The notes under the pieces: generated by a model | What the model saw: the letters and a program-made list of their open reading frames with translations, nothing else | Told to the model about the DNA's origin: nothing | Databases searched by the model: none | Part shown: one piece after another, positions 1 through 32,484 of the stretch | Numbering within the stretch: position 1 is the first letter of the stretch | Layout of the letters: every line of letters starts with the position of its first letter | IMG/VR virus record: IMGVR_UViG_3300022821_000073 | Coordinates: 1 to 32,484 of that record | Reading direction: 5' to 3' (one strand) | Length of the DNA stretch: 32,484 bases | From: a virus | Program-made: the position numbers and the translations under genes

Positions 1-224
1 CCTTTAATCGTTGCATCTCCTACTACCCACACTACTACACCACCTTCTTTAGTTACACGGTATAATTCTTCTATGCAGTCTTTCCACACCTGCTCAGACC
101 ACTGGTCGTTGTTACCGTTGTATGTTCTAAGGTTATCGTATGGTGGTGAAGTTACTGTGAGGTCAATACTGTTTTCTTCTAGCTTTGTGAGAGCGATTAG
201 TGCGTCATCGTGTATTAGTTTCAT
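1..224 (-). CDS. DNA methyltransferase, N4/N6 type (partial)
   Basis: The gene starts with ATG at 224 and leaves the window at its left edge after about 74 codons, so only the N-terminus is visible. The translation reads MKLIHDDALIALTKLEENSI and is followed by DLTVTSPPYDNL. The TSPPY sequence is the catalytic motif IV of amino-methyltransferases that modify adenine N6 or cytosine N4. A later GGVVVWVVGDA stretch fits the next strand of the Rossmann-like fold. The order (motif IV close to the N-terminus, SAM-binding motif later) suggests the beta class, but the rest is missing. It lies 10 nt downstream of the DHFR-like gene on the same strand and is the third methyltransferase gene here. Target base and site cannot be told. 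Confidence 0.82.
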   Translation of the reverse strand, partial: MKLIHDDALIALTKLEENSIDLTVTSPPYDNLRTYNGNNDQWSEQVWKDCIEELYRVTKEGGVVVWVVGDATIK

Positions 225-234
225 ACCAATCTAA

Positions 235-459
235 TTACTCTAGTAACCCCAGTGCTTCGTCTATGGTTTTGCCGTCTGCAGGAATCAATGCCTTTAGCGG
301 GTAAATCTGTACACTGCCTTTTTCTTTCTCGCTTTCTATAGCGTAGCCTTCTGGTGTAAGGTCTGTCTGGTAGAACCCTACAACTACTCCTTGCCACTGT
401 GCCCCTGACTTTTTTTTAAGCCTGTCTCCCATCTTGTGTGTAAATGTTTCTGTATTCAT
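235..459 (-). CDS. dfrB: R67-type (DfrB) dihydrofolate reductase homologue
   Basis: A 74-residue protein whose core closely matches plasmid R67 dihydrofolate reductase, which as a homotetramer reduces dihydrofolate with NADPH and is structurally unrelated to chromosomal DHFR. Residues 10-58 align without gaps to R67 residues 26-74. About 35 of 49 positions are identical when compared with the R67 sequence recalled from memory. The single active-site pore residues are kept: Lys16 (R67 Lys32), and Val50-Gln51-Ile52-Tyr53 (R67 V66-Q67-I68-Y69). Trp22 and the LTPEGYA turn are also kept. The disordered R67 N-terminus is shorter here, with unrelated sequence. It starts one base after the stop of a 34-residue membrane peptide and precedes a methyltransferase gene. 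There is no integron context, so this is a phage gene, plausibly for folate-linked dTMP supply. Activity and trimethoprim tolerance are inference. Confidence 0.85.
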
Positions 460-460
460 A

Positions 461-565
461 TTAGTTTGTTAATAATACCGCACCTATAAGTAAGCAGAGA
501 GCGTAAAATATAAGCGTTGTATACATTTTTATTGCTTCTAAGTTTGTTAATATTTCTTGTTCCAT
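461..565 (-). CDS. Small single-pass membrane peptide, 34 aa
   Basis: A short open frame between the stop at 569 and the DHFR-like start at 459. It fits tightly: 3 nt after the upstream stop and 1 nt before the downstream start. The product begins [15 protein letters not shown] and continues as one strongly hydrophobic segment (about residues 15-33, [17 protein letters not shown]). This gives a short, partly charged N-terminus and one membrane helix. No family is recognised. Small membrane peptides of phages can act in lysis, superinfection exclusion or host membrane modification, but nothing here selects among these. There is no Shine-Dalgarno site; translation is probably coupled to the upstream gene. 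Confidence 0.55.
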
Positions 566-568
566 AAT

Positions 569-892
569 CTATTTCTTACCATACAGTGGCTTTACTACGT
601 TCTCTAGGATGTCGGTTAGGATATCATTCCTTTCTATCTCTGCATTAGTACTAACATCCTCTATAGCCCCTTGTTCATTTCTATATAATCGTTTTGTGTG
701 TTTCATCCCCTCTATCCCCTCCACTAGGCTTGTGTATGCTTGGTTGTCACGTTGAGTGAGTAAGGTCGCTATTTCTCCTACTTTGTACTTGTCGTAATCA
801 ATTAACTGGTCTTCCATAAGAATCTCCGCATCAGGGAACATTGGCAGGTGGCTTACTACCTCCCCTACAGACGGTAATGGTGTTGTTTTCAT
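569..892 (-). CDS. Hypothetical protein, 107 aa
   Basis: Unrecognised soluble protein, acidic in the middle and basic at the end (VVKPLYGKK). The frame is open further upstream, with ATGs at 922 and 952. The start at 892 (MKTTPLPSVG) is preferred because its ATG overlaps the TGA of the upstream 51-residue gene in an ATGA junction, the coupling style seen throughout this arm. No domain or membrane segment is visible; predicted mostly helical from the spacing of hydrophobic residues. Its place between micro-genes in the early arm suggests a host-takeover or accessory role, which is inference only. Confidence 0.6.
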   Translation of the reverse strand: MKTTPLPSVGEVVSHLPMFPDAEILMEDQLIDYDKYKVGEIATLLTQRDNQAYTSLVEGIEGMKHTKRLYRNEQGAIEDVSTNAEIERNDILTDILENVVKPLYGKK

Positions 893-1044
893 GTTAGTAG
901 TTTTTTCATTATTTTTCTCCATGCTAATTTGTTTTTTAAGTATTCCTCCCATTCCCTTTCGTAAATCTTTAGCTCTGCTTGAGTATGTGCGTCATGCCAC
1001 AACTTACTTCTTGTGGGTGGTGGTGGTTCTTTAGGGTAGTTCAT
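889..1044 (-). CDS. Hypothetical small protein, 51 aa
   Basis: Short frame opening MNYPKEPPPPTRSKLW and continuing with a charged, helical stretch containing IYEREWEEYL. It begins 3 nt after the stop of the 109-residue gene and its TGA overlaps the ATG of the next gene (ATGA), so both ends are tied to neighbours. The proline-rich N-terminus followed by an amphipathic helix looks like a compact binding peptide. No family is recognised. The reality of the gene rests on the packing and on its protein-like composition. Confidence 0.5.
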   Translation of the reverse strand: MNYPKEPPPPTRSKLWHDAHTQAELKIYEREWEEYLKNKLAWRKIMKKLLT

Positions 1045-1047
1045 ACG

Positions 1048-1377
1048 CTATTCTTTATCTGGTAGTGGGGTTAGGTATGTATCTCGCAACGTATTCCTAA
1101 AACGTTTAAAGGCTTTCCATTGCCCGACACCTTCATCTGGTAAGTCTTCTGATAGCTCTATTTTGTCTGATAGAGCTATTGCATTTTTATATGCACCCCT
1201 CACCGCTTCCTCTGCTACTGTTTGGGCGTAGGATTTAAGACTTCTACGTAGCCACGGTTCAACTTCATTACCGCCAATGTTTCCACCATCTGTGTAAAAG
1301 TCAAACTCGTAGAGTTCTTCAACCACCCTCTCTAGCTCTGTATTGTCCTCTCTTGCGTTTGCGTGTGCTCTGTTCAT
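1048..1377 (-). CDS. Hypothetical protein, 109 aa
   Basis: Soluble protein of unknown function, rich in charged residues, beginning MNRAHANAREDNTELERVV. The frame is open 14 codons upstream, but the ATG at 1377 overlaps the TGA of the preceding 42-residue gene (ATGA), which supports it as the true start. The middle (EPWLRRSLKSYAQTVAEEAV) looks helical. No catalytic motif or membrane segment is seen. It belongs to a run of overlapping small early genes and is probably translated by coupling. Confidence 0.6.
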   Translation of the reverse strand: MNRAHANAREDNTELERVVEELYEFDFYTDGGNIGGNEVEPWLRRSLKSYAQTVAEEAVRGAYKNAIALSDKIELSEDLPDEGVGQWKAFKRFRNTLRDTYLTPLPDKE

Positions 1378-1502
1378 AGCTCTAGTTTTTCTAATAGTTT
1401 GAATAATAGGCGTGGGCACTTGACTGGGAATGACCAGATGCAGTCACTGTCTGTTACTTGTATACGTATCTCTGTGACTAGTTTCCAGTCTTGTTTGTTC
1501 AT
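1374..1502 (-). CDS. Hypothetical small protein, 42 aa
   Basis: Short frame MNKQDWKLVTEIRIQVTDSD, ending in a basic-hydrophobic helix (RLLFKLLEKLEL). Its TGA overlaps the next ATG in an ATGA junction. Upstream, the minus strand has a TATAAG element 8 nt before the ATG, close to the spacing of the leaderless promoters found elsewhere in this window, so it may head the transcript that runs to the left edge. No Shine-Dalgarno and no recognised family. Confidence 0.5.
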   Translation of the reverse strand: MNKQDWKLVTEIRIQVTDSDCIWSFPVKCPRLLFKLLEKLEL

Positions 1503-1637
1503 ATACTTTACTTATATACTAATACACCCATTGTGTACTACACGTAGTTTTTTGTAAACAGTTTTTATCCACATCTTCCATGATTCTTGTGAAAGCCATA
1601 TTTTTTTTGTGCCTTTAATAGCATGGCCGCCCGTTAT

Positions 1638-1754
1638 TTAGTCTTCGCGCTGTTCGACGGCCTCAAAGACAGCTAGACGTGCTTCGTCAAAGTCGATTAC
1701 ATTATCCTCTAGCTTGAGGAATATACGGTTTATAGCCTGTTGTAGTTCTTCCAT
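1638..1754 (-). CDS. Acidic micro-protein, 38 aa
   Basis: A frame of 38 codons, MEELQQAINRIFLKLEDNVI followed by DFDEARLAVFEAVEQRED. It is strongly acidic and predicted to form one amphipathic helix or a helical hairpin. It is preceded by an extended -10 element with TATACT 7 nt before the ATG, so the mRNA should start at or next to the start codon. This promoter match is the main evidence that the frame is used. Function unknown; small acidic phage proteins are often inhibitors or DNA mimics, but this is only a possibility here. Confidence 0.5.
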   Translation of the reverse strand: MEELQQAINRIFLKLEDNVIDFDEARLAVFEAVEQRED

Positions 1755-1761
1755 TACAATT

Positions 1762-1770
1762 AGTATATCA
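1762..1770 (-). promoter_or_regulatory. Extended -10 promoter, leaderless spacing
   Basis: Minus-strand TGATATACT followed by 7 nt and ATG. A TG dinucleotide one base upstream of a good -10 hexamer is the extended -10 form, which does not need a strong -35. With the usual 6-8 nt from -10 to +1, transcription would begin at the A of the start codon. Confidence 0.5.
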
Positions 1771-1782
1771 CGGTGCTACTGG

Positions 1783-2403
1783 CTATTTAGTCACTTTATC
1801 ATACACCTCCTTCCACTCCTGCCGGAAGGATTTAAGCTTGTCGGCTGCTTCATCAGTGTCTACCTCCTTGCGCGTAATGCGTGTCACCATTGCCCTTTTC
1901 TTTTTCATCTTCACCCTGGGGTCGTAGATTACAAAGTCCAGCCACTCTAGGTCCGGGTTTACTAGAAAGTAGTTCGTCACCTGGCCCATGTACTCAGCAG
2001 GAATACCTCCGTCAGCCATGTACTTCACAAAGGTCTTAGTGCCGGGGCACTTCACCTCTACCGCACCAACCCATTTCTTGCCCTTCTTAACTAATCTATC
2101 AGGGCTTAGCGCTAGGTAGTCGTACTCCTCAGACCGACAAAAGCCTACGACTGATGTCTTTATCTTAGTCTGCTTCTCATACACCTCAACTGCCTCGTCC
2201 TCATGGTCAGTCCCCCACTGCATTGCTTCATTCACCCATAACTTGTCTTGCAACCCACTAACCTGCTCGGCTACTAGCTCATATATAAGCGTCTTGCGCA
2301 CTGCTGGGCTGCCTATAGCTGACTTCAGGCGGGTCCCTGTGATCATCCCTAGGCGCATTGCCAACCACTCCTCGCTACCTTGTGTTGTTTCGATTATTTT
2401 CAT
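1783..2403 (-). CDS. Lambda-exonuclease/YqaJ-type recombination nuclease
   Basis: A 206-residue protein of the YqaJ viral recombinase family (PD-(D/E)XK nucleases), which degrade one strand of duplex ends to make 3' tails for annealing. Motifs are in order: the N-terminal SEEWLAMRLGMITGT, where the family contacts the DNA end; an acidic WGTDHEDEA near residues 63-71; SPDRL with Asp102; EVKCP with Glu116 and Lys118; and a later Gln141 in the position of the family's conserved Gln. Length is close to lambda Exo (226). A partner annealing protein is not obvious next door, though the ssDNA-binding protein at 4.6 kb could cooperate. It starts 5 nt after the Dam-type gene and is probably co-transcribed with it. 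Confidence 0.88.
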   Translation of the reverse strand: MKIIETTQGSEEWLAMRLGMITGTRLKSAIGSPAVRKTLIYELVAEQVSGLQDKLWVNEAMQWGTDHEDEAVEVYEKQTKIKTSVVGFCRSEEYDYLALSPDRLVKKGKKWVGAVEVKCPGTKTFVKYMADGGIPAEYMGQVTNYFLVNPDLEWLDFVIYDPRVKMKKKRAMVTRITRKEVDTDEAADKLKSFRQEWKEVYDKVTK

Positions 2404-2408
2404 ATATA

Positions 2409-2828
2409 TTACATTACTATTACCATACTTCCTGACATACCACAGTTGTTTGTGACATATACACCCTTGGTATTTGTGCCTTTAAACTTCACTCTGCCCC
2501 GAAGGAAGCGTATCTCTTTTGCATGAGGCACGATGTAGTCGTGGTAGATAGCTGTGTCTGTTGATGCGGGTATGAGCAAAACACAAGTCTTGCCTTTTTT
2601 GCTTTCCTCAATAGCTCGCTTAATAAAAGCTTCTTTAAGGTGGCGTGTGTAGGGTGGGTTTACAAAGTTGCTTTGCCCCCACTCAATTAGTAGCCCATCG
2701 TTTTCAGGAGTAATTACCTCACACAAGGGGCAGGGGTCAAAGTCAAAATTAAACTCTTTGTGCAGTGGGTCGTATATATACTCAGGAGTTTCCCACTGGT
2801 CCCCTGCGTTTGTGTTTCGGTTTTTCAT
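2409..2828 (-). CDS. Phage DNA N6-adenine methyltransferase (Dam type)
   Basis: A 139-residue protein with the hallmarks of the phage Dam family: WETP near the N-terminus (residues 12-15), DPCP (31-34), and the catalytic NPPY (57-60). The family transfers a methyl group from SAM to adenine N6 and often protects phage DNA from restriction. The length is short but typical for the compact phage version. Its ATG overlaps the TGA of the cytosine-methyltransferase remnant (ATGA), showing that the two methyltransferase genes were once directly coupled. Target sequence unknown. Confidence 0.87.
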   Translation of the reverse strand: MKNRNTNAGDQWETPEYIYDPLHKEFNFDFDPCPLCEVITPENDGLLIEWGQSNFVNPPYTRHLKEAFIKRAIEESKKGKTCVLLIPASTDTAIYHDYIVPHAKEIRFLRGRVKFKGTNTKGVYVTNNCGMSGSMVIVM

Positions 2829-2896
2829 ATAAGTTTTTCCATAATGTCCCTAATTACATTTACCGTCACTGCGTTGCCGAGTTTTTTACAATACAT
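2825..2896 (-). pseudogene. Orphan 3' end of a cytosine-5 methyltransferase gene
   Basis: A 23-codon frame whose product contains KKLGNAVTVNVIRDIMEKLI. This is motif X and the C-terminus of a DNA cytosine-5 methyltransferase, closely parallel to VLGNAVTTNVIKDIVCQLLK at the end of the intact gene just upstream. At DNA level the two copies are clearly diverged, so this is not a fresh duplication. The HNH gene separates it from the intact methyltransferase. Its TGA overlaps the Dam-type ATG. The best reading is a leftover of the original methyltransferase 3' end after HNH insertion. It could still be translated from its ATG inside the HNH tail. Confidence 0.8.
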
Positions 2897-3362
2897 ACTG
2901 TCCGTTCTTAAACTTTATAGTCCCATCTTTTATTAGTTGTCTTACAACTGAACTGAGTGATATATGTAGTTGTTGGTGGTGTGAATTATTTTTACAGAGA
3001 AACAAGTTGTCTATAGAGTAATTCATTCTGTCTGTATCGATGTGATGTACTGGTTCACTACGCTTTGGGGTTCTTCCTATATGTTTTTCCATTTCTAACA
3101 CATGCTTGAACACGTACCCTATAGCACTAGATCGTGGGTGTGTAGGTAAATGAGAAACAGGATAGCCTGTTTTAATAACTTCTCCGTTTCTTTTTCTATT
3201 ACGACTATTTGCACCTGATAGTGGCTTTGTTATACCTAAACGCTTTAAGTGCCGACATACTGTTGTTCTTGTACACCCATATTTCTCAGCTAATTCTCCG
3301 CTACTCATTGTCTGGTATTCTTTTTTAAGTTGTGTATCGTTTGTTATTTTAGAAGCTGACAT
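2886..3362 (-). CDS. HNH homing-type endonuclease
   Basis: A 158-residue protein with an N-terminal helix-turn-helix (SSGELAEKYGCTRTTVCRHL, residues 20-39) and a C-terminal HNH nuclease core. The core has His106-His107 in PVHHIDTDRMNY, Asn119 in IDNL, and His128-His129 in NNSHHQQLH. This form (HTH plus HNH) is common in free-standing phage homing endonucleases, which cut a recipient genome so that their own gene is copied in. Its first 19 nt overlap the end of the cytosine methyltransferase gene, and its last codons overlap the orphan methyltransferase tail. The start at 3362 is used; ATG at codon 19 is an alternative. The target is presumably the uninvaded methyltransferase gene. Confidence 0.85.
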   Translation of the reverse strand: MSASKITNDTQLKKEYQTMSSGELAEKYGCTRTTVCRHLKRLGITKPLSGANSRNRKRNGEVIKTGYPVSHLPTHPRSSAIGYVFKHVLEMEKHIGRTPKRSEPVHHIDTDRMNYSIDNLFLCKNNSHHQQLHISLSSVVRQLIKDGTIKFKNGQYVL

Positions 3363-4447
3363 ACAATATCTTTTATTACGTTAGTAGTTACAGCATTTCC
3401 TAAAACTTTATAACGCTGTGTATCTGATATTAACACCTCTTGACCTTGGTCGTCAACTCCATACTTGGTGAAATGGTCTGGAAATCCCTGGAGTCGTTCG
3501 CACTCGGTTGGGGTTAGTCTTCTGATAGCGTTCACTACAGGAGGCTCTTTGTAGCTTGTCGCTGTAATGGCTACACTATTCTCGTAGTCTTTCTTGTAAT
3601 TCATCATCTTTGGGTTTTGTATAAACGGCTGTCTATTTCCTCCCTGCATAGTGTTAAGGGTAGGGCTTAGTCCGTCTGTTCCGTACACTCTGTCGTTTGA
3701 GTGGGTTGGTTGGTTGAGCTGTACTATTTCTTGTGCATTGAGTTTACTTTCAGTGACATACGTTCCGTTTGCTTGCCCTCCGTAGTAACGGGTGGTAAGG
3801 GTGTTTGAATGTTGTCCCGATAACTGAGTAACCGCTTCTGAATCGTCTCCGAAAGGAAATACTTCGGGTCTACGTGTTCCTCGAGAATGTCCGATAATGA
3901 ACACTCTCTCTCTGTTCTGTGGGACTCCGTGATTTTTGCTGTTAATAATTTGCCATTGGACATCGTACCGAAGCTCATCAAGCGTTGCGATGATGGTACG
4001 GAATGTGTTCCCTTTGTCGTGAGATAACAACCCTTTAACGTTCTCAAACATAAAAAGGCGTGGTTGTTTTTCCCGAAGTATCCGTGCAAGCTCGAAGAAC
4101 ATTGTTCCGCGAGTGTCCTCAAATCCTCCTCTGTTTCCTGCGATGCTAAACGCTTGGCAAGGGAAGCCACCCACCAAGAGGTCAAAGTCTGGTAATGTTT
4201 TTTCATTGATTTCTGTGATGTCTCCATAGTTTTTGTGGTTAGGGAAGTGCTTTTGATAAATTGAGGTGGCGTACTTGTCAATTTCGGAGTAACCAACACA
4301 AGTAAACCTGTCCTGTGACTCCTGAGTGTCGGGCATAGTTTCTCGTAATACCTCACTCCCGTTCCGTATGTTGGGTCGATTATCATATGCCTGTTTTATT
4401 CCTAATTCAAATCCTCCTATTCCAGAGAATGTACTAAAGTATTTCAT
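3344..4447 (-). CDS. DNA (cytosine-5) methyltransferase
   Basis: A complete 367-residue C5 methyltransferase that would methylate cytosine in a specific site using SAM. Motif I FSGIGGFE (7-14), motif IV GGFPCQAFS with catalytic Cys97, motif VI ENV (135-137), motif VIII QNRERVFI (177-184), motif IX RRLTPTECERLQGFP (309-323) and motif X LGNAVT (349-354) are all present. The region from about 190 to 308 is the target-recognition domain and has the SPTLNTMQGGNRQP pattern seen in phage enzymes. No cognate restriction enzyme is nearby, so it is an orphan, probably anti-restriction. It heads a transcript: TAGTAT lies 6 nt before the ATG. Its tail appears to have arrived with, or been repaired around, the HNH gene. 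Confidence 0.92.
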   Translation of the reverse strand: MKYFSTFSGIGGFELGIKQAYDNRPNIRNGSEVLRETMPDTQESQDRFTCVGYSEIDKYATSIYQKHFPNHKNYGDITEINEKTLPDFDLLVGGFPCQAFSIAGNRGGFEDTRGTMFFELARILREKQPRLFMFENVKGLLSHDKGNTFRTIIATLDELRYDVQWQIINSKNHGVPQNRERVFIIGHSRGTRRPEVFPFGDDSEAVTQLSGQHSNTLTTRYYGGQANGTYVTESKLNAQEIVQLNQPTHSNDRVYGTDGLSPTLNTMQGGNRQPFIQNPKMMNYKKDYENSVAITATSYKEPPVVNAIRRLTPTECERLQGFPDHFTKYGVDDQGQEVLISDTQRYKVLGNAVTTNVIKDIVCQLLK

Positions 4448-4453
4448 CCCTAA

Positions 4454-4462
4454 ATACTACCA
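4454..4462 (-). promoter_or_regulatory. Extended -10 promoter of the methyltransferase operon
   Basis: Minus-strand TGGTAGTAT, then TTAGGG and the methyltransferase ATG. The -10 hexamer is 6 nt from the start codon, so the mRNA should begin at the ATG. The AGGG could also act as a very close Shine-Dalgarno only if transcription started further upstream. Confidence 0.5.
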
Positions 4463-4503
4463 CACACTATCCACACCCCCTCCCTCGCTATCCACAGGGG
4501 CTT

Positions 4504-4512
4504 TGCTATACT
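4504..4512 (+). promoter_or_regulatory. Extended -10 promoter of the ssDNA-binding protein gene
   Basis: Plus-strand TGCTATACT, divergent from the methyltransferase promoter about 42 nt away. It would give a leader of roughly 36 nt, AT-rich and without a Shine-Dalgarno. Weaker alternatives (TACAAT just before the ATG) are too close to the start codon to be the -10. Confidence 0.45.
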
Positions 4513-4554
4513 GTTTGGGTAGGCAGATAATAATCAATCTAAAATATACAATAT

Positions 4555-5040
4555 ATGACACCCGATTTTTCACAGTTTAAAGCACAAAGCCTTAGTCGAC
4601 CAATGGATGCAGCCTGGAGCAATGGCTTTGCAGTATTCGAGAAGAAAGGTGACAAGGTAGAAGGTATCCTACGAGATGTGTTCTTCAAAAAGGCAGAAGG
4701 CATGTTTAAGGAACAGCGTGGATTCACACTAGAACTTTCAGACGGGAAACTTAAGAACGTTTCAATAAAGCGTGAACCATACTTCGCAATCCGTGCTACC
4801 AACGACGTAAAGCTAGGAGACTTCCTATCTATTGAGCTAACAGAACTACGCCCATCGAAGAGCACTGGATTCAAGCCAGCTAAAATCTTTGCGTTTACAT
4901 CAGGTACTCTTGATGAGAACGCAGGCAACGCTACAGTAAAGGAACTAGAAGCTAAGGACATGGCTGCTGAGGGAGTAGCAGACACTTCCCAAGAAGAAAA
5001 CCGAGCTGACACACCAGACGCTGAAGCAGCACCTTTCTAA
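4555..5040 (+). CDS. Probable single-stranded DNA-binding protein
   Basis: A 161-residue protein. The first 115 residues look like a beta-rich OB-type domain (VEGILRDVFFKK, RGFTLELSDGKLKNVSIKR, GDFLSIELTELRPS). The tail is acidic and low-complexity (AADTS-, EEN- and DAE-rich), ending in AAPF. An acidic tail finishing with Pro-Phe is the partner-binding hallmark of bacterial and many phage SSBs, which coat ssDNA and recruit replication and repair proteins. It is the only convincing plus-strand gene in the left arm, bracketed by its own promoter and a 14-bp terminator shared with the converging dNMP kinase operon. The acidic tail and neighbours support the call; the family itself is inferred from pattern, not from a recognised signature. 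Confidence 0.6.
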   Translation: MTPDFSQFKAQSLSRPMDAAWSNGFAVFEKKGDKVEGILRDVFFKKAEGMFKEQRGFTLELSDGKLKNVSIKREPYFAIRATNDVKLGDFLSIELTELRPSKSTGFKPAKIFAFTSGTLDENAGNATVKELEAKDMAAEGVADTSQEENRADTPDAEAAPF

Positions 5041-5057
5041 CCAGCCCACTGCCTACA

Positions 5058-5090
5058 ATAAAAACCACATCGTTATGATGTGGTTTTTAT
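5058..5090. terminator. Bidirectional intrinsic terminator
   Basis: A perfect 14-bp inverted repeat: ATAAAAACCACATC, 5-nt loop, GATGTGGTTTTTAT. With a T-tract on either strand it can stop the plus-strand SSB-like transcript and the minus-strand replication operon. It lies 17 nt after the SSB-like stop and 6 nt before the dNMP kinase stop. Confidence 0.9.
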
Positions 5091-5096
5091 AATTGT

Positions 5097-5750
5097 CTAA
5101 GAATTTGAGTCAAAGTCTGAAACTTTTATCCCATCCACCCGTGCGTTTTGAATCACTCCACCATCTATCTTTTGCATAATAACATTTAGCTGAGCGTAGA
5201 AGGATGCGTGATCACCTTTCTCTGCGACAATCTCGTAGTCATACGCGATGCCTTCCATCTCTAATTCTGATGAGTGCGTACCGGAGTCCTCTACTCCCAC
5301 CTGCACAATCTTAATAATTACACCGCCATGGTCACGTATCGTCTGGGCTTCGTTGTGGAAGCGACAATCGTCTACGAGCACATCGCCTAGCGTCTTGCGT
5401 GTTGTCACCCATTCATTCACCCAGTAATTGACGTTTCCCGCACGTCGCACCTCGGTCCCATAGTTCTGCATAAGGGCACGCATGAGGGGTGGTTTGTCTA
5501 AGAATAATTGGTCTATCCATGATTGGTCTATCCATTTTTGCTGTGCGACTTTGTCTGAAAACATCCTGCTAGGATACTCTAGCTCTACCAATTTTTGCAA
5601 AAGGTCTGGAAAGTTTTGCTTTAGCTCTGCTACTAATGCGTCCTTAAAGTTGACCTTGGTAAACCCTTTGTAGTTTTCTAGGATGTGGGTACAGGCTGTT
5701 GTCTTGCCTGACTTTGCTTTGCCTATAAAGGCTATCGTTTTATTTTCCAT
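5097..5750 (-). CDS. Deoxynucleoside monophosphate kinase
   Basis: A 217-residue P-loop kinase that phosphorylates dNMPs to dNDPs for phage DNA synthesis, like T4 gp1 and related phage enzymes. Walker A is GKAKSGKT (10-17). LMQNYGTEVRR (93-103) is the typical substrate-site segment, and VLVDDCRFHNEA (124-135) matches the conserved DxRF-NEA motif. HSSE (159-162) is the lid-region signature. The frame is open 11 codons upstream to a GTG, but ATG at 5750 is preferred because it overlaps the end of the zinc-ribbon gene, as coupled genes here do. It is the last gene of the replication operon. Confidence 0.85.
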   Translation of the reverse strand: MENKTIAFIGKAKSGKTTACTHILENYKGFTKVNFKDALVAELKQNFPDLLQKLVELEYPSRMFSDKVAQQKWIDQSWIDQLFLDKPPLMRALMQNYGTEVRRAGNVNYWVNEWVTTRKTLGDVLVDDCRFHNEAQTIRDHGGVIIKIVQVGVEDSGTHSSELEMEGIAYDYEIVAEKGDHASFYAQLNVIMQKIDGGVIQNARVDGIKVSDFDSNS

Positions 5751-5896
5751 GCTCTGGTTGAACTTAAATGATAATTTTTGCACTCAGGACATTTGTATAT
5801 GTGGAACTTTTTGCCCTTATACCTGTTGTGCATAGCCCCCTGCATCTTGCGCGCATCGCGTTTGGTCTTGAGCTTAGCTTTGTGGGCGCATATCAT
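5732..5896 (-). CDS. Zinc-ribbon mini-protein, 54 aa
   Basis: A basic 54-residue protein with MICAHKAKLKTKRDA at the start and FHIYKCPECKNYHLSS near the end. The C-H pair of CAH and the CPEC motif with a following His can bind one zinc. This layout (C-x-H-K, a basic helix, then Y-x-CP-x-C-x-x-x-HL) recurs in many small phage proteins of unknown role. Its ATG overlaps the TGA of the 28-residue gene, and its end overlaps the kinase start, so all three are coupled. DNA or RNA binding is plausible. Confidence 0.65.
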   Translation of the reverse strand: MICAHKAKLKTKRDARKMQGAMHNRYKGKKFHIYKCPECKNYHLSSTRAWKIKR

Positions 5897-5979
5897 ATCT
5901 TAAAGTTAAACTCGTGTGTTCCATTATACACCTCGCAGTGCACTTTACGGGTGGCGCTATCCACAGTTTTAAATAACAT
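5893..5979 (-). CDS. Micro-protein, 28 aa
   Basis: A short frame, MLFKTVDSATRKVHCEVYNG followed by THEFNFKI. It starts inside the last codons of the RecU-like gene and its TGA forms an ATGA with the zinc-ribbon start. No motif is recognised. The alternating pattern suggests a small beta-hairpin. It may serve mainly as a translational coupler between its neighbours. Confidence 0.4.
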   Translation of the reverse strand: MLFKTVDSATRKVHCEVYNGTHEFNFKI

Positions 5980-6385
5980 ACTTTTTTCTTTTTTTGGGAG
6001 GAAACTCATATGACCCCCATTTATCCATGCAGTACCAATATGAAACAGAAGTCTGATAAGGAATTTCGTGTACTGGCAACATAAAAAACTTTCCATGTTT
6101 TAAAAACATTATCACAAGAAACGATGGGACTTCGCTCATAAATGAGGCATCGTATGGAGTTCCCCTGGGGTCCAGGTCTGTAAACGTATGGAATATGCCT
6201 CTTTTGTCGTTAGCTTTAGCTAAATTAACTTCCTGGTGTCCTTGTTTTTTTCTCCATGTGTTGAGATTATACGTACCTCCAGCAGTTACTTTGTACTCAA
6301 ACACAGCATTAGCCCAGAATTTATTTTCTGGCTTCATGTACCACGCAGCAAACTGCGCTCCAAAATCAGCTTCCTTTTTTGACAT
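5969..6385 (-). CDS. RecU/Holliday-junction-resolvase-like nuclease (putative)
   Basis: A 138-residue protein resembling the small PD-(D/E)XK resolvases found in phages. The features seen are VFEYKVTAGGTYNL (Glu30 and Lys32 as the possible E-x-K pair), GHQEVNLAKA (His50-Gln51, as in the HQ..L segment of RecU-like proteins), and TPYDASFMSEVPSFLVIMF (77-94, like the PFD-x-hydrophobic strand). Such enzymes cut branched recombination or replication intermediates. The position just after a UvsW-like helicase, with a 20-nt overlap, fits recombination-dependent processing. The match is by motif pattern only, so a different nuclease subfamily is possible. Confidence 0.5.
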   Translation of the reverse strand: MSKKEADFGAQFAAWYMKPENKFWANAVFEYKVTAGGTYNLNTWRKKQGHQEVNLAKANDKRGIFHTFTDLDPRGTPYDASFMSEVPSFLVIMFLKHGKFFMLPVHEIPYQTSVSYWYCMDKWGSYEFPPKKRKKYVI

Positions 6386-7556
6386 CTAAATTAAAGTATT
6401 CTTTTATTATACCCCTTTGGGTCTTTAACTGAAAACTTAACATGCTGTCTGACCATAAATACAAAAAACTTTCTTTTCCTTCAACGTACCTCATTATCCT
6501 GCCAATAGTTTGTCGCAGGGGGTTCTTGCCTTTTAAGGGGTGCATTATGAACGCTTTAGTAAGGGCTGTGTTATCGTACCCTCGGTTCAAGGTACTAGAA
6601 ACACCGAGAAGGTAGCCTCCTGTTTCCTTAAATCCTTTGAGGTGTTGTTCCCTGTCTGCTTTACTCATTTCTCCAGAGGACATATACACAGCAAATCCAC
6701 GCTTTTTGAAAGAAGCATAAAAAGCTTCTACATCAGCTACACGATCCCAAAGACATAGTGAGTGCCCCAAAGCATCAGTGTTCCTTAATATAAATTCAAT
6801 CTGCGCTCTTTTTCGGTCTATGTCGTCATCAAGAACTTTTCGAAACTCGTGCCAATTCTTATGGGGAAACACTTCGGGGTATGTCTTGTTGTACACAAAA
6901 GCGTACACCTTTTTTAGTGGAATTTTTTTGTCTGAAAAATGCTGCACGTGCTTTCCCCAAAATTTGGCCAACACGGGAGACTGCCCAGGATTACACTCGT
7001 CGTAAACTGTGTCAGTAGTACCAGTAAAACCATGCTTTCTTGTTGAAACAAAACTGCTGATAGCTTTCAGCATCTTATCAGACATTGCAAGGTCAGCTTC
7101 GTCTATAATAAGGTTATCAAAGCCAGCAAACAGTTTGTAGTTTAATCTAAAGGTTGTCATTGTAGTAACTACCACTTCGCCAGACTGATCATGTTTCCCA
7201 TTGCAATAAAAAGTAGGGGACACATCTGCAAATTTTTTAAATTCTTCTGAAAACTGCTTAGCCAAAACTAATGTATGACACACTACTAATGTCCTGCCTC
7301 CCCATGCTTGATGCAGAGCGATGCTCATAACTGTTTTACCTGCTCCAGTTAAAGCTTCTAGCAGACAAGTGGACCAGTCTTTCATTTCATTAAATACAAC
7401 TTCCTGGTCTGGGTACAGCCGTATCTGGGTTTTATTCTGCGCGGGTAAAAAAGCAGTCTGCAATGTGGGAATAGCAACCTCTGAAACAGTCCACCGAGTA
7501 GAGTGCCCCAGCTTGAGTCGCTTAACATACTCAGGGTTAGTAAGCCTAAGCCCCAT
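6366..7556 (-). CDS. Superfamily 2 DNA helicase (UvsW-like)
   Basis: A 396-residue helicase. Motif I is LTGAGKT (69-75), the Walker B box is IIDEAD (150-155), motif III is FTGTT (177-181), and the second RecA domain carries LGVSSTLNRGYD and motif VI QTIGRIMR (349-356). The Q-motif region LYPDQ (48-52) precedes motif I. The layout resembles phage T4 UvsW and other compact SF2 helicases that unwind branched DNA. An RBS-like GAGGAG lies about 13 nt before the ATG, inside a 25-codon upstream frame. It is flanked by the AAA+ ATPase and the RecU-like nuclease, which fits a replication or recombination role. Confidence 0.88.
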   Translation of the reverse strand: MGLRLTNPEYVKRLKLGHSTRWTVSEVAIPTLQTAFLPAQNKTQIRLYPDQEVVFNEMKDWSTCLLEALTGAGKTVMSIALHQAWGGRTLVVCHTLVLAKQFSEEFKKFADVSPTFYCNGKHDQSGEVVVTTMTTFRLNYKLFAGFDNLIIDEADLAMSDKMLKAISSFVSTRKHGFTGTTDTVYDECNPGQSPVLAKFWGKHVQHFSDKKIPLKKVYAFVYNKTYPEVFPHKNWHEFRKVLDDDIDRKRAQIEFILRNTDALGHSLCLWDRVADVEAFYASFKKRGFAVYMSSGEMSKADREQHLKGFKETGGYLLGVSSTLNRGYDNTALTKAFIMHPLKGKNPLRQTIGRIMRYVEGKESFLYLWSDSMLSFQLKTQRGIIKEYFNLDVKKGS

Positions 7557-7623
7557 GATAGATTCTTAGCTCCTCTTGCTGGGTGTCCCAAGCAAGTTCT
7601 TCTGTAGTTTTTTCTTCGTTCAT
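7546..7623 (-). CDS. Acidic micro-protein or coupling peptide, 25 aa
   Basis: A 25-codon frame, MNEEKTTEELAWDTQQEELR followed by IYHGA. Its ATG overlaps the TGA of the 87-residue gene (ATGA) and its end overlaps the helicase start by 11 nt. It thereby bridges two genes and carries the GAGGAG that may serve the helicase. Strongly acidic and helical. It may be a true peptide or only a translation link. Confidence 0.4.
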   Translation of the reverse strand: MNEEKTTEELAWDTQQEELRIYHGA

Positions 7624-7883
7624 TTAGATAATTCTTCTAACCTCATATTAACACAGTGCATACCCCAGCCGTCGTCTTTGTCCACAGCCACACTCATCAA
7701 CCAATTAAGTAATCCGACGTCATCACAGTCGCCTAGCACTTCGCCCTTATGTTTCACGGGAAACTCGATTAGTAGCTCCTTGGTAGTAAGGGGTGTACTG
7801 GTCCCATCTTCATAGTTGATGGTCGTTAGTTCCATGTCGATTTGTGCCCAGTTCTCGTTGGGCTTGTCTTTTAGGTAGAACAT
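7620..7883 (-). CDS. Hypothetical protein, 87 aa
   Basis: An acidic soluble protein (IDMELTTINYEDGTSTPLTT, then KELLIEFPVKHKGEVLG) with no recognised domain. It sits between the AAA+ ATPase and the SF2 helicase in the replication operon, starting 1 nt after the ATPase stop and ending in an ATGA overlap. Its constant packing suggests a replication accessory role, which is inference. Confidence 0.65.
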   Translation of the reverse strand: MFYLKDKPNENWAQIDMELTTINYEDGTSTPLTTKELLIEFPVKHKGEVLGDCDDVGLLNWLMSVAVDKDDGWGMHCVNMRLEELSK

Positions 7884-7884
7884 A

Positions 7885-9066
7885 CTAGAAATTTTGTAAC
7901 CTATCTGCTAAATGTTTGGGGGCTGGGTCTAGGCGTCGGACCAACTGTGTCATCTCGACACTCGACAGTCCCCATGTCTCATCGGCCTTGGCGTGGATAA
8001 TATCTAACGCCTTAAGCTGTTGCAGTCCACGTCGGACCGTAGCTTCCGGCAATCCGGTACAAGTGCTGAGCGCTGCGTTATCAATCCTACCTTTATAGTC
8101 CTGTATGCCAACCATAAAGCGGAGAAATGCACGTCGCTTGTCGTTGGCTAGACTATACCCACACCAATCTAAAGCATTACCTAAGTCCTCTGGTAGCTCA
8201 GTAGCTTCTGGATTTTCATACAATTCCATAGCGTACATCGCCTTGCCAATAGCCGTCAACTGCTTCATTACTCGAAACGGCATCTCTTTGATAGGGAACT
8301 CATCGACTTGCTCTGTGCGCTCATTGATACTCACCGGTGTACGCATCCATGTACACAACTTACTCGTCTCCTGGATTTGGTGCATAGTGCTATCAGGCAA
8401 GGCAGGTATGGTTGTGAGCGCTGGGAGAATTTCGCCTAGATATTCCTGGAGGATAGCTCGCAGGGCTTCGTTTAACTCTTGCGAGGTCTTATTGCTCTTA
8501 GTAACAAACTCCACGGCCTTATCAATATCGTAATCCTTCATACGGTAACTAATAAATCGCTCCCCCATGTCAGCCACCTCAGAAAAGTACTTATAGATAG
8601 ATGGTGTCGAACCTGCGATCATGCCCATGTACCCTTCCCAGACCGACGCATCCTTTAACGACCCCGACATCTTCGTGAAGCGCCCATCGTACAGCATACG
8701 GAACTGACTAAGTATCTCAGTGCGCTGTTCAGGGTTCTTACTAAACAAAACCGTCAGGTCATCCATGCTTAATATCCCATGCGGTCCCATCTGTCCTAAG
8801 AACGTCTCCTCAAACTTCTTATTACCACTAATAAGACTATTAGGTGTCAGGTCATCTATCTGGTGCACTAGGTCTGGGTGAGCTTTAGCAAAGGGCCGGA
8901 TGATTTGTGACTTACCCCCAGAGCTAGGACCAATAAGCGTCAGCCATACCGGGTCTCCAATCTTTAAAGAGTTAGCAACGATAGACGCAAGAATAATGTC
9001 CAACTGGCCGAAGTCCTCGATGTACATTAACTCACCTATTTTGTTGTGAAGCTCTTTGCGGGTCAT
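7885..9066 (-). CDS. AAA+ ATPase, likely replicative helicase or loader
   Basis: A 393-residue P-loop ATPase. Walker A is GPSSGGKS (46-53) and Walker B GILSMDDL (97-104). MIAGSTPSIYKYFSEVADMG (152-171) is a good sensor-1/arginine-finger type segment. The C-terminal part (about 300-360: NAALSTCTGLPEATVRRGLQ) looks like a winged-helix DNA-binding domain. This arrangement, an ATPase followed by a winged helix and placed right after a primase, resembles MCM-like or helicase-type proteins of phages that lack DnaB. Whether it is the helicase itself or a loader cannot be decided. No DnaB-type helicase or DNA polymerase is present in the window. Confidence 0.7.
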   Translation of the reverse strand: MTRKELHNKIGELMYIEDFGQLDIILASIVANSLKIGDPVWLTLIGPSSGGKSQIIRPFAKAHPDLVHQIDDLTPNSLISGNKKFEETFLGQMGPHGILSMDDLTVLFSKNPEQRTEILSQFRMLYDGRFTKMSGSLKDASVWEGYMGMIAGSTPSIYKYFSEVADMGERFISYRMKDYDIDKAVEFVTKSNKTSQELNEALRAILQEYLGEILPALTTIPALPDSTMHQIQETSKLCTWMRTPVSINERTEQVDEFPIKEMPFRVMKQLTAIGKAMYAMELYENPEATELPEDLGNALDWCGYSLANDKRRAFLRFMVGIQDYKGRIDNAALSTCTGLPEATVRRGLQQLKALDIIHAKADETWGLSSVEMTQLVRRLDPAPKHLADRLQNF

Positions 9067-9111
9067 GTTAGTCTATTTGTGCCCTTAGCAAAGCTATTGT
9101 GTCTTCCATAT

Positions 9112-10161
9112 CTAATTACTTAATGCTTTTAATGCCTCCATAAACGTCACACCGTGTACTGCTCGGTACAGTTCGATGCTATCAAAGGACTTACCACATC
9201 CTCCAAAGCAATACGCGCTGTTGGTCTTGGGGTAGTAATGGAGGCTTGGGGTCTTTTCATTGTGCAGTGGGCAGTGCGCTTTGTGCTTGGTAAACGCCAG
9301 TATCTCTGTGCACGGGAACTCTTTAGCTTTGCGCTTCACCTCATCCTGCTCCTCACTGGCTACATAGGTACTTTGGTACGTTGATACCGGGGCGTCGTGC
9401 TTCTCTAAGTACGCTTTATGAAAGGTAGTGGGTAACATCTGCCCCTTGCGTAAGAGCATGTCTTCTTTGACTGACTCTACGGATGGGTAGCTTTTCGCTG
9501 AGCGCATTAAACTATGGAAGTCACCACCTCTACTAATGTAATCAGTGATGTCTTTACAGTCAGGCAGGAGGGGAAGCAGGATGATCTTCGCGTTAGGCAG
9601 GTGCTCTAGGGTTTTTACCATCCCCTTGGCTCCCGCCTCGTCGTTGTCGAAGCAGAGGTAGACAGTCATGCCTGCTAATACAGGAGTAAACTCTTCTTGG
9701 AAGCTTTGTGCTCCACCGGTAGATGACACGGCAGGTATGTTCATCGAGTGGAGGACCAACGTGTCGAGTTCACCTTCTGTGATGACTATTGCTGGGATGT
9801 TGGGTTGCATATTAAGCCAACATAACTCCGTAGCTGTGGCTGTATTATACTCAGGTAATTTCTTTTCCATTTCTTCAACTACTCTCATAGTCTGCTCTAA
9901 ACTTTTGTGGTGGGGTAACTTATCAGCACCATATAGCGCGGTTCGCCCGCCTTTGTCGTAGATGTACTTAGCGCCTGTGCCCTCTGTGAAAGGGTTGCGT
10001 CGATACTTGTTAAAGGAAAATGTGCCGTCTGGTAGGTGCACAGGGATTTGTAATGCGCCTGGACCTAAGATAGGATGGTCGACTTCAGATAGATTAAAAG
10101 ACTCAATAGTTGAGTCCGTTATACCACGGGCGTTAAGCCACTGGGTAAGTCTTTCTTGCAT
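9112..10161 (-). CDS. DNA primase with C-terminal zinc finger
   Basis: A 349-residue primase-type protein with unusual domain order. Residues 1-85 resemble the N-terminal part of the DnaG polymerase core (WLNARGITDSTIESFNL, KYIYDKGGRTALYG). The Toprim domain follows, with Glu129 in ITEGELDTL and Asp172/Asp174 in CFDNDEAG, then KDITDYI (203-209). The zinc-binding CHC2-like element, which in DnaG is at the N-terminus, is here at the end: HCPLHNEKTPSLHYY (296-310), then CFGGC (318-322) and a VTFMEALKAL helix. The second metal pair is C-x3-C rather than the usual C-x2-C. ATG at 10161 is chosen because TATAAT lies 6 nt before it. An upstream in-frame start at 10191 would lie outside the predicted transcript. 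Confidence 0.85.
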   Translation of the reverse strand: MQERLTQWLNARGITDSTIESFNLSEVDHPILGPGALQIPVHLPDGTFSFNKYRRNPFTEGTGAKYIYDKGGRTALYGADKLPHHKSLEQTMRVVEEMEKKLPEYNTATATELCWLNMQPNIPAIVITEGELDTLVLHSMNIPAVSSTGGAQSFQEEFTPVLAGMTVYLCFDNDEAGAKGMVKTLEHLPNAKIILLPLLPDCKDITDYISRGGDFHSLMRSAKSYPSVESVKEDMLLRKGQMLPTTFHKAYLEKHDAPVSTYQSTYVASEEQDEVKRKAKEFPCTEILAFTKHKAHCPLHNEKTPSLHYYPKTNSAYCFGGCGKSFDSIELYRAVHGVTFMEALKALSN

Positions 10162-10167
10162 AAATAG

Positions 10168-10176
10168 ATTATAGCA
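10168..10176 (-). promoter_or_regulatory. Extended -10 promoter of the replication operon
   Basis: Minus-strand TGCTATAAT, 6 nt, ATG. The consensus -10 with TG extension and the 6-nt spacing predict a leaderless primase mRNA. No -35 match is seen at the standard distance. Confidence 0.65.
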
Positions 10177-10186
10177 TACGACAAAT

Positions 10187-10207
10187 CCCAAACAGATTAT
10201 GTTTGGG
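10187..10207. terminator. Hairpin between operons (weak terminator)
   Basis: CCCAAAC, 7-nt loop, GTTTGGG. It lies just upstream of the replication-operon promoter and downstream of the zinc-finger gene, where a terminator for the incoming minus-strand transcript is expected. Only a short T-rich stretch follows on the minus strand, so termination would be partial. Confidence 0.45.
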
Positions 10208-10242
10208 GATAAGTCTTTATTTGCCTGTTGGTACTGGCTTGG

Positions 10243-10371
10243 TTAGTATACCTTACTAGGATATTTAATACACTTCTTGTCTTCGCACTCCTGGCATATC
10301 TTCCAGCTCGGTACGATCAGCTTCTTGTTGCACTCTATGCAGAAGCCAGTATACGCGGTTATGTATGTCAC
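10243..10371 (-). CDS. Zinc-ribbon mini-protein, 42 aa, GTG start
   Basis: A 42-codon frame with FCIECNKKLIVPSWKICQEC, giving two C-x2-C knuckles (Cys11/14 and Cys26/29) separated by 11 residues: a compact treble-clef or zinc-ribbon. The basic tail ends in KYPSKVY. The GTG at 10371 overlaps the TGA of the 249-residue gene (GTGA), the analogue of the ATGA junctions elsewhere; a second GTG lies one codon upstream. It is the last gene before the inter-operon hairpin. Probably a nucleic-acid or protein-binding regulator; no family is named. Confidence 0.6.
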   Translation of the reverse strand: MTYITAYTGFCIECNKKLIVPSWKICQECEDKKCIKYPSKVY

Positions 10372-11117
10372 CACTTAAAGTCCTCTTCCTTAGCTTCGCG
10401 TACTGCGTCCTTTGCCATCTTTACTAGCTCTACTTTGTGCGCTTCGTAGGTGATAAAGTCTAGTGCTTCCTGACCTAGTAAAGTTACCTCCAGACCGTCG
10501 GTCATGTATCCCGCTTCGATGAGTGCTTTTTGGTCTACTGTTAGTAGTGATTTCTTAATGAAGTTCATAGTGTTAGTTTTTAGTTTTTGTAATGTGCTTG
10601 GTTTGTATACTTGTACTTCTATAGTGTCAAACGTAGGCCATTCTTTCACGAGGGGTGCTTTGTATTGGCGTTGTTTTATTTGTTCTTCTAAGGCTTCGTC
10701 TAGTGCTGAGCGCTCTTCGATGGGCTCTAGGTACTCGGTTGTGAGGCATTTCTTATGCAGAGCAAACATAATGTTGGAGTCTTCGTGACTTCTAATCCTC
10801 CAATGACTGCTCCAAGATCTTTCTTTAAAGAAAATATCCTTGGCAAGGGTAGTGCAGTTTGGGTCTGAATTGTCCCATGCTACCAGTTCCTTTATCACCC
10901 GGTACTTGTCGCCTACTTCGGGGGTGATTGGGGTGTGGGTTGGGATTAGTTCGAAGTGCTTCATTTTTAAGTAAGAAAAGTTTGCTACTTGGAACTCTTT
11001 GTCGTTGTGCACCTTTCTTACTTCACCTTCCCACCCTTCCCGGGTTATCGAGTATCTGTCTGAAGCTGAAGCTTTGCCTCGCACCCGGTCGCCTTTCTTA
11101 AATAGATAGTCGCTCAT
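10368..11117 (-). CDS. Hypothetical protein with KOW/SH3-like N-terminus
   Basis: A 249-residue protein of unknown role. The N-terminus (FKKGDRVRG, then GWEGEVRKVHNDKEFQV) resembles a KOW or SH3-like barrel. A second similar stretch is GDKYRVIKELV. The C-terminus, from MNFIKKSLLTVDQKALIEAG to VELVKMAKDAVREAKEE, is a helical module that recurs at the ends of unrelated phage proteins (short stretches around 'LTVDQKALIEAGY' and 'LEVTLLGQEALDFI'). It may be a modular adaptor. It lies in the regulatory block before the replication operon. Confidence 0.65.
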   Translation of the reverse strand: MSDYLFKKGDRVRGKASASDRYSITREGWEGEVRKVHNDKEFQVANFSYLKMKHFELIPTHTPITPEVGDKYRVIKELVAWDNSDPNCTTLAKDIFFKERSWSSHWRIRSHEDSNIMFALHKKCLTTEYLEPIEERSALDEALEEQIKQRQYKAPLVKEWPTFDTIEVQVYKPSTLQKLKTNTMNFIKKSLLTVDQKALIEAGYMTDGLEVTLLGQEALDFITYEAHKVELVKMAKDAVREAKEEDFKW

Positions 11118-11126
11118 ATGTATGTG

Positions 11127-11363
11127 TTAGTTGATAATCTTTTGTGGTCGTCCGACTGGCTTCTTTGGCTCTACGCGCTTCGCTTTGTAGTGTGCCTTTG
11201 TCTTGGGTCCTTCAAAGAAGGTGATGTTGTGGTATTCCTCTAGGGCTTTGATTCGTTTGTTTGTCTCCATTAGGTTCGCTGTAACATTGAGTATGCTACT
11301 TGATGTTAATCGTCCATAATTTAGGGCTAGTGCTATCTCTTCTCGCATCTTTTGAAAAAACAT
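11127..11363 (-). CDS. Hypothetical basic-tailed protein, 78 aa
   Basis: An N-terminal helical region (MREEIALALNYGRLTSSSIL) precedes a long basic tail with VEPKKPVGRPQK. The GRP core in a basic setting resembles an AT-hook, so minor-groove DNA binding is possible. A good Shine-Dalgarno (AAGGA, 4 nt from ATG) is present, one of the few in this window. A TATAAA-type element and a 9-bp hairpin lie upstream, so the gene may have its own promoter. Confidence 0.55.
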   Translation of the reverse strand: MFFQKMREEIALALNYGRLTSSSILNVTANLMETNKRIKALEEYHNITFFEGPKTKAHYKAKRVEPKKPVGRPQKIIN

Positions 11364-11402
11364 ATTTCCTTGTGCTTATTTTTATAATAGTTCTACTGTC
11401 AT

Positions 11403-11431
11403 CCTACCACCTAGTTAGTGGTGGTGGTAGG
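11403..11431. repeat. 9-bp inverted repeat
   Basis: CCTACCACC, 11-nt spacer, GGTGGTAGG, between the 19-residue membrane peptide and the AT-hook-like gene. No T-tract follows on the minus strand, so an operator or processing hairpin is likelier than an intrinsic terminator. Confidence 0.5.
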
Positions 11432-11446
11432 GGTGGGTGTGGATAG

Positions 11447-11506
11447 CTAGTCAGCTACTGCGTACATCCACGCTACGGCTATGATTGCTAATAGTAGTAA
11501 TTGCAT
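11447..11506 (-). CDS. Hydrophobic micro-peptide, 19 aa
   Basis: The frame MQLLLLAIIAVAWMYAVAD encodes little more than one membrane helix. It starts one base after the stop of the helix-turn-helix gene. Very short, but the composition is unlike chance sequence, and it parallels the 34- and 56-residue membrane peptides in this arm. Function unknown. Confidence 0.35.
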   Translation of the reverse strand: MQLLLLAIIAVAWMYAVAD

Positions 11507-11507
11507 A

Positions 11508-11738
11508 TTATTCTGTGGTTACTGCTAATTTATGTTTGTTTCTGGCAAGGTACTTCCTCATGCAGATGTACACTGCTTGCCTTGTGATAGGTGGCTCTTG
11601 CATGTCGGCTATCTCTTGGTACGTTTTGTTATCTTCAAAGCGCATCACCATGAAGTCTTCGCACCTTGCGTCTGACTTACTGGTCTTATATACGTGTGCA
11701 TCGTGCTCGTCGCTTAGGCGTTGTAGGTGTTGGTGCAT
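11508..11738 (-). CDS. Sigma-region-4-like helix-turn-helix protein
   Basis: A 76-residue DNA-binding protein. FMVMRFEDNKTYQEIADM, followed by ITRQAVYICMRKYLARNK (residues 29-68), has the shape of the sigma-70 region 4 / LuxR-type helix-turn-helix: a helix, a short turn with xYxEIA, and a recognition helix with TRQAVY. No other sigma domains are present. It probably regulates phage transcription or recruits host polymerase. ATG at 11738 follows the upstream stop by 4 nt; an ATG at 11777 would overlap that gene by 35 nt and is the alternative. Confidence 0.6.
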   Translation of the reverse strand: MHQHLQRLSDEHDAHVYKTSKSDARCEDFMVMRFEDNKTYQEIADMQEPPITRQAVYICMRKYLARNKHKLAVTTE

Positions 11739-11742
11739 ACTA

Positions 11743-12573
11743 TTATATGTTAGAGCTATGTAATGGTTCTGACTCATCTTTAGCTTCGGGCTTATCGCGC
11801 AGCGCTTTTCGGTACTGTCTAACAAGTTGCTGTTCGTGCTTCTTTAATATCTCTCCCACGTACGGAGCTGACAACCCATGCTCCTTGGCAATTGATGACT
11901 TCGTGGCCCCTGATTCCCACTGTACTATCATTTGAGCTTTACGCCTTGCCTTGTCATCTCGGGTTAAAGCTTTGGGGGTTATGTTTGAAATAGGTGAGGT
12001 GTCAATTTCAAACTTCGCTGAGCGCTCCCTGGCTATCTCTGCGCGAGTAGTGCCCATATTAGCCAATAAATGCATTTCAGAATCTGTTGGAGGAGCGTCT
12101 AAAATTTCTTGTAATGTCTTGCCCAGATTACTGCTCTTGTTTTTCTTCACCTGTTTCATAAGCATGCCTGATAAAACACGGGGCTCCTTTTTTGTTGTTT
12201 GGTTTAAGACACGTACTGAGTAGCCTGATGCTGTCATGGGAACAGGAAAACCCTCTTCCAAAACAAGGTTATTGAGCTGTGCGTGGACTACTGTGAGGTG
12301 TTCAGGATGGTTCTCGTACATCCATCTGACGATACTTCTCTTCTGCTCTGTTGCTAATGAGCCGTACGATGGGTAGAGCGCTGGTACAAGCATGGCTGAC
12401 TGGTTGTTGCTTGTCGCTATTCGATCTGTGTCCTCATTCTCCAGGTAGGACTTAATCTTATTAGCGATGATGTGTCGCTCATCGTTAATCCTTTTAGTCT
12501 CTGCGAGGTACGCGAGGGACTGAGCGATTAGCGCTTCAAACTCCTCGTAAGAGGGAATTGAGTCTTTATTCAT
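11743..12573 (-). CDS. Hypothetical DNA-binding protein, 276 aa
   Basis: A large unknown early protein. The C-terminal third carries a helix-turn-helix of the resolvase/Hin type (ARRKAQMIVQWESGATKSSI, then AKEHGLSAPYVGEILKKH). The N-terminal part (MNKDSIPSYEEFEALIAQSL and onward) is helical and may multimerise. There is no catalytic serine or other recombinase signature, so a regulator is more likely than a recombinase. It heads a transcript with a consensus promoter about 110 nt upstream and a perfect palindrome in the leader. Confidence 0.6.
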   Translation of the reverse strand: MNKDSIPSYEEFEALIAQSLAYLAETKRINDERHIIANKIKSYLENEDTDRIATSNNQSAMLVPALYPSYGSLATEQKRSIVRWMYENHPEHLTVVHAQLNNLVLEEGFPVPMTASGYSVRVLNQTTKKEPRVLSGMLMKQVKKNKSSNLGKTLQEILDAPPTDSEMHLLANMGTTRAEIARERSAKFEIDTSPISNITPKALTRDDKARRKAQMIVQWESGATKSSIAKEHGLSAPYVGEILKKHEQQLVRQYRKALRDKPEAKDESEPLHSSNI

Positions 12574-12646
12574 ATTGTTGGCCTTAATTATTAGATAATG
12601 ATAGCAGGAGTACTAAATATGTTGTATATAAGTATGTCTTCGCGGT

Positions 12647-12662
12647 CCCCTTCTAGAAGGGG
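12647..12662. promoter_or_regulatory. 16-bp perfect palindrome, operator or leader hairpin
   Basis: CCCCTTCTAGAAGGGG lies about 20-35 nt downstream of the predicted start of the 12.57-kb operon. As DNA it is a symmetric operator; as RNA it folds into a 6-bp hairpin with a CUAG loop. No T-tract follows, so simple termination is unlikely. Confidence 0.6.
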
Positions 12663-12688
12663 TCGGCAATGCCTAAGCTATTACATAC

Positions 12689-12717
12689 ATTATATACCTA
12701 GTTACTTTTTTTGTAAA
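12689..12717 (-). promoter_or_regulatory. Sigma-70 promoter, TTTACA-17-TATAAT
   Basis: Minus-strand TTTACA, a 17-bp spacer and a perfect TATAAT. Expected start near 12682, giving a roughly 110-nt leader for the 276-residue gene. Together with the 14.6-kb promoter it is one of the two complete -35/-10 promoters seen. Confidence 0.75.
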
Positions 12718-12776
12718 GACCTTACTGTGTTGTGTTGGTAGGAATTGTGTGTTGTGGTGAGTAAATCATGCAAAAA

Positions 12777-12884
12777 GCACCGGGTTAAGGTGCGAAGTCT
12801 CTAATCCGTTAGGATTGAGGATATGTGCGATGGGCCAGGATGGGTTGTCGTTGTCGTTATGACCCACCTGGTAAGATGTTTTTT
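12777..12884. ncRNA. Structured noncoding segment, possible small RNA
   Basis: Three consecutive hairpins read on the plus strand: GCACC-7 nt-GGTGC; CTC(T)AATCC-GTTA-GGATTGAG with one bulge; and CCAGG(A)TGGGT-16 nt-ACCCACCTGG, followed 7 nt later by six T. Read on the minus strand, the first hairpin is followed by TTTTT and could terminate. The loop of the third contains a doubled TGTCGT. A weaker copy of the ATCCGTT core recurs near 12894. No tRNA signature fits. Whether it is a transcribed RNA, a terminator cluster or a replication element is open. Confidence 0.4.
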
Positions 12885-12932
12885 GGGGTAGGTGATCCGT
12901 TGGGGTTGCAGGGTGTTTAGATTTTTAGAAAC

Positions 12933-12959
12933 AAAAAAAGCACAATATTTCTATTGTAC
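12933..12959 (-). terminator. Intrinsic terminator of the 14.57-12.99 kb block
   Basis: On the minus strand GTACAATA-GAAA-TATTGTGC (8 bp with one G-T pair and a GNRA tetraloop) is followed by seven T. It lies about 35 nt after the stop of the 63-residue gene. Confidence 0.88.
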
Positions 12960-12993
12960 TATTTCTGCTATGCGCTTGGTGCGCTTTACTGTT

Positions 12994-13185
12994 TTAGTTG
13001 TCCATGTTTATAAATTCACACTCTGGTGCAAGTTCGTCTAGCACTACAGTACCACTAGGCAATACTGTGATTCGTGCATGGGGTTTGTTTCCTATGTGTA
13101 CAAGTATTTCAAGGCTTTCATCACCCCCCTTGGACACTGTGCGCCCTGTTTTGTCGCTTGATAGCGTTGCGTATAGTTTCGCCAT
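12994..13185 (-). CDS. Hypothetical protein, 63 aa
   Basis: A small, beta-rich looking protein (SLEILVHIGNKPHARITVLP, then SGTVVLDELAPECEF). No motif is recognised. It is the last gene of the first early block, starting 2 nt after the preceding stop and followed by a strong terminator. Confidence 0.6.
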   Translation of the reverse strand: MAKLYATLSSDKTGRTVSKGGDESLEILVHIGNKPHARITVLPSGTVVLDELAPECEFINMDN

Positions 13186-13187
13186 AC

Positions 13188-13502
13188 TTAGAATTCTTGT
13201 ACGATTATACCGCCTTCAAATTCTATGACTTGTGTGTTTTCTTGTAACCACTCCAGTGCATAGTCTTCTGTTTGTTCTTCGTTTTTGAAATGTATAAACT
13301 GAACAGCATACTCCAGTGCGTTTGGATACTCTGAGTATTCGCAGCGAATTGCTACAACGTCTAGCTCTATCATTTCACCCGTTTCACCTTCCCATTCTTC
13401 AAAGTGTTCTGCTAGTGCGTGTGCTCCTTTATAACTCCAGCCTGCGTATTCGTCGGCTAGTAATGCGTGAGCTACTTGGCTTGTGTTTAGTGTTTGGATC
13501 AT
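13188..13502 (-). CDS. Hypothetical acidic protein, 104 aa
   Basis: An acidic, aromatic-rich protein beginning MIQTLNTSQVAHALLADEYA and ending EFEGGIIVQEF. The conserved-looking WSYKGAHALAEHFEEWEGET and DVVAIRCEYSEYPNALEYA segments, and the GSGIIVQ-like end, recall a widespread phage early-protein family of unknown role. The frame is open to 13541, but ATG at 13502 gives the natural N-terminus; the extra 13 residues are low-complexity Asn and Tyr. Acidity might suggest DNA mimicry, but there is no direct support. Confidence 0.65.
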   Translation of the reverse strand: MIQTLNTSQVAHALLADEYAGWSYKGAHALAEHFEEWEGETGEMIELDVVAIRCEYSEYPNALEYAVQFIHFKNEEQTEDYALEWLQENTQVIEFEGGIIVQEF

Positions 13503-13599
13503 GTTGTTTATGTAATTATTGTAATAACACACGCCACACAATGCCCTGTGAGGGGTTTCTATGTGGTGGTGCGAGTATTGTCAATGTACTGGTACGCTA

Positions 13600-13612
13600 C
13601 TTGATAATCAAG
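13600..13612. promoter_or_regulatory. Symmetric operator-like site
   Basis: CTTGATAATCAAG is a perfect 6-bp inverted repeat around one base. It lies in the gap before the 104-residue gene, about 16 nt upstream of a minus-strand TTGACA (13579-13584) whose -10 (TAGAAA) is weak. A regulator-binding site is plausible. Confidence 0.4.
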
Positions 13613-13653
13613 CCGTATGACGCACGCAATTTATTACGCGCGTTTACGGGTGT

Positions 13654-13974
13654 TTATGCTGTTATGGTGTACGTGCGTACTTGTATAATTTCGTTGCTAT
13701 CATGATGGCGTTCTGTGATAATAAAAGTATCATCAATGTATTCTAGTGATAGGGCTGTTGGATACCCGCAGAATGAACCGCGTTTACCGTCATCTGGTGT
13801 ACTGTTCATATAAAAGCCTGTAGTGTCTTTATGTGTAACTGTACGCTCTCCTTGCATTTTTTCTGGTATACCGAAACGGTTCATGCGCTCATTGTATATG
13901 TCCCTGTAGCCTGTAAGTGTAATCTTTTGCCCTACGTGGATATCTCGTTTAAGTTGTGCTAGTGTTTTTTTCAT
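13654..13974 (-). CDS. Hypothetical protein, 106 aa
   Basis: A soluble protein with a basic N-terminus (MKKTLAQLKRDIHVGQKITL) and a beta-rich body (RTVTHKDTTGFYMNSTPDDG, TALSLEYIDDTFII). No family is recognised. It lies in the first early block between the 53-residue gene and a gap with the CTTGATAATCAAG site. Confidence 0.6.
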   Translation of the reverse strand: MKKTLAQLKRDIHVGQKITLTGYRDIYNERMNRFGIPEKMQGERTVTHKDTTGFYMNSTPDDGKRGSFCGYPTALSLEYIDDTFIITERHHDSNEIIQVRTYTITA

Positions 13975-13995
13975 ATAATTATGATGGTTATATTT

Positions 13996-14157
13996 TTATG
14001 ATTCTGGGACTCCGGACCATTCTAGTAGTAATGTATCGCTTGGTTCTATGTGTAGGGCTAGTGCTTGCAATTCTTCTATCTCGTAATAGCTAATACGTTC
14101 GTGTTCTATTTCACCGCGTAGGTATTCCAAGCGGGCTTTTATGTTTGTTGTAGTCAT
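13996..14157 (-). CDS. Small conserved-type phage protein, 53 aa
   Basis: MTTTNIKARLEYLRGEIEHE is followed by RISYYEIEELQALALHIEPS and a tail reading LLEWSGVPES. The pattern L-R-x-E-I-x-x-E-R-I-S-Y-x-E-x-x-E-L-Q-x-L-A-x-x-I-x-P-x-D-x-x-L-L-E-x-x-G-V-P-E is familiar from a small protein common in actinobacteriophages and other phages, of unknown function. It starts 3 nt after the stop of the membrane protein. Two helices are likely. The family recollection is from memory. Confidence 0.65.
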   Translation of the reverse strand: MTTTNIKARLEYLRGEIEHERISYYEIEELQALALHIEPSDTLLLEWSGVPES

Positions 14158-14160
14158 GGT

Positions 14161-14331
14161 TTATAATGTGGTAAATGTTATGTATAAGAATGTAATTGCT
14201 AGAATTGTATACATAATGGTGTATACGATATTCTGGATATAAAGATCTTTTTGTTTTTGTTTATCGTGCCTGTATCGGGCAATGGTTTTAGTTGTGCCGT
14301 CTGGATTGAAAACTGATATGTAGTTGTTCAT
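14161..14331 (-). CDS. Small membrane protein, 56 aa
   Basis: A polar, basic N-terminal half (MNNYISVFNPDGTTKTIARY, then RHDKQKQKD) precedes one hydrophobic segment (about 31-54: IVYTIMYTILAITFLYITF). The basic side facing the cytoplasm predicts N-in, C-out topology. It lies 5 nt after the stop of the 76-residue gene and 3 nt before the next start. Function unknown; early membrane proteins of this size include exclusion and host-takeover factors. Confidence 0.6.
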   Translation of the reverse strand: MNNYISVFNPDGTTKTIARYRHDKQKQKDLYIQNIVYTIMYTILAITFLYITFTTL

Positions 14332-14336
14332 GGTGT

Positions 14337-14567
14337 TTATGATGTTAAGTGTAAATACTTTTTAGGGGTTTTTTTGTAACTACGTGCCGTGTATGCGCTA
14401 CTGCTATCGTTTAGGTACACGGCTGTTATAACTGTAGTTTTTAGGTTGTGTCCAAAAAAAATGTAGTCATCTAATAGTACACCATCATGGGTGACTACTA
14501 CGTCACCGCCTTTTTTTATGTACTTGTCTTGTAGGTCTTGTACTGCTTGTAGGGTGTATGTTTTCAT
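14337..14567 (-). CDS. Hypothetical protein, 76 aa, first early gene
   Basis: A small protein, MKTYTLQAVQDLQDKYIKKG and onward, with a central GGDVVVTHDGVLLDDYIFFG segment and a basic end. No family is recognised. It is the first gene after the strongest promoter in the window, so it is probably made early and in quantity. An AT-only leader of about 20 nt precedes it and no Shine-Dalgarno is visible. Confidence 0.6.
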   Translation of the reverse strand: MKTYTLQAVQDLQDKYIKKGGDVVVTHDGVLLDDYIFFGHNLKTTVITAVYLNDSSSAYTARSYKKTPKKYLHLTS

Positions 14568-14594
14568 ATATATATATCTTATTGCTATACCTCT

Positions 14595-14623
14595 ATACTA
14601 TACCTGCATGTCTACAGTGTCAA
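14595..14623 (-). promoter_or_regulatory. Strong early promoter, TTGACA-17-TAGTAT
   Basis: Minus-strand consensus -35 TTGACA, a 17-bp spacer and TAGTAT. A second TTGACG half-site lies 8 bp further upstream, making a short direct repeat (GTCAAGC) across the -35. It drives the first early block and is divergent from the small-terminase promoter about 60 nt away. Confidence 0.75.
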
Positions 14624-14683
14624 GCCGTCAAGCTGTGTATAACTCTACACGTACGAATTATACATATATATGTGTGTACATAA

Positions 14684-14692
14684 TGGTATAAT
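14684..14692 (+). promoter_or_regulatory. Extended -10 promoter of the packaging genes
   Basis: TGGTATAAT with 13 nt to the preferred terminase small-subunit ATG, leaving a leader of only about 6 nt. An earlier in-frame ATG overlaps the -10 and would not be transcribed, which decides the start. Confidence 0.65.
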
Positions 14693-14705
14693 GATGGTAA
14701 TAAAT

Positions 14706-15182
14706 ATGACTAATAAAGTACCAGACAATAGAGGTAAGAAATATGTACGCAAGGCAGTAGATCCTAGGCAAGCTATTTTTAAGTCATACTATATCAATCC
14801 CCAAAGTCACACGTTTATGAACGTGTTGCAAAGTGGGATCAAGGCAGGGTACACAGAGCACTATAGCAGTAGCTTAGGAAGTAAGAACGTGGGCTGGTTT
14901 GATGAAATGATGCAGGATGCGACGGTCAATCGTGCGCGTATGCTTAAGAAAGCAGAATCAGCCCTTGATGCCGCTATGAGCTATGATGATGATGATGCAC
15001 GTATGGCAGCATTAAAGGTAAAGGCAGCAAGTTTCGTGGCAGAACGTGTGGGCAAGGACGTATACAGCAGCCGCCAGGAGCTAACAGACAAAGGTGGACG
15101 CAGGCTATTTACTAATGACACTAAGTCAACCGCAGATGTCGCACTAGAGTTGATGTTCATAGGCGTAGCGCCTAGCGAGTAG
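14706..15182 (+). CDS. terS: Terminase small subunit (probable)
   Basis: A 158-residue protein. Residues 20-60 (RQAIFKSYYINPQSHTFMNV, LQSGIKAGYTEHYSSSLGSK) match the helix-turn-helix-like start of many small terminases that recognise the packaging site. The C-terminal AERVGKDVYSSRQELTDKGG is also typical, resembling the stretch with a conserved lysine-rich turn near the end of this group. It would bind the packaging site and feed DNA to the large subunit two features downstream. ATG at 14706 is chosen from the promoter position. Confidence 0.75.
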   Translation: MTNKVPDNRGKKYVRKAVDPRQAIFKSYYINPQSHTFMNVLQSGIKAGYTEHYSSSLGSKNVGWFDEMMQDATVNRARMLKKAESALDAAMSYDDDDARMAALKVKAASFVAERVGKDVYSSRQELTDKGGRRLFTNDTKSTADVALELMFIGVAPSE

Positions 15183-15257
15183 CACACGTCGCACCCCAAA
15201 CGTCACACATCACCTATCACAAGGCGTGAAACATTATGTGGATAAGATCACGACCAT

Positions 15258-15285
15258 AAAATACGGCTCATTAGAGCCGTATTTT
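15258..15285. terminator. Perfect 12-bp hairpin, bidirectional terminator
   Basis: AAAATACGGCTC-ATTA-GAGCCGTATTTT, extendable by one T-A pair. It lies 75 nt after the terminase small-subunit stop. The AT-rich outer stem supplies T-tracts on both strands. Confidence 0.8.
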
Positions 15286-15288
15286 AAT

Positions 15289-15320
15289 TAACTGAGTATA
15301 ATGACCATTATACTCAGTTA
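15289..15320. repeat. Perfect 14-bp palindrome
   Basis: TAACTGAGTATAAT-GACC-ATTATACTCAGTTA. It starts 3 nt after the terminator hairpin, and each arm contains TATAAT, one per strand. Possible roles are a dyad operator, a cruciform packaging mark or a second terminator; only the symmetry is certain. Confidence 0.75.
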
Positions 15321-15349
15321 TTATATCGCTGTAATGCGTGCATATCGCA

Positions 15350-15362
15350 GGGGGGAGGGGGG
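15350..15362 (+). repeat. G6AG6 tract
   Basis: Two runs of six G separated by one A, the purest G-tract in the window, in an otherwise AT-rich gap. Four-run quadruplex formation would need the runs to split, so a quadruplex is not assured. A bent or brittle packaging mark is possible. Confidence 0.6.
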
Positions 15363-15496
15363 TGTTAAAAAAGTTTTGACGAGGTTAGATACTATATGGG
15401 GTCACAAAAATTTTTGCCAAATTTTCAAAAGTCGCTCTGTACAAATCCACTAAACTGTCCTGTAATAAAATAAGGGGATAACTCCCAAAGCGCTCA

Positions 15497-15524
15497 GCAC
15501 AAAGCACAAAGCACAAAGCACAAC
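15497..15524 (+). repeat. GCACAAA tandem repeat, 4 copies
   Basis: Three exact GCACAAA units followed by a fourth ending in C. The array is 22 bp upstream of the large-terminase promoter, a spacing that would suit an activator or terminase-binding iteron. Confidence 0.75.
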
Positions 15525-15545
15525 ACAAAGTAGCCCTCACCCCCA

Positions 15546-15554
15546 TGGTACAAT
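15546..15554 (+). promoter_or_regulatory. Extended -10 promoter, leaderless spacing, large terminase
   Basis: TGGTACAAT, 7 nt, ATG. Transcription should start at the large-terminase start codon; no Shine-Dalgarno is present. Confidence 0.55.
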
Positions 15555-15561
15555 TCATACA

Positions 15562-17142
15562 ATGCATATCACAAAAGAGCAACTCGCTTATGCCCAGAAC
15601 ACAATTCAAAACGGGACAGACGAAGAGCGCTTAGCCTTCTTCGCTTTTGACAGCAAAAATTCTAGAACAGTAATCCATTTTAAGTTTATTACTTGGGCGC
15701 ATACGTGCTACCCGCGATACTTCCAGTCCATTCCTGCCCCTTTTCACGACGACATTATCCGTCACATGATTGACGCATATTACGGAGACATTAAGTACAC
15801 GAACTTAGGTTTTCGAGGTTGTGCCAAGACTACCTGGACTAAGCTCTTTATAGCCTACGCTATTTTAAATGACATGGATCAGACGCGCCGGTACATGAAG
15901 GTGCTGACGAGAAACATTGGTAACGCTAAGCAGATGGTGACAGACATATATAACTTGATTGTAGAGGTCAAGGATTTTTACGGTGACATCTTTCAGAAGG
16001 ATGGTGACAAGAAGCGAGAAGAAACAATGGGAAGCTTTACCACTGTTGAGGGTGTGAAGCTCCTCAGTGGTACTGTGGGTATGACACAGCGTGGTCACTT
16101 GCAAGACGCCTATCGCCCAGACTTCCTCATCTTTGACGACGTGGAGGACCGTGAGTCTATCCAGTCTTTGGCTACTACCGAGGCAACTATCTGGAGGATT
16201 GACGAGGCTATTTCAGGATTGGCTGCTGAGGGTTCGTATATGTGTAACGGTAACTATATTAGTGAGGAGGGAGTAATTCAGTGGTTCCTAAACAAGCCTG
16301 ATATGGTGGTAGATAAGATTACGATACTCGACGACAACGGTGACCCTGCGTGGCCCACTCGGTATGATAAGGAGAAGGTAGAGTCTATTAAGAATGACTC
16401 GGATGATTTCTATGGGGAATATATGTGTGACCCAACGCGAGCTGATGCTAGCTTCTTTGACAGAGCGAAAGTCGACCAGGACATCGCGACAGCGCAACAA
16501 CCCCACAAGGAGGCAGCTGGTGTGAAGTACTGGGGAGAATACCAACCGCATCATATATATGGTTGTGGAGCAGATACTTCTGAAGGTATAGGGCGCGACG
16601 CTAACACGTTTTGCTTGTATGACTTTGGAACCTTTCCAGATGATGTGGGTGTGTTGGTAGCTAGTTACTACAACAACCGTATAGCCCCAGACTTGTTTGG
16701 TCACGAGCTTGTTAGGATTGGTGGGGAGTTTGGTAACTGTCTAATGGCGCCTGAGTCTAATAACACCGGGCACGCCACTATTGCTGCTATGCGTGGCTAC
16801 CCTAATATGTTTACCCAACGTACTACTGGTAATAGGTCTATTAAGGTAACGGAGAAGTTTGGGTGGAATACTAATAGGAAGACGAAGCCCTTGATGTTCT
16901 TTGACTTTCGCAAGGATTATAACGATGGGAAGATTAAGATATATGATGTAAACCTGCTTAAGGAGATGCGCTCGTATACCTCTATGGACCTGCAAGACAC
17001 GAAAATTGGTATTGCTACTAGGCACTTCGACCTTCTTATTGCAGCCATTATTGGCTGGCAGATGAAAAAGTACGCTTCTACAGACGAAATAGAGGATGAT
17101 TTTGTAGAAGAGGAACCATTGTATGGCGATATTGGGATGTAA
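15562..17142 (+). CDS. terL: Terminase large subunit
   Basis: A 526-residue packaging motor and nuclease. The ATPase domain has a Walker-A-like GFRGCAKTT (83-91) and Walker B FLIFDDVED (188-196), with SGTVGMTQRG (169-178) before it. The nuclease domain carries Asp338 in GADTSEG, Glu398 in MAPESNN, and Asp490 in RHFDLLIA, the acidic trio that binds metal. Length is normal for phage large terminases. The protein cuts concatemers and drives DNA into the procapsid through the portal, whose gene is next. The C-terminal DDFVEEEPLYGDIGM is acidic. Confidence 0.92.
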   Translation: MHITKEQLAYAQNTIQNGTDEERLAFFAFDSKNSRTVIHFKFITWAHTCYPRYFQSIPAPFHDDIIRHMIDAYYGDIKYTNLGFRGCAKTTWTKLFIAYAILNDMDQTRRYMKVLTRNIGNAKQMVTDIYNLIVEVKDFYGDIFQKDGDKKREETMGSFTTVEGVKLLSGTVGMTQRGHLQDAYRPDFLIFDDVEDRESIQSLATTEATIWRIDEAISGLAAEGSYMCNGNYISEEGVIQWFLNKPDMVVDKITILDDNGDPAWPTRYDKEKVESIKNDSDDFYGEYMCDPTRADASFFDRAKVDQDIATAQQPHKEAAGVKYWGEYQPHHIYGCGADTSEGIGRDANTFCLYDFGTFPDDVGVLVASYYNNRIAPDLFGHELVRIGGEFGNCLMAPESNNTGHATIAAMRGYPNMFTQRTTGNRSIKVTEKFGWNTNRKTKPLMFFDFRKDYNDGKIKIYDVNLLKEMRSYTSMDLQDTKIGIATRHFDLLIAAIIGWQMKKYASTDEIEDDFVEEEPLYGDIGM

Positions 17143-17145
17143 CAG

Positions 17146-17154
17146 TGGTATAAT
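17146..17154 (+). promoter_or_regulatory. Extended -10 promoter upstream of portal
   Basis: TGGTATAAT begins 3 nt after the large-terminase stop. It gives a roughly 40-nt AT-rich leader to the portal gene, containing AGTGCGGGG. Confidence 0.65.
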
Positions 17155-17202
17155 TAAGACAAATTAACACATTTAATATAAATAGTGCGGGGCAAACACT
17201 AT

Positions 17203-19128
17203 ATGGCAGTTATTAAAAAGGAAACACGAGACAAAATTGTTGCATTGGCCTTAACCAACATAGATTTTGCTCGTACGTACAAGAAAGGAAAGATATCTAC
17301 GTGGCAGTTAAACGAAGACTTGTATTATGGAGTCAAAAAGAAAAGCGACGAGTCCCGTGCGAACGTCGACCTGGGGCAAATGCAGGAACACGTACACACG
17401 TTACTAAGTAAGATTGATAGTCCCTTGACCTTTAAGTTTGTGAAGCGTAAGGGCTCACAGCTTAAGCGGGTAGAAAGGCTTAACGCTTTAAAGACGTTTG
17501 ATGGGGACCGTAACTTCTGGGACATGAAAGATATTGCTGCGAAGAAGCAGTGTATTATTTATGGACGAGCGATTATGTCCTACCAAGCATCTAATAGTGA
17601 GGGGTATCAACCGCACTTGGAAAACGTCGACGTGTATGACTTCCTATGGGACCCATCCGCTGGTGGGCTGGACTTAGAAAAAGGTCGCTTTGGAGGACGG
17701 TATGGGGTTGTAAAGGATAGGTCAGAATTGAAGAGCAATAAGAGCTACATCCAGACTGAGGTAAAGGCTTTGCTACAAGGTCCAGGCAACGCTGATGAAT
17801 CTTCTGAGGAGGATTTAGATAAGCAAAGTCGACGGTACGCAGTGGAAAGTGATACTGCTAAGATTGAAAATGCAGACCCTGACAAGTACAAGTTTTGGGA
17901 GTGGTATCAGACGTTTGAAGGCGAACGGTACTACTTGCTTATGGATAACAATGGGCGAGCTATCCAAGTACAGAAGCTAGTAGAACGTCATCCAAGTGGG
18001 ATGTGGCCGTTCTGGACTTTTGCAGCGTACCCAGATTTAACTGAGCTATGGACACCTAGTCCCTGCGATTATGTACGTGAGATAATCATGGCGCAAGCGG
18101 TATCCATTAACCAAATGATGGACAACGCTGAGCGCGTGAATAAGCCACAGCGAGCTATTGATACTGGTGCTATTAAGAACAAGGCACAGCTTAAGTACCG
18201 GAAGGATGGGTACATTGATATGGCTCCTGGTGCAAACGCAACAACTGCCATTAAGATTATGGAGACACCAAGTATCACTACTCCTATTAAGGTGTTTGAA
18301 ACGCTTGAGACTATTAAGGCAGCAGCTAGTGGAGTTACTGCTGGAGCTAAGGGTGTAGAAGACACTACTGGGCGAGCTACTATATATGAAGGGAACCAAG
18401 CGAACGTCGCTGACCGCTTTGCGCTCTTCAACAAGTCATACAGCTTTGGCTACAAGCGCTTTGCGAACTTGTACGAGGCAGGAGTAGATGAGAACCTAAC
18501 GAAGAAGATGGCGGTAGATATTATTGGTCCTGAAGGAATTAGGATTGAGGATATTAGCCGACGAGATATTTTCCGTAAGGGAGATACCTTTGCAGTAATG
18601 ACTGAGCAAGCTAACGCAGAGATGCAGATGTCAGAGCAGAAGAAGCGTACGCAAGGAGCATACTACTCAGCCCTACTTGGACGACCTGAGTTGGCTAACC
18701 AGAAAGTAGTTGTTGCTAAGCTTGGTCTGGTGGCGGGACTTGATGAAGCAGACATCCGGGAGCTACAGGACTTAGAAGAATATGGCACAGCTAACATTAT
18801 GGCAGAGGCTGAAAGGGACATTGAAGACATTTTAGACGGTAAGTTTATACAGCCTAATCGGATGGCTAATACGGCTTACAAACAGCGTTTTGTAAACTAC
18901 ATGCAAGACAATGAGGAGGATATGAACCAGGAGCAGGCAGGACGCATGCTACAATACATTAGATCACTAGACCAGGTAGTGGTGGCTAATGCACAGCGTG
19001 CAGCACAAGCACAAGCGGCTAAAGAACAGACGGCACAATTACAAGCGGGGGGAGCGGGGAAAAGACCACAGATGAGACAACCTGGACCTAGCCAACCTCT
19101 TCAAGATACAATACAACAAAATGTCTAA
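17203..19128 (+). CDS. Portal protein
   Basis: A 641-residue portal (dodecameric DNA gate at one capsid vertex). The pattern is typical: an early QMQEHVHTLLSKIDSPLTFK segment, then CIIYGRAIMSYQASN and VDVYDFLWDPSAGG, and a long central region (EIIMAQAVSINQMMDNAERV, TTGRATIYEGN) with helical stem and crown parts. The tail is rich in Gln and Ala (QRAAQAQAAKEQTAQLQAGG). Its length is in the range of podoviral portals. ATG at 17203 is used; a GTG six codons upstream is possible but lies in the conserved leader motif. Its final codons overlap the next gene. Confidence 0.88.
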   Translation: MAVIKKETRDKIVALALTNIDFARTYKKGKISTWQLNEDLYYGVKKKSDESRANVDLGQMQEHVHTLLSKIDSPLTFKFVKRKGSQLKRVERLNALKTFDGDRNFWDMKDIAAKKQCIIYGRAIMSYQASNSEGYQPHLENVDVYDFLWDPSAGGLDLEKGRFGGRYGVVKDRSELKSNKSYIQTEVKALLQGPGNADESSEEDLDKQSRRYAVESDTAKIENADPDKYKFWEWYQTFEGERYYLLMDNNGRAIQVQKLVERHPSGMWPFWTFAAYPDLTELWTPSPCDYVREIIMAQAVSINQMMDNAERVNKPQRAIDTGAIKNKAQLKYRKDGYIDMAPGANATTAIKIMETPSITTPIKVFETLETIKAAASGVTAGAKGVEDTTGRATIYEGNQANVADRFALFNKSYSFGYKRFANLYEAGVDENLTKKMAVDIIGPEGIRIEDISRRDIFRKGDTFAVMTEQANAEMQMSEQKKRTQGAYYSALLGRPELANQKVVVAKLGLVAGLDEADIRELQDLEEYGTANIMAEAERDIEDILDGKFIQPNRMANTAYKQRFVNYMQDNEEDMNQEQAGRMLQYIRSLDQVVVANAQRAAQAQAAKEQTAQLQAGGAGKRPQMRQPGPSQPLQDTIQQNV

Positions 19129-19531
19129 ACTACTTAAAGCAGACCTTTCTATTAAGGAAGAGAACAAAGAAGACTTTAAAGAAACAGTGATTGCTCGAAA
19201 GAACCTGACTAACGAATTTACTATTTCGAGTATCGAAAAGCACCTAGCAGGTCTTAAAAAAGTACAGATAGAAGGTGAGAGTAAGCGAAACTTAGCCCAG
19301 TCATACGTTGACAATGTTCTACGAAACAATCCATTCATTTCTGAAATGTCTAAGGAGGACCAACACGCAGTATGGATGTACTTTGATAACCTGACTACGG
19401 TTAATGAGATTCAACCGCACCTAGACGATTTGTACGAAGACCAAAAGATTCATGGCGAATACCTCGACATTATCTATGACGCTTTTGGCTTCCAAGACAC
19501 AGTAGTAATTGATACTACTGATGCGAAGTAA
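19121..19531 (+). CDS. Hypothetical head-region protein, 136 aa
   Basis: A charged helical protein (MSKLLKADLSIKEENKEDFK, then SSIEKHLAGLKKVQIEGESK), acidic towards the end. It overlaps the portal gene by 8 nt in a shifted frame and so is translated with it. The position between portal and scaffold suggests a head-assembly accessory. No family is recognised. Confidence 0.6.
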   Translation: MSKLLKADLSIKEENKEDFKETVIARKNLTNEFTISSIEKHLAGLKKVQIEGESKRNLAQSYVDNVLRNNPFISEMSKEDQHAVWMYFDNLTTVNEIQPHLDDLYEDQKIHGEYLDIIYDAFGFQDTVVIDTTDAK

Positions 19532-19793
19532 GGAAGTGCCAAAGGAGTTAGCTGACCAAAAGGATGAGCTACACTCCATCAAAGCACTAGGAGACACTGA
19601 GGGAGGAAAAGCCTTGGTGGCTTCGTTGTTGGCGGATGTGGTTACTGCTGTGCATCAGCTTAAGATTGGGGGAGATAACACAGCGTGTGTTGCCACAATC
19701 AAATCAAAGCTGGCACTGGTAGAAACTATTATGGGAGCGAAGGCAGCCGAAGAAAATGTTGACACTCTGATTGCAGAGGCACTAAGCGAATAG
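19521..19793 (+). CDS. Hypothetical protein, 90 aa
   Basis: A small helical protein beginning MRSKEVPKELADQKDELHSI and rich in Ala, Leu and Lys. The ATG at 19521 overlaps the preceding stop by 11 nt; an in-frame TTG 4 codons earlier is less likely. It ends before a hairpin and the scaffold promoter. Role unknown, probably a head-assembly accessory. Confidence 0.6.
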   Translation: MRSKEVPKELADQKDELHSIKALGDTEGGKALVASLLADVVTAVHQLKIGGDNTACVATIKSKLALVETIMGAKAAEENVDTLIAEALSE

Positions 19794-19799
19794 CGCTTT

Positions 19800-19853
19800 G
19801 TGTGACTCTACTTACTTACCTTTTCCCCCGTACGGGTAGGTAGAGTCCCACAC
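19800..19853 (+). terminator. Long imperfect hairpin
   Basis: GTGTGACTCTAC pairs with GTAGAGT(CC)CACAC around an inner CCCGTACGGG. It separates the portal transcript from the scaffold promoter. No T-tract follows, so termination is uncertain. Confidence 0.5.
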
Positions 19854-19871
19854 GGTACTATTGAGGTCTCG

Positions 19872-19880
19872 TGGTATAAT
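19872..19880 (+). promoter_or_regulatory. Extended -10 promoter of the scaffold/capsid unit
   Basis: TGGTATAAT with about 57 nt of leader to the scaffold ATG, the longest leader of the set. The leader contains an AGGA...TCCT hairpin and the gene has a usable AGGA Shine-Dalgarno. Confidence 0.65.
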
Positions 19881-19943
19881 AGACGTACGGTTAGGAAGCG
19901 GTAACACTCCTATTGGACTGAACAATTAAAACACAGGAATTTT

Positions 19944-20570
19944 ATGTTAGATGAACAAACTACTCCAGCTTCGGAGGTAAATGAGTCAGAGGAAACTGTA
20001 AATGACGAGCAAGCAGAAACAACTATTGGAGAATCAGTAGGAGACGAAACACCAGTATCAGACAGCATTCCTAAGAAACGCTTCGATGAAGTGAATGAAA
20101 AAAGGAAGGTAGCAGAAGCGAGAATCGCTGAGCTAGAAGCTGCTACTGGTGAAGACCCTGAAAAACCTGATTCAAAAGAAACTGATTCTGACCTTGCAGC
20201 TAGACTAGCAAAACTTGAAGGGAAGGAAAAGGCAGAGAAACTTGAAGCTACTATGGAGAGCAATTTTGCAAAAGCTCTCGAAGAAGCACCAGAGTTTAAA
20301 GACAAAGTTAATATGGAAGTTCTAAAGCGTGAAGCTCAGAACCCTGCTAACGCAAACAAAACCTATTCACAACTCCTTGAAGAAGTGTATGGCAACACTA
20401 TCAGTGGTACGCGCACCGCTGAAACTACCACACCTCGTGGTGGAGCCGAAAACCAAACATTAGACCTTGCACGAGCCGGAAGTGATAATGCGTACTTAGA
20501 AGAGGTGTTGAAAGACCCAGCTTTAAAGAAGCAGTACAACGACGGACTTGCGGAAAGGGTAATGCTATAG
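19944..20570 (+). CDS. Capsid scaffolding protein (probable)
   Basis: A 208-residue acidic, charge-rich protein just before the capsid gene. The first 50 residues are disordered and acidic, followed by a long coiled-coil (KKRFDEVNEKRKVAEARIAE, then DLAARLAKLEGKEKAEKLEA) and a short basic, hydrophobic end (KKQYNDGLAERVML). This composition and the position immediately upstream of the major capsid gene are the standard signs of a scaffold, which guides procapsid assembly and is then expelled. Sequence identity to known scaffolds is not expected. Confidence 0.75.
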   Translation: MLDEQTTPASEVNESEETVNDEQAETTIGESVGDETPVSDSIPKKRFDEVNEKRKVAEARIAELEAATGEDPEKPDSKETDSDLAARLAKLEGKEKAEKLEATMESNFAKALEEAPEFKDKVNMEVLKREAQNPANANKTYSQLLEEVYGNTISGTRTAETTTPRGGAENQTLDLARAGSDNAYLEEVLKDPALKKQYNDGLAERVML

Positions 20571-20578
20571 GAGTGCGG

Positions 20579-20596
20579 GGGTTACAAAAATAACCC
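20579..20596 (+). promoter_or_regulatory. Capsid leader hairpin
   Basis: GGGTTA-CAAAAA-TAACCC, 9 nt before the capsid ATG, beginning inside the shared AGTGCGGGG motif. It could protect the highly expressed mRNA 5' end or set translation. Confidence 0.4.
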
Positions 20597-20605
20597 AAAC
20601 TTACA

Positions 20606-21808
20606 ATGTTAACTGACTACATGGCAGCGTTTGATAACTCTTACCAAGAGATTTATCAGAAGACGCTGGTTTCAAAATCTGTGATGAACACACGTTTTGA
20701 AGCAAAATTAAAATTTGGAGAATCAGTAGAACGAGTATCATACAACATTGGCGCTGTGCGCGTACGAGACGTTGTACGAGGTGCTGCATCAACTATTGAC
20801 GCAATCACAGATACTACTCAACTACTTGAAATCAACATTGAGAAAGAAGCAGTGTTCTACATCTCAGACGGAGAATCAACACAGGCTGGACCTCTAAACC
20901 CAGGTACTGAAATCGGAGCTAAAATCGCACACAAAGTCGCACAAGACCTTGATGCACGATGTTTCGCAGAAGTTACAAACGCTGCAAACACATTCGATGA
21001 AGGAGACCTTACGACTGGAGTTTCAAATGGAACACCAATCACACTTTCTGCTACAACAGTTCCGCAAATGACATCACGTATGTCTGCAAAACTAACGTAC
21101 AAAGAAAACATCCAAACTGCTACAAACATGGTGTTTGCAGTAGACTCATACTCAGCAGCAATGATCGAGCAGTACCTTATGGGCAAGGACATCGACATCG
21201 CTGGTTCAGTATTCAAGAACGGGTACGCAGGTGTTATCCGAAACGCAGCAATGATCGTTTCAGAAAACCTATTGAGTTCAGCAGTAATGACATTCTCAGG
21301 AGTGAACGTTGATACTAAGACTATTGTAATCAACGGTGTTACAGCAACTTCACAGGCAACTGTAAACGCAGCTGGAGGTTACGACGTTAAGGGAACAGCA
21401 GATGCAGCAGGAGATTCTCTTGTAGCACTACTTATGAACTCTGACGGTAACGCAGCGGGCACAGGAACAGCATCGACTTACTTCGAGTTCACCGCAGCTG
21501 ACCGAGAAACCCTAGATGACGCTAACCTTACAGCAGTAAATGATTCAGGTGTAGTTACAATCACAGGTGCTGGACGTCTAGTTATCTCTGAAGACGAAAC
21601 TAACGGTGCTGTTACAGCTAACACTGTACACTGTTACTTCGGAAAACGAGGAGCAATCGACCTAGTGGTACAAGACCTATCACCAGTTGACATGCGAAAG
21701 ACAGATGACCGACGAGGTACTAACGTATTCTCTTCATACCTAGCAGGAATCAAGACTTTCACCGATGGTGGAAAGCAGTTCCTCAACGTAAAGATCGCAG
21801 CTGTATAA
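20606..21808 (+). CDS. Major capsid protein
   Basis: A 400-residue HK97-fold type coat protein. The N-terminal FDNSYQEIYQKTLVSKSVMN, the E-loop-like segment (EAKLKFGESVERVSYNIGAV), the spine helix around LNPGTEIGAKIAHKVAQDLD and the C-terminal FSSYLAGIKTFTDGGKQFLN follow the usual order. About residues 226-340 form a separate beta-rich stretch (VTATSQATVNAAGGYDVKGT, TASTYFEFTAADR) that reads like an inserted decoration domain rather than the A-domain alone. No in-frame cleavage site is evident. The leader carries a hairpin and no Shine-Dalgarno. Confidence 0.88.
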   Translation: MLTDYMAAFDNSYQEIYQKTLVSKSVMNTRFEAKLKFGESVERVSYNIGAVRVRDVVRGAASTIDAITDTTQLLEINIEKEAVFYISDGESTQAGPLNPGTEIGAKIAHKVAQDLDARCFAEVTNAANTFDEGDLTTGVSNGTPITLSATTVPQMTSRMSAKLTYKENIQTATNMVFAVDSYSAAMIEQYLMGKDIDIAGSVFKNGYAGVIRNAAMIVSENLLSSAVMTFSGVNVDTKTIVINGVTATSQATVNAAGGYDVKGTADAAGDSLVALLMNSDGNAAGTGTASTYFEFTAADRETLDDANLTAVNDSGVVTITGAGRLVISEDETNGAVTANTVHCYFGKRGAIDLVVQDLSPVDMRKTDDRRGTNVFSSYLAGIKTFTDGGKQFLNVKIAAV

Positions 21809-21827
21809 GCATCGACTTTCTACTCTG

Positions 21828-21844
21828 TCCTGAAAAATTCAGGA
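21828..21844 (+). terminator. Small hairpin after the capsid gene
   Basis: TCCTGAA-AAA-TTCAGGA, 20 nt after the capsid stop. Without a T-tract it is more likely an mRNA-stabilising or partial terminator element. Confidence 0.5.
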
Positions 21845-21857
21845 TGGGGATAGCAAG

Positions 21858-21866
21858 TGGTATAAT
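21858..21866 (+). promoter_or_regulatory. Extended -10 promoter, leaderless spacing, adaptor gene
   Basis: TGGTATAAT, then ATAGGT and ATG: 6 nt from -10 to start codon. The AGG would be a Shine-Dalgarno only if transcription began further upstream. Confidence 0.65.
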
Positions 21867-21872
21867 ATAGGT

Positions 21873-22493
21873 ATGACAAAACTAGAAATTATTGTAAAAG
21901 CACAACTCTATTTAGATGACACCAGTGAACTATCTACTCAGGAGTTTAGTGACCTTTTTGATAAGATGTACCGGAAGGTAACACGCATGATGCCGTGGGA
22001 AGGGACTAAGCAAGAAGGCACAGGCACTACGAGTACTTCTGTACCGTACATCGCTTTGCCAGAAGGTTTCTTGTACCTAACAGCTAACGCTAATCACTCT
22101 ACATCTAACTACGAAGCAAGTGGTCCAGTCATCTTTCGAGGTCCAGACTACAAGCAGTACCCAGTAGTAAGTTGGTCAGACCGACGACAGTATCGTAACG
22201 CAGAGTACGCCTACATTGACCTTGCAAACTCACGACTTGTATTTACTGCACAGCCTACAGTTGCAGAGGCAGTAGAGTTTGATTACCATGGCCAAGCAAC
22301 TGTCTTAGCAGACGGTGAATCTCCGTGGTTCCCGTCTGATTACCACGATGCCATCTATCACTTTATGGTATCTGACGACTTTATGATTCAGCAGTCAGAC
22401 AAGGCTAAGAGCTACGCGCGTGAGAACGAGCGAGAGGGTAACGCGATAATGGACGACATGAAATACTGGAATGCGTCGCTAATCCAAATGTAA
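21873..22493 (+). CDS. Head-tail adaptor protein (gp4/tubular-A-like)
   Basis: A 206-residue protein that follows the capsid gene and precedes the tail nozzle-like gene, the usual place for the head-tail adaptor of podoviruses. The N-terminal helix (MTKLEIIVKAQLYLDDTSEL) and central IALPEGFLYLTANANHSTSN, SDRRQYRNAEYAYIDLANSR, then FTAQPTVAEAVEFDYHG match the alternating pattern of P22 gp4-like and T7 gp11-like adaptors. It would bind portal and nozzle. Family assignment is from order and pattern. Confidence 0.7.
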   Translation: MTKLEIIVKAQLYLDDTSELSTQEFSDLFDKMYRKVTRMMPWEGTKQEGTGTTSTSVPYIALPEGFLYLTANANHSTSNYEASGPVIFRGPDYKQYPVVSWSDRRQYRNAEYAYIDLANSRLVFTAQPTVAEAVEFDYHGQATVLADGESPWFPSDYHDAIYHFMVSDDFMIQQSDKAKSYARENEREGNAIMDDMKYWNASLIQM

Positions 22494-22494
22494 T

Positions 22495-24381
22495 ATGGCA
22501 ATAAGCAAGAAAGAGATTAAAGCTTTCGTTTCTGGCACACACAACCTTTTAAACGACGAGCTAATACCAGTCGACGCTGCTTCTAAATCTATTGGGTGGC
22601 TTACTAAGGATGGAAAACTGGAGCTAATGTACGGGCGACAAGCGCAAGGCGCTGAGGGAACTTCCGGAAAGAGTTACGCAGAGCACACAGCATATAAAAC
22701 AGATGGCACATCAGTACGCTTCCGAAAGGTAAGTACTGTTATTCAGTATTTAGATGGTTCTACATGGACCGATGTTATTACTGGACTTACTGAAAGCGAC
22801 ATGACCTTTTCAAACTACGCATCGCTTGCGGGTAACTTTGTGTACATAGGTTCTCCAGATGACGGTTTATTTAAAATTGTGACAGCTAACCCAGGCAGCT
22901 ATGCAGATGTATATGACAGTGCTAAAAACTTTAAAGGATATTTCTTTATCAACAAAGGGCGTTCTATTATGTGGAATACCGCTACTGATAAAACGGGTCT
23001 ATATGGTTCGTATATCGACGCTCAAGATTCGGATGTATATACAGCAGTTGCTTCAGAAGCTATTGGTAGTACGGGAGCCACTAACTATACCGGTACTCTT
23101 GCTTTTAAAGCAGGTGGATCTACACGCTCTTGTTTTGGCGTGTTGTTTACTGACGGGACTACTACTCTTACCGTTGATTTTACCGGTAATGTAACCGCTG
23201 CATCAGCTGGTTCTGGGACAGTAAACTTTATGACAGGTGCGTACGACGTTACTTTTGATGCAACAACAGTTGGCTCGGTAACTGCTGCATACCAATGGGA
23301 GGACAGTAACGCGCTTGGCGTAACTGACTTTAGTAAATCAGCGACACGCGCAGCAGGACAAGGTTTTGTGGTACGACAGGATAAGGGAGGCGATGCTATT
23401 GAGGTAGTGATTCCTTTTGAGGGCTCATACTTTTCTATGAAAGGTAACTCTGTGTACCAATTTACGCTAGACATTTTAGACGTAAATCCTACAAACGATT
23501 TGATACGAACTGACGTTGGTGTTGATTCACTACGGGCAGCAGTTGCAACCGGTTCTGGGATTGTGTTTATGAACACAGGTAATCCAAGTGACCCGCAACT
23601 AAACATTCTTAAAAGAAATCCTTTGGGAGATAACTTTGACGTTAGTCCAATGTTTCCACACTTTAGGTTTGAGGACTACACCTACGACGACGTAATGATT
23701 ATAAACTGGGACAAGTTTGTTGTAGTTGCTTGTAAAGAAAAAACCGCAGAAAACAACAGATTGTTAATGTGCGACGTGCATGAAAACACAGTTGACGTAG
23801 CACCTTACGGTATTCGCACAGCGACTCAAGACAACGGATTGCTTTATGGTGGAGACCCGTTATCTAAAACTTCGTACGAGTTGTTTACTGGGTTTGATGA
23901 TATGGGGGTAATCGTTCCTAACTCATGGAAGTCAGCCGGGGCAACTCATGGAACTACCAGACTTAAACGAACAAAGAACTTTGTGTTTAAAGGGAGCATT
24001 GCTCCAGACCAGGTTATTCAAGTGTATGCAGAAGTGGAAGGAGGGGGAAACCAGCTTGTAGGAATTATTTTAGGCTCTGGCGATTATGTAGACTATTCAG
24101 CATCTTACGCAATAGGAACTACGTTCATAGGTCAGGACACTATGGGAGGAGGAAGCGATGTGCAGGTGTATGAGTTTTTAATGAAGCTTAAGGTACGACT
24201 CCCAAAGTACCGAAAACGAAACCTTACGTTTGTCGCTACAGGACTAGGCTACTGCTCAATACAACAACTAACAGACTTTGACATCTGGAGATACGAAGAT
24301 AAGTTGCCTAAGAAATATCGCACAAAACAAAACGTAAGTTTAGATGGAGCGACAACCGACGAGGACACACCAACGTACTAA
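22495..24381 (+). CDS. Tail nozzle/DNA-stabilisation-like protein
   Basis: A 628-residue beta-rich protein resembling P22 gp10 and T7 gp12 type nozzle proteins, which plug the tail tube after packaging. The blades repeat short strands (IGWLTKDGKLELMYGRQAQG, GNFVYIGSPDDGLF, IMWNTATDKTGLYGS, SGIVFMNTGNPSD). An inserted stretch at about 186-268 (YTGTLAFKAGGSTRSCFGVL, GSGTVNFMTGAYDVTFDATT) reads like an Ig-like or carbohydrate-binding domain. It starts one base after the adaptor stop (TAATATG), so the two are coupled. Confidence 0.7.
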   Translation: MAISKKEIKAFVSGTHNLLNDELIPVDAASKSIGWLTKDGKLELMYGRQAQGAEGTSGKSYAEHTAYKTDGTSVRFRKVSTVIQYLDGSTWTDVITGLTESDMTFSNYASLAGNFVYIGSPDDGLFKIVTANPGSYADVYDSAKNFKGYFFINKGRSIMWNTATDKTGLYGSYIDAQDSDVYTAVASEAIGSTGATNYTGTLAFKAGGSTRSCFGVLFTDGTTTLTVDFTGNVTAASAGSGTVNFMTGAYDVTFDATTVGSVTAAYQWEDSNALGVTDFSKSATRAAGQGFVVRQDKGGDAIEVVIPFEGSYFSMKGNSVYQFTLDILDVNPTNDLIRTDVGVDSLRAAVATGSGIVFMNTGNPSDPQLNILKRNPLGDNFDVSPMFPHFRFEDYTYDDVMIINWDKFVVVACKEKTAENNRLLMCDVHENTVDVAPYGIRTATQDNGLLYGGDPLSKTSYELFTGFDDMGVIVPNSWKSAGATHGTTRLKRTKNFVFKGSIAPDQVIQVYAEVEGGGNQLVGIILGSGDYVDYSASYAIGTTFIGQDTMGGGSDVQVYEFLMKLKVRLPKYRKRNLTFVATGLGYCSIQQLTDFDIWRYEDKLPKKYRTKQNVSLDGATTDEDTPTY

Positions 24382-24390
24382 TGGTATAAT
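24382..24390 (+). promoter_or_regulatory. Extended -10 promoter of the zinc mini-gene
   Basis: TGGTATAAT beginning one base after the nozzle stop, 10 nt before the next ATG, so the leader is about 3 nt. AGGAAGT between them could act as a short-spaced Shine-Dalgarno. Confidence 0.6.
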
Positions 24391-24400
24391 TATAGGAAGT

Positions 24401-24550
24401 ATGGGGAAAGTTACTAGACAATGCATCCTTAAAACGTGTTCAAAAGATTTTTACACAACTGAGTATCTCTTGTCTATTAAAAAAGGGAAGTTTTGTTCTA
24501 AAGAATGTTGTGACCTTGCAAAAGTTGGGGTACCTCTTTCAAAAGTTTGA
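24401..24550 (+). CDS. Zinc-binding mini-protein, 49 aa
   Basis: A compact protein with two cysteine pairs: CILKTC (8-13) and FCSKEC (31-36), spaced by a basic linker, giving a zinc-ribbon like those at the N-terminus of HNH and NUMOD proteins. It stands between two structural genes with its own promoter, the mark of a small moron cassette. It may be the zinc stub of a lost endonuclease or a stand-alone regulator; no nuclease part follows. Confidence 0.6.
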   Translation: MGKVTRQCILKTCSKDFYTTEYLLSIKKGKFCSKECCDLAKVGVPLSKV

Positions 24551-24568
24551 TAATAAATAATAAATAAA

Positions 24569-25663
24569 ATGAGTACGCCAAAGATTATAGCCGATTTCGA
24601 AACGCAATTAAGCGCAGCAATATCTGTTGGCGATACGACTTTTACAATGTCCTCAGCCACCGACGACGATGGTATAGCACTACCCGATGGTTTGTATTAC
24701 TTTACGCTCGACAACGGGAGTACTAATAAAGAGTACTTAGCCGGTACACTATCTGGTACAAATGTATCGAGTGTTGTTAATGTATCTCGACAAGGCTCTG
24801 AGGCATCGGGAGCAGTTAAAGCTCACCGAGTAGGAGCCACAGTTATTATGACTGATTTCATGACGTACAAGAAGTACATGGATGAAATTTCATTAGTATC
24901 TGCACCCGACGCAAGTGTTAGTACTAAGGGGGTAATTGAAGTTGGAACAACAGCAGAAATAAATGCAGATACAGCAACTGGGGGGTCTGGAGCAGACTTA
25001 GCTGTTACTCCATCTAAGCTAGGAGCATCTATTTACAAAACACAGTTGCCTAGTGCAGATCAAAAAGCTGCACTAGCAGGGAGCGAGGGAACCCCATCAG
25101 ATACTAATACTTTTGTAACAGAAGAAGGTTTGGCAGCACAAGCACCACCACAAGTAGTTGTTTTCACATCATCTGGCACATGGACTAAAGACGCAGGATT
25201 AAAATATGTTGTAGTAGAGGTGCAAGCAGGTGGAGGAACAGGAGGACAAGGGTCATCCAACCAAAATGGAGCTTCTGGTGCATCGGGAGGGTATTCACGT
25301 AAGCTTATACTTGCATCAGAACTAGGAGATACAGAAACAGTTACTGTAGGAGCTGTTGCTGGTAACTCTAGTTTTGGGTCACACGTTCTTACTTATGGGG
25401 GAGCAACAGCATCAGGCAGTGTAGCAGGAGCAGTAGGAGCTGTCCCTACAGGTGGAGATATAAACATTCCGGGTCTAGCTGGGGAAACTGGATTGTCTAA
25501 CGATAACGGTGGTTCTTCATCAGAATATAGGCGACCATCAGCAACTCCTTCATTCTTTGGTTCAGGAGGGTATGGAGCAGGAGGTAAGGGAGAAACACAA
25601 GCAACAGGAAACGAAACTGCTGGAATTGCTGGAGTCACAATCGTAACAGAATACTACGCATAA
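24569..25663 (+). CDS. Tail fibre with glycine-rich C-terminus
   Basis: A 364-residue fibre. The N-terminal 100 residues (LSAAISVGDTTFTMSSATDD, DGLYYFTLDNGSTNKEYLAG, VSRQGSEASGAVKAHRVGAT) are the type shared by attachment domains of phage tail fibres. Residues 115-155 (VSTKGVIEVGTTAEINADTA, LAVTPSKLG) are a fibre repeat. From about 195 the sequence turns glycine-rich (VQAGGGTGGQGSSNQNGASG), like the glycine-rich tip domains that bind receptors. It is the first of two fibre genes. Confidence 0.75.
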   Translation: MSTPKIIADFETQLSAAISVGDTTFTMSSATDDDGIALPDGLYYFTLDNGSTNKEYLAGTLSGTNVSSVVNVSRQGSEASGAVKAHRVGATVIMTDFMTYKKYMDEISLVSAPDASVSTKGVIEVGTTAEINADTATGGSGADLAVTPSKLGASIYKTQLPSADQKAALAGSEGTPSDTNTFVTEEGLAAQAPPQVVVFTSSGTWTKDAGLKYVVVEVQAGGGTGGQGSSNQNGASGASGGYSRKLILASELGDTETVTVGAVAGNSSFGSHVLTYGGATASGSVAGAVGAVPTGGDINIPGLAGETGLSNDNGGSSSEYRRPSATPSFFGSGGYGAGGKGETQATGNETAGIAGVTIVTEYYA

Positions 25664-25664
25664 T

Positions 25665-26969
25665 ATGGATAATGACACAACACAGTCAAGCAACTTTGGT
25701 TTTGACACCACTGGAAAAACTGCAAATCTTACTTTTGTTGACCCATCAATGATGGCTACTGCGCCACAAAGTGCACCAGCGCCAGCACCAACAATCGCTC
25801 AGTCTTTTGAACAAAACCCAAATCGAGCAGCTCAGCTTAAGCAGCTTTCGGGACTACAATCACAACTAGCTAGACTACAGGCACAGCAAACAGCAAGTCA
25901 AGATTCAACACCAAGCTTTGTGAGTAGTTCTTTTGACCAGGGTACAAACATTGACCCGTTTGAAGAGCAACGTAATCAACGAGAAGCACAGCGCAATCAG
26001 CTACGACTACACCAGGCAGAGATTGACGCAACCAACATTATATTTGACGAACAACTAGCTCAGGCACGACTTCAAGGTGAAGGTCGACTTGGGTCAACAC
26101 GAGCCATGGGTGCACGTGGTGGTATTCTTGGGTCCGACTTTTCTGCATCTCAAAAGCAAGGACAGATTACAGCGAACAACTCACAGCAACGAGCAATCCA
26201 AGCAGAGCGACAAGCAAAGATTGGTAACATAATGGGAAGCGTACGAAGCTCTGTTCTTGCAGACATGGAAGACCGACGAGAAGCCTACACGCTAGGCGCA
26301 GACGCATTGCTTGCAAACCTTGCTGGAGAAAAGGGACGAAAGCAAAACAACATTCGTCAGTTTGCATTAGCCATGCTGGCACAAGGAATTGATATTACAG
26401 ACTTAGAAGAAGACGAGTTATCAGAAATTGCAAAGGAAGCAGGAGTAAGCGCCAACGACCTTACGTCAGGGTTCTTCTCAGCTCAAGCATCACAAGCAGG
26501 AGAAGAAGGAGAATCGTTTACTCTAAAAGCAGGAGAGCAAAGATTTGATTCAGAAGGAAACCTCGTTGCAGAAGTAGCGGGTAAGCCAACAGTTTTAAAA
26601 GAAGGTGACGTAGTACTAGATGCAGAGGGTAATGTAGTACGTACTATTGCTAGGACTACAGCAACAGGAGGAGGCAAAGGAGGGGGACTAACTTCTGGTT
26701 CATTAAACCTCACGGGAGGAGATATTTCAGAGGGAGTTCAACAGCTAGAGTCAAGTAGAGGAGCAGATGGGTACGCAGACACTCAGACATATGCAGATAT
26801 GCTTAGTTTATTTGCTGAACAAGGAGGCCGTGTCCAAGACTTTATTAAAGAATACCCAGCAGACCTTTACTTAAACCCAGAAGATGACACTGTTAAAAAC
26901 TTTATTAAAACAGAAATGCAAAGCGATAGCGTAGATGCCCTAACAAGAATGATGTTTCCAGAAGCGTAA
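25665..26969 (+). CDS. Internal virion / ejection protein (putative), 434 aa
   Basis: An Ala-, Gln- and Ser-rich protein with a long coiled-coil (QLKQLSGLQSQLARLQAQQT; RNQREAQRNQLRLHQAEIDA) and a disordered C-terminal third. Long helical, low-complexity proteins just before a very large one, late in the virion cluster, are typical ejection proteins that leave the capsid with the DNA. It begins one base after the fibre stop. No enzymatic motif is seen. Confidence 0.6.
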   Translation: MDNDTTQSSNFGFDTTGKTANLTFVDPSMMATAPQSAPAPAPTIAQSFEQNPNRAAQLKQLSGLQSQLARLQAQQTASQDSTPSFVSSSFDQGTNIDPFEEQRNQREAQRNQLRLHQAEIDATNIIFDEQLAQARLQGEGRLGSTRAMGARGGILGSDFSASQKQGQITANNSQQRAIQAERQAKIGNIMGSVRSSVLADMEDRREAYTLGADALLANLAGEKGRKQNNIRQFALAMLAQGIDITDLEEDELSEIAKEAGVSANDLTSGFFSAQASQAGEEGESFTLKAGEQRFDSEGNLVAEVAGKPTVLKEGDVVLDAEGNVVRTIARTTATGGGKGGGLTSGSLNLTGGDISEGVQQLESSRGADGYADTQTYADMLSLFAEQGGRVQDFIKEYPADLYLNPEDDTVKNFIKTEMQSDSVDALTRMMFPEA

Positions 26970-26981
26970 CCTATAATACAC

Positions 26982-29900
26982 ATGGGATTCTTTACTGATA
27001 CTAAAAGTACAAAAGCACCAGTGTTACAATCACGTCTTCCTGAGGGAGAAACGATAAACACTAACCCGTTTCCAAAGCCAAAGAAATCATTTGGTGGCTT
27101 TTTCTCACAAATGAAACAAGAGTTTTCAGAGCAAGCAAAACCGTTTAACCGGGAAGAGGGGAAAGCACGGTCAACACTTGCAAGAGAAACAGTTAAAGGA
27201 ATACCTCAAGCATTTGCAGAACTAGGCCAAGAATCATTACGGGCCTCAGCAGGAGTAGGAGGATTTTTTAGCAGAGCTTTAGGTGGTAAACCACTCACTC
27301 CAACAGGAACTTTTCAACAAGAACTTTTTGGAACTGACAAACCCATTACACTATCGTCAGTTGGTGAAGATCTTGGCATTCCAGAAGGCTCTAAATTTGC
27401 TGCGCCCGTAGGATTTGCTTTAGGAACAGCAGATTTATTTAGTGGAGGAACTGCGTCAAGGGTTACAAGGACAGTAGCAAAACTTAAAAACTCAGACGAG
27501 ATAGTTAAGTTCTTAAAAGAATCTGTTCCAGCGCTTAAAAGTTCCCAGCACACAGAAGCATTGGGAAGAGCACTAAAGGATGTGACAGACACTGGTGAAA
27601 TACAAAAACAAATTGATTCTGCTTTGTCAATGGTAGGCCCAACAACTAAGGGAGCGGCAAGAACCGCAGGTACTGGTGAAGAGGTTGTATACATGACACG
27701 AACTGGAGGAGATAACCAGTCTGTATCTCAAACAAGAGCAGGCGCTGAAGAGTTTGGGGACAATGTTGAAGCAGTTGTTGTAAAATCATCTGACGTACGA
27801 AAAACTGGTTTTGTAGACAAAGACAATGCAGGAATTAGAAATGTACAACGCTCAAGTATTGATAACGCAGCACAAGCAACTAGTGAAGCAGAACGAAAGT
27901 TTATTACTTCTGCAAAAAACGTACAGCCAGAAAACACTAAGCTTGCTGGTCAGTACGTTCCACGATCTACAGACGACTTAGCAATAAAAGCTAAGAACCT
28001 TATACGGTCAGACCCTGTAGCAGCTGAGCGAATTGCAATGAACGAGTCTGGAGAAAATGCTGTAGCTATTGCTTCAGAACTTATGAAGAAGTACGCAGAC
28101 GAAGCTGCCAATACTACTGACGAACTACAACGGCTGACACTGTTTGATAAGTCAGCAGAAATTGCTAATACTATTGCCCCTAAGCTAACTGAGTTAGGTC
28201 GGTCTATTCAAGCTGCTTCTATTCTAGGAAGAATGACTCCAGAAGGACAGCTACGTTTCGCATCTCGTCAGATTCAAAAGTTTAACGAAGCCAACCCATT
28301 AAAGAAAATACCAGAACTAACTGGTGAAGATGCAAAGTTTATTTCAGATGAAATGAGGGCTATCAACAATATGCCAGACAGCACTGAAAAAGCCATGCGA
28401 TTTCAAAAGCTACAAGACAGAGTAACAGACCTTGTACCAACACCAACAATGCAAAAAGTAATTACCGCATGGAAAGCAGGACTACTTACTGGTATTAAAA
28501 CTCAAGGGCTAAACATATTTTCTAACGCATTCCACGGGTTGTCAGAAATAGCCAAAGACGTACCAGCAGCAGTAGTAGACAGAGCTGTATCGTTATTTAC
28601 TGGAGAACGTAAAAAAGTACTTACTGCACGTAAGGCTTTTGATGGTGTTAAAGAAGGAGCTGTAAAAGGTGTACGATACTTTGCCACAGGTTTCGATGAA
28701 CGAAACATTGGTGAAAAGCTAGACTACACACGAGTAAACTTTGGCAATGGACCAGTAGGAAAAGCATTTAACGCTTACACAGGCGTTGTGTTCCGGTCAC
28801 TTGGCGCAGGGGACCAGGTGTTTTACTACGCTGCTTTATCTCGTTCAATGATGGACCAGGCTTTGGCAGAAGGAATGAACCAGGGGCTCAAAGGAAAAAA
28901 GCTAGTAGAAAATGCGTATAAACTAGTAGAAGATCCAACGGAAGAAATGATTCGGTATGGTGTTGCTGATGCTACTACGTCTGTATTTCAAAACAAGACT
29001 GTGCTAGGAGCAGTAGCTTCCAAAATCCAGAAGTCTTCAAGCATTACACAAATCATTCTACCGTTTGCCCGAACACCGTCAGCAGTTGTTATGCAAGTTC
29101 TAAACTATTCGCCAATAGGAATTGCTAAGACTATTATAGAAAATGCGGGCAAAGGTAAGTTTGACCAACGAATGTTTTCGCAGGGTATTGGCCGTGGGCT
29201 TACGGGGACAGGGGTAATTGCTATCGGTATGGAGCTTACCAAAAATAACCTTATTGCTGAGGACTTTGCGCGAGGCGATGAGCGACAACAGGAGTTAGAC
29301 AAAGCTGAAGGACGTACACCAAACTCTATTAAAGTAGACGGTAAATGGATTTCGCCTGTAGCATTAGGACCTTTAGGAAACTTACTTCTTGTTGGTGGCC
29401 ATATTCAAAGAGGGATTGATTCTGATGGAAGTCCAACAGAAGCCGCAGGTACAGCAGCAGTAAAGATTGCTAAATCATTTACAGAGCAAACATTTCTTAC
29501 GGGAGTAAAAAACTTTGTTGATGGTGTAAGTAATTCAGAATCATTTGCAACTCAATATCTATCCAACCTTATTGCTTCAGGGGTCCCTACTATAGTATCT
29601 GACGTAGCGCGATCTACAGACTCTAAAGAGCGCTTATCATCAGGTGTTGTTGAGTCTGTCCAAAAACGTATTCCTGGAGCTAGGCAAACACTAGAGCCAC
29701 AAGTAACTACGTTTGGAGAGGAACGCGGTCTTCCTACAGACCCATTAAGTATGATGCTTAATCCTTTGCGACCTTCTAATGAAACAGCAACCCCAGTAAC
29801 AAAAGAGCTGCGACGATTGCACGAAGCTGGGTTTAAAGTATCTCCCACAAAAGTTGGGAAGAAAAAAGGGTACGAGGTTTTGTCTGGCGAAGAAAACACT

Positions 29901-30167
29901 GAGCTGTGGAAACTAACTGGGTCAATGGTAAATGCCAAGATTACACTGCTTATGCAACTTCCTGCATATCAAGACTTAACAGACGAGGCACGTAAAAAAG
30001 CTATAGATACTATTGTGGGCAGGTCAAAAGATTACGGACGAGCCGCATACGTACTTAAGCTTACTGAAGGTCTGGATGGACAAGCTTTAACCGATAGGCT
30101 TTTAGAGCTAAAGGAAGGCAAATTGCTTACACGAGATGTGCTTCGGGCTTATCTACAGCTTAGATAA
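26982..30167 (+). CDS. Large internal virion protein, 1061 aa
   Basis: A long protein of ejection-protein type. The N-terminus is basic and Phe/Gly-rich (KPKKSFGGFFSQMKQEFSEQ). Much of the middle is helical and polar, and about residues 505-800 contain hydrophobic helices (AWKAGLLTGIKTQGLNIFSN, QIILPFARTPSAVVMQVLNY, GRGLTGTGVIAIGMELTK, LGPLGNLLLVGGHI) that could span or line a trans-envelope channel. A stretch at 234-275 (EVVYMTRTGGDNQSVSQTRA, then GAEEFG) weakly recalls an ADP-ribosyltransferase Y-R/S-x-S pattern. A TATAAT lies 4 nt before the ATG, too close to be a normal -10 for a full-length start. Confidence 0.65.
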   Translation: MGFFTDTKSTKAPVLQSRLPEGETINTNPFPKPKKSFGGFFSQMKQEFSEQAKPFNREEGKARSTLARETVKGIPQAFAELGQESLRASAGVGGFFSRALGGKPLTPTGTFQQELFGTDKPITLSSVGEDLGIPEGSKFAAPVGFALGTADLFSGGTASRVTRTVAKLKNSDEIVKFLKESVPALKSSQHTEALGRALKDVTDTGEIQKQIDSALSMVGPTTKGAARTAGTGEEVVYMTRTGGDNQSVSQTRAGAEEFGDNVEAVVVKSSDVRKTGFVDKDNAGIRNVQRSSIDNAAQATSEAERKFITSAKNVQPENTKLAGQYVPRSTDDLAIKAKNLIRSDPVAAERIAMNESGENAVAIASELMKKYADEAANTTDELQRLTLFDKSAEIANTIAPKLTELGRSIQAASILGRMTPEGQLRFASRQIQKFNEANPLKKIPELTGEDAKFISDEMRAINNMPDSTEKAMRFQKLQDRVTDLVPTPTMQKVITAWKAGLLTGIKTQGLNIFSNAFHGLSEIAKDVPAAVVDRAVSLFTGERKKVLTARKAFDGVKEGAVKGVRYFATGFDERNIGEKLDYTRVNFGNGPVGKAFNAYTGVVFRSLGAGDQVFYYAALSRSMMDQALAEGMNQGLKGKKLVENAYKLVEDPTEEMIRYGVADATTSVFQNKTVLGAVASKIQKSSSITQIILPFARTPSAVVMQVLNYSPIGIAKTIIENAGKGKFDQRMFSQGIGRGLTGTGVIAIGMELTKNNLIAEDFARGDERQQELDKAEGRTPNSIKVDGKWISPVALGPLGNLLLVGGHIQRGIDSDGSPTEAAGTAAVKIAKSFTEQTFLTGVKNFVDGVSNSESFATQYLSNLIASGVPTIVSDVARSTDSKERLSSGVVESVQKRIPGARQTLEPQVTTFGEERGLPTDPLSMMLNPLRPSNETATPVTKELRRLHEAGFKVSPTKVGKKKGYEVLSGEENTELWKLTGSMVNAKITLLMQLPAYQDLTDEARKKAIDTIVGRSKDYGRAAYVLKLTEGLDGQALTDRLLELKEGKLLTRDVLRAYLQLR

Positions 30168-30246
30168 TTCCCATTGAATACAGGATGTATACAATGACAG
30201 CAGTCCATGCAATGGCTTCACATAGTATTTTGTAAGTTTCTTTCAT
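30160..30246 (-). CDS. Membrane micro-peptide on the opposite strand, 28 aa
   Basis: A minus-strand frame of 28 codons: MKETYKILCEAIAWTAVIVY and ILYSMGII. It has one continuous hydrophobic segment (about 9-28) after a short charged N-terminus, quite unlike chance antisense sequence. It overlaps the end of the large virion gene by 8 nt and is the only credible minus-strand gene in the late arm. A possible lysis or inner-membrane factor, but there is no Shine-Dalgarno and no clear promoter, so the call is tentative. Confidence 0.4.
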   Translation of the reverse strand: MKETYKILCEAIAWTAVIVYILYSMGII

Positions 30247-30265
30247 ACAACCCAACATACATTAG

Positions 30266-30274
30266 TGTTATAAT
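30266..30274 (+). promoter_or_regulatory. Extended -10 promoter of the collagen-like fibre
   Basis: TGTTATAAT, giving a leader of about 16 nt to the ATG at 30297. Confidence 0.55.
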
Positions 30275-30296
30275 TAAAGCAAATAAACTTATCACC

Positions 30297-32484
30297 ATGG
30301 ATCCTCAAGAAAACCCAAATGACGGTACGGTAGGCGTAGAAGCGCTTATCAAAACTAACCTAGAAGGTAATGAAAAGCTTACTGAGGTAGCTGGTAATAC
30401 TGCCGCTTCAGCAATGAAGACAGACCAGATTAGTAAGAATCAAGAAGCACAAATCGTTCAGAGCCAGCAAAATACTGATACGCTAAAGGAGCCTTTAGAC
30501 CAGATAGCAAAGAACACTGAGCCTAAAGATGTGCAGAAAGTAGAAATTACTGGGCGACAGGAGGATGACTCTGACGAAGATTTTAATGAAAACGAAGCAG
30601 GCAAAGCCTTGTGGGGTATGTTGCGTGGACCTAAAGGAGTAAAAGGTGATTCTATAAAGGGTGATAAGGGTGATAAAGGGGACACCGGAGCCGACTCAGA
30701 AGTTGTAGGTCCCAAGGGAGACAAAGGTGACTCTGTAAAAGGTGATAAGGGAGACAAAGGTGATAAGGGAGATGCTGGTGCAGCATCTAAAGTAGCCGGA
30801 CCAAAAGGAGCTACTGGACCTAAGGGAGAAAAAGGGAAAGACGCTGACACAAAATCTCTTGTTAAGGAAACAGAAACTCTTGTACGAGAAAAGATTGGAG
30901 CTGAAGTAGGACAGCGCTTAGATACTAACCTCCAGTCAATCGAGCGACGTATCTCAGCTTCTAAGAGCTATGCGATGTCCGACCTTACGGATACACAAGC
31001 TGGTGCAACAGACCAAGTAATGGTTAAGCAAGCAGATGGATCATGGGCTCCTGCAAACCAGTCAGGAGGTTCATCTCTCCCAGACCAGTCAGGCAACAAC
31101 GGCAAGTTCTTATCAACTGACGGAACAGACGCTAGTTGGGAAACTGTTAGTGCTGGTTCTGTAGACGTAGTATCTAACGTAGCCACAGACAGAATTCTAG
31201 GACGAACCACAGCAGGTACAGGTGACTCAGAGCAACTTACAGCCAGTGAGGTGCGTACTTTAATAAACGTAGAGGATGACTCAGATAAAACAGACACAGC
31301 AAATGTAGAGGCAGCAGGTGCGCTAATGGATTCTGAACTATCCTCTATTGCTAACGTAAAAGGGTTAGACCAAGACGTATCTAACGGAGCTGCCCCTGTA
31401 TTAGACGGAACAAACTTTACAAACATTCCAGCAGGAACAGTGGACGTAGTTTCCAACGTAGCTACTGCAACAATCCTTGGTCGTGACACGGCAGGAGCAG
31501 GTAACTCAGAAGAGTTGTCAGCTAGTGCGGTGCGTACTTTAATAAATGTAGCAGACGGAGCCACCTCAAACACAGGAGCTTTAGCTGACCTAGACACTGT
31601 AGACACAGCTCAGATTGATGATGACGCAATTACTAATGCTAAAATTGCAGGAACAGGTACTCGTAACTCGTCTACGTTCTATCGTGGTGACGGTACGTTT
31701 GCAGCACCAGCAGGAGGCGGTGATGCTTTAGTAGCTAATCCGTTGTCACAGTTTGCAGCGACTACATCAGCCCAACTACGAGGTGTACTGTCAGACGAAA
31801 CAGGAACAGGTGCAGCAGTATTTGGCACTAGCCCAACACTAACTACTCCAGCACTAGGTACACCATCAGCACTTGTGGCAACTAACGCTACAGGCACAGC
31901 AGCAGGACTTACAGTAGGTGCTACTACAGGTGTAGAAGCAGGAGCAGACGTTACAGATGCTACTAACGTGTCAGCAGCAGGTGCCTTAATGGACTCAGAA
32001 GTTGATAACCTTTCACAAGTAAAAGCCTTTGACTCTACCGACTACGCCACGTCAGCACAAGGCTCAACAGCAGACTCAGCTCTACAGGACGTAGTAGACG
32101 ACACTTCCCCACAGCTAGGAGGAGATTTAGATGTAAATGGCAATAACATCACTAGTACAGCAGGACTAGATATTGCTATCGGAGCATCAGCAGGGAATGA
32201 CTTTACTATTGATACAAATAAATTTGTAGTTGAGGGAGACACAGGCAACGTCGGCATCGGGACGACAGTACCTGGCTCAAAACTTAGTGTAAACGGGGGC
32301 ATCTCGGCGGGAACGTATTCTGCTACAGCGGCTCCGTCAAATGGGATGATAATATCAGGCAACGTCGGCATCGGGACGACGGCACCAACCCAAACCCTCG
32401 ACATAGGAGCAGGAAGCATGGCACTCCTCACAACTACCAGTGCCACCTCGGGAATAATCTTCAAAGGAGCTGACCGATTCATCC
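30297..32484 (+). CDS. Collagen-like tail fibre (partial, right edge)
   Basis: An open frame of at least 729 codons with no stop before the window edge. Residues 1-105 are helical. About 111-182 are collagen-like Gly-X-Y triplets (GPKGVKGDSIKGDKGDKGDT and similar). A trimerising stretch follows, then two copies of a fibre module (about 289-327 and 382-419: VDVVSNVATxxILGRxTAG, then SEVRTLINV or SAVRTLINV). Near the end two GNVGIGTT repeats start at residues 650 and 688, of the kind that precede an intramolecular chaperone or knob in long fibres. It is likely the main receptor-binding fibre. Confidence 0.85.
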   Translation, partial: MDPQENPNDGTVGVEALIKTNLEGNEKLTEVAGNTAASAMKTDQISKNQEAQIVQSQQNTDTLKEPLDQIAKNTEPKDVQKVEITGRQEDDSDEDFNENEAGKALWGMLRGPKGVKGDSIKGDKGDKGDTGADSEVVGPKGDKGDSVKGDKGDKGDKGDAGAASKVAGPKGATGPKGEKGKDADTKSLVKETETLVREKIGAEVGQRLDTNLQSIERRISASKSYAMSDLTDTQAGATDQVMVKQADGSWAPANQSGGSSLPDQSGNNGKFLSTDGTDASWETVSAGSVDVVSNVATDRILGRTTAGTGDSEQLTASEVRTLINVEDDSDKTDTANVEAAGALMDSELSSIANVKGLDQDVSNGAAPVLDGTNFTNIPAGTVDVVSNVATATILGRDTAGAGNSEELSASAVRTLINVADGATSNTGALADLDTVDTAQIDDDAITNAKIAGTGTRNSSTFYRGDGTFAAPAGGGDALVANPLSQFAATTSAQLRGVLSDETGTGAAVFGTSPTLTTPALGTPSALVATNATGTAAGLTVGATTGVEAGADVTDATNVSAAGALMDSEVDNLSQVKAFDSTDYATSAQGSTADSALQDVVDDTSPQLGGDLDVNGNNITSTAGLDIAIGASAGNDFTIDTNKFVVEGDTGNVGIGTTVPGSKLSVNGGISAGTYSATAAPSNGMIISGNVGIGTTAPTQTLDIGAGSMALLTTTSATSGIIFKGADRFI
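32242..32380 (+). repeat. GNVGIGTT direct repeat, 25-nt identical units
   Basis: Two 25-nt stretches (32242-32266 and 32356-32380) are identical, 114 nt apart, each encoding GNVGIGTT. They use GC-ending codons (GGC, AAC, GTC, GGC, ATC, GGG, ACG) unlike the A/T-ending codons earlier in the gene, which points to a recombined tip module. Confidence 0.75.

Follow-up and report, generated by a model that had tools for sequence, protein, structure and literature searches.

What does a DfrB-type dihydrofolate reductase do in a phage genome? Where DfrB proteins come from and what they do natively have been stated as unknown (PMC9835603), and the question is raised again by a 32,484-base linear IMG/VR record (hereafter the window, meaning the whole stretch of DNA analysed). 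In this fragment of an uncultured phage, a phage operon includes a DfrB domain that is intact and stands alone. We examined the predicted protein, its genomic surroundings and its relatives in phages and bacteria, and weighed the roles that it may play.

A stand-alone DfrB domain with an intact pore motif

The gene and the residues considered below lie at the following positions:

235..459, minus strand: dfrB-like gene with an ATG start, encoding a stand-alone SH3-like protein of 74 amino acids
412..414, minus strand: codon of Lys16 (R67 K32), from the sequence; role from PMC9835603
394..396, minus strand: codon of Trp22 (R67 Trp38; dimer-dimer interface), from the sequence; role from PMC9835603
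298..315, minus strand: Ser49-Val-Gln-Ile-Tyr-Pro54 (R67 65-70, the VQIY pore motif), from the sequence
322..324, minus strand: codon of Glu46, which replaces R67 His62 (E in 78/108 cores, H in 30/108)
238..273, minus strand: C-terminal tail, residues 63-74 (12 residues), extending past where R67 ends; modelled with low confidence

Sequence comparison placed the protein in the DfrB family. The Pfam DHFR_2 profile (PF06442) matched it with 85.9 bits against a cut-off of 25 (E=1.7e-24), and phmmer aligned its residues 7-58 with chain residues 7-58 of R67 (1vie) without a gap (E=5.7e-20). Residue n of the window protein corresponds to residue n+16 of R67, the chain beginning at the equivalent of R67 residue 17; K32, W38 and V66-Q67-I68-Y69 of R67 are thus K16, W22 and V50-Q51-I52-Y53, and the whole stretch from Ser65 to Pro70 is retained. 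An earlier sequence-only reading of this DNA had described a gap-free match to the R67 core with all pore residues kept, which these searches bear out, and had given about 35 of 49 identities to R67; the count computed against DfrB1, 35 of 50 core columns, is essentially the same.

With R67/DfrB1 and the mobile DfrB2-B10 proteins of PF06442, the window protein has in common the fold, the gap-free core, K32, W38 and the S65-P70 motif. It differs from R67/DfrB1 in lacking the 16 N-terminal residues, in carrying the 12-residue C-terminal tail, and in having F29 for W45 and E46 for H62. The named mobile DfrB proteins covered by the resistance-allele model NCBIfam NF000331 have about 78 residues and an R67-like N-terminus, whereas the window protein has 74 residues, an N-terminus that is not R67-like, and a score of 90.2 bits, below that model's cut-off of 137. 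It also matched phrog_31682, a family whose function is not annotated (4.5e-19).

The AF2 model of the single chain had a mean pLDDT of 84.6, with values of about 90 or more in the core. The best PDB matches of this model were all R67 (Foldseek E 1e-7), and structural alignment placed model residues 3..62 on chain residues 19..78 (Z 11.3, rmsd 0.9 A, 60 residues). Closer kinship to unrelated SH3-like proteins than to DfrB would have spoken against the assignment; the best SH3-like fold other than R67 reached a Z of 7.3.

We compared the pore and interface residues across the collected homologues. K32 was present in 107 of 108 unique cores, and its conservation is informative because this residue lies outside all search patterns. 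W38 was found in 108 of 112 unique cores, the 108 being those picked for an in-register W; it is also invariant in a pattern-free alignment of cultured phages and R67 (A1). The S65-P70 motif occurred in all 108 cores, a conservation partly forced by the search, because the motif served as a pattern in the scans of viruses and genomes; VQ[IV]YP was retained in the aligned pattern-free INPHARED hits too. Glu in place of H62 is also found in characterised relatives, namely the protein matching DfrB-H4 (L007) and the homologue from Methylobacterium pseudosasicola (L210), the organism of the active DfrB-H5.

Genomic context of the window

Two further features of the window bear on the discussion:

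3..224, minus strand: start of a gene for an N6/N4 DNA methyltransferase, truncated at the edge of the window; a second contig (L002) has it in full
5097..5783, minus strand: deoxynucleotide monophosphate kinase (PF21448), the sole nucleotide-supply gene seen in the window; listed as context

The second contig, L002, has 99.7% DNA identity to the window over the aligned stretches and confirms both dfrB and its methyltransferase neighbour. Its dfrB differs from that of the window by two bases, one of them silent, and the full methyltransferase (256 amino acids, L002:2723-3493) starts 10 bases past the dfrB stop. Other genes near dfrB encode a YqaJ-type nuclease, Dam-type and C5 methyltransferases and an HNH protein. 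An insert of about 1.6 kb in the window (2858-4446), holding the C5 DNA methyltransferase and the HNH protein, is missing from the near-identical L002; at its edges, L002 1-91 equals window 4537-4447 exactly and L002 81-2946 corresponds to window 2857-1, with an 11-base overlap. At a small ORF in the window (1048-1419), a short block differs from L002 between flanks that are 99.7% identical, as if it had been replaced.

The phage has no close cultured relative, its terminase sharing about 26% identity over half its length with phage records, and a putative capsid protein (20606-21808; the identity is our reading) had no match among these records. QueD, QueC, QueF and FolE were not found in the 32 kb fragment, nor was ThyX or ThyA, and Rfam elements were found neither in the window nor in seven loci.

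The sequence-only reading had argued that the gene is not a recent cassette capture, and our results favour this view. In contrast to mobile DfrB genes, the window gene lies in a phage operon, and no tyrosine integrase was found in the record, which is a fragment. Its third-position GC of 0.427 fits the phage (window GC 0.437), its N-terminus is distinct, and the sequences closest to its product come from phages, although by a small margin (37/50 for the nearest other phage vs 35/50 for DfrB1). In a tree built on 50-column cores, with weak internal support, the window DfrB sits in a poorly resolved part.

Spread of DfrB relatives in phages and bacteria

The search of viral databases that had been proposed from the sequence returned 26 INPHARED records with DfrB relatives (43-67% identity), many of them already labelled dihydrofolate reductase, and 258 relatives in IMG/VR, of which 80 were kept. 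Across 84,980 bacterial and archaeal species genomes we found 51 relatives, mostly in Alpha- and Betaproteobacteria; the two scans used different patterns on databases of different size, and their counts give no rate. By homology, the survey shows putative DfrB copies to be widespread in phages and extends the idea of a virus-associated reservoir.

The novelty that the earlier reading implied was overstated: phage DfrB homologues are already known, and the window protein adds one more of them. Two phage proteins have been tested by expression (PMC9835603). DfrB-H4, from a Vibrio phage, made E. coli resistant to trimethoprim; DfrB-H3, which comes from a Pseudomonas phage, did not, an outcome that the authors ascribe to a lack of soluble expression. 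The same study described DfrB-H5 of Methylobacterium as a reductase, with evidence for tetrameric assembly, and noted a DNA methyltransferase neighbourhood for DfrB-H3, H4 and H5 (PMC9835603). The window shares with DfrB-H4 and DfrB-H3 a phage-encoded DfrB-like domain, the signature residues and a nearby DNA methyltransferase. The proteins matching these two in our collection (L007 and L010) are about 60% identical to the window protein and have 218 and 167 amino acids with extra parts, where the window encodes the domain by itself. L007, which fits the description of DfrB-H4, is 60% identical to the window protein over 50 residues, and L210 is 56% identical. Two further papers list phage homologues with 50-72% identity to known DfrB, one reporting DfrB2-like ORFs of freshwater viromes (PMC7265639) and the other eight dfrB genes of lytic phages (PMC12466917). 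In the available portions of both, these are known as sequences, and no link to 7-deazaguanine genes is noted.

In L003, L006, L007, L009 and L010, the phage DfrB domain is extended at its N- or C-terminus by about 50-200 residues of unrelated sequence. A DfrB gene on a Pseudomonas aeruginosa plasmid (L181:4971-5174; NZ_OR652289.1) lies between arr-3 and catB3, on the strand opposite its neighbours; sequences from freshwater phages resemble it more (39/50) than any named mobile DfrB tested does (at most 34/50). An unannotated DfrB-like stretch at the extreme end of the Aeromonas phage AsC4_1 record (L008:3-149; PV158446.1) contains an internal stop codon and is either a broken copy or a record-end artefact.

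One DfrB clade is linked to 7-deazaguanine genes

Outside the window, the neighbourhoods of phage DfrB genes revealed a recurrent arrangement. DfrB is grouped with genes for FolE, QueD, QueE and/or a TGT-fold protein on the same strand (here called the Que module) in 18 of the 56 dereplicated phage groups. Counting one locus per group, the direct neighbour of DfrB was QueD in 10/16, QueE in 4/9 and the TGT-like protein in 3/10, and in several loci the end of queD and the beginning of DfrB share 4 bases. Labels came from Pfam, NCBIfam and PHROGs, the NCBIfam hits for QueD and QueE falling below equivalog cut-offs and the PHROG hits being strong. The gene order is real, and it suggests a pterin-linked native role for the DfrB clade concerned. 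All Que-linked DfrB fall in one clade of the tree, apart from the window DfrB and together with a few phages that have no Que module; the association may accordingly reflect one event. In a sample drawn blind to DfrB, only 3 of 24 Que modules contained it, which indicates that DfrB is optional and that the pathway does not need it.

The TGT-like protein is large and carries the motifs GDSGGFQ and FDCASP. It had no sequence match in Pfam, NCBIfam, PHROGs or the PDB and was placed by fold search alone (TGT fold, Foldseek E 1.8e-6, probability 1.00, on a model with pLDDT 71). L051:4985-6535 and its relatives (alignment A3) form a TGT-fold family found in at least 593 IMG/VR stretches, with FolE downstream in 24 of the 24 loci long enough to tell; this family probably represents a DpdA-type transglycosylase that these libraries do not cover.

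Among the phages with Que modules, no QueF scored over its cut-off, the sub-cut-off hits coinciding with FolE; no FolA was found, and QueC gave two weak hits, one just over the cut-off. We considered DfrB as a replacement for QueF in converting preQ0 to preQ1 and dropped the idea, since with so little sign of QueC preQ0 is probably not made. Beside bacterial DfrB genes we found no QueD, FolE, QueE, TGT-like or N6/N4-methyltransferase gene, using phage-built models that may miss distant ones. Our literature search found no paper linking DfrB with queuosine.

What the window protein may do

Sequence comparison and modelling establish homology to R67, a predicted single-chain fold, and conservation of the pore and interface residues. 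On these grounds we think it probable, with good but not full confidence, that the window gene encodes an active R67-like reductase, most likely an NADPH-dependent dihydrofolate or dihydropterin reductase. Four 74-residue chains would form a D2-symmetric tetramer in whose central pore Lys16, Gln51, Ile52 and Tyr53 would hold NADPH together with a dihydropterin, for example dihydrofolate, with direct transfer of hydride between the two. Such a protein would reduce dihydrofolate with NADPH, would be insensitive to trimethoprim, and in the infected cell would probably serve as a source of reduced folate or pterin. Activity is plausible because relatives about as distant, DfrB-H4 and DfrB-H5, are active. 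Against it stand the failure of DfrB-H3 to give resistance and the missing R67 N-terminus, which aids expression of the folded protein; yet removal of this N-terminus after expression leaves R67 active (PMC9835603), and a chain that starts at the equivalent of residue 17 counts in favour of activity. Dihydrofolate reduction could also be a side activity of a protein with another native ligand, and the genes surrounding dfrB in the window name no folate pathway.

A narrower form of this explanation, proposed in the sequence-only reading, is dTMP supply, in which the protein would act as a classical phage dihydrofolate reductase that regenerates tetrahydrofolate after thymidylate synthase. R67 does reduce dihydrofolate, the window holds a deoxynucleotide kinase, and ThyA occurs in 6 of 57 phage records with DfrB; ThyX, however, occurs in none of the 57, many of which are fragments, and neither enzyme is in the window, although host ThyA could serve. 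When 143 neighbours from the groups lacking Que modules were scanned with Pfam, the 25 families listed included no folate gene. We regard this role as possible and somewhat doubtful, and the data do not specifically support it. We find it distinctly unlikely that the protein is an SH3-like accessory with no catalytic function, serving for instance the neighbouring DNA methyltransferase or recombination proteins. N6/N4 methyltransferases do account for 4 of the 186 genes lying no more than three positions from DfrB vs 1 of 663 farther away (p=0.009, a value that ignores shared descent), a similar neighbourhood surrounds DfrB-H3, H4 and H5 (PMC9835603), and some DfrB domains are fused to other, unrelated parts; but the methyltransferase link is a weak one of four groups, a scaffold has no obvious use for the kept K32 and pore motif, and the nearest non-DfrB fold is distant from the model.

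The Que modules raise another role, in which DfrB would act between QueD and QueE, reducing a dihydropterin to the tetrahydro form needed at that stage, for instance by keeping 6-carboxytetrahydropterin reduced on the way to 7-deazaguanines in phage DNA. The position of DfrB in the module, its frequent place next to queD including the 4-base overlaps, and the lack of FolA and of a QueF over cut-off in these phages agree with such a role. The possible single event behind a clade that includes a few phages with no module, and the rarity of DfrB in the blind sample, argue against it, as does the window itself, which is placed elsewhere in the tree and has no such genes in its 32 kb; for the window protein we hold it improbable. 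The observation that started this work is confirmed, and its interpretation is partly supported.

Implications for the DfrB family

The survey brought to light hundreds of phage DfrB copies, one clade of which is tied to pterin genes of DNA-base modification. This gene link offers a clue to the role of DfrB in nature and narrows the question to a few enzyme assays. On a speculative view to which we give little credence, the native task of phage DfrB, at least in one large freshwater clade, would be dihydropterin reduction in support of the QueD-QueE steps leading to 7-deazaguanine DNA modification; the mobile trimethoprim-insensitive DfrB proteins would then be cousins of a phage pterin reductase, recruited as dihydrofolate reductases. 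The survey also shows that a DfrB gene in a phage should not automatically be taken for a resistance gene.

Follow-up and report, generated by a model that had tools for sequence, protein, structure and literature searches.

Gene organization of the phage record

The window analyzed here, 32,484 bases long, is an entire virus record from IMG/VR. Its genes form a leftward block on the minus strand, which encodes a YqaJ exonuclease, Dam and C5 methyltransferases, a helicase, and a primase-like protein, and a rightward, presumably late block on the plus strand, which encodes the terminases, the portal, a presumed scaffold, the capsid, the adaptor, and tail genes. The labels "capsid" and "adaptor" are presumptive, as they derive from gene order and are unconfirmed by family searches. 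Dozens of relatives of the portal and capsid were found in IMG/VR, and none in a set of 50,697 named phage records. A perfect inverted repeat, read from the sequence between the small and large terminase genes, is a probable terminator (Table 1). The primase-like protein inverts the domain order usual in DnaG: its Toprim domain (126-209) comes first, and a zinc ribbon of the DnaG type (292-348) lies at the C terminus. The start of this gene was set to the ATG at 10161 rather than to the TTG at 10191 of the longest open reading frame, a choice supported by the orthologue in L008.

Extended −10 elements at start codons

At 5 of the 37 curated starts, an extended −10 element of the form TGnTAnnnT ends 6 or 7 nt before the ATG; this gap counts the nucleotides that separate the ATG from the final T of the −10. 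When the 60 nt upstream of each start were dinucleotide-shuffled 2000 times, 0.10 such matches were expected, and 0 of the 2000 shuffles reached five, the maximum being three. The original prediction had placed such elements before these five genes and had proposed a comparison with shuffled sequence; all five were confirmed (gaps 7, 6, 6, 7, and 6, in the order of Table 1), and the comparison bears the claim out. The looser pattern TAnnnT occurs at a gap of 6 to 7 at seven of the 37 starts versus 2.2 expected (p about 0.005). Over the entire window, TGnTAnnnT shows no excess (97 versus 96.9 expected), and the signal is therefore positional. A scan for sigma-70 promoters that include a −35 element likewise gave no excess (15 versus 18.5). 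The signature is absent at the other 32 of the 37 genes, most of which are therefore leadered or operon-internal.

Table 1. Promoter elements, associated genes, and stem-loops in the window
Feature	Positions	Strand	Relation to start codon	Gene or context
TGATATACT	1762..1770	-	gap 7 to ATG 1754	38-aa gene (1638-1754 -)
TGGTAGTAT	4454..4462	-	gap 6 to ATG 4447	C5 cytosine methyltransferase (3344-4447 -, PF00145)
TGCTATAAT	10168..10176	-	gap 6 to ATG 10161	primase-like protein (9112-10161 -)
TGGTACAAT	15546..15554	+	gap 7 to ATG 15562	large terminase (15562-17142 +)
TGGTATAAT	21858..21866	+	gap 6 to ATG 21873	presumed adaptor (21873-22493 +)
TGGTATAAT	14684..14692	+	gap 13 to ATG 14706	small terminase; predicted leader about 7 nt
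TGGTATAAT	24382..24390	+	gap 10 to ATG 24401	49-aa Cys-rich (zinc) protein; predicted leader about 4 nt
TGGTATAAT	17146..17154	+	48 nt before ATG 17203	portal; leadered promoter, predicted leader about 42 nt
TGGTATAAT	19872..19880	+	63 nt before ATG 19944	gene preceding presumed major capsid protein; leadered promoter
Inverted repeat AAAATACGGCTC-ATTA-GAGCCGTATTTT	15258..15285	+		between small and large terminase; probable terminator
Hairpin ATAGTG-CGGGGCAAA-CACTAT	17182..17202	+	abuts ATG 17203	portal
Stem GGGTTA-CAAAAA-TAACCC	20579..20596	+	9 nt before ATG 20606	presumed major capsid protein
Stem-loop, then GGGGATAG	21828-21844	+		between capsid gene and adaptor promoter

Some of the five elements could be chance matches, leaving a class that is real but smaller. 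The weakest members are those of the 38-aa gene and the C5 methyltransferase: TGATATACT and TGGTAGTAT each deviate from TATAAT, neither gene has an orthologue among the fetched family loci, and the comparative test covered only the large terminase, the adaptor, and the primase. However, because only 0.10 chance matches are expected over 37 genes, one is unlikely and two are very unlikely, and we regard this explanation as improbable. A later start for the C5 methyltransferase is also unlikely, because MKYFSTFSGIGG places the first motif of the PF00145 family at the very start of the protein.

Perfect copies of TGGTATAAT occur five times in the window versus 0.30 expected, all on the plus strand. 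All five promoters belong to the rightward block of presumably late genes, and the leftward genes use variants. For the small terminase and the zinc protein, the original prediction had given leaders of 3 to 6 nt; the lengths obtained here are close to that range. Among small terminase orthologues, the gap is also 13 in L008 and is 6 in L020.

Shine-Dalgarno signals are at background

Shine-Dalgarno (SD)-like 4-mers were found at 4 of the 37 starts in the window, compared with 3.6 by chance, so that sites originally described as rare are indeed no more frequent than background. None of the five candidate leaderless starts has an SD-like 4-mer at positions −18 to −4. Counts are at background in the near clade of relatives defined below as well (19/188 versus 19). 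At the starts of far-clade contigs, such 4-mers are rarer than in a control window (47/638 versus 90), which suggests avoidance of SD sequences in the wider phage family.

Conservation of the promoter-to-start distance

Relatives were collected as 77 dereplicated family contigs, of which 20 form a near clade (≥60% portal identity, the window counted in), 52 are far, and 5 lack a portal. The distance between TGnTATAAT and ATG was examined without gene calls in a near set of 24 contigs, namely, the near clade and four of the five portal-less contigs. ATG lies at a gap of exactly 6 at 16 of the 76 TGnTATAAT sites, compared with 1, 2, and 2 sites at gaps of 5, 7, and 8, respectively, and with an average of 0.58 per gap over the range of 15 to 40; the scan of relatives that had been proposed along with the shuffling thus recovers the predicted spacing. 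GTG or TTG at gaps of 6 to 7 was found at none of the 76 sites. The far clade has a weaker gap-6 peak (9/80 versus 1.3). Across 30 aligned sites, only TGnTATAAT is conserved, and no −35 element was found.

The same spacing was found gene by gene in the near clade, again with the window counted in. The element precedes the primase at gap 6 in 4/4 genes (L008, L020, L023, and the window), the large terminase at gaps of 6 to 8 in 10/13 orthologues (a count that omits the incomplete L016 and L021 and includes L022), and the adaptor at gaps of 6 to 7 in 8/11. The adaptor orthologues of L035, L043, and L020 have no clear TG −10 at that spacing, and 0/30 far-clade adaptors carry the element. The six spacer bases vary freely from orthologue to orthologue. 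In L041, L015, L017, L032, and L023, the large terminase begins at a different point of the conserved protein, and the −10 is shifted together with the start codon. These relocations are the strongest evidence that the distance between the −10 and the AUG is under selection.

Short leaders might also arise if a compact genome squeezed promoters against starts by chance, with no selection for leaderless initiation; phage genomes are dense, and the small terminase and zinc protein promoters, with their leaders of about 7 and 4 nt, fit this picture. Squeezing, however, predicts a broad spread of gaps rather than a peak at exactly 6, and it is contradicted by the −10 elements that travel with relocated starts. 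Because the peak is so sharp, mere crowding is effectively excluded, and we consider it very improbable. Slightly less probable still is that TGGTATAAT is an RNA-level translation signal within a longer transcript and not a promoter. The fixed distance to the ATG in several genes and the lack of SD signals would fit such a role, but the same motif lies 48 to 63 nt upstream at the portal and the gene at 19944, so that the spacing is not fixed; the motif also agrees with the sigma-70 extended −10 at every letter, and the candidate host genomes described below have the same element and spacing.

Predicted leaderless transcripts

A strong promoter element sits six bases before several key starts, and the messages therefore probably begin at the start codon. 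We consider it very likely that at least five genes (the 38-aa gene, C5 methyltransferase, primase, large terminase, and adaptor) have leaderless mRNAs made from extended −10 promoters and that this layout is inherited in close relatives. In the proposed mechanism, a sigma-70-type RNA polymerase would transcribe the five genes from extended −10 promoters (TGnTATAAT, no −35). With the usual sigma-70 geometry, the transcript would start 7 nt after the −10, which at a gap of 6 is the A of the ATG, and the resulting mRNA would have no leader or one of no more than 1 nt. Ribosomes that accept a 5′-terminal AUG could then initiate directly on such an mRNA. Both the transcription start and initiation at the 5′ AUG are steps that we infer from the sequence. 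The exact 6-nt peak, the conservation, the movement of the −10 with relocated starts, and the use of ATG only lend strong support to the leaderless reading of the original prediction.

That prediction had also described the genes as operon heading, which fits four of the five. The C5 methyltransferase is divergent from the gene at 4555, a gap of some 200 nt lies ahead of the primase, the large terminase comes after the terminator-like repeat, and the adaptor comes after the hairpin at 21828-21844; each looks like the head of a transcription unit. The fit is not clear for the 38-aa gene, 28 nt downstream of the co-directional exonuclease gene.

Leaderless initiation is an already known mode. 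Zheng et al. (2011, PMC3160421) take as the mark of leaderless bacterial genes a TANNNT signal located some 12 bp before the start, and genes of this type have been shown experimentally in Deinococcus (PMC12340547). The phage shares the −10 hexamer and the distance with that class, a gap of 6 placing the first T 12 bp before the ATG, and has the TATAAT form, as in mid-GC genomes. In the phage, the −10 lies about 12 bp upstream more often than by chance, SD sequences are absent at the five starts, and in the near set AUG is preferred, as in leaderless genes of the TANNNT type. The phage differs in its TG-extended −10 and in belonging to an uncultured tailed-phage family.

According to PMC3160421, phage lambda provided the first case of leaderless initiation. 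There, too, a phage gene has its AUG at the mRNA 5′ end, an end that is predicted here. The lambda case of the cI repressor concerns one gene in an SD-using host, whereas here structural, packaging, and replication genes have the layout in common. Mycobacteria have high-GC genomes and also use GTG at leaderless starts, in contrast to the ATG found exclusively after TGnTATAAT here. As is predicted for the phage, many of their genes start at the transcript 5′ end (PMC3898074, PMC4633059). The present case adds that the layout is a conserved habit of an uncultured, SD-less phage family and that a matching signature is present in Patescibacteria. The latter are not among the groups named in the available text of PMC3160421 and PMC12340547, and a search of a limited literature collection found no report of a leaderless signature in Patescibacteria. 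Translation start in genomes without SD signals is poorly understood, and the phage family provides a compact, testable case; it also directs attention to Patescibacteria, where the signature is common. Gene callers that rely on SD sequences may misplace starts in such phages.

Hairpins in the leaders of structural genes

The portal of the window is preceded by a hairpin that abuts its ATG. In many members of this very divergent family, the loop of the portal-leader hairpin retains GGG or GGGG, and the stems vary yet pair (AATAAC/GTTATT, TTGAGT/ACTCAA, GTGATT/AATCAC, TTGGAT/ATCCAA, and AAATACG/CGTATTT). Because a MAFFT alignment of the portal leaders left the stems unaligned, pairing was assessed against swaps in which 5′ halves were exchanged between phages. 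Stems of at least 5 Watson-Crick pairs were present in 14/26 GGG-bearing portal leaders versus 1.4 in swaps (maximum 6 in 1000). Hairpins with GGGG loops that end 0 to 12 nt before an ATG were found in 12/71 cases in the family, compared with 1/71 for CCCC loops. In five near-clade phages (L016, L029, L043, L055, and L066), the portal has a predicted leader of 2 to 4 nt and no such hairpin.

In the capsid-gene leaders of many relatives, a GGG(G)TTA..TAACCC-type stem lies 3 to 10 nt before the presumed start codon, as in the window. Tentatively, the SD-less family might have two 5′ architectures: leaderless AUGs, and leaders of 20 to 45 nt that end in a covarying GGGG-loop hairpin at the AUG (in the portal, possibly in the capsid). 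The hairpin would replace the SD sequence or serve as an operator for a phage RNA-binding protein. The stem-loop at 21828-21844, which has counterparts with variable stems in L029, L036, and L039, is a possible 3′-end or processing element.

Candidate hosts

A genome scan with the portal profile found portal relatives in only five metagenome-assembled genome (MAG) contigs, mostly short, with conflicting taxonomy (Gammaproteobacteria, Bacteroidetes, Parcubacteria, Methylobacter, and Termititenax). The contig from the Parcubacteria MAG (L068, 7.8 kb) is a far-clade relative with about 50% portal identity; nothing from the near clade was detected when 380 Patescibacteria genomes were searched with the portal profile.

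The pattern TGNTATAATN6ATG had 268 matches in 59 Patescibacteria genomes, mostly of 0.5 to 1.2 Mb. In the same genomes, the reversed pattern had 25 matches, and a version with a 9-nt gap had 94. TGNTATAATN6ATG had 71 matches in 41 genomes of Bacteroidota, the phylum of the Bacteroidetes MAG, and 31 in 40 genomes of Pseudomonadota, the phylum of the Methylobacter MAG, in both cases in genomes three to four times larger. These totals are sums over per-genome tables; beyond the three phyla, the survey covered only the Termititenax MAG G005, which also has the signature (19 versus 1). The sampled Patescibacteria DNA has a sharp peak at gaps of 6 to 7. In G046, ATG lies at gap 6 at 13/50 sites versus 1.04 per gap, and SD sequences are used too (131/309 versus 33). 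In G037, about a fifth of the open reading frames contribute to an excess of TAnnnT at gaps of 6 to 7, and SD signals are near background (18/170 versus 14). An altered anti-SD as the cause of the missing SD signal was ruled out in this SD-poor genome, in which the 16S rRNA ends with an intact GGATCACCTCCTTT.

Because the same promoter-to-start signature is widespread in Patescibacteria and much less so in the sampled Bacteroidota and Pseudomonadota, Patescibacteria are the best candidate hosts, an assignment to which we give somewhat less than even confidence. We infer a host whose own genes are often leaderless. The original suggestion of a host that readily initiates on leaderless mRNAs is plausible, given that these candidates have the same signature. 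The leaderless signature is absent from the Gammaproteobacteria bin G001 yet present in its contig L066, so that the binning of L066 is doubtful.

Temperate phages of other phyla probably also belong to the wider family. A clear chromosomal prophage was present in just one of the five MAG contigs, that of Bacteroidetes (110 kb, far-clade, with 49% portal identity). In this distant relative (L067; G002:C33, about 66000-110174, from a Bacteroidetes-titled MAG), the phage block starts near a tRNA-Asp gene.

Follow-up and report, generated by a model that had tools for sequence, protein, structure and literature searches.

A phage HNH endonuclease gene that probably moves together with a replacement 3' end of the cytosine methyltransferase gene beside it

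An HNH endonuclease gene of a phage and the tail of the C5-cytosine DNA methyltransferase (MTase) gene directly upstream of it probably constitute one mobile, free-standing homing element. The window, that is, the whole stretch of DNA analysed, is a virus record 32,484 bases long. Its MTase gene is intact and runs into the HNH gene, while a second MTase tail is found behind the HNH gene, just before a Dam-family gene. The features of the locus are the following:

2409–2828, minus strand: Dam-family N6-adenine methyltransferase gene (PF05869, 7.6e-20; protein 100% identical in L003, 87% in L004)
2825–2887, minus strand: orphan MTase tail of 20 codons, KKLGNAVTVNVIRDIMEKLI and a stop, apparently displaced and ancestral (reading frame; tail comparison with HNH-free MTases)
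2847–2853, minus strand: copy 1 of the 7-bp repeat TTAGGGA, within the orphan (deletion endpoint in L003)
2886–3362, minus strand: HNH_3 endonuclease gene of 158 amino acids with an N-terminal helix-turn-helix, proposed homing endonuclease (PF13392, 4.6e-09; PF08279, HTH_11, 5.1e-06)
3344–4447, minus strand: C5-cytosine DNA methyltransferase, intact, 367 amino acids, chimeric by the mosaic test (open reading frame; PF00145, DNA_methylase, E 2.3e-81, residues 1–365)
3347–3463, minus strand, left edge approximate: putative replacement tail of the MTase, about residues 329–367, with the end LISDTQRYKVLGNAVTTNVIKDIVCQLLK; accompanies the HNH gene
3427–3456, minus strand: weak promoter-like TTGACG-N18-TAATAT (9/12 match) inside the replacement tail, possibly for the HNH gene
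4447–4453, minus strand: copy 2 of TTAGGGA, comprising MTase leader and the first base of the MTase ATG (deletion endpoint in L003)

The MTase (open reading frame 4447 to 3344, minus strand) ends in VLGNAVTTNVIKDIVCQLLK, and its last 19 nt overlap the HNH gene. The latter is a reading frame of its own, complete with start and stop, and the MTase likewise ends in a separate stop, so that the HNH gene is free-standing. The HNH stop, TAA, lies at the junction with the displaced tail, and two of its A's also belong to the first Lys codon of the orphan, whose TGA (2827..2825) in turn overlaps the ATG of the Dam gene (2828..2826). This layout of an MTase, an overlapping HNH gene, an orphan tail and a TGA/ATG overlap had been described in the first-pass annotation, and it is confirmed by the open reading frames, by Pfam and by tblastx, which matches the DNA upstream of the HNH gene with that downstream of it at E = 6e-06 and 9e-06 in two runs. 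From the GN residues onward, the live tail and the orphan are identical at 30 of 51 nt, which is compatible with the predicted resistance of the live tail.

The HNH_3 domain (PF13392) scores 36.2 bits against a curated cut-off of 24.8, and the gene matches PHROG families of HNH endonucleases (best 2.6e-16). HNH_3 is also recognized at E 0.001 or better in all four of the proteins compared (window, L002, L184 and L272). When the HNH proteins of the window and of L184 were compared by tblastn with 50,697 phage records, all relatives were below 60% identity. The HNH gene gave no matches in plasmids, its profile retrieved no relatives from genome contigs, and a profile search of the PDB gave no matches at E 0.1. 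An AlphaFold2 model based on a 4-row alignment is of low confidence (mean pLDDT 56.3).

The sole close relative of the HNH gene found among viral contigs, with 72% identity, is located in L002, where it too lies directly 3' of an MTase. That MTase ends in ISDTQRYKVLGNAVTTNVIKDIVCQLLK, and its last 27 residues are identical to those of the window MTase, while the MTase bodies closest to that of the window belong to the HNH-free loci L083–L085. Over residues 1–314 the window MTase is 79% identical in amino acids to L083 and 60% to L002, whereas over residues 329–367 it is 92% identical to L002. Within the replacement tail 36 of 39 residues match L002, compared with 20/31 aligned residues for L083, 19/29 for L084 and 22/38 for L085. 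A breakpoint scan of the maximum-chi-square style with 2000 permutations places the change of allegiance from L083 to L002 between residues 314 and 317 (0/2000 permutations), the L083:L002 support being 50:11 before the switch and 2:13 after it (Fisher p 1.2e-06). The same scan places the switch at 328/329 with L085 (2/2000) and at 256/257 with L084 (1/2000). Codon usage at identical residues changes in the same region: window and L083 have the same codon at 142/214 such positions in the body and 6/18 in the tail, and window and L002 at 80/160 and 27/36, respectively. As judged from these comparisons, the window MTase is a mosaic, and its live tail appears to be foreign, to go with the HNH gene and to be common to the HNH-bearing MTase of L002.

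The tree of MTase bodies is poorly resolved. A clade of the window and L002 is not rejected, with p-AU of 0.772 (74 rows) and 0.238 (16 rows), and with 74 rows the tree constrained to this clade scored even higher; the mosaicism therefore rests on the breakpoint and codon tests. Tails of the TTNVI type are also present in HNH-free MTases, where they account for 17 of 131 tails.

Between the window and L002 the share of identical codons is higher in the tail (27/36) than in the HNH gene (48/109, p 0.002), which is not what a simple co-transfer of the two would predict. The extra conservation of the tail could be explained by a regulatory role of its DNA for the HNH gene, or by later conversion. 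A promoter-like TTGACA-N18-TAATAT is present in the L002 tail, and TTGATA-N17-TATAAT is found just before the HNH gene of L272; in the window region four promoter-like sites were found where 2.1 were expected, the counts being near or moderately above those of shuffled sequences. Directly upstream of the L002 MTase, at 2641–3042, is an extra open reading frame that is HNH-like by eye, with CxxC pairs, and the L002 MTase may thus be flanked by two nuclease genes.

The orphan, and not the live tail, resembles the tails of HNH-free relatives and is of the ancestral type. Tails were detected in 131 of 181 HNH-free loci. Counted from GN, the orphan agrees with five HNH-free MTase tails at 13–14 of 17 amino acids, as compared with 10–12 of 17 for the live tail. 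Among the 20 HNH-free MTases closest to the window by body similarity, in an ungapped comparison, the orphan is the better match in 14, the worse in three and tied in three, as expected from the first-pass prediction that uninvaded MTase tails would match the orphan. An orphan is absent in L002, which hence does not contain the proposed right-hand homology arm.

The combination of an HNH gene, a replacement tail and a displaced tail, previously described for the window, recurs in the metagenomic phage contigs L184, L272 and L274. In L184 the MTase tail ends in NAVSVPVISAIVKRLIV and a stop, and the HNH gene (1607–2092) is followed by (Y)NAVTVNVIKEIISKLI and a stop, which overlaps the next ATG. 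The corresponding MTase tail in L272 is KMAGNAVSVPVIKAIVKRLIV, with the HNH gene at 3001–3486 and the orphan MCGNAVTVNVIKEIVKRLI; in L274 these are KMLGNAVSVPVITFLGKQILLSLGGDYGSQ, 2908–3438 and LGNATTVNVIEFLGYKILKCLEEN, each of the four tails being closed by a stop. In comparisons with the 20 closest HNH-free relatives, the orphan prevailed over the live tail by 18:2 in L184, 20:0 in L272 and 16:1 in L274, with the exception that the closest single body relative of L274, L188, matches the live tail better. L184 and L272 have in common a second tail type, NAVSVPVIxAIVKRLIV, and their HNH genes are 77% identical. All five top members of the HNH family (window, L002, L184, L272 and L274) are placed 3' of an MTase, and a displaced tail is present in four of them; the next member by score, L277, has no adjoining MTase. 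The MTase body of L184 (489–1570) is split across two frames, by a frameshift or a sequencing error.

In the proposed mechanism, the HNH protein would cut or nick MTase alleles within the conserved KxLGNAVTVNV codons near their 3' end, and repair would copy the tail and the HNH gene of the element from a co-infecting phage. The recipient would gain an MTase 3' end that works but is spelled differently; this end would keep the MTase whole and active as a chimera and at the same time remove the cut site, so that the replacement tail would be resistant. The recipient's own old 3' end would be stranded behind the HNH gene as the orphan, and this orphan could in turn provide the right-hand homology arm when the element homes again in a co-infection, as proposed for the yeast WHO elements.

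The relatives of the window at the junction with dam were retrieved with the Dam protein as bait, which gave 80 loci, four of them informative (L003, L004, L049 and L022). L003 is 97.7% identical to the window across 2,877 alignment columns and its Dam protein is identical, yet its MTase is absent: the MTase leader is joined to the last codons of the orphan via the 7-bp repeat TTAGGGA (window 4447–4453 and 2847–2853). L003 has lost the MTase and the HNH gene by a deletion of 1,600 bp between the repeats, with the end of the orphan kept; the corresponding stretch of L003 is at its positions 1–110. The MTase is also absent in L004 (Dam 87% identical), where the leader runs directly into dam. In L049 some 140 nt lie between the MTase stop and a dam with 61% identity, and L022 has an MTase tail fragment upstream of dam. 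None of the relatives found has an uninvaded MTase that runs directly into a dam of the window type, the nearest ones, L003 and L004, having no MTase. The first-pass account, in which the HNH gene was inserted at motif X together with a replacement tail and the ancestral dcm-dam junction persisted downstream of it, is borne out in one part: HNH-free tails match the orphan, the foreign tail is common to the HNH-bearing L002, and the layout recurs. The continuous ancestral junction, in contrast, was found in none of these few relatives.

Several other histories could leave a similar locus. Error-prone repair with a wide conversion tract might have attached an ordinary free-standing HNH gene to the 3' side of the MTase, in which case the tail would not be part of a recurrently moving unit. 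Such a one-time capture is unlikely: the same tail is found beside the same HNH gene in two otherwise different MTase bodies, those of the window and L002, and the second tail type is likewise common to two loci, L184 and L272, with similar HNH genes, even though L002 is without an orphan and the orphans begin at varying points (before KKL in the window, at MCG in L272, within GN in L184 and before LGN in L274), as would be the case with repair errors. It is less probable still that recombination within the conserved end motif exchanged the old MTase for a whole block of MTase and HNH genes of another phage and left the old end behind. The orphan does start exactly in this motif, and the body tree does not reject the grouping of the window with L002; however, the window body is nearest to HNH-free MTases (79% as against 60% for L002 over residues 1–314), and the breakpoint is located inside the MTase gene.

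The orphan might also be the remnant of a second, separate MTase that was removed when the HNH gene arrived. Tandem motif-X tails do exist in three (L259, L264 and L265) of the 130 HNH-free MTase loci in which a tail was detectable; in L259 and L264 the second tail is part of another complete MTase, and L265 has the same 866-nt spacing. These second tails are, however, of a different type (GNSVIVPI) from the first, while the four orphans resemble the tail expected of the adjoining body and each starts at the motif, which makes a tandem origin very improbable. Hardly any weight can be given to an intron or alternative-tail device, in which the insert would be spliced out to make the orphan the real end and the upstream tail would be translated from unspliced mRNA only. 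Each tail has a usable reading frame and the orphan shows no decay, but Rfam gives no matches in L001, L002, L184, L272, L125 and L003, and from the MTase stop to the orphan the window consists entirely of HNH coding sequence and thus has no room for a ribozyme core. No group I intron is detected at the Rfam gathering score in these six loci, and an intein is ruled out by the stop codons of the MTase and the HNH gene. The joint movement of the HNH gene with the MTase tail remains the preferred reading.

Duplicated gene ends were also sought more widely, by tblastx of the DNA on either side of the HNH gene in 81 non-duplicate HNH loci. Eight of them gave matches, which represent recognisable gene ends in five loci (window, L272, L274, L292 and L317) and are low-complexity in L335, L336 and L318. 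L184, which was found by eye, was missed because its orphan is short. The same test on control reading frames gave matches in 3 of 128, each low-complexity or stop-containing and with no recognisable gene end. A regular expression for motif X revealed no further orphans in the first 270 loci, although this pattern would also miss those of L184 and L274. End duplication is seen in none of the 12 isolate phage loci (L353–L363, n = 11, and L105). In the Omegavirus mycobacteriophages L105–L107, a 35%-identical HNH is placed within the DNA methylase region in a different layout; one of these records carries the remark that it was not possible to define the intron boundaries.

What looks like the mirror image of the tail swap, at the head of a gene, is seen in two HNH loci that are more distant. 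In L292 (2623–3713), the HNH gene (2677–3267) lies between an orphan head, which includes IMGVDPGMIGAV, and an intact RuvC-like gene whose start includes IMGVDPGISGAV. In L317 (1818–3394), the HNH gene (2833–3324, plus strand) is antisense; on one side of it, on the minus strand, is an orphan MTase head, MKTHLDLFSGIGGFAIAAQACGYTTP, and on the other an intact MTase (2813..1818, minus strand) that starts with MQRRATHLDLFSGIGGFAIAAQNCGYET; the duplication of the head is detected by tblastx at 5.6e-13. A similar HNH gene adjoins an MTase head in L302, where an orphan is absent. On balance, end-swapping HNH homing genes may well form a general class in phages, each with a spare resistant copy of a host-gene end, which would act at either end of the gene: at C5-MTase 3' tails (window, L184, L272 and L274), at a C5-MTase 5' head with an antisense HNH gene (L317) and at a RuvC-like resolvase 5' head (L292).

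The arrangement resembles that of the WHO elements at FBA1 of Torulaspora and Lachancea, where, in the published account, an endonuclease gene is located behind a full-length host gene with a swapped 3' end, and a displaced 3' fragment of the host gene lies downstream (PMC7282813), as it does in the window, L184, L272 and L274 but not in L002. The WHO unit is described there as the WHO gene with the resistance-conferring 3' region upstream, the downstream fragment being a second homology region, and the FBA1 3' end is exchanged at every homing event (PMC7282813). The WHO proteins, however, are nucleases of the intein/HO type with zinc fingers, which reside in yeast nuclear genomes and for which allele-specific cleavage has been shown (PMC7282813), whereas the present genes encode HNH_3 and helix-turn-helix domains and are found in phage genomes with an MTase as the presumed target. 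No HO/VDE-related nuclease with a zinc finger is indicated by Pfam, which gives HNH_3 and helix-turn-helix families only; the phage element would thus work like a WHO element and is not a member of the WHO family.

A similar likeness exists to the mORFs of fungal mitochondria (atp6, atp9, cox2 and nad3 of Glomus, atp6 of Allomyces), in which, as reported, the host gene carries a foreign C-terminal end, an endonuclease ORF is present, and the native C-terminal end is left downstream and clusters with relatives (PMC3630166). The endonuclease named in that account is of the LAGLIDADG type (atp6) and the host genes are those of eukaryote mitochondria (PMC3630166), unlike the window, which is a virus record.

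Phage methylases that conceal an HNH gene in another frame, the ShiLan type, have already been published; in the description given, the insert does not interrupt the methylase frame, the HNH gene is out of frame, and neither a replaced end nor an orphan is mentioned (PMC11855218). The window MTase has its stop at 3344, after an overlap of 19 nt with the HNH gene, and the orphan is separate. L125 has a continuous MTase reading frame (3001–4659) with an HNH gene (4029–4571) nested in another frame, and looks like the ShiLan type. As a small free-standing HNH gene, that of the window is also like the free-standing HNH homing endonucleases of Skunavirus (PMC12724721) and of ICP1-like phages (PMC10448857). 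For Skunavirus the cut sequence of the recipient is assumed to be replaced by that of the donor (PMC12724721), and the available portions of both descriptions are without a duplicated or displaced host-gene end (PMC12724721, PMC10448857). The search, confined to the open-access literature, gave no report of phage homing genes that exchange the end of their host gene.

As a rule, a homing gene inserted in coding sequence depends on an intron or intein if its host gene is to stay functional. A third solution would be end-swapping, which in the open-access literature found, as far as these accounts go, had been described only in yeast nuclei and fungal mitochondria. Its apparent presence in phages, with an unrelated nuclease family, suggests that end-swapping arises convergently where a homing enzyme targets a conserved gene end, and it would provide a concrete cause of chimeric phage genes. 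If the general class is real, repeated homing would, with no splicing involved, keep rewriting conserved phage genes at their ends. A phage system would also open the WHO-type model, with resistance by recoding and the orphan as a homology arm, to simple co-infection tests.
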